Origin: a virus
Reading direction: 5' to 3' (one strand)
Length of the DNA stretch: 52,725 nt
IMG/VR virus record: IMGVR_UViG_3300028556_000011
Coordinates: 1 to 52,725 of that record
This document shows, piece after piece, positions 1 through 52,725 of the stretch. Under the pieces are notes generated by a model, which did no database searches, was not told where the DNA came from, and saw only the letters and a list, made by a program, of their open reading frames with translations. How positions within the stretch are numbered: the first letter of the stretch is position 1; every line of letters starts with the position of its first letter. The position numbers were made by a program, and so were the translations under genes.

Positions 1-148
1 CACGACCGACCGCGCCCGCCTCCTCTTCGTCGTCTCGCTCGCCGACACGGACGAGCAGTTCGACGCCTGCGCCGCCACCGGTGCGGCGGTGCTCTCCGTC
101 GACTGGCAACCCGGCCGGGCGGACTATGCGAAGAAGATCCAGGTCGGC
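1..148. repeat. Terminal overlap, left copy
   Basis: Bases 1-148 match 52578-52725 at 143 of 148 positions. The first 126 are identical; differences are at 127, 130, 132, 144 and 145. This indicates a circular or terminally redundant molecule of about 52577 bp, with the two ends coming from slightly different strains. Confidence 0.9.
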
Positions 149-613
149 TACGACGCGACGGACGAGCCGCTGGTGCTGCTCGGAGCCGACGACCTCCGCT
201 TCCGACCCGGCTGGCTCGAACAGGTCGAGAAGATCGCTGCCCGGTACGACTGCGGCGTGATCGGCACGAACGACGGCGCGAACCCGGCCGTCCTCTCCGG
301 CGTCCATTCGACTCATCCCGTCGTCCGGCGCTGCTACATCGACCAGCTCGGCGGCGTCGTCGGGCAGCCGGGCCAGGTCTACTGCGAGCTGTATGACCAT
401 CAATGGGTTGACACGGAGCTGGTCGCGACGGCGCAGGCGCGCGGCTGCTACGTCCACGCGCATGAGGCGCGGGTCGAGCATTTGCATCCGATCTTCAACC
501 GGGCGGTCGCGTCGGATGCGACGTATCGGAAGGGTCAGGCGCGCGGGCTGGAGGATCGGCGGCTGTTCGCGTCTCGGATGCATCTGTGGGAGCAGGAAGC
601 GGTGCGGGCGTGA
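1..613 (+). CDS. Glycosyltransferase family 2 (3' part; 5' part at window end)
   Basis: This is the C-terminal part of a GT-A type glycosyltransferase, read in the frame that starts at base 2. Joined to the GTG at 52501 across the circular junction, the full protein is about 229 residues. A GADD motif stands where GT2 enzymes carry their DXD metal/nucleotide-sugar site, and GWLEQ follows it as in GT2 proteins. The role would be sugar transfer from a nucleotide sugar; the acceptor is unknown. It is the first of several glycosyltransferases in an accessory block ahead of the head genes. Its stop overlaps the next GTG (GTGA). Confidence 0.8.
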   Translation, partial: TTDRARLLFVVSLADTDEQFDACAATGAAVLSVDWQPGRADYAKKIQVGYDATDEPLVLLGADDLRFRPGWLEQVEKIAARYDCGVIGTNDGANPAVLSGVHSTHPVVRRCYIDQLGGVVGQPGQVYCELYDHQWVDTELVATAQARGCYVHAHEARVEHLHPIFNRAVASDATYRKGQARGLEDRRLFASRMHLWEQEAVRA

Positions 614-828
614 CGAGCTTCAATCGCATCTTGTCTGCCATAGCAGTTCTTCGCGGCCAAGCGATCATCAGGGGCGTCAGCTTTCGCTGGGAAGAAAACG
701 ATGTGCTGCGCGTCCGCTCGCTCGACCCAACGCTCCCGCTGCTCATCCAGGAGTGCCATTTCGACACGAACCCGGAAGCGGATAACCCGACGAGGATCCT
801 CCTCGGCGACAGTATCGGCGCCCACTGA
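610..828 (+). CDS. Hypothetical protein (72 aa)
   Basis: The GTG at 610 overlaps the stop of the preceding glycosyltransferase (GTGA), and its own stop overlaps the next ATG, so it fits the coupled operon. No signal peptide or membrane segment is visible and I do not recognise a family. The middle is rich in alternating hydrophobic residues, compatible with a small beta-rich fold. Confidence 0.55.
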   Translation: MTSFNRILSAIAVLRGQAIIRGVSFRWEENDVLRVRSLDPTLPLLIQECHFDTNPEADNPTRILLGDSIGAH

Positions 829-1073
829 TGGAGCACGTCGTCTTCCCGCGCCAGTTCCTCGTCACCGCCGCGAAAGCCGGCGACACCGACACGATGGCGA
901 TCGTGATCCAGGACGTCGGCGGCGACACCGTCCGCATCGTGTTCGGCCTCGCGGACTGGCCGGGGTTCCAGGCGTTCGTCGCGGACCATGAGGCCGCCGC
1001 CCGGTCGGCGGAGGCTCGGGCGCAGATCCTGCGGGCGTTGCCGCCCGACCCGACGAAACCGAGGAAGCATTGA
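828..1073 (+). CDS. Hypothetical protein (81 aa)
   Basis: The ATG at 828 shares a base with the upstream TGA. The N-terminal half is a beta-type sequence and the C-terminal half a charged, Ala-rich helix ending in a basic tail. No family is recognised; position and tight overlaps support it being a real gene. Confidence 0.6.
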   Translation: MEHVVFPRQFLVTAAKAGDTDTMAIVIQDVGGDTVRIVFGLADWPGFQAFVADHEAAARSAEARAQILRALPPDPTKPRKH

Positions 1074-1294
1074 GGCGGCTCGGCGACGTCCGCGTGTCGA
1101 CCGCTGCCCGCGTCGGGAACGCTGCGGTGACGCTCGGCTGGGCCGCTCACATCGCTGGTCTACCGACGGGGATGGCGCGCCCTGATACGCCGCCGGTCGC
1201 GCTCGCGGCGGCGGGCATGTTCTGGCTCGCGGCGGCGGGTCTGCGGCGGCTCTGGCGGCGGCTTGGCGCCCCGGTAGTGGTGGGGCGGCTGTGA
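1070..1294 (+). CDS. Small putative membrane protein (74 aa)
   Basis: A TTG at 1070 overlaps the previous stop (TTGA). A hydrophobic stretch of roughly 20 residues around positions 40-60 (Val/Leu/Ala/Phe/Trp) is followed by a run of Arg and Trp, suggesting one membrane segment with a basic inner side. No family recognised; the TTG start is unusual and could be an in-frame GTG further in. Confidence 0.45.
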   Translation: MRRLGDVRVSTAARVGNAAVTLGWAAHIAGLPTGMARPDTPPVALAAAGMFWLAAAGLRRLWRRLGAPVVVGRL

Positions 1295-1527
1295 CCGAGG
1301 CGGAGCGCCAGGCTATCCGTGCCGCGATCAGCGAAGCCCGCCGGCGACGGATCAGGATCGAAGAGCTCTGCCAGAACTGCGAGCGCGAGTTCGACCGCGT
1401 CAGCGAAGACCAGATTTACTGCTCGCGCCGCTGCCAGCTCGCCGCATGGCAACGCACCCCGAAAGGCCGGGCTATCCAGAACGCGAGCCGCGCTCGCCGC
1501 CGAGCCGCGAAAGCGCAGACCGCATGA
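1291..1527 (+). CDS. Small zinc-ribbon-like protein (78 aa)
   Basis: GTG at 1291 overlaps the preceding stop. The protein has CQNC near residue 27 and YCSRRC about 15 residues later, a four-Cys zinc-binding pattern like small treble-clef or zinc-ribbon proteins, flanked by very basic helices, so nucleic-acid binding is plausible. The specific role is unknown. Confidence 0.6.
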   Translation: MTEAERQAIRAAISEARRRRIRIEELCQNCEREFDRVSEDQIYCSRRCQLAAWQRTPKGRAIQNASRARRRAAKAQTA

Positions 1528-1727
1528 CCGACCGCGAGTTTCTCGAGCAGGTCGAGCTGACGCTGCGTCGGGTAGCGGGACGCATGGGCCACGAGATGTT
1601 CGAGTCACGCGGCAAGGACGGTCTGCTTCATCCGCGCCACGTCGCGAACACGCAGACATGCGACAAATGCCGCCTGACGGATCTCGCTAACGAGGCCGCC
1701 GACCGCGCAGCTGGAGTCGCGGTATGA
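1524..1727 (+). CDS. Hypothetical protein with CxxC (67 aa)
   Basis: ATG at 1524 overlaps the upstream TGA (ATGA). It is a charged helical protein with a single TCDKC motif near residue 46. Its downstream end overlaps the deacetylase start. No family recognised. Confidence 0.5.
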   Translation: MTDREFLEQVELTLRRVAGRMGHEMFESRGKDGLLHPRHVANTQTCDKCRLTDLANEAADRAAGVAV

Positions 1728-2305
1728 CCCGGCGCTTCGTCCATGACCACAACCAGCCGCTCTTCACCTTCGACGACGGCCCCAGCGAATGGACGCCCGC
1801 GATCCTCGACCTGCTCGCCGAGCATCAGCGCCGCGCCGCGTTCTTCTGCACCGGCGTCCACGTCGCAGCGCACCCCGAGATCGTCCGCCGCGCGTTCCTC
1901 GCCGGCCACCGCATCGGCAACCACGGCTGGTCGCATCGCCGCCTCACCGACCTCGACGACGGAGCCGTCCGCGCCGAGCTCGTCCAGACCCAGGACGCGA
2001 TCCGCGCCGCCACCGGCACCCGGCCGCGGGTATGGCGGGCACCGTACTTCGGTGCTGACCAGCGCGTCCTCGAGATCGCCGAAAGCCTCTCGCTCGCCCA
2101 TCAGGGCGCGTCGCTGATCCCGGACGACTGGTCGGCGACCGACCCGGAGGCGCTCGCCCGCGTCGTCCTCGGCGAAATCCGGCCCGGCTCGGTGGTGTCG
2201 CTCCATGACGGGATACCGCCGGGCGGCGGCTCCGACCGCTGCACCGATTCGCGCGCCGTGACGGTCGAGGCGCTCCGGCTGATCCTCGAAGGGCTACCGC
2301 GATGA
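1724..2305 (+). CDS. NodB-type polysaccharide deacetylase
   Basis: A carbohydrate esterase family 4 protein that removes N- or O-acetyl groups from a polysaccharide. All five NodB motifs are present in 193 residues: TFDDGP (15-20), NHGWSH (66-71, metal His67 and His71), RAPYF (105-109), DW (135-136) and SLHDG (159-163, catalytic His161). It is nearly a minimal catalytic domain, has no signal peptide, and so acts inside the cell unless carried on a virion. The glycosyltransferases around it suggest a shared glycan substrate; peptidoglycan or capsule is an alternative. Start and stop overlap the neighbours (ATGA). Confidence 0.88.
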   Translation: MTRRFVHDHNQPLFTFDDGPSEWTPAILDLLAEHQRRAAFFCTGVHVAAHPEIVRRAFLAGHRIGNHGWSHRRLTDLDDGAVRAELVQTQDAIRAATGTRPRVWRAPYFGADQRVLEIAESLSLAHQGASLIPDDWSATDPEALARVVLGEIRPGSVVSLHDGIPPGGGSDRCTDSRAVTVEALRLILEGLPR

Positions 2306-2817
2306 CGCTCGCCGAGCTCCGCGCGAGCGCGAAGCCAGGCCCCGGCGGCTGGCACCTGTTCCCGCCGCCCTACCAGCAGATGGCGCCCGCGCTCGAGGAA
2401 TGCGAACTGCTCTACGCGCTCATCCGCGCGACCCGACCCGAAAGGGTGCTCGAGCTCGGCACCGGCATGGGCGTCACCGGCTGCTTCATCGCCGAGGCGC
2501 TCCGCGAGAACGGAGACGGCGGCACGCTACTCACGATCGAACCGAAGCGGCAGTTCTGGCCCGACGCGCAAGAACTGCTGCTCGGGCTGCCCGCGTCGAT
2601 CTCGGCGACGACCGACGGGCTCGACCTCGAGCCGGACCTCGTCTTCGTCGACTCCGGCTACGAATACCGCGCCGCGGACATCCGTGAGTGGCTGACGAAC
2701 GGGTACGGTGGGCCGGTGCTGGTGCATGACGCGGAGCGCCGCTACCCGGAGCTGGAGCGCGGCTGCGGCGTGTTCCTAGCGAGCACGTCCGGGCTATGGA
2801 TCGGGCGGGGCGCGTGA
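2302..2817 (+). CDS. SAM-dependent methyltransferase-like protein
   Basis: A class I methyltransferase fold is indicated by VLELGTGMGVTG (motif I, near residues 49-60), an acidic strand end (IEP) about 30 residues later, and VFVDSGYEY as a motif III/IV strand. The O-methyltransferase-like order fits modification of a small molecule or sugar. It lies between the deacetylase and the DUF4406 gene, with ATGA/GTGA overlaps on both sides. Substrate unknown. Confidence 0.75.
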   Translation: MTLAELRASAKPGPGGWHLFPPPYQQMAPALEECELLYALIRATRPERVLELGTGMGVTGCFIAEALRENGDGGTLLTIEPKRQFWPDAQELLLGLPASISATTDGLDLEPDLVFVDSGYEYRAADIREWLTNGYGGPVLVHDAERRYPELERGCGVFLASTSGLWIGRGA

Positions 2818-3128
2818 AGGTCTACCTCTCCGGCCCGATGACCGGCTACGACGAGTTCAACTACCCGGCGTTCCACGCCTTCGCGGAAGCGCTCCGCAAC
2901 CGCGGCCACGAAGTCATCTCACCCGCAGAGCAGGACGCCGCGAGCGGGATCGAACCAGGTATGGCCGAATGGCACGAGTTCGTTCGATGGGACCTGAAAG
3001 TCATGCTCGACTGCGAAGCGATCGTGCTGATGGACGGATGGCATAAGTCGCGCGGCGCCCGGCTCGAGCATCACGTCGCGGACGCGCTCGAGATGCAGGT
3101 ACTCACGATCCATGAGGCGCTCGCGTGA
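2814..3128 (+). CDS. DUF4406 / nucleoside 2-deoxyribosyltransferase-like protein
   Basis: The N-terminal VYLSGPMTG motif is the signature of the DUF4406 and nucleoside deoxyribosyltransferase-like families common in phages. Downstream are an acidic pair in RWDLKVMLDCEAIVLMDGW and SRGARLEHHVA, matching the family's nucleotide-binding region. The likely role is nucleotide or deoxyribose metabolism, unproven here. GTG at 2814 is preferred over the earlier ATG at 2796 because it forms the GTGA overlap used throughout. Confidence 0.8.
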   Translation: MKVYLSGPMTGYDEFNYPAFHAFAEALRNRGHEVISPAEQDAASGIEPGMAEWHEFVRWDLKVMLDCEAIVLMDGWHKSRGARLEHHVADALEMQVLTIHEALA

Positions 3129-3565
3129 AACTGAACCTCGGCTCCGGCGCGCACCCCCTCGACGGCTTCGTGAATCTCGACGAAGTAATGGGGTGGCGCT
3201 TCGAGCATGGTCTCCAATACGATGACGAGACCGTAGACGCAGTCTCCGTGAGCCATGCGCTCATGTTCGTCGCCGAGAGCCGCCTCCCCGACGTGATCGC
3301 CGACATCTACCGGGTACTCAAGCCGGGCGGGATCCTGCGCGTGACGGAGGACAACACCGAGGATCCCGAGTCGCCCCGGTTCGGCGGCTGGCTCGACGCG
3401 GTCACGCTGACGGGGCCGGAGATGATGCGGGCGCTCTTGAAGGGTGCGGGGTTCCGGGTGCGGAAGCATTCGGCGGAGTCGACGGGATGGGTGGACGGGT
3501 CGTTGTTGCAGGCGTGGCATGGTGGGGAGCCGAAGTGTTTTTGGCTTGAGGGGCGGAAGCCGTGA
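3125..3565 (+). CDS. SAM methyltransferase (type-11-like)
   Basis: A short class I methyltransferase: LNLGSGAHPLDGFVNLD (motif I and the acidic ribose-binding Asp), VSVSHALMFV (motif IV position) and VLKPGGILRVTEDN (post-IV strand). These are the hallmarks of predicted sugar or lipid methyltransferases found next to glycosyltransferases in phage and surface-glycan loci. GTG at 3125 overlaps the upstream TGA; its stop overlaps the mini-ORF at 3562. Confidence 0.8.
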   Translation: MKLNLGSGAHPLDGFVNLDEVMGWRFEHGLQYDDETVDAVSVSHALMFVAESRLPDVIADIYRVLKPGGILRVTEDNTEDPESPRFGGWLDAVTLTGPEMMRALLKGAGFRVRKHSAESTGWVDGSLLQAWHGGEPKCFWLEGRKP

Positions 3566-3606
3566 CTACGGGCCGCGAATCGCTGTTCCCAAGGAGTTAT
3601 CGGTGA
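3562..3606 (+). CDS. 14-aa coupled mini-ORF, cassette left edge
   Basis: GTG at 3562 overlaps the methyltransferase stop, and the mini-ORF's TGA overlaps the next GTG at 3603. It encodes VTTGRESLFPRSYR. The TTxRESL start is shared with genes at 6639, 39125 and 42307, so this is a stand-alone copy of that N-terminal module. AAGGAG at 3591 lies inside it and serves the next gene. It may be a leader peptide or the remnant of a longer gene. Confidence 0.45.
   Translation: MTTGRESLFPRSYR
3574..3585 (+). repeat. Left-edge repeat (RES box), copy 1
   Basis: CGCGAATCGCTG, also at 39137 and 42331 and as the first 10 bases at 6651. Every copy lies within 25-36 bases of a start codon and is read as R-E-S(-L). 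Confidence 0.7.
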
Positions 3607-4007
3607 TCTTCGCTCCAGACCTCGACCTCGCCCGCGAGCAGCACGACGAACTGCGCGAGCGACTCTCTCAGTGGTCACGGCAGGAGGGCTGGGATCGCGC
3701 TCGGTTCCCGTTCGGCGTGTACCGAAACCCGGCTGAGATGAGGGCCGACATCGCGGCTTTGCTTACCCTGGTAGAGACAGCGGAACGAAAGCCGAAGGTG
3801 CGCCGGAATCCGGCCGAACTGGAGAACTGGATCGGGTACGCGCGCAAGGTTGAGGCTGAGCGTGATGCTGCGCTCGCCCGCGTCAAGGAACTAGAGGACG
3901 AGCGGGTCGCGATGATCGGTGCGATCGGTGAGCCTTGCGCGGAGTGCGGGCACATCGATTGGCGCGCTGACCCGAACGAGTACCTGTTCGGCGGGAGAAG
4001 TCGGTGA
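3603..4007 (+). CDS. Coiled-coil protein with C-terminal CxxC (134 aa)
   Basis: GTG at 3603 follows AAGGAG with an 8-base... spacing of 7 and overlaps the mini-ORF stop. Residues 60-110 are a charged coiled coil (repeated Glu/Arg/Leu), and the end carries CAECGHIDW, half of a zinc site. It forms cassette A with the J-domain gene. No family is recognised. Confidence 0.6.
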   Translation: MIFAPDLDLAREQHDELRERLSQWSRQEGWDRARFPFGVYRNPAEMRADIAALLTLVETAERKPKVRRNPAELENWIGYARKVEAERDAALARVKELEDERVAMIGAIGEPCAECGHIDWRADPNEYLFGGRSR

Positions 4008-4573
4008 GGTACGCCGACATCACCTTTCGCCCGATCGAGGCGTGGCCCGGCGAGTTGACGCGGGGCCGTCGCCGCGCGCAGTTCTCGGCGCGGTGGGGCC
4101 AGACGATCCAGTTGCTTGAGAGCGAGTTGACGCACCTGAACGCGCGCCAGGCGGTCTTCCAGGTCACTCTCGAGGAGCGCGACTTCCGCATCGACGGCAC
4201 ACCGCGGGCACGCGCTCAGTCCCATCACCCCGGCGTCATCCTCGCGTTCAACTCGAAGTTCGGTCCGCTCAAATACGCCGTCGACACGTTCGACAACTGG
4301 CAAGACAACGTGCGGGCGATCGCGCTCGCGATGGAGGCGCTCCGCAAGGTCGACCGCTACGGCGTCACGAAGCGGGGAGAGCAGTACACCGGCTGGAAGG
4401 CTCTGCCCGTCTCTACGGACGCCGCTGACGCCGTAGCGACCCGAGAGCAGGCCGAGGCGCTGCTCGCAGGCTACGGCGGTATCACGGCGGCGCTGAAGGC
4501 CACGCATCCCGACCACGGCGGTGACCCCGACGAGTTCCGTCGGGTGATGCGAGCGAAGGCGTTGACGGCGTGA
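4004..4573 (+). CDS. J-domain-containing protein
   Basis: The C-terminal part reads THPDHGGDPDEFRRVMRA: the HPD tripeptide that lets J-domain proteins stimulate Hsp70 ATPase, followed by the acidic/Phe helix IV typical of phage J proteins. The first 140 residues are a separate beta-rich and helical region of unknown function. A role recruiting host DnaK during assembly or replication is plausible but inferred. GTG at 4004 overlaps the upstream stop. Confidence 0.7.
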   Translation: MRYADITFRPIEAWPGELTRGRRRAQFSARWGQTIQLLESELTHLNARQAVFQVTLEERDFRIDGTPRARAQSHHPGVILAFNSKFGPLKYAVDTFDNWQDNVRAIALAMEALRKVDRYGVTKRGEQYTGWKALPVSTDAADAVATREQAEALLAGYGGITAALKATHPDHGGDPDEFRRVMRAKALTA

Positions 4574-4614
4574 ACTTCTCCGACAGAACCACGCTTCGGT
4601 GCCCGAAATGGTGA
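4570..4614 (+). CDS. 14-aa coupled mini-ORF, cassette right edge
   Basis: GTG at 4570 overlaps the J-protein stop, and the TGA at 4612 overlaps the next GTG at 4611. The peptide VNFSDRTTLRCPKW resembles VPDFSRRTTLRGPK at 40023 and the end of the gene at 43070. Conservation at DNA and peptide level at distant loci argues for a real element. Confidence 0.45.
   Translation: MNFSDRTTLRCPKW
4589..4607 (+). repeat. Right-edge repeat (TLRGPK box), copy 1
   Basis: CCACGCTTCGGTGCCCGAA matches the 40045 and 43248 copies at 17 of 19 bases and ends 3 bases before the next gene's GTG. It can fold as TTCG/CGAA. Confidence 0.7.
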
Positions 4615-5327
4615 ACATCCTCTACGTCAGCTACAACCGCCGCGCCTTCACCGAGGCCAGCTTCGCCGCGCTCGCCGCCAACACCGACTGGACGCAAGTC
4701 GCCACGCTCCACATCCACGACGACGGCTCAACCGACGGCACCGACAAATACCTCTGGGAAGCAAGCCGCGACCTCCCCGTCGAAGTGAAATACGAGAGCC
4801 GCCGGCTCGGCGGGCCCGTCGCCGCGATGCTCCGCCACCTCGACCTCTGCCCCACCAGCGACGATGCCGCCGCGTTCGTGAAGATCGACAACGACTTCGT
4901 CGTCTGCCCCGGCTGGCTCCCCGAACTGCTCCGCGTCTCGACGCTCAACCCCGGCATCGACTGCTTCGGCCTTCAGCCGCGGCTCGGGCCGCCCGTACCG
5001 CCGCCCCACGTCGACCGTACCGTCGAGCCGGCCCGGTTCATCGGCGGGATCGGCCTGATCCGCCATCGCGCGTTCGAGGTCTGCCGCCCGACGCCCAACG
5101 GTCGGTTCGGCTGGTCGGAATGGCAAACGAGGCACCGAGAGGTAGCGAAGGCGTGGGTGATCCCCGATCTCCCTTGTTTCTGTCTTGACCTGATCGACCT
5201 CGAGCCGTGGGCATCCCTTACCCGCGACTACATCGGCCGAGACTGGGCGCGCGAATGGCCCAAATACGAAAGTCTAGGCGGGAACGCCTACTACGACTGG
5301 TGGGCCAAAGAGCAGGTGCTCGCGTGA
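4611..5327 (+). CDS. Glycosyltransferase family 2
   Basis: A GT-A enzyme of about 238 residues. The N-terminal VSYNRR strand, HDDGSTDGT (nucleotide-binding) and VKIDNDFVV (DXD-like metal site) are in the GT2 order; GIGLIRHRAF and a Trp-rich C-terminus follow. It probably transfers a sugar within a phage-encoded glycan pathway. GTG 4611 is chosen because it overlaps the mini-ORF stop; ATG 4608 is the alternative and would add one residue. Confidence 0.82.
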   Translation: MNILYVSYNRRAFTEASFAALAANTDWTQVATLHIHDDGSTDGTDKYLWEASRDLPVEVKYESRRLGGPVAAMLRHLDLCPTSDDAAAFVKIDNDFVVCPGWLPELLRVSTLNPGIDCFGLQPRLGPPVPPPHVDRTVEPARFIGGIGLIRHRAFEVCRPTPNGRFGWSEWQTRHREVAKAWVIPDLPCFCLDLIDLEPWASLTRDYIGRDWAREWPKYESLGGNAYYDWWAKEQVLA

Positions 5328-5342
5328 TCCTGGATAGGATGC

Positions 5343-5372
5343 GGGGACGCGGAGCCGATACCCCGCGTCCCC
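5343..5372. promoter_or_regulatory. Perfect 10-bp inverted repeat before the HNH gene
   Basis: GGGGACGCGG (5343-5352) and CCGCGTCCCC (5363-5372) form a perfect stem with a 10-base loop, in the gap between a glycosyltransferase and the HNH gene. No T-run follows, so it is either a weak attenuator or a protective stem-loop. Confidence 0.5.
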
Positions 5373-5398
5373 TACGCCGACTCGTGGAAGGAGCCAGC

Positions 5399-5893
5399 GT
5401 GAAACGCAAGCCTACCCCCGAAGCTCGTTTCTGGGCGAAGGTCGCCCGCGGAAGCGAAACGGAATGCTGGCCGTGGACGGCCTCGACGGCGGGCGGTGGT
5501 TACGGCCAGTTCGGGTTGCGGGCGGGTTCCTGCGTTCCCGCCCATCGGTTCGCATGGATAGCTACGCACGGGCCGATCCCCGACGGTCTCTGGGTTCTCC
5601 ACCGCTGCGACAACAGGCCATGCTGCAACCCGGCGCATCTCTTCCTCGGCACGCGGCAAGACAACATGGACGATATGGTCGCGAAACGTCGCCATTGGGC
5701 GCATCGCGGATTGCCAGGAAACCTGGGTGAGCAAAACGGGCGCGCGAAACTGACGGCCGAGCAGGTACGCGAGATTCGGAAGCGTCACGCGGACGGCGAG
5801 AGCCAATCCTCAATCGCTCGCGACTACCCGGTGGGACGAATCAAAGTCGGCCAGATCGTCCGTGGAGAATCCTGGAGGCATCTACTCGCATGA
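5399..5893 (+). CDS. HNH homing-type endonuclease
   Basis: A free-standing HNH_3 nuclease of 164 residues. CWPW and GYGQF lead into AHRFAW, then LHRCDNRPCCNPAHLFLGT with the HNH metal-finger residues. The C-terminus (KLTAEQVREIRKRHADG) is a NUMOD-like helix-turn-helix for target recognition. GGAAGGAG precedes GTG 5399. A coupled GTG at 5324 in the same frame is possible but would read through the hairpin. It sits between two glycosyltransferase genes, as a selfish insertion would, and is a paralogue of the leftward gene at 13275-13793. Confidence 0.85.
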   Translation: MKRKPTPEARFWAKVARGSETECWPWTASTAGGGYGQFGLRAGSCVPAHRFAWIATHGPIPDGLWVLHRCDNRPCCNPAHLFLGTRQDNMDDMVAKRRHWAHRGLPGNLGEQNGRAKLTAEQVREIRKRHADGESQSSIARDYPVGRIKVGQIVRGESWRHLLA

Positions 5894-6642
5894 AGATCAC
5901 GGCCGGCTTGATCCTCCGCAACGAACGCTATCGCTACCTCGAATACGCGCTCGCGAACCTGCTCGAGTTCGTCGACGAGATCGCCGTCCTCGACGACGGC
6001 TCCACCGACGGATGGGAAGAACTCATCCCCCGCGGCGCGCCCGTCCGGATTCTCCGGATCGACGACGCCGCCCGCGACGCGCAACCGGCGTTCCACCGCC
6101 ACGCGATCGCCCGGAACCGCCTCCTTCAGCACACCCTCGAAGGTGATCCGGACTGGGTGATCGCCTCCGACGCTGACGAGCTCTTCTCCGACGGGCCCGC
6201 GATCCGACGGCTCGCCGAAACAACCCGGGCGGACGCCCTCTCGGCGGTCATCGCGGAGGTATGGGAGATCTGCGACGAGCGGCTCTGCGTCCGCGAGGAC
6301 GGCGGCTGGCGCTCCCACCCGATCTCGGTCGCGTGGCGCACCGCCCCGCTCCGGCGCTCCTCCCTGTCGCTGGCGGATAAGCAGACGGCGACCGGCCGGG
6401 TGCCGGACGCGGTTCACCGTGTCGCGGCGGAGTTCACGTACGAGGCGCTGTTTCATTTCGGTTGGGCTGACCCGGCGGAGCGGGCGGAGCGGTTCCGGCG
6501 GTACCCGCCCGGGTCGGGTCATGCGAACAGCCATGTGGCGTCGATCATGTGGCCTCCGTCGCGGGTGAATCTCGAGGGGTGGGCGTGGCCGGACGGGCTG
6601 GAGCGGTGGCGCGGCGAGCTGCTCGGTAAGGTGGCGACGTGA
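5890..6642 (+). CDS. Glycosyltransferase family 2
   Basis: A 250-residue GT2 enzyme. LDDGSTDGWEE supplies the nucleotide-binding region and VIASDADELF the DXD metal site; RNRLLQ between them is typical. A His and Trp rich C-terminal region (FHFGWADPAERAERF) resembles acceptor-binding parts of phage glycosyltransferases. ATG overlaps the HNH stop (ATGA). Acceptor unknown; the virion itself is a candidate. Confidence 0.85.
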   Translation: MKITAGLILRNERYRYLEYALANLLEFVDEIAVLDDGSTDGWEELIPRGAPVRILRIDDAARDAQPAFHRHAIARNRLLQHTLEGDPDWVIASDADELFSDGPAIRRLAETTRADALSAVIAEVWEICDERLCVREDGGWRSHPISVAWRTAPLRRSSLSLADKQTATGRVPDAVHRVAAEFTYEALFHFGWADPAERAERFRRYPPGSGHANSHVASIMWPPSRVNLEGWAWPDGLERWRGELLGKVAT

Positions 6643-6860
6643 CTACGACCCGCGAATCGCCTCCCGCTGCATTGAATATGGAGCGCCACGACGACCCGAA
6701 CGAGCCTGCGGACTGCGTTGGTCAGTGGTGTTGCGGCTGCGCGGAGCATCCATCCGGGAAGCCGTGGGGCTGGAACTGGGCCGCGTGGGAGCGCCACTAC
6801 CTCGCCGATCATCCCTACCGTGCGATCCCTGGCCGCCATGAGCGCGGAGTGAGCGCGTGA
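6639..6860 (+). CDS. Cys-rich small protein starting with the RES module (73 aa)
   Basis: GTG at 6639 overlaps the upstream stop. It starts MTTTRESPPAAL, the same left-edge module as at 3562, 39125 and 42307. The rest is unrelated: DCVGQWCCGCAEHP gives a Cys cluster that could bind zinc, followed by Trp-rich sequence. Unlike the other RES copies no TLRGPK edge is found about 1 kb downstream. Confidence 0.6.
   Translation: MTTTRESPPAALNMERHDDPNEPADCVGQWCCGCAEHPSGKPWGWNWAAWERHYLADHPYRAIPGRHERGVSA
6651..6660 (+). repeat. Left-edge repeat (RES box), copy 2
   Basis: CGCGAATCGC, 12 bases after the GTG at 6639; GTGACTACG before it also matches copy 1. Confidence 0.6.
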
Positions 6861-7156
6861 CCCACGTTCCCGACTGGTGGCAGGCGCTCCTACTCGCGCT
6901 CGCCGCGTACCGTGTTTGGCGTTTATGTGCATGGGACGAAATCACCGAACCGGCCCGCCTCCGCCTCGTCCGCTACGGCAAAAGGAACTACCGCGCCAAG
7001 CTCGCCGACTTCATCCAATGCCCCTACTGCCTCGGATTCTGGGCCGCGGTCGCCTGGTGGGGCTCCTGGCTCGCCTGGCCCCACGGCGCCATGATCGCCG
7101 CGGCGCCGTTCGCGATCTCGACCGTCGTCGGGATCCTCGGCCGCTTCGACGACTAA
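6857..7156 (+). CDS. DUF1360 family membrane protein
   Basis: A 99-residue protein with a first hydrophobic helix (LLLALAAYRVWRL), a charged middle, the CPYCLGFW signature of DUF1360 and a second hydrophobic stretch near the end. DUF1360 proteins occur in Bacillus and actinobacterial phages; the function is unknown. GTG at 6857 overlaps the previous stop. It is the last gene before the probable head-gene promoter. Confidence 0.75.
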   Translation: MTHVPDWWQALLLALAAYRVWRLCAWDEITEPARLRLVRYGKRNYRAKLADFIQCPYCLGFWAAVAWWGSWLAWPHGAMIAAAPFAISTVVGILGRFDD

Positions 7157-7163
7157 CGAAAAC

Positions 7164-7193
7164 CCGACACTTTCCCTCCACAGGTGCTAAAAG
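7164..7193 (+). promoter_or_regulatory. Candidate promoter of the head operon
   Basis: The 79-base gap 7157-7235 contains CCGACA, 12 bases after GACA the box AGGTGC, then TAAAAG, giving an extended -10 (TGC-TAAAAG). The same GACA-N12-AGGTGCTA arrangement with identical spacing precedes the capsid gene at 14803. Either alone is weak; together they suggest a shared phage promoter. Confidence 0.45.
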
Positions 7194-7235
7194 AGGCACT
7201 GAACGTAACCGACTACGGAAGGAAGTGATCCAGCG

Positions 7236-7361
7236 ATGGGATGCGGGTGCGGCGGCAAGAAACTCCCGAAGCAGGCAGCAGCCGCCCCGGCGGCCCCAGC
7301 GCGGCCCGCGATGAAGCGCGGCCCCGCCGTCTGGAACGCCCCGCCGCCCAAGAAAACCTGA
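7236..7361 (+). CDS. Small basic protein MGCGCGGKK... (41 aa)
   Basis: ATG at 7236 is preceded by GGAAGGAAG. The protein opens with MGCGCGGKK and continues with Ala/Pro and Lys/Arg repeats, and is followed at once by the portal gene. Short proteins of this look stand just before portal genes in some actinophages; function unknown. Confidence 0.6.
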   Translation: MGCGCGGKKLPKQAAAAPAAPARPAMKRGPAVWNAPPPKKT

Positions 7362-7367
7362 CGCGCG

Positions 7368-9257
7368 TTGGCGATCAGCCTCAGAGCCGGCCGCTCACCC
7401 GCCCGCCGCGCCCGCCCGTCGTTCGCTGCCTCCGGCGTCCGAATCGACCCCGAAGGCCAACCCCCGTCCGTAGACGCCGCCGCCTCCCAGCGGCTCCTCC
7501 TCCAGGCATGGCAGTATCAGTCGTTCCGCTACTACAACGACATCGGTGAGATCCACTACGCCTCCCAGTTCTACGCCCGCTCGCTCCAGAACCTCCGGAT
7601 CTACGTCGGCCGGAAAGACGCCGCCGGCGAGATCGAAGAGGTAGACAACAGCCCGCAGGCCGAGGAGATCCTCGACGACGTCCAGGACCCCGGCGGCGGA
7701 CGCGCCGGGATGCTCCGCGCCTACGGCCAGCTGAAATGGCTGATCGGTGAGGGCTACATGATCGTCACCCCGTCCGACGGCGAGGGGGAGCGGAACAAGT
7801 GGGAGTTCGTCTCCCCCGCCGAGCTGATCGTCCTGAACGGCGCGCTGCTCCGGCAGCAGGCGCCCGGGCTGCCGCAGCGGCCGTTGCGGTACGCCGACGA
7901 CGGAAACTATGAGCCGGAGGAGCCGGTCACCGCCGTCGTTTACCGCTGGTGGCAGCCTCACCCGATGTTCTCGGCGCAGGCGGACGCGCCGATGCGCGGC
8001 GTGTTGCTTCTCTGCGACGAGCTGGAGCGGCTGACCGCAGCGGTGCGGGCCCGTTCCGTCTCCCGGATGGCGGGGCCGGGGATCCTGCTGGTGCCGGACG
8101 AGATAAGCCAGCCGCCCCCCGAGCCGGTCGGGGACGAGGCGCCGCAGGAGGACATCTTCCTTCGCGACCTGACCGAGGCTGCTGTCGCGCCGATCACCGA
8201 CCCGGGTACCGCCTCAGCCGTCTTCCCGGCACTGGTGCGCGGCGCCGCCGAGTACCTGAAAGAGATGCGGATGCTCCAGATCCACAATCCGCTCGAGACG
8301 TACCCGGAGGAGAATCTCCGCACCGAGCTGATCAGGCGGATCGCGATCAGCCTCGACTTCCCGCCCGAGGTGCTGCTCGGTGTTAGCGACGTGAACCACT
8401 GGAACGCCTGGCAGATCGACGAGCAAACCTGGAAGACCCATTTGCAGCCGGTCGCGCAGGCGTTCTGCGAGGACCTCACCGCGAGCTACTTCAAGCCTGC
8501 GTGCCGCGACGCCGGGATCGACGGCTGGGAGGATCTGTGCGTCTGGTACGACGCCTCCGAGATCATCAACCATCCCGACCGGACCGCGGACGCGAAGGAT
8601 CTATGGGATCGCGGAGCGATCAGCCTCGAGACGCTAAGGGAGGTCGCCGGGTTCGACGACGACGACGCCCCTTCGGAGGAGGAGCGCGCGGAACGGATCG
8701 GGATCGCTACCCGCGACTCGTCGCTCGCCTGGTACGGGATCCCGACGATCCGCGGCGGAAACATCGAACCGGCGCCCGGCGAGGTCGAGTCGGCCACCGG
8801 GACGGAAGCCGCTCCCGGGGCGCCCACACCGCCGCCGGCGGCTACCGGCGCGGAGGTAGCGAAGGTTCCGCCCGCCCCGGACGGCGCGGTGACGGCGGCC
8901 GGGAATCTCTCGGAGGCGGTCGCGTTGACCGTCGACCGTTGCCGCGAGCTCGCCGGCTCCCGGTTGCGGACCCGGATTACGCGGGCGCCCGAGGACACGC
9001 GCTGCTCGGAATGCGCGGACGCGATCCGCGACGTCCCGAACGGCCTCGTCGCCGCCGCGCTGGCCGCCCCGGCGGCGGGGCTCGAGTTGCCGACGCCGCG
9101 GGAGTTGGTCGCGGGCGGCGCGTCGCTGCTACGGGAGTTCGCGGTGCGCCGCGGCATGGACGCCGACCAGGCAGCTTTGCTCGCGGAGCAGGTGGAGCGC
9201 CACGCCGCGTTGACGCTGTTCGACGAGCGGCCGCCGCCGATGAAGGGCAGACGGTGA
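7368..9257 (+). CDS. Portal protein
   Basis: The 629-residue protein is called the dodecameric portal from its size, the run of head genes after it and typical features: FRYYNDIGEIHYASQFYARS near the N-terminus, an alpha/beta core with a WEFVSPAELIVLNG strand, then ETYPEENLRTELIRRIAISLDFPPEVLLG, the conserved stem/wing helix of actinophage portals. The C-terminal 200 residues are Ala/Pro-rich with a CSECADAI pair. TTG at 7368 is the only in-frame start near the previous stop; the first 25 residues are basic. Confidence 0.85.
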   Translation: MAISLRAGRSPARRARPSFAASGVRIDPEGQPPSVDAAASQRLLLQAWQYQSFRYYNDIGEIHYASQFYARSLQNLRIYVGRKDAAGEIEEVDNSPQAEEILDDVQDPGGGRAGMLRAYGQLKWLIGEGYMIVTPSDGEGERNKWEFVSPAELIVLNGALLRQQAPGLPQRPLRYADDGNYEPEEPVTAVVYRWWQPHPMFSAQADAPMRGVLLLCDELERLTAAVRARSVSRMAGPGILLVPDEISQPPPEPVGDEAPQEDIFLRDLTEAAVAPITDPGTASAVFPALVRGAAEYLKEMRMLQIHNPLETYPEENLRTELIRRIAISLDFPPEVLLGVSDVNHWNAWQIDEQTWKTHLQPVAQAFCEDLTASYFKPACRDAGIDGWEDLCVWYDASEIINHPDRTADAKDLWDRGAISLETLREVAGFDDDDAPSEEERAERIGIATRDSSLAWYGIPTIRGGNIEPAPGEVESATGTEAAPGAPTPPPAATGAEVAKVPPAPDGAVTAAGNLSEAVALTVDRCRELAGSRLRTRITRAPEDTRCSECADAIRDVPNGLVAAALAAPAAGLELPTPRELVAGGASLLREFAVRRGMDADQAALLAEQVERHAALTLFDERPPPMKGRR

Positions 9258-9475
9258 GTACGGCGGAGGCGGAGCGGATCCAGGCGTTCATCGTGACGGC
9301 GCCGTGGCAGCGGACGTCGCGGGGTTTGATGGCGACGGTGTGGCTGCGCGACGAGGAGATCACGCCGGAGTGTATGCCGCACGGCGTCCGGGTTGATTCG
9401 GTGATGTGGTGGCGGCGGGCGCCGAACGGGCTGGTGCCGGTCAGGGTCGTGCGACGGAAGGGAGGGAAGCGATGA
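9254..9475 (+). CDS. Small head-operon protein (73 aa)
   Basis: GTG at 9254 overlaps the portal stop. A compact, Trp-containing, basic protein (VMWWRR, VRVVRRKGGKR end) with no recognised family. Coupling to portal on one side and the structural gene on the other supports it. Confidence 0.55.
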   Translation: MSTAEAERIQAFIVTAPWQRTSRGLMATVWLRDEEITPECMPHGVRVDSVMWWRRAPNGLVPVRVVRRKGGKR

Positions 9476-10116
9476 GCTGGTTCCGGCAGTATCTGACGGC
9501 GTTCCGTAACGATGGAGTGCCGAGCGACGGGCTGTTCGAGAAGGCTGATGGGACGGTGTGGCTGCGGAACCCGGACGGGTCGGAGACGCAGGTCGGGAGT
9601 GGCGGCTCGCAGCCCGGTGTTCCCGTCGTCAAGAGTTTCGCCTTCGCCTATAACACGCCCGACATTCTCACGGGACTTGACTTCTACACGCCGGTTGTCG
9701 GCGAGATCCTGCTCGACGCCTGGGTGTCCGTACTCACCGGCTGGGGCGTCAAGGGCAGCGCGATCATCGACATCGGCACCGACTGGACTGGAGGGAAAGG
9801 CATGTTCGCCGCCGGTGACGTAGGTGCCGGGATCAGCGCCAACGCGACGGACAGCAACTACAACTTCGGTGCCGGTGACATCCTCAAGGGCAGCTTCTCC
9901 GGGAATGTCAACTGGCCGTTGTCTGAGATGAACGTGCTATTCGATTCGATGACTCCGGCGACGGTTGCCGCGCGGTTCGTTCCGGCCAAGTTCACCACCA
10001 CCTCACCGTTGCAGGTGGTTGCCAACGACACCGGCGCCCCCGGCGGATCGGACACCGGAGCGACCGACGGATCGGCCGTTGTCTACCTCGTGACGGTGAT
10101 CCCGGTTGCGCTGTGA
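9472..10116 (+). CDS. Putative virion structural protein (214 aa)
   Basis: ATG 9472 overlaps the upstream stop; GGAAGGGAGGGAAG precedes it. The first 45 residues (FEKADGTVWLRNPDGSETQVG) look like the N-terminus of phage decoration or fibre proteins; the rest is Gly/Thr/Val-rich beta sequence typical of a jelly roll. A head-decoration or fibre role is inferred from position between portal and MuF genes. Confidence 0.55.
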   Translation: MSWFRQYLTAFRNDGVPSDGLFEKADGTVWLRNPDGSETQVGSGGSQPGVPVVKSFAFAYNTPDILTGLDFYTPVVGEILLDAWVSVLTGWGVKGSAIIDIGTDWTGGKGMFAAGDVGAGISANATDSNYNFGAGDILKGSFSGNVNWPLSEMNVLFDSMTPATVAARFVPAKFTTTSPLQVVANDTGAPGGSDTGATDGSAVVYLVTVIPVAL

Positions 10117-10349
10117 ACTGTCAGTGCGGCCGGTGCTGCGACGGAACGCTCTACCCGGAGGCTCGGCTTCGACCCGACGAGGTTCCGTTCGCTCGGTCCC
10201 TTGGCCTCACGATTGTCAGGGGCGACACGCCGATCCCCGCGTTCGCTCTGCCCTGTCCGAAGGTAACGCCCGAGGGCCTGTGTTCGATCTACGACCATCC
10301 TCGCCCGGCGATCTGCGAGACGTTCGTTTGCCCGCCGGATCGAACCTGA
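10113..10349 (+). CDS. YkgJ-type cysteine-cluster protein
   Basis: GTG at 10113 overlaps the previous stop. The Cys pattern CQCGRCC, then PCP, GLCSIYDHPRPAIC and FVC is that of the YkgJ/UPF0153 family (CxxCxxCC plus C-IY-RP-C), thought to bind a metal cluster. At 78 residues it is a minimal version. Its role within a head operon is unknown. Confidence 0.7.
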   Translation: MNCQCGRCCDGTLYPEARLRPDEVPFARSLGLTIVRGDTPIPAFALPCPKVTPEGLCSIYDHPRPAICETFVCPPDRT

Positions 10350-10374
10350 GCGACGGGATGCGAATCGAGACTCT

Positions 10375-13278
10375 GTGACCGTCACCGCCCTCAACAAAGT
10401 CGACGCGCAAGCCGCCGCCGACCGCCACGAGCAGCAGCTCGCCGACGCCTACCAACAGGTACTCGCCGCCGCCGGCCGCACCGCCGCCCACCGCTTCCGC
10501 CAAACCGCACCCATCACCGCAGCCGCGACGCCGAAAGACCCGAAGCAGCCGAACTGGACGCCACCGAACATCGACGAGCTCGTCAACCTCGAACAGATCG
10601 CCGCCCAAACCGCGAAGAAGACCGCGCCGATCCACCGGAAAGCGCTCGGCAGCGTCGGCGACGCCTACGCGGCCGCCGGGATCAGCTTCGACGTCACGAA
10701 CCCGCTCGCGCTCACGCTGCTCGGCCAGATCGGCGGACGCTCCGGCGATGTCGCCAAATCGGTGCGCGACGACCTCGCGAAAATCATCGGCGACGCCTAC
10801 ACGCAGGGGCTCTCCGTGAACAAGACCGCCGAGCAGATCGTCACGCTCTCCGACCAGTTCTCCCAGGCGCAAAGCAAGATGCTGGCGCGCACCGACCTGA
10901 ACGGGATCGCGAACGGCGGCTCCCACCTCGCCGCGAAGGAAGTCTTCGGTGACGGGGGCGGCTACAAGACGTGGCTGACCGCTGCCGACGACCTCGTACG
11001 GCCCACCCATGCGGACGCGGACGGGCAGACGGTGCCGATCGACGAGCAGTTCGACGTCGGCGGCGAGAGCGCCGACTACCCCGGCGACCCGCAGCTATCC
11101 GACGCCGAGGCTTGCAACTGCCGCTGCACGCTGACGTACTCGGAGACGGTCGGTGACGGCTCGAGCGCCGCCGACATTTCGGCCGCAGGTGGGCCGGACG
11201 TGAGTAACCTCGCGATGGTCGCCGTCTATCCCCATCCGAGCGAAGCCGAAGCTATCGCGCTGCCGGACGGGCATCCGCCCGAGAAGATGCACGTAACGCT
11301 CGTTTTTCTCGGTGCCGCCGATACCTTCAATCACGACGATGTACGCGCCGCGCTCGCCCAGGTAGCCAATGCGAGCGAGCCGCTCTCTGGCTCCGTCGGC
11401 GGTGTCGGACGATTCGCTACCGGACCAGATGGGGCGCCGCTCATTGCGCTCCCGTACGTGAAGGGACTCAGCGCGCTTAGGGAATCGGTCGCCTCAGCGC
11501 TCTCCGACCGGGGCATCGAATCTCCGAGTGAGCACGGATGGACGCCACATTTGACACTCGACTACACGCAGGACGACGCGATGCCGCCCACGGACTGTCT
11601 CGGAGCGCCTCTTTCGTTCTCAACGCTTTCCCTCGCGATCGCCGACCAACGACAGGACTTCCCGCTCGCTGCCACGTCCGTTTCGGCCGCAGGTGGTATA
11701 AGCATCACTAGCGAAGGAGGAGATATGGGCGAAGCGCAGATCACGATCCCGCTCACGCTCAGCGTGGGCTCCGCCACTACGAACCAGACCGGGAACCGGA
11801 GCAGCGGAGGGATCGTTCTCGCTCCGAGCATCGAGCCGAGCGTCGATCCTTTCGCGGCCCCTCCTCCCGACGACGACGCGGACGACATCGCGGTCGCGAC
11901 CTCGCACGCCTACCTCGACGACGGCAACGGCTCCTGCATGGAATGCGGCATGGGCCCGGACGCGCAGATCCACGACACGCTCGTAGCCGCCGGGGAAGTA
12001 CCCACCTTCGAGCAGTACGGATCCGCCATGAAGGCGCAGGGATACACGCCCTGGCAGACGACGCTCTGCGTCGAAGGCGTCCCGACCGTCGACAACGGTA
12101 CGAAGCGGATGCTCGCGCTCGGCGGCGGCACCTGGAAGAACCCGCCGATCCCGATCGGGATCATCTACGACTCTCCGCACGCGAGACTGGTATCGGAAGC
12201 CCCGATCTGCGCCCGCGCCGACTACGTCTGGCGCGACGGAAATGAGATCAAAGGGATGGGCGTCTTCACGCTCGACGATGTAGGACAGAAGGCCGCAACG
12301 TACGTCGGCGGTGACTTCATCACGGGTATGAGCATCGACCCGGTCGACGTGGAGTTCGAGCCGATGATGTACGCGAACGGAGCTGCCGTGTCCCTTCCCG
12401 ATGCTGTGGATCTTCCGTCTCCGACAGATCCGCTCGAGGACTACGACGTCATCAACGTCTTCAAGACGTACACGATCGCCGGCGCGACGATCTGCCCGGT
12501 CCAGGCGCTGACAGACGCGACGATCTCGCTGCTCGCTGGCGGCGACGGTCGACTCTCGAACGAGACGCGCTGGGATCTCGGCGACGCGCTCACCGCGAGC
12601 GCCGTCGAGGCGGAGCCGCCGCTGTGCCCGCCCGCCGCCTGGTTCGACGACCCGCAGCTCGACCGGCCCACCCTCGTCACCGTCACCGACGACGGCCGCG
12701 TGTTCGGCCATGTCGCGCCGTGGCGCGGCTGCCACACCGGCTACGCGGGACGCTGCGTCCCGCCGCCCCGCTCCCGCACCGGCTACGCCCACTTCCACGT
12801 CGGCCGCGTCGAAACCGCCGAAGGGGCGCTGCTCCCGATCGGGAAGCTCACCCTGGCGAGCGGCCATGCTTCGATCAACGACACGTCGGCGGCCGCACGG
12901 CGCCATTACGACAACTCGGCGGCGGTCGCCGCGTTCGTCCGCGCAGGCGAGGACGCCCACGGCATCTGGATCGCCGGCGCGCTCCGGCCCGGCGTTTCGC
13001 CGTCGGAGATCCAGGATCTGCTCGCGAACCCGCTCTCGGGCGACTGGCGTAACGGTGAGATGGTCGCCGCGCATGCGGTGCCGGTGCCGGGGTTCCCGAT
13101 CTTGCAGGCGTCGGCGATCGGGGAGGACGGCGGCGAGGAGACGGCGTTGATCCTGACATCGACGATCGGGCTGCTCGACGACGATCCCGGGCCGGTCGAT
13201 TTCGCGGTGCGGTCGCGGGTACTCGCGGCCCGGGCGCGCGGCGGCGTCGCGGCTCTGGCGGAGCTCGCCCGCTCCTAA
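10375..13278 (+). CDS. MuF head-morphogenesis / 2H phosphoesterase / capsid protease fusion
   Basis: A 967-residue three-part protein. Residues about 100-260 are a MuF (SPP1 gp7-like) domain ending in TWLTAADDLVRPTHADADGQ and CNCRCTLTY. Residues about 275-440 carry HVT (306-308) and HLT (392-394), the paired H-x-T motifs of 2H phosphoesterases (LigT-like). Residues about 451-967 resemble actinophage capsid maturation proteases: VFGHVAPW, HYDNSAAVAAF, GIWIAGALRPG and SGDWR are recognisable. The 2H segment is bounded by 16-bp direct repeats and is exactly in frame. MuF and protease act in capsid assembly; the 2H part could cleave cyclic or 2'-5' nucleotides. GTG at 10375. Confidence 0.82.
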   Translation: MTVTALNKVDAQAAADRHEQQLADAYQQVLAAAGRTAAHRFRQTAPITAAATPKDPKQPNWTPPNIDELVNLEQIAAQTAKKTAPIHRKALGSVGDAYAAAGISFDVTNPLALTLLGQIGGRSGDVAKSVRDDLAKIIGDAYTQGLSVNKTAEQIVTLSDQFSQAQSKMLARTDLNGIANGGSHLAAKEVFGDGGGYKTWLTAADDLVRPTHADADGQTVPIDEQFDVGGESADYPGDPQLSDAEACNCRCTLTYSETVGDGSSAADISAAGGPDVSNLAMVAVYPHPSEAEAIALPDGHPPEKMHVTLVFLGAADTFNHDDVRAALAQVANASEPLSGSVGGVGRFATGPDGAPLIALPYVKGLSALRESVASALSDRGIESPSEHGWTPHLTLDYTQDDAMPPTDCLGAPLSFSTLSLAIADQRQDFPLAATSVSAAGGISITSEGGDMGEAQITIPLTLSVGSATTNQTGNRSSGGIVLAPSIEPSVDPFAAPPPDDDADDIAVATSHAYLDDGNGSCMECGMGPDAQIHDTLVAAGEVPTFEQYGSAMKAQGYTPWQTTLCVEGVPTVDNGTKRMLALGGGTWKNPPIPIGIIYDSPHARLVSEAPICARADYVWRDGNEIKGMGVFTLDDVGQKAATYVGGDFITGMSIDPVDVEFEPMMYANGAAVSLPDAVDLPSPTDPLEDYDVINVFKTYTIAGATICPVQALTDATISLLAGGDGRLSNETRWDLGDALTASAVEAEPPLCPPAAWFDDPQLDRPTLVTVTDDGRVFGHVAPWRGCHTGYAGRCVPPPRSRTGYAHFHVGRVETAEGALLPIGKLTLASGHASINDTSAAARRHYDNSAAVAAFVRAGEDAHGIWIAGALRPGVSPSEIQDLLANPLSGDWRNGEMVAAHAVPVPGFPILQASAIGEDGGEETALILTSTIGLLDDDPGPVDFAVRSRVLAARARGGVAALAELARS
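11177..11696 (+). repeat. Direct repeats flanking the 2H domain
   Basis: TTTCGGCCGCAGGTGG occurs at 11177-11192 and again at 11681-11696. The offset is 504 bp (168 codons), so removing one repeat plus the 2H segment leaves the frame intact and joins MuF directly to the protease leader. Confidence 0.9.
11725..13278 (+). CDS. Capsid protease from internal start (nested)
   Basis: GAAGGAGGAGAT stands immediately before an in-frame ATG at 11725 (codon 451 of the fusion), one of the strongest ribosome sites in the window. It would release a 517-residue protein holding the CMEC-GMGPD motif, the protease-like region and the C-terminal domain, without MuF or 2H. In-frame nested head genes are known from lambda C/Nu3. 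Whether both forms are made is not shown by sequence. Confidence 0.6.
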   Translation: MGEAQITIPLTLSVGSATTNQTGNRSSGGIVLAPSIEPSVDPFAAPPPDDDADDIAVATSHAYLDDGNGSCMECGMGPDAQIHDTLVAAGEVPTFEQYGSAMKAQGYTPWQTTLCVEGVPTVDNGTKRMLALGGGTWKNPPIPIGIIYDSPHARLVSEAPICARADYVWRDGNEIKGMGVFTLDDVGQKAATYVGGDFITGMSIDPVDVEFEPMMYANGAAVSLPDAVDLPSPTDPLEDYDVINVFKTYTIAGATICPVQALTDATISLLAGGDGRLSNETRWDLGDALTASAVEAEPPLCPPAAWFDDPQLDRPTLVTVTDDGRVFGHVAPWRGCHTGYAGRCVPPPRSRTGYAHFHVGRVETAEGALLPIGKLTLASGHASINDTSAAARRHYDNSAAVAAFVRAGEDAHGIWIAGALRPGVSPSEIQDLLANPLSGDWRNGEMVAAHAVPVPGFPILQASAIGEDGGEETALILTSTIGLLDDDPGPVDFAVRSRVLAARARGGVAALAELARS

Positions 13279-13793
13279 AGGTGCTGCCAGCGGCGACGCA
13301 AGATGTCGAAGACCGCGCTCCGTTTTAGCCCCATTGCCTCGGCGATTTCAAACTGGCGCTCGCCGTCGGCGAACCTTCGCCTGACTTCCGCGACGATGGA
13401 GGCGGTGTACTTGGCATGAGGATTTCGTTCTCCGACGAGCAGACCAGCCGGAACGCCTCCTCTCGCGCGGCCTTTCCGTTTCATATCGCCGCCGTTATCG
13501 GCATGAGTGCCAATGAAGAGATGCGTGGGGCGAACGCAGATCCGATTGTCGCAATGGTGGCAGACAAGCAGGCCAGCGGGGATTTCTCCTCGCTCGAGTC
13601 TCCAAACGACACGATGAGCAAGCGCCGCTCGGTCATCTTCACCGCTCCAGATTACGCCGTAGCCAGCGCGTCCGACGGCGCCGCTCCACAGCCAGCAGTT
13701 GCCGATTGCGGAATCGGATCCAGGGATGGGCCCATTCATGTTCACCTTCTCCCAGAAGCGCTCAGAAAGAGGTCGTTTAGCCACCACCGCCAT
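13275..13793 (-). CDS. HNH homing-type endonuclease (leftward)
   Basis: A 172-residue HNH protein in reverse orientation inside the head operon. RFWEKV, CWLWSG and GYGVIW lead to CHHCDNRICVRPTHLFIGT with the HNH residues, then a C-terminal helix-turn-helix (VRRRFADGERQFEIAEAMG). It shares architecture with the gene at 5399 (RFWxKV, CDNR, GERN/GEQN, and final W-x-HL). Its stop overlaps the capsid protease stop by 4 bases. Orientation against the operon and lack of a clear ribosome site fit a mobile selfish gene. Confidence 0.85.
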   Translation of the reverse strand: MAVVAKRPLSERFWEKVNMNGPIPGSDSAIGNCWLWSGAVGRAGYGVIWSGEDDRAALAHRVVWRLERGEIPAGLLVCHHCDNRICVRPTHLFIGTHADNGGDMKRKGRARGGVPAGLLVGERNPHAKYTASIVAEVRRRFADGERQFEIAEAMGLKRSAVFDILRRRWQHL

Positions 13794-13810
13794 TATAAAG
13801 GTTCGCGCCG

Positions 13811-14167
13811 ATGACCAAACAGGAGCGCGTTCTCGTCGTTTTCACGGTCGCGCTGATCGCAGCGTTCATCACCGCGCTAATGACTGGGGCTGCCCATTGG
13901 CTGAATCAGCACCAGTGGTGGGGCGATGGAGGAAATCTCATCCAGTGGGCCGGCGGGATCGCCACGTTCGCCGGGCTCGGGATGCTCGCCTGGTGGTACT
14001 GGTCGCGTCGCTGCGGCCAGCCCCGCTGTATCCGGCTCGGCGAGCATCCCGTCGCCGGAACCCACAAGAAGGTCTGCCGTCACCATCACCGGCTCGAGAA
14101 CCACCATCTCGTCCATGCGCTCCATCGCGTCGAAGGCGCGCTCGGCTGGGGCGAATCGCACAGGTGA
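13811..14167 (+). CDS. Membrane protein with C-terminal Cys/His site (118 aa)
   Basis: Two hydrophobic segments (about residues 8-28 and 43-63) are followed by a soluble tail with RCGQPRC, then HKKVCRHHH, a Cys/His set able to bind zinc. It lies between the reverse HNH gene and a glycosyltransferase. Function unknown. Confidence 0.6.
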   Translation: MTKQERVLVVFTVALIAAFITALMTGAAHWLNQHQWWGDGGNLIQWAGGIATFAGLGMLAWWYWSRRCGQPRCIRLGEHPVAGTHKKVCRHHHRLENHHLVHALHRVEGALGWGESHR

Positions 14168-14805
14168 AGCTCGTCGTCGTCGTCCAGCACCACCCCGCCC
14201 GCACCGACCTGCTGCCGCGGCTGCTCGAGCGGCTCGACGATCCGCTGCTCGTCGTCGACCCCGGCGGCGAGAAATCGAGCGCGTGGCGCACCTACCGGCT
14301 CGCCCTCCGCGCCGACGTCGAAGACGCCACCCATCTGCTCGTCGTCCAGGACGACGCGACCGTCTGCGACCACTTCCCCGAGGCCGCCGCCGCCGCGGTC
14401 GAAGCCCGACCCGCCGCCGCGGTCGCGTTCTTCCTCTCGCCTCAATGCCGCCGCACATGCGTCAACGCGACGATCGCGATGCGCGCCCGTAAACCGTGGG
14501 CGGACTGGAACCGCGCCGACTTCTGGCCGACCGTCGCCTCCGCCTACCCCGTCCCGGTCGCCCGGCAGCTCGCGGACTGGGTCGACGGGCGCGGAACCGA
14601 ACCGCGCGGAGACGACGCCCCCGCCGGCGACTTCTTCCGCGCGCACCCCACGATCAAGGCGCTGGTAACGGTGCCGTCGCTGGTCGAGCATCCCGACGAT
14701 ACGCCGTCGCTGATCGGGCGGAAACACATGGCCGGGAAGAACCCGGCACGCTGCGCGAAATGGCCGATCGGCGACCGCGACCCCCGCAAAATCACCTGGG
14801 ACTAG
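14164..14805 (+). CDS. Phage glycosyltransferase-like protein
   Basis: A 213-residue GT-A like protein. The N-terminal VVVVQHHPAR strand, LLVVDPGG, HLLVVQDDATVC (DXD-like) and the C-terminal TVPSLVEHPDDTPSLIG, a motif I associate with phage-encoded glycosyltransferases, support the call. It is coupled to the upstream membrane protein (GTGA) and ends just before the capsid promoter, so glycosylation of the virion is plausible. Confidence 0.65.
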   Translation: MKLVVVVQHHPARTDLLPRLLERLDDPLLVVDPGGEKSSAWRTYRLALRADVEDATHLLVVQDDATVCDHFPEAAAAAVEARPAAAVAFFLSPQCRRTCVNATIAMRARKPWADWNRADFWPTVASAYPVPVARQLADWVDGRGTEPRGDDAPAGDFFRAHPTIKALVTVPSLVEHPDDTPSLIGRKHMAGKNPARCAKWPIGDRDPRKITWD

Positions 14806-14832
14806 ACAACGCCACCGCGTAGGTGCTATGAA
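14803..14832 (+). promoter_or_regulatory. Candidate promoter of the capsid genes
   Basis: TAGACA (14803-14808), 18 bases, then TATGAA (14827-14832) preceded by TGC (extended -10). GACA-N12-AGGTGCTA here matches the arrangement before the head operon at 7164. Confidence 0.5.
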
Positions 14833-14893
14833 TCGCTCAGACAGTCGAGCATCCGCGCGTAGCCGGACTCGATAGCTGGCCGCCATAGCCCGG

Positions 14894-14927
14894 CCAAGCG
14901 AGCAACTTTCCCACTTCGCTTGGAGGA
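14894..14927 (+). promoter_or_regulatory. Capsid leader hairpin overlapping the ribosome site
   Basis: CCAAGCGA (14894-14901) pairs with TCGCTTGG (14916-14923), 14-base loop; GGAGGA (14922-14927) begins inside the right arm, 7 bases before ATG 14935. The stem could hide or stabilise the ribosome-binding site of the capsid gene. The remaining gap 14806-14893 shows only the promoter. Confidence 0.55.
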
Positions 14928-14934
14928 ACCGACT

Positions 14935-16683
14935 ATGGCACGCGCTCTCTTCCCCGAACTCCCCGATAACTTCGACGGCATCAGCGACGAAGACCTTTCC
15001 GCACTCCACGCAGACTTCGTTTCGGTCAGCGACCAGATTGCTGACGCCGCTCAGAAAGACGCCACTCCCGAGCAGTTTTCGTTCGTGGAGGGCGTCGACG
15101 ACGTTCGAGACCAGATGCTCGCAGGCGTCGAGGCCGCACTCTCGATCAAGGCCGAACTCGATGCGCGTGAGCAGTCCGCAGCAGAGCAGCGCGACGAGAT
15201 CGCCGAGCTCGCCGCGCAGCTCAAGCCGCCCGCGGTCGAGCTGGCCGCCGAAGAGTCCGAGACGGACACCGACTCGCCGGCGACCGCGGACGAGCCCGAG
15301 GCGCCAGCCGAGCTCGCCGCCGAACCCGAGACGGAGACCGTCGTCGACGAGCCGATCGCCGCAGCCGCGACCCCCGCCGCCCGGACGCGCCGCCCGCTCC
15401 CGAGGCCGTCCGCCGCGCACCAGCCGCTCCCGCACGAGCCGGAGCAGCCCACGTTTGTCGCGTCCGCCGACATCAACGGGTTCAAGTCCGGGCAGCGTCT
15501 CGAGAGCGAGCGCGACGTCCTCCGGGCGCTCGCGTCCGCGACCCAGGCCGTCGTCTCGACGCCGCCCGGGTTCCGCCAGAACGTCGTCGTCGCCTCCCTC
15601 CACACCCCCTGGCCGGAGGAGCGGCGGCTCATGGCGATCGAAGCCGACCCGGAAGGCTTCGGCAACTGGGACCGCATCCGCAACGTCACCCGCCCCAACG
15701 GCAACATCGTCGCCGCCGGCGGAGTCTGCGCACCCGTCACCCCCTACTACGGGCAGCAGTTCATCGCGACCCTCGACCGGCCCGTCCGCGACGCGATCGT
15801 CGCGTTCAACGCCGACCGCGGCGGCATCCGCTTCAACCCGCCGATCGGGATAGGCACCATCAGCGGCTCCGACGCGATCGGGATCGTCACCGAGGCCGAG
15901 GACGCCGAAGGCGGCACCTTCGCCGCCAAGTCGTGCCTCACCGTGGAGTGCGTCGCCGCGACCGAGGTCGACGTCGACATCATCTTCCACTGCGTCACCT
16001 GGTCGAACCTGACCGCCCGGACGTTCCCGGAGCGGGTCGCGCAGTTCAACGACACCGTGATGGCCGGCTGGGCCAGGCTCGCCGAAACGAACCTGCTCAA
16101 CGGGATCAAGGCCGCGTCGACGAAGGTGACGCAGGCGAACACGAACACGCAGGGCGCCACCTCGAGCCTGCTCGGCTCCGTCCTCACCGCCGCCGCCGGA
16201 CAGCGGTCGCGGCAGAGGATGCCCGCCGACGCGACGCTACGGGCGCTCTTCCCCGCCTGGTCGCGTGACCTGCTCGTCGCCGACATCGTCCGGTCGCAGT
16301 TCCAGCGGTTCGACATGAGCGAGGCCGGGCTGATCGCCCTCCTCCGCAGCTACAACGTCGAGCCGTCGTTCTACCTCGACGGCCCCTCCGACGGCACCGC
16401 CCAGGTGTTCGGCGCCCAGTCGGCCGGGGCGCTCGAAACGTTCCCGACAGATGTCCAGTGGGCGCTGTTCCCCGAGGGTAGCTTCCTCTTCCTCGACGGC
16501 GGCGTCCTCGAGCTCGGCATCGTCCGCGACAGCGTCCTCAACGCCGAAAACCAGTTCCAAATCTTCGGTGAAAGTTTCGAGAACGTTGCCTTTGTAGGCA
16601 TCGAATCACTGTGGATTACGACCGCCGTCTGCCCGAGCGGCACCGTCGCCGCACCGAAGGACAACTCGAGCTTCTGCTCGTAA
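14935..16683 (+). CDS. Major capsid protein with N-terminal scaffold-like region
   Basis: The 582-residue protein has an acidic, Glu/Ala/Pro-rich coiled N-terminus (about 1-160), resembling a fused scaffolding (delta) domain, then an HK97-type capsid core: GGVCAPVTPYYG, GIRFNPPIGIG, TEAEDAEGGTFAAKSC, and a C-terminal stretch with FPTDVQWALFPEGSFLFLDGG. The protease upstream would remove the N-terminal part. ATG 14935 is chosen over TTG 14920 because of GGAGGA at a good distance. Confidence 0.82.
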   Translation: MARALFPELPDNFDGISDEDLSALHADFVSVSDQIADAAQKDATPEQFSFVEGVDDVRDQMLAGVEAALSIKAELDAREQSAAEQRDEIAELAAQLKPPAVELAAEESETDTDSPATADEPEAPAELAAEPETETVVDEPIAAAATPAARTRRPLPRPSAAHQPLPHEPEQPTFVASADINGFKSGQRLESERDVLRALASATQAVVSTPPGFRQNVVVASLHTPWPEERRLMAIEADPEGFGNWDRIRNVTRPNGNIVAAGGVCAPVTPYYGQQFIATLDRPVRDAIVAFNADRGGIRFNPPIGIGTISGSDAIGIVTEAEDAEGGTFAAKSCLTVECVAATEVDVDIIFHCVTWSNLTARTFPERVAQFNDTVMAGWARLAETNLLNGIKAASTKVTQANTNTQGATSSLLGSVLTAAAGQRSRQRMPADATLRALFPAWSRDLLVADIVRSQFQRFDMSEAGLIALLRSYNVEPSFYLDGPSDGTAQVFGAQSAGALETFPTDVQWALFPEGSFLFLDGGVLELGIVRDSVLNAENQFQIFGESFENVAFVGIESLWITTAVCPSGTVAAPKDNSSFCS

Positions 16684-16721
16684 CCCAATGACAGGGACGA
16701 TAAGGAAGGGGTGCTGACGAT

Positions 16722-17741
16722 ATGACCGCCGTAGCCACGTTCGGGCCGCCGGTCAGGATCGACGGCCCCCTTCCCGTCGCCCCCGCCTACGGGCTGATCC
16801 CGACCTCCCAGGTCTTGAACGACGCCACCCGAGCAGCGGTCGAACAGGCCGCCCGCGACGTCCTCGGGCCCGCCCCGATCCAGGCCGAGATCGAATCGGC
16901 GGAGGACTTCGCCGCCCGATCCGCCGCCTGGCTCTCCGACCTCTACGACTACGTCGCGCTCATGCTCCCCGACGACCCGGCCGGCGACATCTTCCGCTGG
17001 GGCAACGGCGCCCAGGTCTACCCGTACCCGATCGACGGCGGCTACAGCTTCGACCCCTGCTCCACCGGGACGCTCCGGACGAAGCAGGACGGGGAGACGC
17101 CGCCGCTGCCGATCTTCGCCGCGTTCACCGCCTACCTCCCCGAGACCTGCACCTCGAGCCGGATCGTCTCCCCCGAATACTTCACCGCCCGCGCTCAGCT
17201 TGCGTTCGCCGCGGTCGAGTCCGCGATCTACGAGAACGTGCTCGCGGAAGGCGGCGCGCTGAACGGGACAGGCCAGCCGTACCTCGGCGACTCGAACATG
17301 GTCGTGCTCGGCGGCGGCGCTGTCTCGCCGAAGGAAGGGCTGGCGCTGCTCGAGAACGCGATCGGCGGCACCCACCGCCGCGGCATGATCCACGCGACAC
17401 CCGCCACGATGATCGCCTGGTCGTTCTTCGGCGAAGCGATCCAGAAAGTCGGCGGCGCCTTGCAGACGTCCGGCGGAAACGACGTCGTCGTCGGCGACGG
17501 CTACATCGGCGTGCTGCCCGACTCGCACGGCGGCGCGATCACGTCGACGCAGGCGTGGGCGTTCGCGTCCGGGCCCGTCCAGATCCGCCGGGAACCGACG
17601 ATCCGGATCTACCCCGACCAGCTCAAGCAGGCGCTGAACCGCGAAGAGAACATCGTCACCTACCGGGCAGAGCGAGACGCCCTGGTGACGTGGGACACGG
17701 TCGCACAATACGGCGTCCTGATCGACCGGAGTCTCACATGA
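16722..17741 (+). CDS. Second capsid-type structural protein
   Basis: A 339-residue protein right after the capsid gene, with GGAAGGGG before ATG 16722. It has capsid-like traits: RAQLAFAAVESAIYENVLAEGG (spine-helix-like), an GGTHRRGMIHATPATMIAW strand-turn and a C-terminal beta region with VQIRREPTIRIYPD. Some actinophages encode separate hexamer and pentamer capsid proteins; this may be the second, but that is inference. Confidence 0.6.
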   Translation: MTAVATFGPPVRIDGPLPVAPAYGLIPTSQVLNDATRAAVEQAARDVLGPAPIQAEIESAEDFAARSAAWLSDLYDYVALMLPDDPAGDIFRWGNGAQVYPYPIDGGYSFDPCSTGTLRTKQDGETPPLPIFAAFTAYLPETCTSSRIVSPEYFTARAQLAFAAVESAIYENVLAEGGALNGTGQPYLGDSNMVVLGGGAVSPKEGLALLENAIGGTHRRGMIHATPATMIAWSFFGEAIQKVGGALQTSGGNDVVVGDGYIGVLPDSHGGAITSTQAWAFASGPVQIRREPTIRIYPDQLKQALNREENIVTYRAERDALVTWDTVAQYGVLIDRSLT

Positions 17742-17777
17742 TCCAACCCAACCCGATCCGTGAAGGAGGGAAGACCA

Positions 17778-18440
17778 ATGTCGGTAGTTGAATACTGCGA
17801 CGAGTCAGTCAAGCTCTGCGCGCTCCGCGTCACCGCCCTCAATACGGACGGGTCTGTCGCGCCCGAGCCGAACAACAGCTACGTCACCGACAACACGATC
17901 AGCCTCGCCCCGACCGGCGACATCCAGGTCGGCGTCGAGTCCACTTTGGTCGGCGGCTGCGGCCAGATCATCGCGACGTTCAAGGACCAGGACCGGCTCA
18001 AGCGGTTCAACCTGTCGCTGGTGCTCGGCACCCCCGACCCGGCGCTCACGTCGATGCTGCTCGGCGGTGCCCTCGTCCTCGACACGGACGTTCCGATCGG
18101 GATGTCGTGGCCGATCAACGTCTGCCCGACGGATACGCCTCCGCCTCCGGTCGCGATCGAGGCGTGGTCGTACGCCTGGGAGTGCGACCACCAGAACCCG
18201 ACGTCGCCGTACTGGTACTGGTCGTTCCCGATGTGCTTCTTCTCGCCGTCGAACCAGTTCACGCTCGGCAACGATCTGCTCCAACTCGACTGGGCCGGCT
18301 ACACCCGCTCGAACCCGCTCTGGGGGCATGGCCCGTACGGCGGGTCGATCCTGTTCGAGCCGCAGGGCGGCTACGCGCAGGTGTCGGACGCTCCGCCGTC
18401 GGCGGCTTGCGGTTTCGCGAGCGTTACGCCAGGTAGCTGA
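17778..18440 (+). CDS. Putative major tail (tube) protein
   Basis: ATG 17778 follows GAAGGAGGG; GTG 17760 is an alternative. The 220-residue protein has a beta-rich core (VTDNTISLAPTGDIQVGVES), GCGQIIATFKDQD and LTSMLLGGALVLD, features that recall tail tube proteins. It precedes the connectors, an unusual position, so a capsid-associated role is not excluded. Confidence 0.55.
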   Translation: MSVVEYCDESVKLCALRVTALNTDGSVAPEPNNSYVTDNTISLAPTGDIQVGVESTLVGGCGQIIATFKDQDRLKRFNLSLVLGTPDPALTSMLLGGALVLDTDVPIGMSWPINVCPTDTPPPPVAIEAWSYAWECDHQNPTSPYWYWSFPMCFFSPSNQFTLGNDLLQLDWAGYTRSNPLWGHGPYGGSILFEPQGGYAQVSDAPPSAACGFASVTPGS

Positions 18441-18453
18441 GAAGGGCCGCTAG

Positions 18454-21337
<2,884 letters not shown>

Positions 21338-21341
<4 letters not shown>

Positions 21342-21463
21342 GGCGTCGGATCCGCTGGTGGTGGCGTACGCGCGTGCTCGCCCACAACAACCGCAGCTAC
21401 TGGCACGGCTACGGCACCGCAAGCGGCCACCGCGGCGCCCGAGGGAAGCAGGGAGCGCGCTGA
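21338..21463 (+). CDS. Small Arg/Trp-rich protein (41 aa)
   Basis: ATG at 21338 and stop at 21461-21463 overlap both neighbours. The sequence is very basic with RRRIRWWWRTR at the start and Gly/His/Tyr later. No family recognised. Confidence 0.5.
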
Positions 21464-21666
21464 TGGCGTTCGGCGGCTACCGCTTCGCCGCAGGCATGTT
21501 CGCCGGATCCGGCGGCTCCAACACCCCCGCCGCACCCGGCCACGGCTACATCTCGGACAGGCCCGCGACAGGGGGCTATATTGCCGACACGGGAACCGAC
21601 GGAGGCATGATCGAGGACCGCGCCGCCACAAGCGGCTTCCTCCGCGACAAACGAGGCGACGAATGA
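21463..21666 (+). CDS. Gly-rich short structural protein (67 aa)
   Basis: ATG at 21463 shares a base with the upstream TGA. The second half has three imperfect repeats of about 11 residues (GYISDRPATG, GYIADTGTDG, GMIEDRAATS), a pattern seen in small phage structural proteins. Role unknown. Confidence 0.55.
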   Translation: MAFGGYRFAAGMFAGSGGSNTPAAPGHGYISDRPATGGYIADTGTDGGMIEDRAATSGFLRDKRGDE

Positions 21667-22844
21667 GCGGCACCCCATACCAGCAGGGCAACCCGATCAC
21701 CCTCGACGCCACCTTCCTCGAAGGATCCACACCGACCGACCCGACCAACGTCATCTTCAAGGTGCGCGAGCCCGACGGGACGATCGTCACCTACACCTTC
21801 GGCGTCGACCTGAACGTCACCAACCCGGGCGTCGGCGTCTACGAATGTGCGCTCGGCGCACCGACCGACGCAGGCCAGTACCACTACGAAGCCGTCGGCA
21901 CCGGCGCTCTCGTCGCCACCCTCCCCGGCGAGTTCTTCGTTATCCCCTCGAGCGTCGACGTCCCCGCCGAAGCGCCCGGGCCCGTCCTCGGGCCGTGCCG
22001 CACCTGGATCGAAGGCGAAGACCTCGTCGCGCTCTGCGGCGCCGACGCCGAAGCCGACGCCCAGCTACTCGACGCCGTCGCCGTCGAATCCTCGATGCTG
22101 ATGTACGAGATCAGCGGCCGCCAGTTCAGCGGCCTCTGCGAAACCACCGCCCGCCCCTGCGGCGACCCACAGAACGGATGCTGGACATACAACTGGGGCG
22201 CCGGAATCTACGCCTGGTGGGGCTGGGGCGCCGGCTACGGCTGGGGCTGGTACGGCCCGCCGATGGGACTCGGCGGCAGCCAGGGCGGCCCGCTGTGCGG
22301 CTGCTCGCCGCTCTCCCGCGTCAAGCTGAGCGGCTACCCCGTCCGCGAGATCATCGAAGTCAAGATCAACGGGGACGTGCTCCCCGCCACCTACACGGAC
22401 GGGTCACCGCAGTACCGCCTCGACGACTGGACATGGCTGACCCGGATGAACGACCCCGCCGCGGGAGGCACAAACGCCCGCTGGCCCGGCTGCCAGGTGC
22501 AAGCGCTCGACGACACCGAGCAGGGGACGTTCTCGGTCCGCTACCGCCACGGGAATGACCCACCGCCGCTCGGGATCGAAGCCGCCAAACAGTTCGCCTG
22601 CGAGCTCTACGCCTCGATGACCGGCGGCGACTGCAAGATCCCGAACAACGTCACGAAGATCGTCCGGCAGGGTTTGACGCAGGAGCGGGTCACGCCGCTC
22701 GCGCAGATGCTCCGCGCGGGAGGCACCGGGATCATCGCGGTCGACGCCTTCATGGCCGCATACAACCCGTCCGGGCTCCGGCGCAGACCTGCCGTATGGT
22801 CGCCGGACGTGGCGCAGTATGCGCCGAGGCTCGGGTCGACGTGA
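21663..22844 (+). CDS. Head-tail connector with N-terminal Ig-like domain
   Basis: The 393-residue protein begins with a bacterial Ig-like fold (about 1-95: ITLDATFLEG, VIFKVREPDG, AGQYHYEAVG) joined to a helical adaptor part (CRTWIEGEDLVALC, SSMLMYEISGRQF) and an insert rich in Trp and Gly. The C-terminal half (VRYRHGNDPPPLGIEAAKQFACELYASMTGG and KIVRQGLTQE) resembles actinophage head-to-tail adaptors. Position fits a gp6-type connector. Confidence 0.65.
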   Translation: MSGTPYQQGNPITLDATFLEGSTPTDPTNVIFKVREPDGTIVTYTFGVDLNVTNPGVGVYECALGAPTDAGQYHYEAVGTGALVATLPGEFFVIPSSVDVPAEAPGPVLGPCRTWIEGEDLVALCGADAEADAQLLDAVAVESSMLMYEISGRQFSGLCETTARPCGDPQNGCWTYNWGAGIYAWWGWGAGYGWGWYGPPMGLGGSQGGPLCGCSPLSRVKLSGYPVREIIEVKINGDVLPATYTDGSPQYRLDDWTWLTRMNDPAAGGTNARWPGCQVQALDDTEQGTFSVRYRHGNDPPPLGIEAAKQFACELYASMTGGDCKIPNNVTKIVRQGLTQERVTPLAQMLRAGGTGIIAVDAFMAAYNPSGLRRRPAVWSPDVAQYAPRLGST

Positions 22845-23371
22845 CCGTCGCCGTCTCGACCGTCTCCACCCTCTTCGATCTCGCCGGCGAGCTGCTCGCC
22901 GCCGCCGAGGACGCGCTCGCGACGACCGAAGCCGGGCCGCCCGCCGTCAGCTACATCTCGCCGGGCGTCCCCACATTCGACTTCCTCTGCGACACCCTCG
23001 TCGTCTACGGCGCCACCCTGACGGAGGATTCGACGTCGCCGCTGAACCCGCCACCGTCGACCGGCTGGCGCCATCGCCGCGGCCGGATCAACCTCGCCGG
23101 CCTGACCGTCGTCTCCGCCCGCTGCGGAATCACCGACGCGAAAAGCAACGCGAACGTGATGGCGGCGAACCTGACCGCCGCATCGAAGAAAAGTTTGGAG
23201 GACGGCTGGGCGATCTGGAACGTGATCACGCAGAAGATCAAGAACGACGACCTCTTCGGTGGCGCCTGCACCGACGTTCATTACGACGGCGGCCTGTCGC
23301 TGACGCCGCAGGCCGGGCTGGTGCTGTGGCAGATGACGATCCGCGTCGAGATCGGCGGCTACACCGCATGA
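22841..23371 (+). CDS. Head-tail connector / tail terminator candidate (176 aa)
   Basis: GTG 22841 overlaps the adaptor stop. Helical first 30 residues, then mixed alpha/beta (RINLAGLTVVSARCGITD, LVLWQMTIRVEIGGY). No motif decides between stopper and terminator; position between adaptor and gp10-like gene supports a neck protein. Confidence 0.5.
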   Translation: MTVAVSTVSTLFDLAGELLAAAEDALATTEAGPPAVSYISPGVPTFDFLCDTLVVYGATLTEDSTSPLNPPPSTGWRHRRGRINLAGLTVVSARCGITDAKSNANVMAANLTAASKKSLEDGWAIWNVITQKIKNDDLFGGACTDVHYDGGLSLTPQAGLVLWQMTIRVEIGGYTA

Positions 23372-23706
23372 GCGAAGAGATCGTCTTCAACGAGGGGCCG
23401 CTCCACGAACTGCTGAACGGGCCGCAGGGACCGGTGGCGCGCGACCTCGCCCTGCGCGCGATCCGGGTCGAATCAGCGGCGAAGCAGAACGCCTCGCATC
23501 CGCCGCCGTCCGTGCCCGGCTCGGGCCCCGCCGTGCGTACGGGGCGGCTCCGCTCGAGCATCACCTGGCAGGTCTTCGCCGACGGCGAAGGTCTCTACGC
23601 GGACATCGGCTCGAACGTCGAGTATGCGGGCTATGTCGAGCTCGGCACCGAACGGATGGCCCCCCGCCCCTATCTACGGCCCGCGCTTCCCGCGGCGATC
23701 TACTAG
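23368..23706 (+). CDS. HK97 gp10-like neck protein
   Basis: A 112-residue protein whose C-terminus reads VEYAGYVELGTERMAPRPYLRPAL, the strong signature of the HK97 gp10 / tail-completion family; GRLRSSITW in the middle also fits. It joins the tail tube to the head. ATG 23368 overlaps the upstream stop. Confidence 0.82.
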   Translation: MSEEIVFNEGPLHELLNGPQGPVARDLALRAIRVESAAKQNASHPPPSVPGSGPAVRTGRLRSSITWQVFADGEGLYADIGSNVEYAGYVELGTERMAPRPYLRPALPAAIY

Positions 23707-23724
23707 AAGAGAGGACGCCCCCTG

Positions 23725-24249
23725 ATGCAAGACGACTTCCTCAAAGCGTTCAACGACCGTCGTCGATTGACCGCCTCGCAGGATCGCACCTTTACGATCG
23801 GCGATGTAGAGCTGACCTACCGCGTGGCGATCCCACCGGAGGTTGGATTCGCTTACGAAGCGATGAATGACGCGAACCTACGATGGGCTCTGGCGCTCGA
23901 TCATTACGAGAGGAACGGAACTGGCGGCGAGCCGCCAGAATCTCCGATGACGAACGAGGAGATGATGGCGGTCTATGACGCGACTATCAAGGCGTGCCTG
24001 GAGGACGAATCACATGCGAAGTGGGATGCGCTTCGTTCCCCCGACGCCCCTCACCCACTTACATCTCAGGACATTCTCAGCCTTGCGGTGTGGCTACTCG
24101 GGAAGGTGAACGGTCTCCCTACCGACGGGCTGCTCGGCTCCTCCAGCACGCAGCCCGAAACCGCGACTACCTCGACGGGAAACTCGCCCTCGCCGGCACC
24201 CGCGCGGACACGCTCCGAACCCTCCTCACCGCTACCTACGCCCTCTTGA
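23725..24249 (+). CDS. Tail assembly chaperone, short product
   Basis: A 174-residue protein just before the tape measure, the usual place for the lambda gpG equivalent. It is helical and acidic for 135 residues, then ends with a Ser/Pro/Thr tail translated from the overlap region. The gene overlaps a -1 frame ORF running to 24434. Confidence 0.78.
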   Translation: MQDDFLKAFNDRRRLTASQDRTFTIGDVELTYRVAIPPEVGFAYEAMNDANLRWALALDHYERNGTGGEPPESPMTNEEMMAVYDATIKACLEDESHAKWDALRSPDAPHPLTSQDILSLAVWLLGKVNGLPTDGLLGSSSTQPETATTSTGNSPSPAPARTRSEPSSPLPTPS

Positions 24250-24434
24250 TCGAAGCATCGCAGCACAGCTCCGCGGCGCTCCAGGAGTTGGAGCGGGATC
24301 TCGACCTGCCGCTCCGTTGGGAGCTCGCCGCCGACGAGGCGGAGGCTTTGCGGCGGCGCGTGACGGCGGAACGGAACCGGGCGGCGTCGGAGCGGATGAT
24401 GCGGATGATGTCTCCGGGGAGAACCCGTGGCTGA
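23725..24434 (+). CDS. Tail assembly chaperone, -1 frameshift product
   Basis: Reading to the AAC at 24181-24183 and slipping back one base on GGGAAAC continues in the other frame (LALAGTRADTLRTLLTATY...) to the TGA at 24432, giving about 236 residues. The extension is helical (ELERDLDLPLRWELAADEAEALRRR) as in gpGT proteins, which recruit tail tube subunits to the tape measure. The extension ends 8 bases past the tape measure GTG. Confidence 0.75.
24177..24183 (+). promoter_or_regulatory. Slippery heptamer GGGAAAC
   Basis: In phase X-XXY-YYZ (G GGA AAC) in the chaperone frame, with the -1 frame open on both sides. GGGAAA-type slips are used in many phage tail chaperones. Confidence 0.8.
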
Positions 24435-26511
24435 AGGGGCGATCGCTACCGCATTCGTACAAATCAGGCCCGAAACGGCTGGGTTCCGGTCGGCACTCTC
24501 GACGCAGATCCGCGGCGACCTGCGTCAGACGTCGGCGGAGACGTCGCGGTTCTCCGGAGTCGGAACGGTTGCCTCACGCTCATACTCCGGACTAACGAAA
24601 GCCCTCGCGCTGACCTCGACAGCGCTGATCGGTGGCTACGGACTCAAGTATGCCCTCCAGACGACGACGCAGGCCGCGACCGAGCACGTCGCGCTCGAGG
24701 CGCAGCTCCGGAACGCCGTCGAGCGGAGCGGACTCTCGTACCGGGAGAACGCCGCGGACATCCAGAAGGTGATCCAGGGTCAGGAGCAGCTCGGCTTCGC
24801 CGAGGACGTCGCTACCCGCTCGTTCACGCTCGCGCTCCGCGCCACCGGCTCGGTCGCGGGAGCTAACCGACTGCTCGCCACTTCGGCGAACGTCGCGCGT
24901 GGCGCGAACAAGGACCTCTACTCGTCAACACTGATCCTGACCCGCGCCTACGAAGGCTCGACGACCGGACTGAAGCGGCTCGGGATCGAAGTCCAAAAGG
25001 GCAGTAGGGGTTTCAATGTTCTTGACCAGGTGCAGAAGAAGTACGCCGGCGCGGCGGTCGCCTACTCGAACACGGCGGCTGGGGCGCAGGATCGTCTCTC
25101 GGTCGCTATTCACCGGACGGAGATAACGATCGGGACGGCGCTGCTTCCGACGATCACGCGCCTCGATACGAAGCTCGCTGACTGGCTCGACAAGTCGAAG
25201 AACCAGAAGCGGATCCAGGACGACGTAAACCTGGCGGTCAAGACGGCCACCCCGCTCGTTCAGGCGCTCGGCCAGGCTGCCGGGATCGCCGCCACCGGCA
25301 TCGGCGGTCTCGCCAAAGCGTGGAGCGGCTTCAACAGCGAGATCAAAGGCACGCCGTTCGGGTTCCTGACCGACAACCTCGGCCAGCTCGCGCATCTGCT
25401 CGGCGGACGCTACAAGATCGTCGCCGACTACCTCGGCATCAGCCCCTACGGCCCGTCGGCTAAGACGCCCGCCGGGATTCAGGGGCCGACGTCATCGTTC
25501 CGGGCGGTAGCTCCCGATGGCCTCTTCGGTCCTTCGCTTAGCGCGACGCTCCCGCCGGTAGGCGTCGGCGGCTTGAACGCGCTCGGGCGGAACGCTCTCG
25601 CCCTCTCTGCGGCTGCTCGCACGGCGTCGACCGCCGACGATCTGAAGGCGCTGGTGGAGCAGCGGCGGCTACTGGCCAAAGCGATCACGACCGAACAGGG
25701 ACGCTTGAATACGGCGGCCACGCCGAAGCTCGCACGGAAGTTCGCCGACAACCTCAAGAATCTCCAGGATCAGGATGCGGCGGCGTTCAGCCAGATTCAG
25801 TCCATAGAGCAGCAGGCGGCGGCTACCGCGAAGAGCGCCGCCGCGAAAGCCGCCGCCGCCGCGAAAGCAGCAGCATCCGCCCGCGCGAAAGCGATCAGCG
25901 ACCTCGCCCACTCCGCCGTCGCCGGGCTCAACGTCGGTGTACGCCTCGGCGTCAGCACCAGCGCGATCGACCGCGCGATCGCCGCACAGAAAGCAGCCGC
26001 CGCGAAAGCTCGAGCCGCCGCGCTCACCGCGCAGGAGACGTCGCTCAGCATCGCCCGCCAGCTCGCCGACCTCGCCCTCGCCCGCGCCGGCTCGAACAAG
26101 GATCTGATCGCCAAGGCCGAGACCCTCCAGGAGAAAGCCGACCGCGCCCTGATCGCCTACTACGAGAAGCGCGAGAAAGCCGCGAAGACCGTCGCCGAAC
26201 GGCAGGCCGCGATCCAGAACCGGATCAGCGCCCAGCTCGACCTCGCCAACCTCAAAGCGTCGAAGGCGAAGACGAAGGACTCGTTCACGCTTGCGCAGCT
26301 CTACCAGGAAGCCGAGAGCGAATACAAGCTGTACGGGTCGAACTACGGCTCCGCGGGGGCGCCGCTCTCACCGCAGTCCGCGCGGGGCGCGTTCAGCAGC
26401 ATCGTCGTGAAGAAACAGGGCGCCGTCCATGTGACGCAGAACTTCTTTTCGCCGACGAAGCCGTCGCAGGCGATGAACGACGCCCGCTCCGGCGCGAGGT
26501 ACCTCAACTAA
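24427..26511 (+). CDS. Tape measure protein
   Basis: A 694-residue protein with the phage tape-measure N-terminus (ATEHVALEAQLRNAVERSG, LTRAYEGSTTGLKRLGI, YSNTAAGAQDRLSVAIH), a hydrophobic segment (AGIAATGIGGLAKAW) and a long Ala/Lys-rich coiled region (about 450-600). It sets tail length; at roughly 1.5 angstrom per residue a tail of about 100 nm is expected. GTG at 24427 overlaps the chaperone extension. Confidence 0.88.
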   Translation: MAEGAIATAFVQIRPETAGFRSALSTQIRGDLRQTSAETSRFSGVGTVASRSYSGLTKALALTSTALIGGYGLKYALQTTTQAATEHVALEAQLRNAVERSGLSYRENAADIQKVIQGQEQLGFAEDVATRSFTLALRATGSVAGANRLLATSANVARGANKDLYSSTLILTRAYEGSTTGLKRLGIEVQKGSRGFNVLDQVQKKYAGAAVAYSNTAAGAQDRLSVAIHRTEITIGTALLPTITRLDTKLADWLDKSKNQKRIQDDVNLAVKTATPLVQALGQAAGIAATGIGGLAKAWSGFNSEIKGTPFGFLTDNLGQLAHLLGGRYKIVADYLGISPYGPSAKTPAGIQGPTSSFRAVAPDGLFGPSLSATLPPVGVGGLNALGRNALALSAAARTASTADDLKALVEQRRLLAKAITTEQGRLNTAATPKLARKFADNLKNLQDQDAAAFSQIQSIEQQAAATAKSAAAKAAAAAKAAASARAKAISDLAHSAVAGLNVGVRLGVSTSAIDRAIAAQKAAAAKARAAALTAQETSLSIARQLADLALARAGSNKDLIAKAETLQEKADRALIAYYEKREKAAKTVAERQAAIQNRISAQLDLANLKASKAKTKDSFTLAQLYQEAESEYKLYGSNYGSAGAPLSPQSARGAFSSIVVKKQGAVHVTQNFFSPTKPSQAMNDARSGARYLN

Positions 26512-26660
26512 TGGTCGGTCGCACCTACCTCCTGCGCGGCATACCCGTAGTCGTACTAGCCAAGTGGCTCGGCAATAGCTGCCCGCGAAACGTGCTGATC
26601 CAGTATCCCGACGGAAGCAAGACTGTACGCCCGTTCCGAGGATTGCGACGAATCGTATGA
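26511..26660 (+). CDS. Small tail-operon protein (49 aa)
   Basis: ATG at 26511 shares a base with the tape-measure TAA, and its stop overlaps the next ATG. The sequence is short and beta-like (YLLRGIPVVVLAKWLG, LIQYPDGSKTVRPFRG). No family recognised. Confidence 0.55.
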   Translation: MVGRTYLLRGIPVVVLAKWLGNSCPRNVLIQYPDGSKTVRPFRGLRRIV

Positions 26661-27547
26661 TCGGCGACTGGGACGCACCGATCCCCTGGCACTTCGAGAC
26701 GCCCTCCGGCACCCTCGACCTGAACACTGCCGACGGCTACCGCTTCCTGCTCGTCTCCTCCGGCTGCGACGGCGGCGTCGACCTCCGAATCACCGAAGAC
26801 AACGTGCCGCAAGGAAACGGCGAGATCCCGCACAAAGCGTTCACGAGCGGCTACAAGATCCGGCTGCTGCTCGAGCTTCGCGAGGCGATCGACCCGACCT
26901 CGCCGCAGGCGGAGGCGCGCGGCGCCTGCGGACGCGACCTCACCGACATGCTCGACCAGCTCGGCCTCCACATCAACGAGATCCTGAACGCCGTCCCCGA
27001 CGGATCCGGCACGTTCCAGCGGCTCTGGTGGGCGCCCGACGGGCTGCCGGAACGGATGCTCGACAAGATCCGTCTGCTCGAGCGGCCCGTCGTGACGCAG
27101 GACGGCGCGAACCCGCCCCGGGTCGCGTTCGCCGTCTTCTCCGAGTTTCCGTATTACCTCTCGCACGCCGACACCACCACCGCGTTCACGGACGGAGAAA
27201 CGGCCACGTTGGCGAACGGCGGCACCTGCGACTACTACCCCGTCTTCGAGGTCGCAGGCCCCACCTCCGCGTTCACGATCACGAACAACAGCGTCCTCGA
27301 CGCCGACGGGAACCCGCTCGAGATCGTCTACGACTCCACGCTGCCCGGTGCGGTCGCGATCCCCAGCGGGCACACCGTCGAGATCAACACGTTCAAGAAC
27401 ACCGCCTACCTCGACGGGAACGTCGCGTCCCGGATCGCCGGCATCGACATCCAAGCATCAGACTTCTTCCAGATCCCGCCGCCGGGCGCGTCGATCACGA
27501 TCTCCGGCGCCGCGATGAACGCGATAACCGCGGACGCCTGGCGGTGA
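26657..27547 (+). CDS. Distal tail (Dit-like) protein
   Basis: The first gene of size after the tape measure, 296 residues, the place of the distal tail protein. The first 150 residues (LRITEDNVPQGNGEIPHKAF, GYKIRLLLELREA) resemble Dit N-domains that bind the tube; the C-terminal part (CDYYPVFEVAGPTSAFTITN) is a beta-sandwich as in Dit C-domains. ATG overlaps the upstream stop. Confidence 0.65.
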   Translation: MIGDWDAPIPWHFETPSGTLDLNTADGYRFLLVSSGCDGGVDLRITEDNVPQGNGEIPHKAFTSGYKIRLLLELREAIDPTSPQAEARGACGRDLTDMLDQLGLHINEILNAVPDGSGTFQRLWWAPDGLPERMLDKIRLLERPVVTQDGANPPRVAFAVFSEFPYYLSHADTTTAFTDGETATLANGGTCDYYPVFEVAGPTSAFTITNNSVLDADGNPLEIVYDSTLPGAVAIPSGHTVEINTFKNTAYLDGNVASRIAGIDIQASDFFQIPPPGASITISGAAMNAITADAWR

Positions 27548-28641
27548 GCTTCCCGAGCGCGAAGGAATGGCGGTTCGTCGTCTGCGACCTCGACGGCGTC
27601 GTCCTCACGCTGCTCGACTCGCTCGCCGAGCAGCGCACCGTCACCTACACCCTCAACGCTCCCGCCGTCGCCACAGGCCGCGTCCCGTCCGACAACCCGC
27701 AGGTGAACCTGATCGTCGGATCCGGGTCGCTCGCCGGCGATCCGCTCGTCAGCTACAGCGACCGGATCGTGTTCGGCTTCCGCCGCGAAGGCGGCGCGCC
27801 GAGCTCGATCAGCGGCGGCCCCTGGAAGATCCGGTTCGCCGGGATCCTGATGCAGATCGAGGACGTCGCCGGCGCCGACGACGCCACCAGCGCCTACACC
27901 GCCTACGACCCGTGGCAATACATGCTCTCCCGGCCCTGCCGCGCCGGCGACGGCTCGCTCCCCGGCCCCGAAGGGCTGATCTTCGACGGCGGCCTCACGA
28001 CCGCCGACCAGATCGCCGTGAACCTGATCGCGAACACCGACGTCGCCGACGGGCACACCTACATCGACGCGCTCACCGGCCACATCGAGACGATCCCGTT
28101 CACCGGCCAGATCATCATCCAGCAAGGTACCTCCGTCGGGGACGCACTCACCCAGCTCTGCAACACCGGGCTGCTCGACATCTGGATGGAGCCGATCTAC
28201 GACCCGACCGTCCTCCCGATCTTTTTAACTCGTCTGAACATCTACGCGCAGCAGGGAGCGATCCGCCACGACGCCGTTATGTCGTGGGACTCACCCGGGA
28301 AGTCGCTCGTCGGGATCTCGCGGCTCCTCGACGGCGCGCAGCTCGCGAACAAGATCCAGTTCTACAACGGGCAGGGAGGCCCGCCTGTCACGCTCCAGAC
28401 GAACGGCGGCTCCGCGCTCAAGTACGGCGAACATTGGGCGCAGCAGTTCTTCCCGGCGCAGGTCGCCGCGCAGGCCGTCGAGGACATCGCGGCCGCTCAG
28501 CTATCGCTGCGCCAGATCGGGAAGCGCACCCTCACGATCAACCCGGCACCCGAGCGGGCCCCCGACCCGTTCACCGGCTACTTCCTCGGCGACCTCGTCC
28601 CCGTCTACGCGACCAAGCGGTTCCGGCAGGCGCTCTCATGA
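27544..28641 (+). CDS. Minor tail protein, probably cut short at its 3' end
   Basis: GTG at 27544 overlaps the Dit stop. The 365-residue protein (VCDLDGVVLTLLDSLAEQRTV start; GRVPSDNPQVN; AYDPWQYMLSRP; GDLVPVYATKRFRQALS end) is of the actinophage minor tail / Tal type. The normal continuation of this family (YQRIYGIPITIDDNGVE) appears instead at the end of the next gene, so the reading frame seems interrupted by an inserted module. Confidence 0.65.
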   Translation: MSFPSAKEWRFVVCDLDGVVLTLLDSLAEQRTVTYTLNAPAVATGRVPSDNPQVNLIVGSGSLAGDPLVSYSDRIVFGFRREGGAPSSISGGPWKIRFAGILMQIEDVAGADDATSAYTAYDPWQYMLSRPCRAGDGSLPGPEGLIFDGGLTTADQIAVNLIANTDVADGHTYIDALTGHIETIPFTGQIIIQQGTSVGDALTQLCNTGLLDIWMEPIYDPTVLPIFLTRLNIYAQQGAIRHDAVMSWDSPGKSLVGISRLLDGAQLANKIQFYNGQGGPPVTLQTNGGSALKYGEHWAQQFFPAQVAAQAVEDIAAAQLSLRQIGKRTLTINPAPERAPDPFTGYFLGDLVPVYATKRFRQALS

Positions 28642-29315
28642 GCAGCTACGTGATGGAAGTCGACGGGTCGGCGGGCGACGCCTACGTCGAGAAGAACCTC
28701 GGAGCGAACTACTCCGACTACTGGCTAACCGTCGTACTCAAGATCGACGCAGCCTCCCTAGCCGCGTGGGTGATCCTGAACCAGTCCCCCTATCTAGCGG
28801 GCGCGCTTGAGAGCAACCACACCAGCGATTCAGACGGCTTCGGAGTGTTCGTAGGACCTACGCAATGGTTCTCCGACTGGTGGAACGCTCTCGGGGTTCC
28901 GGCGGTGGCAACCGACGTCTTCGTGACCTGCGAGCTACATCACGTATCCCCGACCGTGTCGGAGCTGATCGTCGATGTCACGACCGCTACCAGCAACAGC
29001 GGCCTTGGAGGAAACGACACGCACTATCTCCGCGTCGGGCAAATCGCGTCGCCTATGTCGACGCCATGTCTCACCTACGTTGCCTCGGTAGCCGTGGGAA
29101 CTACCCGCGGTGCGCGCGATATTTTCTTCGACGACTTCTCGAGCGGAGACTTTTCGGAATGGACATCCGTGGTCGGTGATGTCACCCTGGTCTCTCCGTC
29201 ACCTCCATCCTCGATCACGTATCAGCGGATCTACGGGATCCCGATCACGATCGACGACAACGGCGTCGAGACCGTCTCGCAGCTCCTCACCTCCCCGGAC
29301 GGGTTCACGCCGTGA
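28638..29315 (+). CDS. LamG/ConA-like insert plus displaced tail-protein C-terminus
   Basis: ATG 28638 overlaps the previous stop. Residues 1-190 look like a concanavalin/laminin-G beta sandwich (DIFFDDFSSGDFSEWTSV near the end of it). The final 35 residues, with QRIYGIPITIDD and VETVSQLLTSPDG, look like the missing C-terminus of the upstream minor tail protein. The lectin-like part could bind glycans at the tail tip. Confidence 0.55.
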   Translation: MSSYVMEVDGSAGDAYVEKNLGANYSDYWLTVVLKIDAASLAAWVILNQSPYLAGALESNHTSDSDGFGVFVGPTQWFSDWWNALGVPAVATDVFVTCELHHVSPTVSELIVDVTTATSNSGLGGNDTHYLRVGQIASPMSTPCLTYVASVAVGTTRGARDIFFDDFSSGDFSEWTSVVGDVTLVSPSPPSSITYQRIYGIPITIDDNGVETVSQLLTSPDGFTP

Positions 29316-29971
29316 CCGCCCCCGTCCAGCGGCCGACGCCCGCAGCGGCGATCACTGACCTTCACAAGCGGGTACGGGCGCTCGAGGGGACACAGGCTGG
29401 CGGCCTCGACGCCGTCCGCTTCAACGACAAGAACACCGAGCTCGCGCTCCGCTACCTCATCGTCGTCGCGAACGAGGATATCCCGACCACCGACAACTCG
29501 ATCCACATCGAATCGGCGGGCGCCGTAGGCGACTTCGAGATCGTCGCGAAAGGCAACCTCACCCTCGACGGCGATCAGATCCAGCTGAGCGCCCCGAACC
29601 CGATCGTCCTCTTCGGCGCCGGCGAGATCATACGCCTCGACAGCACGGAGATCCTGCTCGACAGCGTCGCGACGTCGATCAAGTCGTCCAGCTCGGGGCC
29701 GTCCGGCGCCGGGATCTACCTCGAAACGGCTAACGGCTACGACCTGAAGATGGTCGTCGACGGCGACTACGTCCTCAGCGGCACCGGCGTCTTCGGCCTC
29801 TCGACCGACAGCACGATCACGCTCGCGACTACCTCGAGCGATATCAACCTTGGCCCCGCTGGCGCGCTCAACGCGCTCGCACCCTCCGGGATCTTCCTCA
29901 ATCTGCCGCTCGCCCCGGGGACGTCCGGGTCGCTCTACAGCAACGGCGGCGTCGTGACGGTATCGCCGTGA
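29312..29971 (+). CDS. Tail fibre-like beta-repeat protein (219 aa)
   Basis: GTG 29312 overlaps the previous stop. After a helical start (AITDLHKRVRALEG) come repeated short beta units (DFEIVAKGNLTLDGDQIQL, GEIIRLDSTEILLD), as in beta-helical fibres, ending in GTSGSLYSNGGVVTVSP, a typical fibre terminus. It probably forms a trimeric fibre. Confidence 0.65.
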   Translation: MTAPVQRPTPAAAITDLHKRVRALEGTQAGGLDAVRFNDKNTELALRYLIVVANEDIPTTDNSIHIESAGAVGDFEIVAKGNLTLDGDQIQLSAPNPIVLFGAGEIIRLDSTEILLDSVATSIKSSSSGPSGAGIYLETANGYDLKMVVDGDYVLSGTGVFGLSTDSTITLATTSSDINLGPAGALNALAPSGIFLNLPLAPGTSGSLYSNGGVVTVSP

Positions 29972-30132
29972 GCCTCGACGACCGCCTCGCGCTCGAGCTC
30001 GGCCGCGCCCTGCTCCGCGCCGTCGCCGCCGAAGCGCGGCTCGAGCAGCAGGCCGCCGAGATAGCCGCGATCCGCCGCGACCTCGACCAGCTCACCGCCG
30101 ACGCGAAGGAGAAGACCGATGAGCCCGCGTAA
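29968..30132 (+). CDS. Small coiled-coil protein (54 aa)
   Basis: GTG at 29968 overlaps the fibre stop. Almost the whole sequence is an Ala/Leu/Glu/Arg coiled coil. It overlaps the next gene by 14 bases. Role unknown. Confidence 0.55.
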   Translation: MSLDDRLALELGRALLRAVAAEARLEQQAAEIAAIRRDLDQLTADAKEKTDEPA

Positions 30133-30355
30133 GCGAGCGGAAGACTTGAGCCTCGGGCCATCAGGGGGCACCGAGGCTCAAGAACTCGTCCACGTCCGCG
30201 CCACCGCGCACCTGCCGCGGCACCCGGGCGGCTACCTCCCCGCCCTCCCGCGCGGCTCCGAGGCGCTCGTCGACGCCGACGACCCCTACATCCAGGGTCT
30301 GCTCGGAGGCGGCTGGCTGATCCCGCTCGGCGACCACGACGAACCCGAAAGGTGA
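30119..30355 (+). CDS. Hypothetical protein (78 aa)
   Basis: ATG at 30119 after GAAGGAGAAG. Contains RATAHLPRHPGGYLPALPRG and an acidic end. The C-terminal VDADDPYIQGLLGGGWL suggests a small virion or assembly protein; no family recognised. Confidence 0.5.
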   Translation: MSPRKRAEDLSLGPSGGTEAQELVHVRATAHLPRHPGGYLPALPRGSEALVDADDPYIQGLLGGGWLIPLGDHDEPER

Positions 30356-30357
30356 AC

Positions 30358-30897
30358 ATGACCGACAAGCAGCTGCTCCCGCTCCTGAAAGCCCAAGGCT
30401 TCCAGTTCCCCGCCCAGATCCTCAAGGCGCGCACCGCCGCGAAACTCGGACTGCCGCTCGCCTGCGCCATGCTCGAGCTCGAAACCGGCGGCGGCTACAA
30501 CGAATGGGGCCACGACCCGACGAACTTCATCGGCGGCTTCGACAGGTTCACCGGCATCCATTGGGGCGAGACGGTCACCGAGGGTGCCTACAAGGCGTAC
30601 GCGGCGCAGCGGGACGCCCACGGGCTGCAGGGTGTCGGCCCGGCCCAACTGACGTCGGAAGGGCTGCAGAAGCAGACGGACGCCGCCGGCGGCTGCTGGG
30701 TGCCCGTCCATAACATGGCCGTGGGATTCCATTTTCTTCACGATCTGATCCTTACCCACGGCAGCGTTCTTGCTGGCTGCATTGCCTATAACGGGAGAGG
30801 TCCCGCGGCAGACGCCTATGGAGCCCATCTGGTGGCTCTAGCCGAGCACTACAAGAGCATCGGATTGGGATCTGTAGTAGGGATCCTCAAGGCATGA
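30358..30897 (+). CDS. Endolysin: lysozyme-like transglycosylase
   Basis: A 179-residue lysozyme-fold protein. AMLELETGG (Glu40/Glu42, catalytic Glu) and HDPTNFIGG are at the start of the fold; VGPAQLTSEGLQ and LAGCIAYNGRG are the usual later motifs of SLT/G-type lysozymes. It cleaves peptidoglycan at lysis. Following membrane proteins supply holin candidates. GTG 30352 is an alternative start two codons up. The last 49 bases overlap a reverse homing endonuclease gene, so the natural C-terminus may be altered. Confidence 0.78.
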   Translation: MTDKQLLPLLKAQGFQFPAQILKARTAAKLGLPLACAMLELETGGGYNEWGHDPTNFIGGFDRFTGIHWGETVTEGAYKAYAAQRDAHGLQGVGPAQLTSEGLQKQTDAAGGCWVPVHNMAVGFHFLHDLILTHGSVLAGCIAYNGRGPAADAYGAHLVALAEHYKSIGLGSVVGILKA

Positions 30898-31226
30898 GGC
30901 ATGTAGCCATCCTCGGCGGCGTTCATAAGGGCTTCATCCCACTGCGCTCTCTTGATGGTGCTGAGCCACGGATAGATTGCCTCCATCGCCACAATGGCCG
31001 CCACGCCATACGCCCTCCAGCACCACTGGTGACGTCGGTTGCCAATCTTGATGATAGGGCCATAGATTTTCCCTACCTCCAGAATGCTTGCCAAGCGTTC
31101 AAGTGGCTGGGTGTCGCATTGGTTGGCTTGAGTGCGCAGACACCGCCCTTGCCAGGCGCAGTGACCTTCGCCGTCGAAGAACCCTGCCGCCCAAGCAAGT
31201 TCCGTGTTCCGCGTATGCTCTGGCAC
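30849..31226 (-). CDS. LAGLIDADG-type homing endonuclease (leftward)
   Basis: A 125-residue protein with LAWAAGFFDGEGHC (residues 10-23), the LAGLIDADG helix with its catalytic acidic residue, then a beta/alpha body (LASILEVGKIYGP, GVAAIVAMEAIYPWL). A single motif means it would work as a dimer. It runs against the operon and overlaps the 3' end of the endolysin gene, as expected of a free-standing mobile gene. Confidence 0.75.
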   Translation of the reverse strand: MPEHTRNTELAWAAGFFDGEGHCAWQGRCLRTQANQCDTQPLERLASILEVGKIYGPIIKIGNRRHQWCWRAYGVAAIVAMEAIYPWLSTIKRAQWDEALMNAAEDGYMPHALRIPTTDPNPMLL

Positions 31227-31253
31227 GTCCTACCTCCCGTAAGGTGGGGCCCT

Positions 31254-31284
31254 GGCCCGGGGACGTTTGCGCGTCGCCCGGGCC
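31254..31284. terminator. Strong hairpin after the lysin region
   Basis: GGCCCGGG-GACG pairs with CGTC-G-CCCGGGCC (12 bp, one bulged G, loop TTTGCG) followed by TCTCATTCT. It lies in the 147-base gap 31227-31373, which otherwise shows nothing clear. Confidence 0.6.
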
Positions 31285-31373
31285 TCTCATTCTATCGGGC
31301 TCGTCTCCGTCGTCGGGACGCTGGACTAGACGCGGTGGCGGTGATGCTCCCCCCTCGCCTGGCGGTCCGGTGA

Positions 31374-31565
31374 ATGAGGCGCCTACAGATAGCCGCCGCT
31401 TCACTGATCTTCTTTGCCTGGGTGATCACGCTCGGCGACGGCATGATCACGCACGATTACCAGGCCGTCGATGTCGCCACGCCGGTCGTCCTAGTTGCCG
31501 CTGGGTTCGTGTTCGGCGATTCGATCCTGCGGAAGCGATACGCGAAGGAGACCGATGACAGCTGA
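31374..31565 (+). CDS. Small membrane protein, holin candidate (63 aa)
   Basis: Two hydrophobic helices (IAAASLIFFAWVITLG; VVLVAAGFVFG) and a charged tail, the simplest holin topology. It follows the endolysin and terminator. No family recognised. Confidence 0.55.
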   Translation: MRRLQIAAASLIFFAWVITLGDGMITHDYQAVDVATPVVLVAAGFVFGDSILRKRYAKETDDS

Positions 31566-31881
31566 ATACCTGCGGTACATCCTGATCGTCGGCGGCCTGT
31601 TCGTGCTCGGCTTCAACTGCGCCGTGATCGTCCATGCCGCCGAGATCGTCCGGGCCGTCCGCGCGTGGCGGCTCTTCCTCGTCGGGAAATCACTGATGAC
31701 AATCTTCGTGGTCATCGCGCTCTACGACAACATCCACAGCCGCGAGATCGGCTGGAGGATCCCGCTCGCGCTCTCGGCGATCTTCTTGACGCTCGTCTCG
31801 CTCGTGATGCTCGACCACTCCTACCGCCGCAACCGAAACGACCTCGGCCCCGTCCCGGCGAACCAGAAGATCAGGCGATGA
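31555..31881 (+). CDS. Membrane protein with three helices (108 aa)
   Basis: ATG 31555 after GAAGGAG. Three hydrophobic segments (YILIVGGLFVLGFNCAVIV; SLMTIFVVIALY; LALSAIFLTLVSLVML) and a basic tail. A holin or antiholin role is possible. Confidence 0.6.
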   Translation: MTAEYLRYILIVGGLFVLGFNCAVIVHAAEIVRAVRAWRLFLVGKSLMTIFVVIALYDNIHSREIGWRIPLALSAIFLTLVSLVMLDHSYRRNRNDLGPVPANQKIRR

Positions 31882-32345
31882 CCGACGGCGGCGGCGGCGC
31901 GAGCCGCAGCACCGACCCGGCCGCCGGAAGCTCCTCCGCAACCGATGTGTCGCTGCGCGAGCACCTCACCTCCCTGATCGGGTACGAACGGAAGACGTCG
32001 CAGCTGCTCGTCGGGTTCGCCGTCGTCACCGGCGCGTTCGCGTGGTCGCAGATCCAGCGGCGCCTCGAGATCCTCAACCACGAGAACGCCCGCGTCTCCG
32101 AGATCGCCGCGAAGACCGTCTCCTCCGACACCTACACCGCCGATAAGGACCGCACCGACGACGAACGCGACAAACTCGACACCTGGCGGGCGGGCGTCGA
32201 CGAGAAGTTCACGAAGGCGATCACCCGCGACGACCTGACCCGCGAGACCCGCGGCGAACGGCAGATCCTCACCGGCAACGTGATCGCGCTCCTCGGTGTC
32301 GCCGCTTTGCTCGGCGCCGCTTTGCTCGGCCACTACATCCACTGA
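31878..32345 (+). CDS. Membrane-anchored coiled-coil protein (155 aa)
   Basis: A Ser/Gly-rich start, a hydrophobic helix near 45-58 (LLVGFAVVTGAFAW), a charged coiled coil (about 60-130) and a C-terminal hydrophobic helix (VIALLGVAALLGAALLG). The layout suggests a membrane-linked lysis accessory; no family assigned. ATG overlaps the upstream TGA. Confidence 0.6.
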   Translation: MTDGGGGASRSTDPAAGSSSATDVSLREHLTSLIGYERKTSQLLVGFAVVTGAFAWSQIQRRLEILNHENARVSEIAAKTVSSDTYTADKDRTDDERDKLDTWRAGVDEKFTKAITRDDLTRETRGERQILTGNVIALLGVAALLGAALLGHYIH

Positions 32346-32356
32346 AAGGACTCGCC

Positions 32357-32533
32357 ATGCTCTCGCTCATCCTCCGCATCATCGCCCTGATCCTGTTCGT
32401 TCTCGCCGCCTGCAACCAGGTGCTGTTCTCCCAGCCGGAGCTCGACGAGATCGCGTGGGGGCTCGCCGCCTGGGTGCTGTCGACGCTGCTCGCCGGCGTC
32501 GGGCCCGCGTTCACCTACGGGCGCTCCGAATGA
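32357..32533 (+). CDS. Small membrane protein (58 aa)
   Basis: GAAAGGA stands before ATG 32357. An N-terminal helix (LILRIIALILFVLAAC) and a second one (LAAWVLSTLLAGVG). LAAC near residue 20 could be a lipobox. Role unknown. Confidence 0.55.
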   Translation: MLSLILRIIALILFVLAACNQVLFSQPELDEIAWGLAAWVLSTLLAGVGPAFTYGRSE

Positions 32534-32604
32534 CCGTCTACGGGATCCTTGTGCTCGTCCTGATCGTCGTCCTGATCGTGTTCGTCGTCAACCATTTCCG
32601 CTGA
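32530..32604 (+). CDS. 24-aa transmembrane peptide
   Basis: ATG 32530 overlaps the upstream stop. Almost entirely one helix (ILVLVLIVVLIVFVV) ending NHFR. Such mini-proteins occur in phage lysis regions; function unknown. Confidence 0.5.
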   Translation: MTVYGILVLVLIVVLIVFVVNHFR

Positions 32605-32614
32605 AAGGAACGCT

Positions 32615-32860
32615 ATGAACGGCAACGTCAACCCGGTCTACCCAGTCGTCGGCGGCATCCTCCTCCTGCTCGTGATCGTCTGCGGCCTGTTCGCGCTCAC
32701 ATGGCACGGCGATGTGCCGGCCGTCGACACCCTCGGCGTCATCGGAACCATCATCGGTGTTGTCGTCGGTGGATTGCTCCACGCGAACGGCGTTACCGCG
32801 GGAGCGAACGCGGCCGGGGCACCGATGCCGCCGGCGGATCAGGTGAAGCCAAAGCCATGA
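32615..32860 (+). CDS. Small membrane protein, holin candidate (81 aa)
   Basis: GAAAGGAA before ATG 32615. Two hydrophobic helices (VVGGILLLLVIVCGLFAL; LGVIGTIIGVVVGGLL) and a Pro/Ala/Lys tail. Holin-like topology. Confidence 0.6.
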   Translation: MNGNVNPVYPVVGGILLLLVIVCGLFALTWHGDVPAVDTLGVIGTIIGVVVGGLLHANGVTAGANAAGAPMPPADQVKPKP

Positions 32861-33369
32861 GGATCGTCGCTCTCGCCGGGGCGGCCGCGGCGCTGCTCGT
32901 CGCGCTCGCCCCGGCCGCCTCGAGCCGCGGAGCCTCCTGCACCGCCCGTTACGGCGGCGCGCTCCCCGACGCCTCCTGCACGCCCGGCGCGCTGAACCCG
33001 GCGGTGACGCAAGGCGACCTCGCCTCGACGATCTGCCATTCCGGCTGGGCCGCGTCGGTTCGGCCACCGCTCGCGGTGACGGAGCCGGAGAAGTTCAAGC
33101 TGATGCGCGCCTACGGGATCCCGACCACCGCCGGGCACGCGGGCCTGTACGAGTTCGACCATCTGGTGCCGATCGAGCTCGGCGGCGCCGTCGACGACCC
33201 CGCGAACCTCTGGCCGGAGCCGCATTCGGCGGTCTACCGCGGCAAGCAGGTCGGGTCGCTCGTTAAGGACGCGGCGGAGAACCGTGTGAACGCGGAGGTG
33301 TGCTCGGGCCAAGTGACGTTGGCGGCAGCTCAGGCGGCGTTCGAGCGGGACTGGCGCAAAGCGCCGTAG
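32857..33369 (+). CDS. Secreted HNH-type nuclease
   Basis: A signal peptide (MRIVALAGAAAALLVALAPAA) leads a 150-residue domain with TICHSGW, VRPP, and YEFDHLVPIELGG...NLWPEP, the His-based nuclease centre of a family widespread in actinobacteria and their phages. It would act outside the membrane or in the lysate, perhaps on released DNA. ATG overlaps the upstream stop; the stop codon lies in the loop of the following terminator. Confidence 0.72.
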   Translation: MRIVALAGAAAALLVALAPAASSRGASCTARYGGALPDASCTPGALNPAVTQGDLASTICHSGWAASVRPPLAVTEPEKFKLMRAYGIPTTAGHAGLYEFDHLVPIELGGAVDDPANLWPEPHSAVYRGKQVGSLVKDAAENRVNAEVCSGQVTLAAAQAAFERDWRKAP

Positions 33370-33383
33370 CGCCAGTCCCGCTC
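33343..33383. terminator. Perfect 15-bp bidirectional terminator
   Basis: GAGCGGGACTGGCGC (33343-33357) and GCGCCAGTCCCGCTC (33369-33383) form a perfect stem with an 11-base loop at the meeting point of rightward and leftward operons. The left arm is inside the nuclease gene. Confidence 0.75.
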
Positions 33384-33395
33384 TGAATCGCTTAG

Positions 33396-34274
33396 CTAGG
33401 CGGGCTCGCCGACGAACGTGCGCGGGAACTTCGCCGCCACACGCTCCGCGACCGCATCCAGCGCGTCCCTGACGACCTTGTCGGGCCGCTCGAGCTTGTA
33501 GCCGATCTGGAACGAGCCGCCGCCCATCCGGTAACGCAGCTTCGCCACGACCTGCCGCTCCGGCTCCCCGACGAACGGTGCGATCAGCAGGATGAACGTC
33601 GCCGGGACGGTCAGCTCGCCCGTACGGCCGGCGGCCGCCTCGACCTTTTCGTCGTACATGAACTGCTGCTCGCCGCTCGCGAGCCGCTTCGACGAACGGA
33701 ACGAGGCGTTGTTCGTGACCCGGAACGACTGCGCCATCTCGAGCATGTCGGCGGCGTCGGGCTGCTCGATCTCCTGCAATCCCGCCTCGAGGTGAAGTGC
33801 GAACTCTTCCTGCCCGACGAGTTGGCCGTCCTTCGCGATCCAGTGCGCCCATTCGGGCGTCGGTTGTAGGTCGAGCTGGGCGCGGTGCTGTCCCCATCCG
33901 GGTGAGTCGTCGCAGTTGTCGTCGAAGACGGCTACGACGCGGCCGCTGGTCGGGTGAACCCAGACGGTCGTCGCTTCGTCGGCGTAGAGTGTCGTTACCG
34001 TCTCGAACGCTTCGACGGTGGCGGGGCGGTAGGTGCCGGTGCGGCGGCTCGGCGCGGCCCGCCACGCGGAGAGATCCGGCAGGAACGCGGTAGCTCCCGC
34101 CGGGACGATCAACGCGAGCGGCTGCTCGGGGTCGAGCAGCTTCGGGTCGCCAGCGGCGATGGCGTTCTCGATCACCGCTTGGGCATCGGCGACCGCTTCT
34201 GTGTGGGCGATCGTTGCGCGTAACGTCTCGGCGTGTTCTGCCGGGTCGGGGTGGCTCTTCCCTTGCGCGTTCAT
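33396..34274 (-). CDS. DUF2303 (YfdQ-like) protein
   Basis: A 292-residue protein of the DUF2303 family found in phage early regions: VWVHPTSGRVVAVFDDN, GWGQHRAQLDLQPTPEWAHW and FPRTFVGEPA are typical. Function unknown; in other phages it accompanies recombination genes. It is the second gene of a two-gene leftward operon, overlapping the first by 4 bases. Confidence 0.75.
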   Translation of the reverse strand: MNAQGKSHPDPAEHAETLRATIAHTEAVADAQAVIENAIAAGDPKLLDPEQPLALIVPAGATAFLPDLSAWRAAPSRRTGTYRPATVEAFETVTTLYADEATTVWVHPTSGRVVAVFDDNCDDSPGWGQHRAQLDLQPTPEWAHWIAKDGQLVGQEEFALHLEAGLQEIEQPDAADMLEMAQSFRVTNNASFRSSKRLASGEQQFMYDEKVEAAAGRTGELTVPATFILLIAPFVGEPERQVVAKLRYRMGGGSFQIGYKLERPDKVVRDALDAVAERVAAKFPRTFVGEPA

Positions 34275-34621
34275 GCTTCCGCCGCCTCTTCGGCTGCGGT
34301 CGGCGCGGGCGGGTCGACGCCGCGGAGCGGTAGCTCCTGCTGCATCGGGTTGCGCCGCGAGAGGTTCCCGGCTTCGTCGACGAAGTAGATCGCGGCTCCG
34401 CGTTCGCCCTCGGGCAGCGTCAGCTTGATCTTGTCGCTGACGGTGACGGTGGCGCCGTCGCGGTTCGGCGCGACCTGGATCGTGAGTACGAGCGCGCCCT
34501 TCTTTTCGTGCTCGAGCACGGCCGCTACGAGCTCGGCGAGCGCTTCGCTCAGCTCGCCGTGGAGGCCACCGTTGCGCTGTTCCTGGACGAACGCGGCGAA
34601 CGGTTTGCGGATTTCGGTCAT
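34271..34621 (-). CDS. Hypothetical early protein (116 aa)
   Basis: Leftward; the ATG at 34621 directly follows AAAGGGGAG. A further start at 34657 would add 12 residues. Helical first half (ALAELVAAVLEHEKKG), then beta strands (ALVLTIQVAP, TVTVSDKIKLTL) and an acidic Ala tail. This partner of DUF2303 is not recognised by me. Confidence 0.6.
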   Translation of the reverse strand: MTEIRKPFAAFVQEQRNGGLHGELSEALAELVAAVLEHEKKGALVLTIQVAPNRDGATVTVSDKIKLTLPEGERGAAIYFVDEAGNLSRRNPMQQELPLRGVDPPAPTAAEEAAEA

Positions 34622-34727
34622 CTCTCCCCTTTCGTGTTGGCTCCCGGTCCCGGCCACGGCATCACCAGGCGATGGGTCGGCGCATGGCCGGGGCCGCGAG
34701 TCAATCGGTAAGGAGTACCCATCGCCG

Positions 34728-34762
34728 TCGCGGACGCTAGCACGAATCCGAATACGTATAAA
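34728..34762 (-). promoter_or_regulatory. Leftward early promoter
   Basis: On the minus strand TTTATA (34762-34757), 17 bases, TAGCGT (34739-34734), preceded by TGC. The box TGCTAGCGTCCGCGA (34742-34728) is identical to bases 52184-52198 before the accessory operon. The gap from 34622 to 34727 is leader sequence with no other clear signal. Confidence 0.5.
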
Positions 34763-34803
34763 CTACGTATATACAGAAGTACGATACGGTAATATATTGT
34801 CGT
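34753..34803. promoter_or_regulatory. TACGTA operators and rightward promoter
   Basis: An AT-rich island in a GC-rich genome. TACGTA palindromes at 34753 and 34764 are 11 bp apart (one helical turn) and overlap the leftward -35; TACG recurs at 34780 and 34785. TAATAT (34790-34795) is a rightward -10 only 10 bases before the ATG at 34805, so the mRNA may be nearly leaderless. A further TACGTAT lies at 34997 in the next gene. Confidence 0.6.
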
Positions 34804-34804
34804 T

Positions 34805-34996
34805 ATGAGTAACGACATGGAGACGGTCAGCATCAAGTTCCCCGCAGAGATGCGCGACCGGCTCAAGACACTCGCCCGCTCGAACGAGCGGACGTTCGCG
34901 GCCGAAGTTCGCGTCGCGTGCAGTCACCACCTGGAAAGCAACGGCTCGGGCGCCACCTCGCCAGAAGCGAACGCCCGAGCCGCAACGAAGCCATGA
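34805..34996 (+). CDS. Ribbon-helix-helix transcription regulator
   Basis: A 63-residue Arc/CopG-like protein: an N-terminal strand (VSIKFP), AEMRDRLKTLARSNERTFAAEVRVA for the two helices, then a short disordered tail. It binds DNA as a dimer; the tandem TACGTA sites just upstream are probable targets, giving control of both divergent operons and of itself. It is the only clear transcription regulator I see. Confidence 0.8.
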   Translation: MSNDMETVSIKFPAEMRDRLKTLARSNERTFAAEVRVACSHHLESNGSGATSPEANARAATKP

Positions 34997-35529
34997 TACG
35001 TATCCCGCTCAGACGAGTCGACGGAACGATCCGCGCATACGCGCTCATCGACGACGTAGACGCGGAGCAGGCCGACTTCCGTTGGCACCTCACCACCGGC
35101 GGCTACGTCCGCCGCCGCATACGCATTGACGGCAAGGCGGTTCTCCTCGGCCTCCATCGCGCCATCCTCGATCTGCCGCTTAGCGATCCGCGTATGCCAG
35201 ACCACATCAACGGCGACCCGCTCGACAACCGCCGAGCAAACCTTCGCGTCGCAACGAGAGCCGAAAACCAACAGAATCGGGTTGTCCATAAGACGAGCGG
35301 TAATGGGTACCGCGGCGTTCACTACCACAAGTTCTCTGGACTCTGGCAAGCGCGCGTCAAGGTGAACCGCCAATGGCACTATGCCGGCTACCACAAGACC
35401 GCCGAACTGGCGGCGGAGGCTGCGGCTGATCTCCGTCTGCGCCTTATGCCTTTTACTAATGAAGAGCGCACGCCCACCGACCACGTAGCGAACGAGACGG
35501 TGGGCGTGCTCTACGAGAAGGGAGCCTAG
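34993..35529 (+). CDS. HNH endonuclease with AP2 domain
   Basis: A 178-residue protein. DHINGDPLDNRRANLRVATRAEN is split here as DHINGDPLDNRR and NLRVATRAEN, the HNH core; GYRGVHYHKFSGLWQARV plus a helix (KTAELAAEAAADL) is the AP2-type DNA-binding domain. This is the standard mobile HNH-AP2 architecture. ATG 34993 overlaps the regulator's stop, and a TACGTAT lies in its first codons, so it may be co-regulated. Confidence 0.85.
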   Translation: MIRIPLRRVDGTIRAYALIDDVDAEQADFRWHLTTGGYVRRRIRIDGKAVLLGLHRAILDLPLSDPRMPDHINGDPLDNRRANLRVATRAENQQNRVVHKTSGNGYRGVHYHKFSGLWQARVKVNRQWHYAGYHKTAELAAEAAADLRLRLMPFTNEERTPTDHVANETVGVLYEKGA

Positions 35530-35531
35530 CA

Positions 35532-35729
35532 ATGACCGACTTCAAGATCACTCTCGTCGTGCGAGACGTGACCTACGGCGACATCGCCGACATCCTCGAT
35601 GACCTCGAGGCCCACGGCGAAGAGTTCGACGTAGCAAAGGGAGAGTTCATCCTCTCCTGCTCCGAGGGTGACTACGACCGCAACTCCTGGTTCTCCTCGG
35701 AAGCGTTCGAGGAGGCGAGGAGCGAATGA
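35532..35729 (+). CDS. Small acidic protein (65 aa)
   Basis: AAGGGAGC before ATG 35532. Beta-alpha start (FKITLVVRDVTYGDIADILDD) and an acidic end. No family recognised; coupled to the next gene. Confidence 0.55.
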   Translation: MTDFKITLVVRDVTYGDIADILDDLEAHGEEFDVAKGEFILSCSEGDYDRNSWFSSEAFEEARSE

Positions 35730-35917
35730 GCACCCGCTGCCCGTACCAGATCCGGCAGACCGGCGACAGCTACCACGTCATCCGGCCCGTCGCGAATCCC
35801 CGCCCCGGCGGCCAAAGATTCTTCACCGTCGACGGCCCGTTCAACACCCGCTACGAAGCCGAGACCGCTGCTCTGCGGAAATGGTCGGGGAAGAAGTACC
35901 AGGGGGTGGCGGCATGA
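35726..35917 (+). CDS. Hypothetical protein (63 aa)
   Basis: ATG overlaps upstream TGA. YQIRQTGDSYHVIRPV and FFTVDGPFNTRYEAETAAL suggest a small beta-beta-alpha fold like many early phage proteins. No family recognised. Confidence 0.55.
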   Translation: MSTRCPYQIRQTGDSYHVIRPVANPRPGGQRFFTVDGPFNTRYEAETAALRKWSGKKYQGVAA

Positions 35918-36123
35918 ACTCCGTCCGTAAGCGCTTCACGTTCAGCGACGAAGGCCGCAAGTTGGCCCGTAGGCTTTGGCACGGGAACCTGAACGACATT
36001 CCCGTGGGCCTCGCCTACGACTTCGAGTTGCGCTACATCATCGAGAACAACCGCGCCGATGGTTTCCGTGGATCGAGTGCGCGCGTCGCCGCTGCCAAGG
36101 CCGAGTTGGCGGTCCGGGCATGA
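35914..36123 (+). CDS. Hypothetical protein (69 aa)
   Basis: ATG overlaps the previous stop. Basic start (VRKRFTFSDEGRKLARRLWHG) then helical. Directly before RecT and coupled to it. No family recognised. Confidence 0.55.
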   Translation: MNSVRKRFTFSDEGRKLARRLWHGNLNDIPVGLAYDFELRYIIENNRADGFRGSSARVAAAKAELAVRA

Positions 36124-37241
36124 GCGAGATCGCAACCCAGCCACCCGCCGTCCTCACCGAGATCCGCGGCGACGCCTTCAAGGCTCAGCTCGCCGCCGCG
36201 CTCCCCGAAGGAATCACCGCCGAAAGGTTCGCCCGGATCACCGTCACCGCACTCATGGAAGACGCCGCGAAGCAGCGCGACCCGAGCAAGCAGCTGATCG
36301 CGTGCGACCGCGCGAGCCTCTACCAGGCGATCATCAAGTGCGCACAGGACGGACTCAATCCGGACGGCCGCGAAGCCGCTTTGGTCAAGCGCGGCCAGAT
36401 CGTCGTCTACCAGCCGATGATCGGCGGGCTCCGGAAGATCGCCGCCCGCTACGGCTGGACGATCCGCTCCGCCGCCGTCCGCGAACGCGACGAGTTCGAC
36501 TTCACCGACGAGCCGCCGTCCCTCTACCACAAGGTTCACACCGGCCCGGAGCCGCGCGGCGAGCTCGTCTACGCCTACGCCGTCGCCCGCCACCGCGACG
36601 GCCGCCGCGAGCAGCGCGTCATGACCCGCGACGAGGTGCTCAAGCGGGCGAAGAGCGCGACGACCGCACAGGTATGGGACGCCTGGCCCGACGAGATGTG
36701 GTCGAAGACCCCGGCGCGCGACCTCTTCCAGGAGCTGCCGCTCGACCTCGAAGTCTCCGAGCGGCTTCGCGAGGCGCTCGCGGACGTCACCCCGGCCGAG
36801 GCGCTCTACGGCCCGCAGGATCATCCCGAGCTCTCGGCGACCCCCCCGGACGTCGAGACAGGCGCGGGCGAGGCATCCCCCGGAACCTCAGCCTCGCCCG
36901 CGCCGGCTCCCCTCGACGACGAGCCCGAACCGTCGCCCGAGCCGGTACAGGAGACCATCGAGGCGCCGACCGTGACCGGCGACGAAGCCGACGTCGCGGC
37001 GCTCGCCACCCAGGCCGCTAACTACGTCCCGCCGAACGGGAAATACGGGCCCGACGGGCAGCACGGCCCGAAGACGCTCGCGGGGATCCTCGCCCTCGGC
37101 GACGACGGCGAACGCTGGATCAAATGGGCGCTCTCGAAGATCAGCGAGCCGCCCGAGTATGCCGCCGCGGTGTGGTCGTTCGCGCGTGTTCATGCGGTCG
37201 CCGCCTACCAGGAAGCCGCCGCGAGAAAGGAACTGGCATGA
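36120..37241 (+). CDS. recT: RecT-family single-strand annealing protein
   Basis: A 373-residue protein. The RecT core (about 1-235) shows LYQAIIKCAQDGLNPDG, KRGQIVVYQPMIGGLRKIA, RELVYAYAVAR-like ELVYAYAVARHRDG and WPDEMWSKTPARDLF. It anneals complementary strands during recombination or replication. Residues about 240-310 are an acidic Pro/Glu linker, and the last 60 form an extra helical domain not present in minimal RecT. Partners nearby are SbcD/SbcC-like proteins rather than a RecE or YqaJ nuclease. Confidence 0.85.
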   Translation: MSEIATQPPAVLTEIRGDAFKAQLAAALPEGITAERFARITVTALMEDAAKQRDPSKQLIACDRASLYQAIIKCAQDGLNPDGREAALVKRGQIVVYQPMIGGLRKIAARYGWTIRSAAVRERDEFDFTDEPPSLYHKVHTGPEPRGELVYAYAVARHRDGRREQRVMTRDEVLKRAKSATTAQVWDAWPDEMWSKTPARDLFQELPLDLEVSERLREALADVTPAEALYGPQDHPELSATPPDVETGAGEASPGTSASPAPAPLDDEPEPSPEPVQETIEAPTVTGDEADVAALATQAANYVPPNGKYGPDGQHGPKTLAGILALGDDGERWIKWALSKISEPPEYAAAVWSFARVHAVAAYQEAAARKELA

Positions 37242-37456
37242 GCGAGCACGAAGCCGAGAGCGCACAGATCGAGCAGCGCTCAAAGTTCAAGGTCACCCGC
37301 AACGCGAAGGGCGACCCCCAGTGGGAGATCGGGATCGTCGAAGGCACTACCGACGAGACGCTGAACACGATGCGCCGCCAGGCTGTCGAGCAGTACAAGG
37401 CGCTCGAGCAGGAGCTCGGCGTCGCCCTCCGGGCGTCCGTCGGGCGGGTGGCGTGA
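37238..37456 (+). CDS. Hypothetical protein (72 aa)
   Basis: ATG overlaps the RecT stop. Charged; QWEIGIVEGTTDETLNTM and a C-terminal helix (AVEQYKALEQELG). It may assist recombination given its place between RecT and SbcD; no family recognised. Confidence 0.55.
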   Translation: MSEHEAESAQIEQRSKFKVTRNAKGDPQWEIGIVEGTTDETLNTMRRQAVEQYKALEQELGVALRASVGRVA

Positions 37457-37605
37457 TGCTCGGCGAGCCGTGGTTCTACTGGGCGATCTTCGCCGTCGCG
37501 ATCCTCCTCTGGGTCGCGGTACCGATCGTCGACCGCTGGGAACGGCGGCAAGACCGCCGCGACCAGGAGACGTGGGAGCGGATCCGCTCCGGGTTGCGGC
37601 CATGA
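37456..37605 (+). CDS. Small membrane-anchored protein (49 aa)
   Basis: ATG 37456 shares a base with the upstream stop. One hydrophobic helix (FYWAIFAVAILLWVAVPIV), then a highly charged tail (WERRQDRRDQETWERIR). Role unknown. Confidence 0.5.
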   Translation: MLGEPWFYWAIFAVAILLWVAVPIVDRWERRQDRRDQETWERIRSGLRP

Positions 37606-39128
37606 AGATCCTCGCGTTCAGCGACCTGCATCTGGGCGCCGGCCAGGATCACCGAGCCGACGCGCTCGCCGACCAGTCCCGCGTCCTCGAGCAGATCGCT
37701 GCGCTCGCCTACGAGCGGAACGTCGACTTGATCCTGAACGCCGGCGACACGTTCCACCGTGCGAAGCCCGCCCCGGCGGAGCTCCATGTCTTCAAGCGGT
37801 TCTGCGTGGCGCTCGCGGCGCTCGGGATCCCGATGGTGGCGATCGGCGGGAACGGGATGCATGACGCGGCTCCGGGGCAGAAGAGCGCGCTCGAGCTGTT
37901 CGAGTCGCCGCTGGTGCGCGTCAGCCGCACGCCCGAGATGATCGCTTTCCCTAGCGGAGGACCTAACCAGCTGGGCGTGGCGGTCTGCACGCTCCCGGCA
38001 GCCGCGCTCGGCCATCTCGCCGCAGCCGGGAACGGCGTGCCACGGGCCGATCTGGCGGAGCGGGCGGTCGATCTGCTGCTCGGCTGCGCCCGGCAGCTGT
38101 ACGCAGACGCGCCCGACGACCAGCCACGCATCCTCTTGGCCCATCAGATGGTCAGCGGTGCGTCGCTGCCGACTGGTTTGCCGGTGGAGCAGGTCGGCTC
38201 GGTGGTGCTGCCGCTGTGGGCGCTCGAGGAGCAAGGCTGGGACGCGATCGTGCTCGGCGATATCCACAAGGCGCAGGCGCTCGCCGAGAGTGAGGACGAC
38301 TACCATGCGCCGATCTTCTATTGCGGCTCACCGATGACGCACGACTTCGGTGAAGCCGACGTTCCGCACGGATGCTGGCTGCTCGAAACGTCCTACGACC
38401 GGGATGAGCAGCTATCCATCCGGTCGAGTTTTCAGGTGCTCTCCGGTCGCCGCTTCGTCACAGTCGACGTCGACCTCACGCAATATTCGTCGGTCAAAGG
38501 TGCTGCAAGCCATACCCAGGAAGAGGGGCCTCGCTCGCCTACGCCTGGGGAGGTACGGCCGACGCTAGAGGCTCCGGGCATGAGGGCACCTAACCCGGAG
38601 TCCAACCGCGAGCGTAGCGGGGAGGGAGCGGAACACGGCCGCGCGGCCTTCGGGAACCAGCATCCCGACTTCCTCCTCGCTCGCGGCCTCGAGGAGTACC
38701 CACCGGAATCTGAACTCCGCGCAGCGAGTACGAAACGCCTCTTCGAGCCACTTCAAGACAAGCTCGATGAGTTGAAAGAACGGATCCTTTCCGGCATCGA
38801 CGAAACTGACCTGATCGCCGCTGCCATCGCGGCAAAGTTTCCGCTCACCGACGCCGTCGTCCGCGTTCGCTACCGCGCGACCGAGGAGCAGCACCGCCGC
38901 GTCGACCACGCCGCTTTGCAACGCCTCGTCATGGACGCCGGCGCGCACCGCCTCTACGGAGGCGTATCGTGGGAGCCGGTGCGGGAGACGCGGACGCGGG
39001 CCGCCGGGCTCGACGAGAGCCTGCCGCCGCTCGCCGCGGTCGATCTGTGGCTGGCCGCGAACACGGTGGATGACGGGCAGGCGGCGGCTTTGCGGGCGCT
39101 GCTCGGCGGATGGCTGGAGACGGTATGA
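37602..39128 (+). CDS. sbcD: SbcD/Mre11-like nuclease subunit
   Basis: A 508-residue metallophosphoesterase. Motifs: SDLHLG (7-12), GDTFH (48-52), GGNGMHD (82-88), LLAHQMVSGA and LGDIHKAQ. It pairs with the SbcC-like gene downstream to process DNA ends. Two motifs differ from the usual forms: GNHD is GN-GM-HD (two extra residues) and GHIH is GDIH. Around residues 300-370 is a polar, low-complexity insert (Pro/Glu/Arg/Ser) before the capping domain. ATG overlaps the upstream stop. Confidence 0.8.
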   Translation: MKILAFSDLHLGAGQDHRADALADQSRVLEQIAALAYERNVDLILNAGDTFHRAKPAPAELHVFKRFCVALAALGIPMVAIGGNGMHDAAPGQKSALELFESPLVRVSRTPEMIAFPSGGPNQLGVAVCTLPAAALGHLAAAGNGVPRADLAERAVDLLLGCARQLYADAPDDQPRILLAHQMVSGASLPTGLPVEQVGSVVLPLWALEEQGWDAIVLGDIHKAQALAESEDDYHAPIFYCGSPMTHDFGEADVPHGCWLLETSYDRDEQLSIRSSFQVLSGRRFVTVDVDLTQYSSVKGAASHTQEEGPRSPTPGEVRPTLEAPGMRAPNPESNRERSGEGAEHGRAAFGNQHPDFLLARGLEEYPPESELRAASTKRLFEPLQDKLDELKERILSGIDETDLIAAAIAAKFPLTDAVVRVRYRATEEQHRRVDHAALQRLVMDAGAHRLYGGVSWEPVRETRTRAAGLDESLPPLAAVDLWLAANTVDDGQAAALRALLGGWLETV

Positions 39129-40030
39129 CTTCCCCTCGCGAATCGCTGCCCGCAGCCCTGTACGGGCGCGACGCGCTCGGCGTTGAAGTGCCCGAGTGGC
39201 TGCCGGTGAGCGTGTCTGACTGGCGGCTCCGACGGCTCCGCGACGATCACTACTCGGGTGGGGTTGGCGGCAAGACCGCCGGTCGCCCAGGGCGCAGGAT
39301 CGCGTTCGTGACGTTCGAGGGCACCGCTGGATGGATCAGCGGTCACCAGGGCGTCGTGGATCACGACTTCGGCGACGCCTTCGAATGCACGCTGTTCCGC
39401 AAGGAGTGTGCAGGGCTGTCCTCCCCGATGATCGAGGACGCGATCTGGCGAACCGAAGCGCGGTGGGGAGCTCCGCCGCCGGGTGGCTGGCTCACATTCA
39501 TCGATGCCGACAAGGTCAAGTCGCCAAACCCGGGCTACTCGTTCAAATGCGCTGGATTCGTCTACGTCGGTAAGAGCAAAGATCGCGGCTTGACGGTACT
39601 TCGGCGTGGCGGCTCAGCAACGATCAGGCTGGCCGACCGCCTCCGTCTCGAAGAGCAGCGACTCTCCGGGCGTGGTTGGCAGCCGCGAGTCAGCCACGGT
39701 CTACCGCTCTTCGGTGACCGCCAAGCAAAGGTCGTTCACCACGAGGGATGGGCTGAGATTGTCCCACCGCATGAAGCCGGGTGGCTCGACCCGCCGATGC
39801 AGGAATGGCTCGCGCTTCCGGTTGGTGACGCCTGTCCGGCCTGCGGCTCGACTCATTGGGGAACGCTCAACGCTCGCGGCTACTTCTGCGTTCGGCAGTG
39901 CCACGACGAACATGCCACTGGCTGCCGTTCCACGTTCCGGGGCGAGGTAACCCCTCACACGATCGAGAGCGTTGTATCTGCGCTAGTCGGTACTCCGAGA
40001 AGGTTCGCTACGGGTGCGCCCCGTGCCTGA
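39125..40030 (+). CDS. Mom-like DNA-modification acyltransferase with zinc finger
   Basis: A 306-residue protein. After the RES module (MTSPRESLPAAL), residues 40-170 resemble Mom/GNAT-like phage proteins: RRLRDDHYSGG, RIAFVTFEG, FECTLFRKECAGLSSPMI, WGAPPPGGWLTFIDADKV and FKCAGFVYVGKSK. Mom of phage Mu adds a carbamoylmethyl group to adenine and blocks restriction. A C-terminal zinc-finger-like part (CPACGSTHWGTL, CVRQCHDEHATGC) could contact DNA. The call rests on motif similarity only. It is the body of cassette B. Confidence 0.55.
   Translation: MTSPRESLPAALYGRDALGVEVPEWLPVSVSDWRLRRLRDDHYSGGVGGKTAGRPGRRIAFVTFEGTAGWISGHQGVVDHDFGDAFECTLFRKECAGLSSPMIEDAIWRTEARWGAPPPGGWLTFIDADKVKSPNPGYSFKCAGFVYVGKSKDRGLTVLRRGGSATIRLADRLRLEEQRLSGRGWQPRVSHGLPLFGDRQAKVVHHEGWAEIVPPHEAGWLDPPMQEWLALPVGDACPACGSTHWGTLNARGYFCVRQCHDEHATGCRSTFRGEVTPHTIESVVSALVGTPRRFATGAPRA
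39137..39148 (+). repeat. Left-edge repeat (RES box), copy 3
   Basis: CGCGAATCGCTG, 12 bases after the ATG at 39125; identical to copies at 3574 and 42331. Confidence 0.75.
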
Positions 40031-40079
40031 CTTCTCCCGCCGAACCACGCTTCGCGGCCCGAAGAGCGAGAGCGAATGA
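40023..40079 (+). CDS. 18-aa coupled mini-ORF, cassette right edge
   Basis: GTG 40023 lies before the Mom-like stop (40028-40030), and the TGA 40077-40079 overlaps the SbcC ATG at 40076. It encodes VPDFSRRTTLRGPKSESE, close to the 4570 peptide. It may couple translation of SbcC to the cassette, or be the remnant of a former gene. Confidence 0.45.
   Translation: MPDFSRRTTLRGPKSESE
40045..40064 (+). repeat. Right-edge repeat (TLRGPK box), copy 2
   Basis: CCACGCTTCGCGGCCCGAAG; exact 20-base match to 43248-43267. CTTCG and CGAAG can pair. Confidence 0.85.
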
Positions 40080-42310
40080 ACCCGCTCCGCCTCACCGCAA
40101 CGAACCTCCGCACCTTCCCCGCCGTCGACTGGCAGATCCCCGAAGGCATCACCGCCATCATCGGACCTAACGGCGCCGGGAAATCCACGCTACTCGGCGC
40201 GGTCGAGCTCGCCCTGTTCGCGGACGGTGCCCGCGACCTCGCACCGGCGCTCGGCCCGTTCGCCGCGAGCCTCGAGATCACGCTGGAGTTCGAGCACGCC
40301 GGCGAGATGCTGCGTGTAAGGCGCACGTACTCAGGATCTGGGCGCGGGAAGGCAACGCTCGATTTCGAGCAGCGCCATGAGTACCTGCCGAAGCACGAAG
40401 GCGACACGGGATTCTACGATTGGCATCCGCTTACGCGAGAAAGCGCATCGGCAACGCAGACCTTCCTCGAGGACACGCTCGGGCTAAGCCGCCAGACGTT
40501 CGGCGCGAGCGCCTACATTGCGCAGGGCAATTCGGCAGCTTTCTGCGAAGCCGCCCCAGCCGAACGGAAGAGCATCTTGGGCGCGATCCTCGACCCGGCG
40601 CAGATCTGGCCGCGACTCGCTAACAAGGCGCTCGCCGAAAGGAAGATCGCCGAGACGGAACTCCAGGTCGCGCAGACGAAAGCCGCCGACCGCGAACCGA
40701 TCGCCGCCCAGGCCGACGACCTCGACCGCGCCGCCGCGCAGGCGGGCGTCACCGTCGGCGTAGCCGAAGCAGCCCACACGGAAGCCGCGGAGGCGCTCGG
40801 GCACGCGCAGGCGGCGCGGGTAGGTAACGAAGCCGCCGCCGAACGATGGCGATCCGCCGAACAGGCAGAACGGTCGGCGAAGGGAGCGGTAGATGCCGCG
40901 CAGAAACGTCTTGCGGACGCGCAAGCCGACGCTGACCAGCTACCTCATGCGCAGGCGGCGCTCGCCGAGCTCGACCGGCAAGCCGCCGAGATCCCGGCTC
41001 TCCAGCGGAAAGCCGAAGAGGCACGCACGGCGGAACTACGGGCGCAGGCCGCCCGGCAGCAGAAAGCGGATGCGCACGCCGCCGTTGCGCGCCAGGACGC
41101 CCTGGTCGCCGACCTCTCCCGCGAAGCCGCGCTGCTTCGCACACGCGCCGCCGCCGCGCAGGACAAGCTGAACCACCTCGCCGGCGCCGAGGCAGGGGCG
41201 GAGCGCTGCGACCGCTGCGAGCAAATCCTCGGCGCCGAAGCGCTCGCCGCCGCCGAACGGAGCCTCGCCGCGGAGGCGGAGCAACTACGCGGAGAGCGCG
41301 AGGCGAAAGAGGCGTCAGTCGACGAGGCTCAGCGGCTCCGGGCGAAACTCGCCGAAGACGCCGTCGCGATCGAAGTGCCCGTCCTGGCGCCGGACGACTC
41401 GGCGGAGCGCCTCGAACAGGCCCGCCGCGCCGCGCAGGAACGCGCAGGACTCGCCGTCCGCCTCCAAGCCTACGAAGCAGCCGACCAGCAGCTCCCCGCG
41501 CTCTCGCAGGCGCACATCGCCGCCGAGCGCGACCTCCTGACCGCGCACGCCGCCGCGAACCGGTCCCGCGACGCGATGGCCGACCCCGCCGTGCTCGAGC
41601 AGGCCGTCGCAGCCGCCAGCTTCACCGCTTCCAACCGCCGCGTCGACGCCGAAGAAGCCCGCGCCAACCTGATCCGCGCGCAGGAAGCGCTCGCACGGGC
41701 CCGCGACGCCCAAACCGAGCTGAACCAGCTACGGGAACGCGCCGCCGAGCTGAACGCGCTGCTCGCCCTGCTCCGCCTCGCCGAACGCGCCACCGGCCGC
41801 GACGGCATCCCCGCCCTGATCGCCGAGAACACCTGCGGGATCATCGAAGCCGAAGCGAACCGCGTCCTCGAACAGCTCCCGACCGCGAGCGGCACTACGT
41901 TCCGGGTCGAGCTCCGCACGCAGCGCGCCCTCAAGACCGACGCGGCGGCGCTACGGGAGACGCTCGACATCCTCGTCTCGGATCGGCAGACGACGCGGGA
42001 GTTCCTGACGTTCAGCGGCGGCGAACAGTTCCGGGTCTCGTTCGCTCTCCGCTGGGCGCTCGCCCGGCTGCTCGCGGGCCGCCGCGGTGCGGAGTCGCGG
42101 CTGCTGGTCGTCGACGAGCCGGACGGTTTGGACGCGGGCGGGATGGACGGGCTCGCGGCGGTGCTCCGGGAGGGCGCCGTCGGGTTCGACCGGGTGCTGC
42201 TTGTGTCGCATAACCCGCTGCTGGCGTCGGCGTTTCCGCAGGTGGCGGAGGTGGCGTCTGATGGTGAGGCGTCGTGGCTGGTCGGCGATCGGGAAGGGGT
42301 GACGGTATGA
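40076..42310 (+). CDS. sbcC: SbcC/Rad50-like ATPase
   Basis: A 744-residue SMC-type ATPase. Walker A GPNGAGKST (30-38), a long Ala/Glu/Arg coiled coil, a zinc hook CDRC (378-381), a second coiled coil, signature FSGGEQFR (from 646), Walker B LLVVDEP (676-682) and SHN (H-loop). With the SbcD-like protein it would open and trim DNA ends; the coiled coils are short for the family. The upstream mini-ORF overlaps its ATG. Confidence 0.9.
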   Translation: MNPLRLTATNLRTFPAVDWQIPEGITAIIGPNGAGKSTLLGAVELALFADGARDLAPALGPFAASLEITLEFEHAGEMLRVRRTYSGSGRGKATLDFEQRHEYLPKHEGDTGFYDWHPLTRESASATQTFLEDTLGLSRQTFGASAYIAQGNSAAFCEAAPAERKSILGAILDPAQIWPRLANKALAERKIAETELQVAQTKAADREPIAAQADDLDRAAAQAGVTVGVAEAAHTEAAEALGHAQAARVGNEAAAERWRSAEQAERSAKGAVDAAQKRLADAQADADQLPHAQAALAELDRQAAEIPALQRKAEEARTAELRAQAARQQKADAHAAVARQDALVADLSREAALLRTRAAAAQDKLNHLAGAEAGAERCDRCEQILGAEALAAAERSLAAEAEQLRGEREAKEASVDEAQRLRAKLAEDAVAIEVPVLAPDDSAERLEQARRAAQERAGLAVRLQAYEAADQQLPALSQAHIAAERDLLTAHAAANRSRDAMADPAVLEQAVAAASFTASNRRVDAEEARANLIRAQEALARARDAQTELNQLRERAAELNALLALLRLAERATGRDGIPALIAENTCGIIEAEANRVLEQLPTASGTTFRVELRTQRALKTDAAALRETLDILVSDRQTTREFLTFSGGEQFRVSFALRWALARLLAGRRGAESRLLVVDEPDGLDAGGMDGLAAVLREGAVGFDRVLLVSHNPLLASAFPQVAEVASDGEASWLVGDREGVTV

Positions 42311-42690
42311 CGGACGAAACAACTACGGCGCGCGAATCGCTGGTTGCAGCCCGGAAACTGCGCTCGTGCGACCGGGTGATCCTCGACGCGCTCCTGGACG
42401 GCTCGGCCACGGCACGCGAGATTTCGGAGCGCGTCCTGATGCGCTCCAAAGAGGAGTGGGCGGCACGGCACGACTACTTCTTCGAGTGGGACACCGACGA
42501 GGAGCCTCTCGGCGCGGCCCTGCTCGCGCACAGCGAGGCCCGGAAGGCCGGATGGGTGCTGATGACCTGGGAGATCGACGGCCGCCTGCGGGCGCTTAGA
42601 GAAGCGCGGAGCGGTCGAGCGGCTACAGATCGCCGGAACGCGCCCGATGCTCTGGAGCCGTCGTGTCTGAGTCGCTGTTCGGTTCCCTGA
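42307..42690 (+). CDS. Winged-helix-like protein starting with the RES module
   Basis: ATG overlaps the SbcC stop. The start, MTDETTTARESLVAA, carries the RES module; DRVILDALLDGSATAREISERV resembles a winged-helix recognition unit and is followed by a Trp-rich beta part. The last 28 bases overlap the next gene. Left member of cassette C. Confidence 0.55.
   Translation: MTDETTTARESLVAARKLRSCDRVILDALLDGSATAREISERVLMRSKEEWAARHDYFFEWDTDEEPLGAALLAHSEARKAGWVLMTWEIDGRLRALREARSGRAATDRRNAPDALEPSCLSRCSVP
42331..42342 (+). repeat. Left-edge repeat (RES box), copy 4
   Basis: CGCGAATCGCTG, 24 bases after the ATG at 42307. Confidence 0.75.
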
Positions 42691-43073
42691 GAGAGCGCGC
42701 CGTGAAGGAGCCGCTCGGCGTGGACATATCCGACTACTCGGACGAGTACTGCGCGGGCTTCCTCGCCGGTCAGGTGAACGCCCTGGACGAGGCAGATCGC
42801 GTCTACGAGGACGTGCGGATGGAGGCGATTGCGGATGCGGTCATGGCCGCGTTCCCCGACTCCGATCCTGATGGATACGACGCAGCCGACCTGATCAAGC
42901 GGAACGTCGAGCAGGCGTTGGTACTCCGCGAGGCGCTGAGGCGCTGCGAGAACGACTGGACGTTCATCTTCAACCTCGCTCCTGGGCTGCCCGCCGAGAT
43001 CGAGACAGTGCTCCACGTGCTCGCAGAAGTGAACCTCCGCACCGTCCGTGAGGCGCTTGGAGAGCCGACGTGA
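42663..43073 (+). CDS. Hypothetical acidic protein (136 aa)
   Basis: GTG 42663 lies inside the end of the upstream gene. Acidic and helical, with YSDEYCAGFLAGQVNALDEAD and a C-terminal helix. No family recognised; central member of cassette C. Confidence 0.55.
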   Translation: MSESLFGSLRERAVKEPLGVDISDYSDEYCAGFLAGQVNALDEADRVYEDVRMEAIADAVMAAFPDSDPDGYDAADLIKRNVEQALVLREALRRCENDWTFIFNLAPGLPAEIETVLHVLAEVNLRTVREALGEPT

Positions 43074-43279
43074 AGGCAGACGAAGCCGCGCACGCTGATC
43101 CGCAGTTCGCGAAGCTAGGGGATCACGCTGGAGGAAGTGGTCAAGTCGGGCAAGCGACCTCTGCCGACACAACCATCGACGGAACGACCGTCGCCTCTAA
43201 TCCGTCGGACTCCGGCGCTCCTAGCTTCGCCAACAGCGGGCTGCCAGCCACGCTTCGCGGCCCGAAGGCGCCCGCATGA
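43070..43279 (+). CDS. Ser/Gly-rich small protein ending in the TLRGPK module
   Basis: GTG overlaps the upstream stop. The first 50 residues are Ser/Gly/Ala/Thr-rich and probably disordered; the end FANSGLPATLRGPKAPA carries the right-edge module in the same reading frame as the 4570 and 40023 mini-ORFs. Its stop overlaps the next ATG. Confidence 0.5.
   Translation: MKADEAAHADPQFAKLGDHAGGSGQVGQATSADTTIDGTTVASNPSDSGAPSFANSGLPATLRGPKAPA
43248..43267 (+). repeat. Right-edge repeat (TLRGPK box), copy 3
   Basis: CCACGCTTCGCGGCCCGAAG, identical to 40045-40064, ending 8 bases before the ATG at 43276. Confidence 0.85.
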
Positions 43280-43383
43280 CCGGCCGCCAAGCCCTACTGC
43301 TCGCCGCCGCATCCCTGCTCGCGATAGCCGCCGGCGCAGCCGCCGCGATCGGCTACGCCGTCGCGAAAGGCAGTGAGCTATGA
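43276..43383 (+). CDS. Small hydrophobic peptide (35 aa)
   Basis: ATG 43276 overlaps the upstream TGA. One hydrophobic Ala/Leu/Ile helix (LLLAAASLLAIAAGAAAAIG) and a short polar end. It could be a membrane peptide. The 105 bases after it (43384-43488) hold TATACT at 43391, a possible -10, and the ribosome site of the next gene. Confidence 0.45.
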   Translation: MTGRQALLLAAASLLAIAAGAAAAIGYAVAKGSEL

Positions 43384-43488
43384 CCACGTTTATACTCCCC
43401 GCACAACCGAAAACCGAGGCGCACGCATTCCGCTGCGCCAGCCCAGCCGGGCTCCGATGCCCGGATGTCGCCAGAAGGGAACGGGTGA

Positions 43489-43842
43489 TTGAGACGTGGA
43501 AGCAAAGCAACCGTCGCACTTGCATTTCTCGCGCTCCTAACACCGATCGCAGCCAGCGCCCAACGGTACGGGCCGATGCCTCGAGACTGGCACGCGCCGC
43601 CGTGGTGGCTCGCGCAGGCGGTCTGCATCCATGACCACGAAGGCGCCTGGTCAGACGAGACCGGCAACGGATACAGCGGGGGTATGCAGTTCACCCCGTA
43701 CACCTGGGCTAGCGTCGGCGGGCAGGGGCGCGCGTCGCAGTGGCCGCCGCGGGAGCAGCTCTACCGCGCCTGGCTCGTCTACCTCCGCGACGGCAGCAGC
43801 TGGCGGGAATGGGGCACCGCAGGGATGTGCGGGCTGAGATGA
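43489..43842 (+). CDS. Secreted Rpf/transglycosylase-like protein
   Basis: A signal peptide (ATVALAFLALLTPIAASA) is followed by a compact Rpf/lysozyme fold: CIHDHEGAW with the catalytic Glu, GNGYSGGMQFTPYTWASVGG and a C-terminal SWREWGTAGMC. Rpf domains are characteristic of actinobacteria and cut peptidoglycan. A phage copy could help local wall opening or lysis. TTG at 43489 is the only start that gives the signal peptide; AAGGGA stands 9 bases before. Confidence 0.75.
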   Translation: MRRGSKATVALAFLALLTPIAASAQRYGPMPRDWHAPPWWLAQAVCIHDHEGAWSDETGNGYSGGMQFTPYTWASVGGQGRASQWPPREQLYRAWLVYLRDGSSWREWGTAGMCGLR

Positions 43843-44402
43843 GACTCCGTAAGCCGCAGCCTCCCTGCCCCGAATGCGGCGGACCCATGTCGAAAGGATC
43901 GCTCCTCTGCATGGGCTGCCATAACGCCCGCAAGGTGATCCAGCCCGACCGGGAAATCTGCCCCGGCTGCGGCGGCCCGAAGCACCGCGACGCCGCGATC
44001 TGCCGCTCCTGCTCCGTCGCCGAACGCCACACCGACCACCTCTGCGAAAGCTGCGGCACCGCGGTCTCGAGCGCAGGCGTCCGTTTCTGCCGCTCATGCT
44101 ACGACGCCCGGCTGCCTCACTCGATGCCGATGGGCGGCACCGAGGGCGAACGCTACGGCGCCATCGTCACGCTCGAGAACGCCGACGGGGAACGGCTCGT
44201 CGTTCACCGCGCCGGCCGGGTGCGAGCCGCCATCAGCGAAGCGTCGGACGTCGCCCGTCGCTTCGACGACACGTTCCGGGTGATCTGCGTCTCGACGCCG
44301 AACACCGTCTACGCCGACCTCCAGGGCGCCCGGCCGATCGGGTCCGCGCCCGAGCTCGCCGTCGTCCCGGCGGCGCTGCTTCACCCGAGGCTGCGGCGAT
44401 GA
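43839..44402 (+). CDS. Multi-zinc-ribbon protein (187 aa)
   Basis: ATG overlaps upstream TGA. Three tandem ribbons in the first 90 residues: CPECG/CMGC, CPGCG/CRSC and CESCG/CRSC. The second half is mixed alpha/beta (AIVTLENADGERLVVHR, DTFRVICVSTPNTVYADL). A nucleic-acid or protein binding role is likely; no family assigned. Confidence 0.65.
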   Translation: MRLRKPQPPCPECGGPMSKGSLLCMGCHNARKVIQPDREICPGCGGPKHRDAAICRSCSVAERHTDHLCESCGTAVSSAGVRFCRSCYDARLPHSMPMGGTEGERYGAIVTLENADGERLVVHRAGRVRAAISEASDVARRFDDTFRVICVSTPNTVYADLQGARPIGSAPELAVVPAALLHPRLRR

Positions 44403-44749
44403 ACGACCAGATCCCTCTGGTAGAGGTCGAGGCTATTCCGAAGCTGAAGCCCCGGCAGCAGGTGGTGCTCGACGCGCTCCGCCGCGCCGGGACGGACGGA
44501 CTCGAGCCGAGCGAAGCGGGCGCCCACCTCCACGCGCTCAAGGAAGGCCGCTGGGCGCACAGCGCCGAGGAACGCTGCGTCTACTGCGGGCGCGACGGGA
44601 ACGCGGTGCTGAAGCGGCTACGCGACCTCGGCCTGGCGCGGTACCGCGGCCGGATGCGGGTATGGCAGGCAGCCGACCTCGACTCTAACGGGAGAGTTGA
44701 GAGTTCGCAGGACACCGGCTGGGACAAGCTGCTCGAAGCGGGGTTCTAG
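44399..44749 (+). CDS. Winged-helix protein with Cys pair (116 aa)
   Basis: ATG overlaps the upstream stop. LKPRQQVVLDALRRAGTDGLEPSEAG is the start of a winged helix; ERCVYCGRDGNAVLKRLRDLGLARYRG completes it with a CxxC. DNA-binding seems likely. It directly precedes the RuvC-like nuclease. Confidence 0.6.
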   Translation: MNDQIPLVEVEAIPKLKPRQQVVLDALRRAGTDGLEPSEAGAHLHALKEGRWAHSAEERCVYCGRDGNAVLKRLRDLGLARYRGRMRVWQAADLDSNGRVESSQDTGWDKLLEAGF

Positions 44750-45292
44750 ATGAGCGTCGTCGTCGGCATCGACCTCTCGAGCCACGCCATCGACCTGGTA
44801 CGCCTCGACGAAACCGCCAACCGCGCCGAATGGGTACGGCTGCCGCTCGAAGGCGCCACCTCGTTCGAGCGCTGCCGCTCCGTCGCGCCCGCGATGGCGA
44901 CGCTAGGCTCGGGCTTCTACGACGACGTGTATCTCGCCGCGATCGAACGGCCGAAGACACGGTTCATGCCGTCCGCGGCGGCGCTCTTCCCCGTCTTCGG
45001 CGCGGTGCTCGTCTCGCTGCCGGCGGCGCTTCCGGTGTGGGATGTCTCGCCGGGAGACTGGCGGAAAGGACTCGGGCTGAAAGGGAACGCCACGAAGGAG
45101 GAATGCGCCGGGCGGTGTATCGAGCTCGGAGCGCCAGAAGAGTGGGAGTACCCAGATCCTTACGACGCTTTTGCGGTAGCATTCTTCGCGCGTGAACTCA
45201 ACTCTCGAGGACTCACTTCGGCAGCGGCTCTTAGCGGCGCACACGAAGAGCAAGGACGGCTGCTGGATCTACTCGGGCAACCGACGATCTGA
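44750..45292 (+). CDS. RuvC-like Holliday-junction nuclease
   Basis: A 180-residue RNase H-fold nuclease: VGIDLS (Asp8), LAAIERP (Glu66), KGNATKEE (basic helix) and DPYDAFAVAFFA (Asp136/Asp139) give the four acidic positions. It would resolve branched DNA before packaging. The C-terminus after FFAREL is translated from DNA that also encodes an inserted HNH gene, so the original end may have been replaced. Confidence 0.78.
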   Translation: MSVVVGIDLSSHAIDLVRLDETANRAEWVRLPLEGATSFERCRSVAPAMATLGSGFYDDVYLAAIERPKTRFMPSAAALFPVFGAVLVSLPAALPVWDVSPGDWRKGLGLKGNATKEECAGRCIELGAPEEWEYPDPYDAFAVAFFARELNSRGLTSAAALSGAHEEQGRLLDLLGQPTI

Positions 45293-45798
45293 CGGCTATG
45301 CGATTCGTCTACCTCGGCAAGCGAGATGGAAAGATCCAGCGCGAGTACGCGCATCGCCTCTCCTACCGGCTGTTCGTAGGACCGATTCCAAGTACCCCGC
45401 GCCATGAGATCCACCACACCTGCGCCAACCCATCCTGCATCAATCCAGACCATCTCAGATGCCTTACACGCTCCGAGCACGCGCGTCTCAATGAGTCGTC
45501 TCTCCGGCCGACGTGTATTCACGGACATCCGCGGACATCCGCGAACACCTACACGACCGCTGCTGGTCATCGGATGTGTCGCGTATGCGCTGCGGAGGCG
45601 GCTCGTAAACGTCGGCGCGAACGTGGACTCAAAGGAGGTCCGGGAGCGCGGTGGCGGGAGCGTACGCATTGCTCGCGCGGTCATGAGTACAGACCCGAAA
45701 CGACTGCGATGGATAGGGCGAAAAACGCACGGATCTGTCTCGTGTGTCGGCGGGAGAATCAGAAGCGCTACAGGGATGCAAAACGTGCGCCTGGCTGA
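45192..45798 (+). pseudogene. HNH endonuclease gene with a frameshift
   Basis: From GTG 45192 the frame reads SKDGCWIYSGNRRSDGYA; the rest, FVYLGKRDGKIQREYAHRLSYRLF... with CANPSCINPDHL, is in the +1 frame (ATG 45298 to 45798). The two pieces are parts of one HNH_3 protein, broken near 45288-45300 by a single extra base. The C-terminal part has two Cys finger units (CIHGHPRT, HCSRGHEY). It overlaps the end of the RuvC-like gene by about 100 bases. Confidence 0.7.
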
Positions 45799-45837
45799 CG
45801 CAGACGAGGCACGCGAGAAGCAGCTGGTGCTCGTCTA

Positions 45838-46842
45838 GTGACCCCGTACGTCGAGGACAGCGATTTCACGCTCTGGAACGGGGACGCTCTCGACGTGCTG
45901 CGCGGGCTGCCGGAAGGCTCGGTGAACTGCGCGGTAACGAGTCCGCCGTATTGGGGCCTGCGCGACTACGGCCACGACGGGCAACTCGGATTGGAGTCCA
46001 CGCCGGACGAGTACGTCGCCTCGCTCGTCGCGGTGTTCGCTGAGGTGCGGCGGGTGCTGACGGACGACGGGACGCTCTGGCTGAACCTCGGCGACTCGTA
46101 CGCAGGCCACAACGCATCGGGGTTTCGTGCTGGCAACGAAGTAAAGAACGGTGGCGTCAGTAACAAGAATGGCGTCGGCTACGTTGATGGTCACAAGCCG
46201 AAGGACCTCGTCGGCATCCCGTGGCGGGTCGCGTTCGCGCTCCAGGGGGATGGCTGGTATCTCCGCAGCGACATCATTTGGGCGAAGCCGAACCCGATGC
46301 CGGAATCGGTGACGGACAGGCCGACGAAGGCGCATGAGTACGTGTTCCTGCTGTCGAAGCAGCCGCGGTACTGGTTCGACCAGGAGGCCGTGCGCGAGTC
46401 TGCAGTTGGGCCCGACCGCGGGCCCGGGATGACTCGCGGCGTCAACGGTCCACACGCACTACAAGCGGGACTTGATCGCCGTGCGCGACGAACAGCTCTG
46501 GTGCCGAACCAGACAAAGAATGGGGTCGGAACGCAAGGTCTCGGTTCGGAGACATTCGGCCACTACTCGCAGGATGGTGGAAGGAACGTTCGCAGCGTGT
46601 GGGAGATCGCGACGCAGCCGTACTCAGAGGGGCACTTCGCCGTCTTCCCAGAGGAGTTGGCGCGCCGCTGCATCCTCGCCGGCTGCCCCGAAGGCGGCAC
46701 CGTCCTCGACCCGTTCGGCGGAAGCGGCACCACCGCCCTGGTTGCGCGTCGCCACGGGCGCAGTTCGGTCCTGATCGAGTTGAACCCGGAGTATTGCGCG
46801 CTTGCGGCCAGGCGGCTCTCCCAGCTCAGCCTGCTCGCATGA
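45838..46842 (+). CDS. Site-specific DNA methyltransferase
   Basis: A 334-residue beta-class methyltransferase: catalytic TSPPYWGLRDYG (34-45), NLGDSYAG, and C-terminal LDPFGGSGTTALVA (from about 290) as the SAM-binding motif I, then IELNPEYC. SPPY suits N4-cytosine or N6-adenine methylation. It probably protects phage DNA from restriction and complements the Mom-like protein. No restriction partner is seen. GTG 45838 shares one base with the TAG upstream in another frame. Confidence 0.85.
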   Translation: MTPYVEDSDFTLWNGDALDVLRGLPEGSVNCAVTSPPYWGLRDYGHDGQLGLESTPDEYVASLVAVFAEVRRVLTDDGTLWLNLGDSYAGHNASGFRAGNEVKNGGVSNKNGVGYVDGHKPKDLVGIPWRVAFALQGDGWYLRSDIIWAKPNPMPESVTDRPTKAHEYVFLLSKQPRYWFDQEAVRESAVGPDRGPGMTRGVNGPHALQAGLDRRARRTALVPNQTKNGVGTQGLGSETFGHYSQDGGRNVRSVWEIATQPYSEGHFAVFPEELARRCILAGCPEGGTVLDPFGGSGTTALVARRHGRSSVLIELNPEYCALAARRLSQLSLLA

Positions 46843-47024
46843 ACCATGCGTAAAACAGGCCCGCAGCGGGTAGGATGTGACCGCGTCGGCGGGCCTCCTA
46901 GCGCCGGGCCGGGAAGCCTGCCGAGAGCCCGTCGACGCCCTTCTTCCCCGCCGTAGCATCGCTGCGCGTATCGCGCTAAACTCACGCCTTCCCGGCCCGC
47001 ACCCCAAGACGCTAGGAGCAGTCC
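46843..47024 (+). promoter_or_regulatory. Structured leader before the helicase operon
   Basis: A 182-base gene-free region with nested inverted repeats: GGCCCGC/GCGGGCC (46858/46889); CTCCTAGCG (46895-46903) pairing with CGCTAGGAG (47010-47018); CGGGCCGGGAAG (46905-46916) pairing with CTTCCCGGCCCG (46988-46999). The outer arm contains AGGAG, the ribosome site of the gene at 47025. TAGGAT at 46871 is a possible -10. It could be a regulatory RNA leader or part of an origin. Confidence 0.6.
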
Positions 47025-47294
47025 ATGAGCGACACGGCAGCACCCGCCCGAACCGCCCTCACCGCCGCCGAACAAGAAACCGCCCGCCGCGCACGGCAGC
47101 TCCTCGAACGCACCTACTACGACCCGCCCGGCGAAGGCGACCCACGCCTCGCCGACGCCCGCTCCGTCGCGCACGGCACCCTCGAGCTCGCCGCCGCCCT
47201 CGAGGCCGAGCGCAGCTCACGGCTCGCGCTGAAAGCGCGCTGCGACGAGCAGCAGGCGATCCTCGGCCGGCGAGCCTACGAGGCGATCCCGTGA
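47025..47294 (+). CDS. Hypothetical helical protein (89 aa)
   Basis: ATG 47025 follows the structured leader with TAGGAG 6 bases before. Ala/Arg/Glu-rich and helical (TARRARQLLERTYYDPP; ELAAALEAERSSRLALKA). No family recognised. First gene of the helicase operon. Confidence 0.55.
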   Translation: MSDTAAPARTALTAAEQETARRARQLLERTYYDPPGEGDPRLADARSVAHGTLELAAALEAERSSRLALKARCDEQQAILGRRAYEAIP

Positions 47295-47431
47295 CACAGA
47301 GGCCGATCGTGCAGCGGCTCAAAAAGAAGCCGCCGATCGACCCCAAACCGTGCCCCACCTGCTACTGGCCCATGAAAGCCGTAGGCGAAAACTGGGAATG
47401 CGCCAAACACGGAGCGCCGGCAAAGCCGTGA
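47291..47431 (+). CDS. Small zinc-ribbon protein (46 aa)
   Basis: GTG 47291 overlaps upstream stop. Basic start (VQRLKKKPPIDPKP), then CPTCYWPM and WECAKHG: two Cys, Cys and His that could bind one zinc. Coupled to the helicase gene. Confidence 0.55.
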   Translation: MTQRPIVQRLKKKPPIDPKPCPTCYWPMKAVGENWECAKHGAPAKP

Positions 47432-48837
47432 CCATCAGCGACGACGACCTCGCCCGCCTCCTCAGCGACGAACCCGGCCCCGACATCCAACGCCTCGACC
47501 ACGGCGCCATCACCGACCTCACCTGCGCCGAACTCCTCATCGAAAAACACGGCCGCAACCTCCGCCACTGCCACCCCTGGGCACAATGGCTCATCTGGCA
47601 AGGCGGCCGCTGGGAACCCGACGTCGAAGGACACGCCGAACACCTCGCCAAACAAATCCTCCGCCGGCTCCTCCACCGCGCCACCGAAATCGAAGACCGC
47701 GACGAACGCGCCCGCAGAATCAAAGGGATCATCGCCGCCGAACGCTCCAGCCGAATCCGCGGCAGCCTCGACCTCGCCCGATCCGAACCGCTCATCCCCG
47801 TCCGGCCCGACCAGTTCGACGCCGACCCCTGGCTCTTCAACGCCACCAACGGCACCATCGACCTCCGCACCGGCGACCACCGACCCGCACGCCGCGAAGA
47901 CCTCATCACCCGCCAGACGCCCGTCACGCACAACCCCGACGCCGAAGCGCCCACCTGGACAGCGTTCCTCGAACGCGTCCTCCCCGACCAGGCCATCCGC
48001 CGCTTCCTCCAACGCGCCGTCGGCTACAGCCTCACCGGCGGCAACCCCGCCCAAATACTCCTCATCCTCTACGGCTCCGGCGCCAACGGCAAAAGCACCT
48101 TCCTCGAAACGATCCGCGCGCTCCTCGGCGACTACGGCCAACAAGCCCCACCCGAAACGTTCCTCGCCAAACACGACGGCATCCCCAACGACGTCGCACG
48201 CCTCCGCGGCGCCCGCTTCGTCGCCGCCACCGAAATAGGCGAAGGCCGCCGCCTCAACGAACCCCTCATCAAACGGCTCACCGGCGGCGACACCCTCGTC
48301 GCCCGCTACCTCCGCCAAGAATACTTCGAATTCCAACCCCAATTCACACCCTGGCTCGCCACCAACCACAAACCCGAAATTCGCGGCACCGACGAAGCCA
48401 TCTGGCGAAGGATCCGGCTCGTCCCGTTCACTGAAACGATCCCGCCCGCCGAACGCGACGAACAGCTCAAAGAGAAGCTCGCCAACGAGCTCCCCGGCAT
48501 CCTCAACTGGGCCCTCGACGGCTGCGCCGCCTGGCAAAACGACGGCCTAGCCGAACCCGAAGCCGTCCGAGCCGCCACCAACGAATACCGAGCCGACCAA
48601 GACGAACTCGGCAACTTCATCGCCGACCGCTGCCACACCGGCGACGGCCACCGCTGCCTCGCCGCCGACCTCTACGACGCCTACCGCGACTGGACAAAAG
48701 CCAACGGGCTCGAACCAATAACGTCACAAAGTCTCGGAAGAAGACTCGCCGAACGCGGCTACGAACGCAGCACCAGCCGCGCCGGCCGAGGCTGGAACGG
48801 CCTCAGCGTCGAAAACGGGCAAGAAGAGCTGAAATGA
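47428..48837 (+). CDS. D5/P4-type SF3 replicative helicase
   Basis: A 469-residue protein. The D5_N region (about 100-190) includes FNATNGTIDLRTG; the SF3 helicase has LYGSGANGKSTFLET (Walker A, from about 216), FVAATEIGEGRRLNE (Walker B region), LKRLTGGDTLVARY-like IKRLTGGDTLVARY and LATNHKPEIRGTDEAIWRR. The C-terminus resembles the primase_D5 C-terminal wing. No primase active site precedes it. Codon choice (many GAA, CAA, AAA; few third-position G) differs from its neighbours. Confidence 0.88.
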   Translation: MTISDDDLARLLSDEPGPDIQRLDHGAITDLTCAELLIEKHGRNLRHCHPWAQWLIWQGGRWEPDVEGHAEHLAKQILRRLLHRATEIEDRDERARRIKGIIAAERSSRIRGSLDLARSEPLIPVRPDQFDADPWLFNATNGTIDLRTGDHRPARREDLITRQTPVTHNPDAEAPTWTAFLERVLPDQAIRRFLQRAVGYSLTGGNPAQILLILYGSGANGKSTFLETIRALLGDYGQQAPPETFLAKHDGIPNDVARLRGARFVAATEIGEGRRLNEPLIKRLTGGDTLVARYLRQEYFEFQPQFTPWLATNHKPEIRGTDEAIWRRIRLVPFTETIPPAERDEQLKEKLANELPGILNWALDGCAAWQNDGLAEPEAVRAATNEYRADQDELGNFIADRCHTGDGHRCLAADLYDAYRDWTKANGLEPITSQSLGRRLAERGYERSTSRAGRGWNGLSVENGQEELK

Positions 48838-49029
48838 CGATTTGGCTCAACCAAGCCATCGGTATACCGATGTATACGGTAAACGCCCTGTTCCTCCCCA
48901 ACGCGTACGTACGTGGAAGAAACAGGGAAAATACGGTACACATCGGTAAACGGTCTACATTGAGTGCGCAAGTAAACCAGCAGGGCGAAAAGTGTTACAA
49001 AGTCCCCGTGTGGCGAAGGGTCGCGAGAG
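48838..49029. promoter_or_regulatory. Repeat-rich region: origin or control candidate
   Basis: 192 bases, less GC-rich than the rest, between the helicase and terminase genes. It contains a perfect 14-bp palindrome ATCGGTATACCGAT (48858-48871), four CGGTANAC repeats (48860, 48877, 48934, 48944), CCCTGTT/AACAGGG arms (48886/48921) and ACGTACGT between them. This suits an origin with iterons, a packaging site, or operators. An overlapping 67-residue ORF (48834-49037) is probably not a gene. Confidence 0.55.
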
Positions 49030-49611
49030 GTGGCTAAACTCCCCGCCGTGGCCTCTGGCGTAGTTGGCGTTTCTCCACCCGCGCGGCCCAAGCCGGTCGG
49101 TAGCGTCTCGAAGCTCGAGCGCATCCCGCCGAAGGTGCGCGAGGAGATCCTGACCCGGATCCGCATCGGCGTTCCCGGCGGGACCGCGGCGGTTTCGTGC
49201 GGGATCGCGCAGCGGACGTTCCAGCGTTGGCTCGAGTTCGGCCGGAAGCCAGACGGACGCGAGCCCTACCGTTCGTTCGCGCTTCAGGTCGACCGTGCGT
49301 TCGCCGAGTTCATCGTCGCCGGCGTGCAGGCTATGGACGAGGGCGCGAAGAAGGACTGGCGGGCGGCGCTCGAGATGTTGAAGCGGCGGAACCCGGAGGA
49401 CTTCGCCGACCCGGATCGCGCCGGCGGTACGACGGTGAACGTGCAGGTGACGCTCGAGGTCGAGCGGCGCGAGCTCGCGTCCCGGATGCTCGACGCGGCC
49501 GCCAGGGTGCTGGGCGGCGACCCGGCGCTGCTGGAGCGGTTCGTGGCGGAGCTCGGCGCGGGTGAGGTTGTCGACGGGGAGGCTGTGGAGCTGACGGAGG
49601 CGGCAGGGTGA
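49030..49611 (+). CDS. terS: Terminase small subunit
   Basis: A 193-residue protein directly upstream of the large terminase gene cluster. Residues about 30-70 hold a helix-turn-helix (VREEILTRIRIGVPGGTAAVSCGIAQ and RTFQRWLEFG, given in parts), then a helical oligomerisation region. It would recognise the packaging start. GTG 49030 after GAGAGG. Confidence 0.68.
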   Translation: MAKLPAVASGVVGVSPPARPKPVGSVSKLERIPPKVREEILTRIRIGVPGGTAAVSCGIAQRTFQRWLEFGRKPDGREPYRSFALQVDRAFAEFIVAGVQAMDEGAKKDWRAALEMLKRRNPEDFADPDRAGGTTVNVQVTLEVERRELASRMLDAAARVLGGDPALLERFVAELGAGEVVDGEAVELTEAAG

Positions 49612-49964
49612 ACGCGGAAGACCGCGCTGTGCTGCGGGCGCTCGTTCAGCAGCGGCTACGGGAACGGGCGAACGTGGTCGACGATCCCGGCGAGGTCGAT
49701 CTGACGGTCAGGCGCGGCCCGAAAGGCCCGGCGCCGTCGATGCGTCACGGCACCGAAGCGGCCTACAACGCCCGTGGCTGCCGCTGCCAGCAATGCAAGG
49801 ACGCCTCCGCCGCCGCCCGTCATCGCCGCCGTAAGAGCCCGAACGTGAGCGTCCATAACGCGGCGGGCTACTCGAACGGATGCCGCTGCGACGAATGCCG
49901 CGAAGCACACAACGAACGGTGGCGGAAGTACCGGCAGGCGAAGCGGCAGGCGGCGACGGTATGA
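49608..49964 (+). CDS. Cys-repeat protein next to terminase (118 aa)
   Basis: GTG overlaps the small terminase stop. Two similar units, YNARGCRCQQCKDA and YSNGCRCDECREAH, each with G-C-x-C-x2-C, separated by about 35 residues and followed by Arg-rich helices. The pattern suggests two small zinc knuckles binding nucleic acid. Possibly accessory to packaging. Confidence 0.6.
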   Translation: MNAEDRAVLRALVQQRLRERANVVDDPGEVDLTVRRGPKGPAPSMRHGTEAAYNARGCRCQQCKDASAAARHRRRKSPNVSVHNAAGYSNGCRCDECREAHNERWRKYRQAKRQAATV

Positions 49965-51538
49965 GCGCGCTGCTGGAAGAGTTCCGCACGCAAGGGCTCG
50001 AACGGGTCGCCGAGCTCCGCCGCGCCGCCGAGGGGATCACGCTCGCCGACGAAGCCGAACGGCTCGCCGGGTCGCTCCGCCTGTTCGTCCCCGCCGCCTG
50101 GCCGCACGTCTGGCCGAACACCGCCTACCAGGCCGGCTGGCACATCGACGCGATCTCGGAGCACCTCGAAGCCGTCAGCGCCGGCGAGATCCGGAAACTC
50201 CAGATCTGGGTGCCGCCCGGCTCGAGCAAATCCACCGTCGTCTCGATCATGTGGCCCGCCTGGGAATGGGCCGGGCAGCCGTGGCTCCGGTACATCACCG
50301 CGAGCTACGACCAGGACCTCGCCACCCGCTTCGCCGTCCAGTCGCGGGAGCTGATCCGCTCCGGCTGGTACCAGTCCCGCTGGCCGCAGGTGCAGCTCAA
50401 ACGCGACCAGGATCTAAAGCGCTCCTACGCGAACACCGCCGGCGGGGAACGCTACGCCACGTCGCCCGGCTCGATCGGCGGCACCGCGGGCGGCACCGGC
50501 CGCCACGCCCACCGGATCCTCGTCGACGACCCGATCAACGCCGGCGCCGTCACCTCCGACGCCGCTTTGGCGCATGTCGCCGAGTGGCACGACGGCACCA
50601 TCTCGACGAGGTTCGCCGACCCGAAAACCGGCAGCGAAGTCATCATCCAGCAGCGGCTCGCCGAACGCGACCTCGCCGGCCACTGTTTGGAGCAGGGCGG
50701 CTGGGAAGTCCTCTGCCTCCCCGAGGAGTACGAGCCGGCGCATCCGTACGCCTGGCGCGGCGACCCGCGCGAAGAAGCGGGCGACCTGCTGATGCCGGAG
50801 CGGGTCGGGCCCGCCGAGCATGAGCAGCGCGTCCGTGTCCTCGGCGCGCACCGCGCCGCCGGGCAGCTTCAGCAGCGGCCCGCCGCCCGCGAAGGCGCCA
50901 TCCTGAAACGGTCCGGCTGGAGGTTCTTCCCGCGCTCGTTCCTCGAGGACGACGGTTTGCATGCGCTGCCGCGGTTCGCGTCGCTCGTTCAGTCGTGGGA
51001 CACGTCGTTCAAGGACCACGCCCGCTCCGACTTCGTCGCCGGCGGCCTGTGGGGGCAGGCGGGCGCCGACCTGTGGCTCCTCGCCGTCCGCCACGACCGG
51101 ATGGGGCTGTCCGCGACGAAAGCGGCGATGCGCGCGATGACCGACTACGCCGCGGGCCACTGGCCGGGTGTGCCGATGCGGGTACTGATCGAGAAGTCCG
51201 CGAACGGCGTGGAGATCATCGAGGAGCTGAAGCGCGAGATCCGCGGTGTCGTCCCTGTGGTGGCGTCGGTGTCGAAGGAGCTCCGGGCGGAGGCGGCGGA
51301 GCCGGCGTTGGAGGCGGGCAACGTGTTCCTGCCGGGGCAGGCGGCCCCCGAGAACCCGTCTGGTTACAATGAGGCGATGACACCGTCGTTCGCGCAGGAT
51401 CTGGTGGAGCAGTGCGCGGTGTTCCCGAACGGCCAGCATGACGACCTGGTGGACATGTTTACGCAGGCGGTGAACTGGACGCGCGGCCGGAAGGGTTCGG
51501 GGTCGGCGTCGGTGCCGCAGGGAAGGATCGGCTGGTAG
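49961..51538 (+). CDS. terL: Terminase large subunit
   Basis: A 525-residue packaging motor. ATPase: VPPGSSKST (84-92, Walker A), RILVDDP (185-191, Walker B). Nuclease: QSWDTSF (Asp347), LIEKSANG (Glu411) and GQHDDLVD (Asp494/495), the RNase H-type centre that cuts the concatemer. ATG 49961 overlaps the upstream stop. Confidence 0.92.
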   Translation: MSALLEEFRTQGLERVAELRRAAEGITLADEAERLAGSLRLFVPAAWPHVWPNTAYQAGWHIDAISEHLEAVSAGEIRKLQIWVPPGSSKSTVVSIMWPAWEWAGQPWLRYITASYDQDLATRFAVQSRELIRSGWYQSRWPQVQLKRDQDLKRSYANTAGGERYATSPGSIGGTAGGTGRHAHRILVDDPINAGAVTSDAALAHVAEWHDGTISTRFADPKTGSEVIIQQRLAERDLAGHCLEQGGWEVLCLPEEYEPAHPYAWRGDPREEAGDLLMPERVGPAEHEQRVRVLGAHRAAGQLQQRPAAREGAILKRSGWRFFPRSFLEDDGLHALPRFASLVQSWDTSFKDHARSDFVAGGLWGQAGADLWLLAVRHDRMGLSATKAAMRAMTDYAAGHWPGVPMRVLIEKSANGVEIIEELKREIRGVVPVVASVSKELRAEAAEPALEAGNVFLPGQAAPENPSGYNEAMTPSFAQDLVEQCAVFPNGQHDDLVDMFTQAVNWTRGRKGSGSASVPQGRIGW

Positions 51539-51553
51539 CTATAGTGCCGTGCA

Positions 51554-51673
51554 GCGAGACGGAGGTTTGCATGACCGCCGTTGCCCGTTGGTTGGCATCA
51601 GAGCACGCAGACTGGGTTCCTAGGACGTCCCGGCCTGCCTTCACCGGCCCGGTTCAGGGCACCTCCGTCTCGC
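51554..51673. promoter_or_regulatory. 13-bp inverted repeat around a mini-gene
   Basis: GCGAGACGGAGGT (51554-51566) and ACCTCCGTCTCGC (51661-51673) are perfect complements, 94 bases apart. The left arm contains GGAGG, the ribosome site of the 35-residue ORF at 51571; the right arm is at its 3' end. Confidence 0.65.
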
Positions 51674-51678
51674 GATGA
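51571..51678 (+). CDS. Small protein inside the inverted repeat (35 aa)
   Basis: GGAGG stands 5 bases before ATG 51571, and the TGA overlaps the next ATG (51675). The peptide is MTAVARWLASEHADWVP followed by a Pro/Thr/Ser-rich end; no family recognised. Coupling at its end supports translation. Confidence 0.5.
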   Translation: MTAVARWLASEHADWVPRTSRPAFTGPVQGTSVSR

Positions 51679-51863
51679 CCCAGCGCCGTGTCGTCTCGGT
51701 TCCGCGCGCCCGGATCGGCCGGCCCGCCTACGCCGAGGATCGCGGCAAGTTCGCGGCGGTCGTGAACGCCCCGTCGCGGCGCGCGTTCGATGAGGCGCTC
51801 GGCGGCGCGTTGGGGTTGCCGCCGCCGGAGAAGGCGCCGCCCGCCCGGAGCAAAGCGGACTAG
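51675..51863 (+). CDS. Hypothetical protein (62 aa)
   Basis: ATG overlaps the mini-gene stop. Basic start (TQRRVVSVPRARIGRPAY), helical middle and Pro/Lys end. Unrecognised; probably a small packaging-region gene. Confidence 0.5.
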   Translation: MTQRRVVSVPRARIGRPAYAEDRGKFAAVVNAPSRRAFDEALGGALGLPPPEKAPPARSKAD

Positions 51864-51866
51864 CGC

Positions 51867-52073
51867 GTGAGGCTCGAGCATCAGGATCGCCTCGCGCTCC
51901 GCGCCGCCGTCGACGCCGGCCGCCGCCAACAACTCCACCGCACCCAGCCGTCCGGGCTCGAACCTAGCCGCGGCCAGTGCGGCTGCGTCTCGATGAGCGG
52001 CCGCCCCTGCCTGAACCGTCCCGGGCCGGACGGGTTCTGCGGCGTCCATACGGGCGGCCGCTGCTCCCGCTAG
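51867..52073 (+). CDS. Hypothetical Cys protein (68 aa)
   Basis: GTG 51867 three bases after the upstream stop. QCGCVSMSGRPCLNRPGPDGFCGVH has four Cys and one His (given here as QCGC, PC, FCGVH), compatible with a zinc site. Last gene before the terminator. Confidence 0.5.
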   Translation: MRLEHQDRLALRAAVDAGRRQQLHRTQPSGLEPSRGQCGCVSMSGRPCLNRPGPDGFCGVHTGGRCSR

Positions 52074-52127
52074 GATTCGCGGCGACGCGCTGACTCTCCT
52101 CGGCGCTGACGGCAAGATCCCCGGAAC

Positions 52128-52166
52128 GAGAGGCCGTCTCCTCGCCGAGGCGGCCTCTCCCCCTTT
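52128..52166 (+). terminator. Terminator after the packaging genes
   Basis: GAGAGGCCG (52128-52136) pairs perfectly with CGGCCTCTC (52151-52159); the loop itself can fold (CCTCG-C-CGAGG). CCCCCTTT follows. It separates the packaging transcript from the accessory block. Confidence 0.7.
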
Positions 52167-52198
52167 ACCGGCTCCGGGGTTTCTGCTAGCGTCCGCGA
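52164..52198 (+). promoter_or_regulatory. Promoter of the accessory block
   Basis: TTTACC (52164-52169), 17 bases, TAGCGT (52187-52192) with TGC before it. TGCTAGCGTCCGCGA (52184-52198) is identical to the leftward early promoter at 34742-34728 with the same spacing. Confidence 0.5.
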
Positions 52199-52200
52199 TC

Positions 52201-52255
52201 GTGACGCACCGTTCCTCTCGTCGCTCTGGAACCCCGGCCTCGGCCGGTGCGTCAC
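52201..52255. promoter_or_regulatory. 11-bp inverted repeat in the leader
   Basis: GTGACGCACCG (52201-52211) and CGGTGCGTCAC (52245-52255), perfect, 33-base loop that can fold further. It is in the presumed 5' leader of the accessory transcript, directly after the promoter. The gap 52074-52289 holds nothing else clear. Confidence 0.6.
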
Positions 52256-52289
52256 AGCTACGCGCTGGGGCCGGGATTCGAGAGCTGAC

Positions 52290-52508
52290 GTGAGCGTCCG
52301 TATTCCACCAACCGAGGCTTTCGAGTATTACCTCGGACCCGACGGAAAGGTCTGGCAGGTACTTCACTACGCCACATCTCCGACGGCGACGCTCAAGAAC
52401 CTAGAGACCGGAGAAACCGTCGGCGGCTGCATCGGATCGCTGAACCTTGAGCCTTTCCGAAGACTCGAACCGATCGAGCCGCCCGCGAATCCGAGTAACC
52501 GTGGCTGA
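52290..52508 (+). CDS. Hypothetical protein (72 aa)
   Basis: GTG 52290; first gene after the promoter and leader hairpin. Small beta-type fold (FEYYLGPDGKVWQVLHYA; ATLKNLETGETVGG) like SH3-type phage proteins. Its stop overlaps the GTG of the glycosyltransferase at 52501. No family assigned. Confidence 0.55.
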   Translation: MSVRIPPTEAFEYYLGPDGKVWQVLHYATSPTATLKNLETGETVGGCIGSLNLEPFRRLEPIEPPANPSNRG

Positions 52509-52725
52509 CATCGCCGTGATCGTCCCGGTGCTGAACCGGCCCCGGAACGCCGCCCCGCTCGCCGAAAGCCTCGCCGACACGACCGACCGCGCCCGCCTCC
52601 TCTTCGTCGTCTCGCTCGCCGACACGGACGAGCAGTTCGACGCCTGCGCCGCCACCGGTGCGGCGGTGCTCTCCGTCGACTGGCAACCCGGCCGGGCGGA
52701 CTACGCCAGGAAGATCCAGGCTGGC
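52501..52725 (+). CDS. Glycosyltransferase family 2 (5' part)
   Basis: GTG at 52501; ADIAVIVPVLNRPRNAAPL is the first strand and nucleotide-binding turn of a GT2 enzyme. The frame runs off the window and continues in the frame at base 2 of the left end. Compared with the left copy, two codons differ in amino acid (Lys/Arg, Val/Ala) and two are silent. Confidence 0.8.
   Translation, partial: MADIAVIVPVLNRPRNAAPLAESLADTTDRARLLFVVSLADTDEQFDACAATGAAVLSVDWQPGRADYARKIQAG
52578..52725. repeat. Terminal overlap, right copy
   Basis: Matches bases 1-148 (see left copy). Five differences are clustered in the last 22 bases. Confidence 0.9.

Follow-up and report, generated by a model that had tools for sequence, protein, structure and literature searches.

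It has long been asked how a phage adds genes at the borders of existing ones without damaging them, and boundary sequences that recur are a rare find. The DNA analyzed here, a stretch of 52,725 nucleotides forming IMG/VR record IMGVR_UViG_3300028556_000011 (the window), raises this question in a concrete form. That is, does one virus carry three gene cassettes that share their edges and differ in their contents, and if so, how did such units come to their sites?

The portal of the source virus resembles those of Mycobacterium, Gordonia and Microbacterium phages, and this uncultured virus resembles phages of actinobacteria. The two ends of the window (1-148 and 52578-52725) are 97% identical over 148 bp, so that the contig probably represents a circular or circularly permuted molecule. 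The sole close relative found was IMGVR_UViG_3300046663_000177 (G001), of which the amino-acid identity to the window is 69% for the portal, 79% for the terminase and 48% for SbcC. The window encodes a RecT-like single-stranded DNA annealing protein (36120..37241), which is a candidate recombination enzyme; this gene and all inserts, edges, insert genes and sbc genes described below lie on the + strand. Neither a transposase nor an integrase was found among the window proteins scanned, which represent a part of its ORFs, and an Rfam search gave no match. Four endonuclease genes are also present (5399-5893, 13275-13739, 30849-31226 and 34993-35529); the first, second and fourth match Pfam HNH_3, and the third matches a PHROG annotated as HNH endonuclease.

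The left edge is a sequence of about 20-24 nt common to four gene starts, at 3562, 6639, 39125 and 42307. It begins at the start codon with the pattern RTGAC... and reads M-T-x-x-R-E-S-L. Its motif CGCGAATCGCTG occurs exactly at 3574, 39137 and 42331. This 12-mer alone is not significant, as 4 matches with at most one mismatch compare with 1.67 expected, and one of the four lies away from the edges. When the 80 gene starts were compared with each other without bias, all six pairs of left edges fell within the top ten of 3157 pairs, and the four edges formed the top clique. No comparable edge family was found in G001, where the best score was 28 against 41 in the window. In both B and C, the hexamer GACGGT lies just upstream of the left ATGA, and the left border therefore may not sit exactly at RTGA.

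The right edge, of 20-35 nt, is common to three downstream junctions (before 4608, 40076 and 43276). Exact copies of its motif CCACGCTTCGCGGCCCGAAG lie at 40045 and 43248, in agreement with the predicted identity of 20 bases between B and C, and the copy at 4589 has 3 mismatches. None of 100 shuffles reached three matches of this quality, and in the unbiased comparison the right-edge pairs ranked 1, 2 and 6 among all upstream regions. In A, B and C, the stop codon of the right edge overlaps the RTG start of the next gene. The TLRxPK module, which had been described as the end of each cassette, is present in all three, with the correction that it belongs to a short ORF in A (14 codons) and in B (18 codons), whereas in C it closes a weak ORF. 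For three edge sequences, folding was no better than that of shuffles.

Each right edge follows a left edge by 0.9-1.05 kb. For random gene junctions, the probability that right edges fall within 1.1 kb after left edges is 1.6e-4. Inserts A, B and C measure 951-1049 bp and insert 4, at the fourth left edge, 218 bp; RTGA is found at both borders of all four, and the spacing from edge core to RTGA varies from 0 to 12 nt. Since RTGA is the commonest gene junction in the window (32/77), finding it at the borders says little in favor of a target preference or a duplication. Beyond the edges, the bodies of A, B and C share nearly no sequence and are unrelated, so that the original prediction of three cassettes with the same edges and unrelated contents was borne out, and the edge families stand out statistically. 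The clearest exception in the bodies is an exact inverted match of 17 nt between 3986-4002, at the gene junction of A, and 40029-40045, at the inner right edge of B. Six cargo ORFs were scored for codon usage. Three of them, including the B gene, took the 2nd, 4th and 6th lowest places among 65, as foreign genes would be expected to do; the scores of the remaining three were ordinary.

Insert A extends from GTGA 3562 to GTGA 4611 and contains a leader, two genes and a bridge. Its left edge (3562..3585) consists of GTGA and CTACGGGCCGCGAATCGCTG. The original prediction placed a start codon with the RES module at the head of every cassette. This arrangement was confirmed at the protein N-termini of B and C; in A, the RES frame is a leader of 14 codons, MTTGRESLFPRSYR plus stop, which ends at the GTGA of the real first gene at 3603, so that the coiled-coil protein does not begin with it. 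The first gene (3603..4007; 134 aa) weakly matches phrog_3956 and phrog_3507, of unknown function. The second (4004..4573; 189 aa) matches phrog_9210 (1.6e-39) and genes annotated as DnaJ-like chaperonin in Gordonia and Microbacterium phages, which agrees with the J protein expected there. The right edge (4574..4608) is within a mini-ORF of 14 codons, VNFSDRTTLRCPKW plus stop (4570-4614), which bridges from the DnaJ-like stop codon to the next start. At the corresponding site, G001 has about 2 kb of other genes and no edges; a G-rich quasi-repetitive sequence of about 0.8 kb with ggcacggcatgg-like units (L007:6695-7490) also lies at this site of G001.

Insert B extends from ATGA 39125 to ATGA 40076, between homologues of sbcD (37602..39128) and sbcC (40076..42310), and is composed of one gene fused to the left edge and a bridge of 18 codons. 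The left edge (39125..39148) is ATGACTTCCCCTCGCGAATCGCTG, and it encodes the N-terminus MTSPRESLPAAL of a 301-aa protein (39125..40030) with atypical codon usage. This protein was originally called Mom-like, a relationship that sequence searches of Pfam, NCBIfam and PDB did not confirm; its N-terminal part matches only the unannotated phrog_24928, and its C-terminal part has a weak, sub-threshold match to a zinc ribbon. The right edge (40030..40064) lies in the 18-codon mini-ORF VPDFSRRTTLRGPKSESE plus stop, which bridges to the sbcC start. In G001, sbcD meets sbcC directly at ATGA, with neither insert B nor its edges. That is, the edges of B coincide with the limits of the DNA that is extra relative to G001. 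The SbcD homologue of the window (37602-39128) contains an in-frame stretch of about 90 residues without a match in the SbcD of G001.

Insert C, separated from B by the sbcC homologue, extends from ATGA 42307 to ATGA 43276 (42307..43279) and has ORFs of 127, 117 and 69 aa, none with a confident family. The first is fused to the left edge (42307..42342; ATGA, 12 nt and CTACGGCGCGCGAATCGCTG; N-terminus MTDETTTARESLVAA), and the last, with a weak coding signal, ends in the right edge (43233..43267) with the C-terminus ...LPATLRGPKAPA and a TGA that overlaps the next start (ATGA 43276). The genes downstream of sbcC differ between G001 and the window. Insert 4 (6639..6860; GTGA 6639 to GTGA 6857) has the left edge only (GTGACTACGACCCGCGAATCGCC) and an ORF of 73 aa, MTTTRESPPAAL..., as predicted for the fourth RES start, which lacks a right edge. 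It is an insert of 218 bp relative to G001, in which the genes for the glycosyltransferase and the membrane protein adjoin at GTGA with neither insert nor edges between them, and the left edge of insert 4 coincides with the limit of the extra DNA. Thus B and 4 are segments that are present in the window and absent at the same junction of G001, as is characteristic of phage morons, and at A and C G001 offers no uninserted site. The edges appear to have come together with inserts B and 4.

We therefore consider with about even confidence that these units are insertion modules akin to phage morons, which have short, shared, partly coding ends and would be moved by short-homology recombination. 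In its favor are the two edge families and their pairing, the junctions of G001 that lack B and 4, and the unrelated cargo, half of the scored ORFs having codon usage like that of foreign genes. This reading is also favored because the virus encodes RecT and SbcCD, because no transposase or integrase is among the scanned proteins, and because inserts with border repeats and recombination at boundary sequences have published precedents. The shortness (about 20-35 nt) and divergence of the shared edges count against it, as do the variable spacing of their cores from RTGA, the ordinary codon scores of three cargo ORFs, the missing right edge of insert 4, and the fact that a single genome carries the edges and their movement is unseen. 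The modules would enter at tight RTGA overlaps of stop and start, so that neither neighbor loses codons and the two may stay translationally coupled. The left end starts with the start codon of a gene, and the right end (TLRxPK...RTGA) runs in frame to the stop overlapping the next start. During movement, the ends may be the sequences that are recognized or annealed. Most likely, the phage RecT would anneal these short homologies between genomes that both have modules of this type, with SbcCD encoded close by; an unseen recombinase would be the alternative mover. The short coding ends may have been retained for passing ribosomes on to the following gene, and the right-edge mini-ORFs, to judge from their reading frames alone, may bridge translation.

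A bolder form of this reading holds that the ends form a cargo-neutral system, that is, that they serve both as recognition or annealing sequences and as coupling adapters by which arbitrary genes are plugged into operons at RTGA overlaps. We regard it as very doubtful, below all the other readings weighed here.

The units could instead be transposon-like elements that are non-autonomous, with terminal repeats that are inverted but imperfect (core CTWCGGGCCGCGAAKCGYKG), a 4-bp target duplication of RTGA, differing cargo and a transposase supplied in trans by the host or a co-infecting phage. We think this unlikely. When a matrix of the right edges was scanned as its reverse complement, left edge A ranked next after the three sites used for training, out of 105,404 positions; in the register chosen, all four left edges were among the top 80. 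A register-free scan agreed, as left edge A was the best non-self match (19.5 vs 13.3 bits). RTGA at both borders would also suit such elements. However, RTGA on both sides is expected for any insertion that keeps the overlap of stop and start, and the variable spacing from core to RTGA and the lack of a transposase among the proteins tested do not fit. Furthermore, the best inverted pairwise match between a left and a right edge (score 26) was only 4th of 6308 comparable pairs of gene borders, the two ends of insert A match each other poorly when inverted (15), and those of insert B score 13 inverted, below 17 in direct orientation. The inverted matches are also inflated because the edge cores are partly palindromic. 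Taken together, left and right edges may be weak inverted copies of each other, which is suggestive only, with a rough P of 0.01 to 0.001 estimated from the ranks. The original statement that this is not a known transposon or integron holds as far as tested, and this weak relation leaves room for a transposon-like origin. The idea that both ends of an insert pair with each other as RNA or DNA was also dropped, because complementarity within inserts was not better than that between inserts.

The possibility that the edges are regulatory or translation signals, and not the ends of mobile units, seems to us quite improbable. The start-associated sequences of Cluster K mycobacteriophages are 13 bp long, contain a Shine-Dalgarno core and lie upstream of the starts of a subset of genes (PMC3203893). 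Like these, the left edges begin at start codons and the right edges end shortly before them, and the codon changes between edges are few and, by inspection, about half synonymous. On the other hand, the sbcC and membrane-protein genes of G001 have no such edge, the edges pair at the borders of inserts, the right edges lack a Shine-Dalgarno core, and the left edges come after the start codon.

The original prediction proposed a modular exchange site that uses coding edges as homology, in which resident pairs of edges at fixed sites would have their contents swapped by homologous recombination; the modular units, shared edges and differing contents were supported, in part by the uninserted junctions of B and 4 in G001, and the exact 20-mer in right edges B and C, the presence of RecT and a described exchange at boundary sequences in phages (PMC3029335) would suit it, but exchange by edge homology seems quite improbable to us, because the G001 sites, whether uninserted (B and 4) or filled by other genes (A), are without edges and the same edges occur at four unrelated sites, so that the edges appear to travel with the insert and not to be resident homology of a fixed site.

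No other edge-carrying genome was found, and thus a swap of contents between existing edges was never observed, nor a second genome with different bodies between these edges. The search for paired edge motifs in phage and metagenome sequences, with exact and degenerate patterns, gave no convincing case in IMG/VR or GTDB genomes. Matches to the edge cores there were mostly single and were treated as chance, and a weak pair (L118) and self-palindromic overlaps were not convincing as paired edges. The peptide RTTLR(G/C)PK had three matches in IMG/VR, none with left-like edges, which were also taken as chance. In G001, a start resembling RES (L025:4767) was dropped since it lies inside another ORF, and an ancestral mini-gene of about 19 codons (MTTTRESLPATLRGPK...), of which the edges would be the two halves, had no instance in the phage collection or the retrieved loci. 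At the thresholds used, relatives in deposited phages were found only for the DnaJ-like protein of A and the N-terminal part of the B protein, and not for the other cargo proteins tested; the defense-gene library gave no cargo match.

Returning to insertion modules, these inserts hint, in a single genome, that phages may have a means, usable again and again, of adding new genes while the old ones stay unbroken. Three inserts with the same ends would offer defined sequences for testing whether borders are recognized, annealed or selected.

Integron gene cassettes carry different genes between conserved recombination ends, and the present units resemble them in this respect; here, however, there is no integrase among the tested proteins, no edge hairpin beyond that of shuffles, and the sites are dispersed. 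In contrast to transposons and MITEs, the same element was not found at several loci or genomes; A, B and C share only edges, and the loci from the IMG/VR and GTDB pattern scans had no convincing paired edges. The start-associated sequences are likewise short repeats tied to translation starts, but those of Cluster K do not bracket inserts. MPME1/2 are elements of about 440 bp with an ORF of 123 residues, a 6-bp addition at the left end and short terminal repeats (PMC3029335, PMC4351075). They are also small inserts of actinobacteriophages, whereas here the cargo differs each time, with unrelated ORFs in about 0.95-1.05 kb (218 bp in insert 4). Also close are the phage morons and mosaic boundary insertions, such as YungJamal gene 60, Corndog gene 14 and Island3 gene 68. 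These are single genes inserted between others, and their borders show short repeats, inverted or direct, or a shared C-terminal sequence (PMC4351075, PMC3029335). The present inserts are likewise bordered by repeats at gene junctions, and they differ in that the same pair of edges is found around unrelated cargo at three sites of one genome, which is a variant of known phage mosaicism.

Follow-up and report, generated by a model that had tools for sequence, protein, structure and literature searches.

The substrates served by the 2H fold range from RNA ends and 2'-5' RNA to cyclic nucleotides and ADP-ribose cyclic phosphate. Two cellular or viral enzymes, the E. coli RNA 2',3'-cyclic phosphodiesterase LigT/ThpR and the anti-CBASS protein Acb1 (T4, FBB1), share both the fold and the paired HxT motifs with the domain analyzed here. 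Fusions of 2H domains to the phage MuF minor head protein or to the portal have been described by Iyer, Burroughs and Aravind, who, in the parts of their papers drawn on here, propose that they are packaged and act on host RNA or immune nucleotides (PMC5512222, 2017; PMC9503650, 2022). The present locus likewise has 2H on MuF; unlike the MuF or portal fusions as described in those parts, its reading frame continues into a capsid protease with an internal start. Two proteins, gp18 of Arthrobacter phage Tank and gp11 of Streptomyces phage Asis, are likewise built as MuF, 2H, protease and C-terminal domain in this order, but their 2H domains lie elsewhere in the 2H tree and have no long flanking repeat. 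GenBank labels for these proteins (phages TP1604 and YDN12 were also matched) read portal protein, capsid maturation protease or MuF-like fusion, and leave the 2H domain unnamed. Thus, MuF-2H and portal-2H fusions, the idea of packaged counter-signalling and the architecture itself are already known. The present analysis adds relatives that differ by 2H at one slot, evidence that the domain was captured several times, the internal start and additional head proteins to which 2H is joined.

The window, that is, the whole 52,725-nucleotide stretch analyzed (IMG/VR record IMGVR_UViG_3300028556_000011), has an exact 126-bp end repeat (1-126 and 52578-52703) that continues with mismatches to the end, and we therefore consider it a near-complete genome. 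The open reading frame at 10375-13278 was confirmed; it starts with GTG, codes for 967 residues and lies between an upstream portal gene and a downstream major capsid gene. In domain order it consists of MuF, the 2H phosphoesterase, the capsid protease core (PR) and a conserved C-terminal domain (CT). The features are as follows:

7368..9257, + strand, portal protein (phrog_776, 5e-100)
10375..13278, + strand, fusion gene with MuF, 2H, protease core and C-terminal domain (ORF list, Pfam, PHROG, HMM mapping)
10843..11133, + strand, MuF (SPP1 gp7-like) domain, residues 157-253 in the HMM, ending in a CNCRCT motif (Pfam PF04233, HMM mapping)
11177..11192, + strand, left copy of the 16-bp direct repeat, coding for an SAAGG linker
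11218..11670, + strand, 2H phosphoesterase domain, about residues 282-432 (PF13563, AlphaFold2, Foldseek)
11290..11298, + strand, catalytic motif HVT (306-308), H and T invariant in 26 relatives
11548..11556, + strand, catalytic motif HLT (392-394), H and T invariant in 26 relatives
11681..11696, + strand, right copy of the 16-bp direct repeat
11714..11727, + strand, strong Shine-Dalgarno AAGGAGGAG, then AT and an in-frame ATG (11725-11727, residue 451), the probable internal protease start
12052..12369, + strand, capsid protease core with GxSxD, residues 560-665 (HMM mapping, alignment, fold matches)
12631..13119, + strand, conserved C-terminal domain of the protease family with HYDN and SGDWR, residues 753-915 (HMM mapping, alignment)
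14920..16683, + strand, major capsid protein (phrog_777, 9e-73)

The preliminary description had placed the 2H segment within a MuF and capsid-protease protein, and this setting holds. Pfam matches Phage_Mu_F at residues 137-253 (E 2.7e-9, 38.2 bits against a cut-off of 29.6), and the domain lies near the portal gene, with one gene between. The protease part is matched by PHROG head-maturation-protease families, its GxSxD motif is invariant in the alignment of the core, and the PR-CT model (pLDDT 81) has herpesvirus assemblin (pUL26N) and T4 gp21 as its top fold matches, at E-values of only 0.02-0.03 (probability 0.97-0.99). The C-terminal domain shows a weak collinear likeness to the protease core and is perhaps a decayed second copy of it; a duplication of folds was considered and set aside at an hhalign probability of only 1.9%. 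The gene between portal and MuF (9406-10116) has no PHROG match, and in the closest relative, L004, the portal reading frame ends where MuF begins. An HNH endonuclease gene (13275-13793, - strand) directly follows the fusion gene, within the head gene cluster.

The inserted segment is probably a catalytically competent LigT-type 2H phosphoesterase, judging from its motifs and its modelled structure. Pfam assigns residues 296-403 to 2_5_RNA_ligase2 (PF13563, E 4.5e-13), and LigT_PEase is also matched. HVT and HLT, singled out earlier as the marks of a 2H enzyme, are indeed its tetrad: across 26 aligned viral 2H domains, about 24-36% identical to that of the window, H37, T39, H123 and T125 are invariant. 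Structure prediction, called for in the preliminary description, gave the duplicated 2H fold (AlphaFold2, pLDDT 91.8, pTM 0.86), and Foldseek retrieved E. coli LigT (1.4e-8) and drCPDase (2.1e-8) as the best PDB folds, ahead of Acb1 (1.1e-4). The best viral fold matches are actinophage proteins, several of them labelled 'RNA ligase'. Sequence profiles rank PH0099 and RNA 2',3'-cyclic phosphodiesterases first, with Acb1 at about 0.001-0.006. The domain differs from LigT/ThpR in being about 17% identical to it, in being part of a head protein and in scoring below the curated TIGR02258 equivalog cut-off (38.9 bits, E 7.8e-10, against 65.7). Acb1, for its part, does not lie within a head protein, and its Pfam family (PF23474) leaves the window domain unmatched up to E 0.1, while 16 of the 26 relatives match it weakly (best 4.3e-5). 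The suggested link to Acb1 thus holds for the shared fold, whereas in sequence and fold alike LigT and the RNA 2',3'-cyclic phosphodiesterases are closer. The substrate cannot be read from the sequence; signals made of cyclic or 2'-5' linked nucleotides are candidate targets, as are the ends of RNA.

A strong ribosome-binding site with an in-frame start follows MuF or 2H in approximately half of the fused genes, and in the window it comes after the 2H domain. Strong Shine-Dalgarno sequences precede in-frame ATG or GTG codons in 11 of 41 cases after MuF or 2H, compared with 11 of 609 in the remaining parts of these reading frames (Fisher 7e-9). This value overstates the evidence, since the sequences compared are related and the test was devised after the motif had been noticed. 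The protease is therefore probably also made alone. Because the internal start comes after 2H, the MuF unit ends with the 2H domain, the usual position of MuF effectors, and 2H is probably a functional part of that unit. A literature search on internal starts in MuF-protease fusions returned nothing relevant. L004 has a second variable slot past its internal start, filled by a further domain (RDTAWDAGAARKTLKGAADFAAAHFW...); the window has only linker there.

To place the locus among its relatives, profiles of MuF, 2H, PR and CT were mapped over nine annotated phage loci and about 200 others, nearly all from IMG/VR. The closest relative, L004 (78% identity in MuF, residues 1-252, and 74% in CT), has a 29-residue linker in place of the 2H domain, and PF13563 is matched nowhere else in its 48.9-kb contig. 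The same is true of L019 and L027, whose slots are without 2H and whose contigs (59.7 and 64.8 kb) have no PF13563 match elsewhere. A second pair belongs to a subclade unrelated to the window and L004: L083 with 2H and L033 without it are 67% identical on both sides of the same slot. Relatives without the segment, which the preliminary description had suggested looking for, are therefore at hand, and gain or loss of 2H at the MuF-protease slot is real. In the preferred reading, 2H is an accessory that relatives dispense with and not a head-building part. A search of a genome collection yielded only three relatives, one of which (L209, a Rhodococcoides prophage) has the order PR-2H-CT. A different kind of insert was observed in L022 (1654-5151), in which an intein-like sequence (NCFPGETLV...HNCRC; Pfam Intein_splicing 1.4e-7, just under the cut-off) splits the NCRC motif of MuF; its flanks are 92-93% identical to L019, the intein-free counterpart.

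MuF, 2H, PR and CT occur in one frame in the window, Asis and Tank, and L083 has MuF-2H-CT. In the 2H tree these four MuF-2H proteins fail to group as a single clade (four changes, of which two or more are forced; AU p 0.036). The CT tree scatters them as well, with three or more forced changes. Because of long branches the exact number of captures is unsure; nevertheless, the trees suggest that the MuF-2H fusion probably arose several separate times. Other arrangements include CT followed by 2H (Zitch, Stultus), 2H-PR-CT (RubyRalph), a separate 2H gene close to MuF (Waltz), and 2H fused to the portal (L095, L098, L105, L108), to an XkdF-type protease (L102) or to a Mu-I-type protease (L101). 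Fusions with Nudix or histidine phosphatase domains are found as well. Several individual proteins deserve mention. A 1135-residue protein (L112, 4276-7683) has 2H at the N-terminus and an HK97 capsid domain at the end. In another (L105, 2113-5673), 2H shares the chain with a Mu-type portal and a weak ADP-ribosyltransferase-like match. In L156 (5396-8764) and L161 (5425-9126), the gene right after MuF opens with 2H, followed by a PI3/4-kinase-like or histidine-phosphatase domain.

How the segment came to lie in the window gene is a question compatible with any function. Earlier it was proposed that the segment is gained or lost between flanking direct repeats, and the repeat pair itself is as described: TTTCGGCCGCAGGTGG occurs exactly at 11177 and 11681, 504 bp apart and thus in frame. 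That the segment is a cassette recombined in or out between these 16-bp repeats is a tentative possibility. It would fit the exact in-frame match at both borders, given that a pair of at least 16 bp arises in 1.45% of codon-shuffled copies of the reading frame, and removal of the 504 bp would leave a 35-residue linker, near the 29 residues of L004. On the other hand, several exact pairs of at least 16 bp (end-repeat products counted) are present in the window against 2.5 expected under its first-order Markov model, so that the repeat is locally unusual, ordinary genome-wide and picked post hoc. It recurs exactly in no other locus among the relatives fetched and, as a single copy, in one other viral contig; its interpretation as the end of a mobile element was rejected on this distribution. 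Border matches in the other MuF-2H fusions do not exceed 9 bp, with no comparable repeats. Other 2H fusions have matches of 8-10 bp or none, except one of 17 bp in Gordonia phage Stultus, which sits in an acidic low-complexity linker. A repeat-bounded deletion ranks only 408 of 3392 in matching the empty site of L004, although the linkers have diverged too far from L004 for the junction to be placed, which leaves room for such a deletion. In short, of the earlier proposal the gain or loss of the segment stands, and the repeats as its vehicle find little support.

As to function, the reading to which we give somewhat better than even chances, based on sequence features and analogy, is that of a MuF-borne, packaged LigT-type 2H effector directed against RNA- or nucleotide-based defence. 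The locus has an enzyme domain fused to MuF, as in head-packaged MuF effectors of the polyvalent type, and the 2H domain was captured, it would appear, in frame at the C-terminal end of the minor head protein, with the gene continuing into the capsid protease. MuF would take the enzyme into the prohead, where the capsid protease may release it by cutting, and the enzyme would enter the next host together with the DNA. There, it might hydrolyze a 2'-5', 2',3'-cyclic or cyclic-oligonucleotide phosphodiester, with a blunted RNA- or nucleotide-based defence as the most plausible outcome. Packaging is probable in view of the fusion to MuF and by analogy; against delivery, a protein of such size would need cutting or unfolding to exit via the tail. 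The PADLOC defence library gave no match, and the papers found contain no experimental test of the packaged 2H effector idea.

Since in some relatives 2H is a separate gene or is joined to the protease and not to MuF, linkage to head genes may mean late expression instead of delivery. The enzyme could then act late in the producing cell, made with the head proteins and silencing a nucleotide alarm raised by head assembly. We regard this as fairly unlikely, yet as a rival to be taken seriously, given the reported interaction of the phage Bas13 prohead protease with a CBASS sensor (PMC12409349, in a passage citing Richmond-Buccola 2024). The joining of 2H to MuF, portal, protease and capsid alike is what would be expected if the timing and place of head assembly matter, and Acb1, an enzyme with base-stacking aromatics (Y12, W74, F107, W147) and a lid at its C-terminus, shows that a 2H fold is capable of such silencing (PMC9117128). 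Against this stand the greater closeness of the window domain to LigT than to Acb1 and the fact that no defence system is linked here to the hosts of these phages.

Healing of RNA ends, in which 2H would open the 2',3'-cyclic phosphates left by host defences that cut tRNA or mRNA and a host enzyme would then ligate, is unlikely. The nearest relatives in both sequence and fold are RNA 2',3'-cyclic phosphodiesterases, as this reading would have it. However, no RNA ligase family, RtcB family or tRNA was found in the window, near-complete as judged by its end repeat, which makes RNA repair by the phage itself less likely; host ligases could still serve. In addition, Iyer and co-workers never observed this kind of 2H together with RNA ligases (PMC5512222). 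More speculative, and quite improbable in our estimate, is a combined scheme in which head proteins trigger a nucleotide-signalling defence and phages repeatedly weld an alarm-destroying 2H to MuF, portal, protease or capsid, so that trigger and silencer would share one polypeptide at the assembly site and then be carried to the next cell. Finally, a structural or neutral passenger, the fold serving as a spacer or binding module without needed activity, would agree with the existence of relatives without 2H but is made highly improbable by the two H/T pairs, which never vary among 26 copies despite their strong divergence, and by the probable repeated origin of the fusion.

For the preferred reading of a packaged 2H effector, this family allows clean tests: it includes paired relatives that differ by the domain at a single slot, and probably several separate captures. 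Laboratory hosts are named for phages that share the architecture, namely Arthrobacter phage Tank and Streptomyces phages TP1604 and Asis. Given the likely internal start, 'fusion' annotations may conceal two products of one gene.
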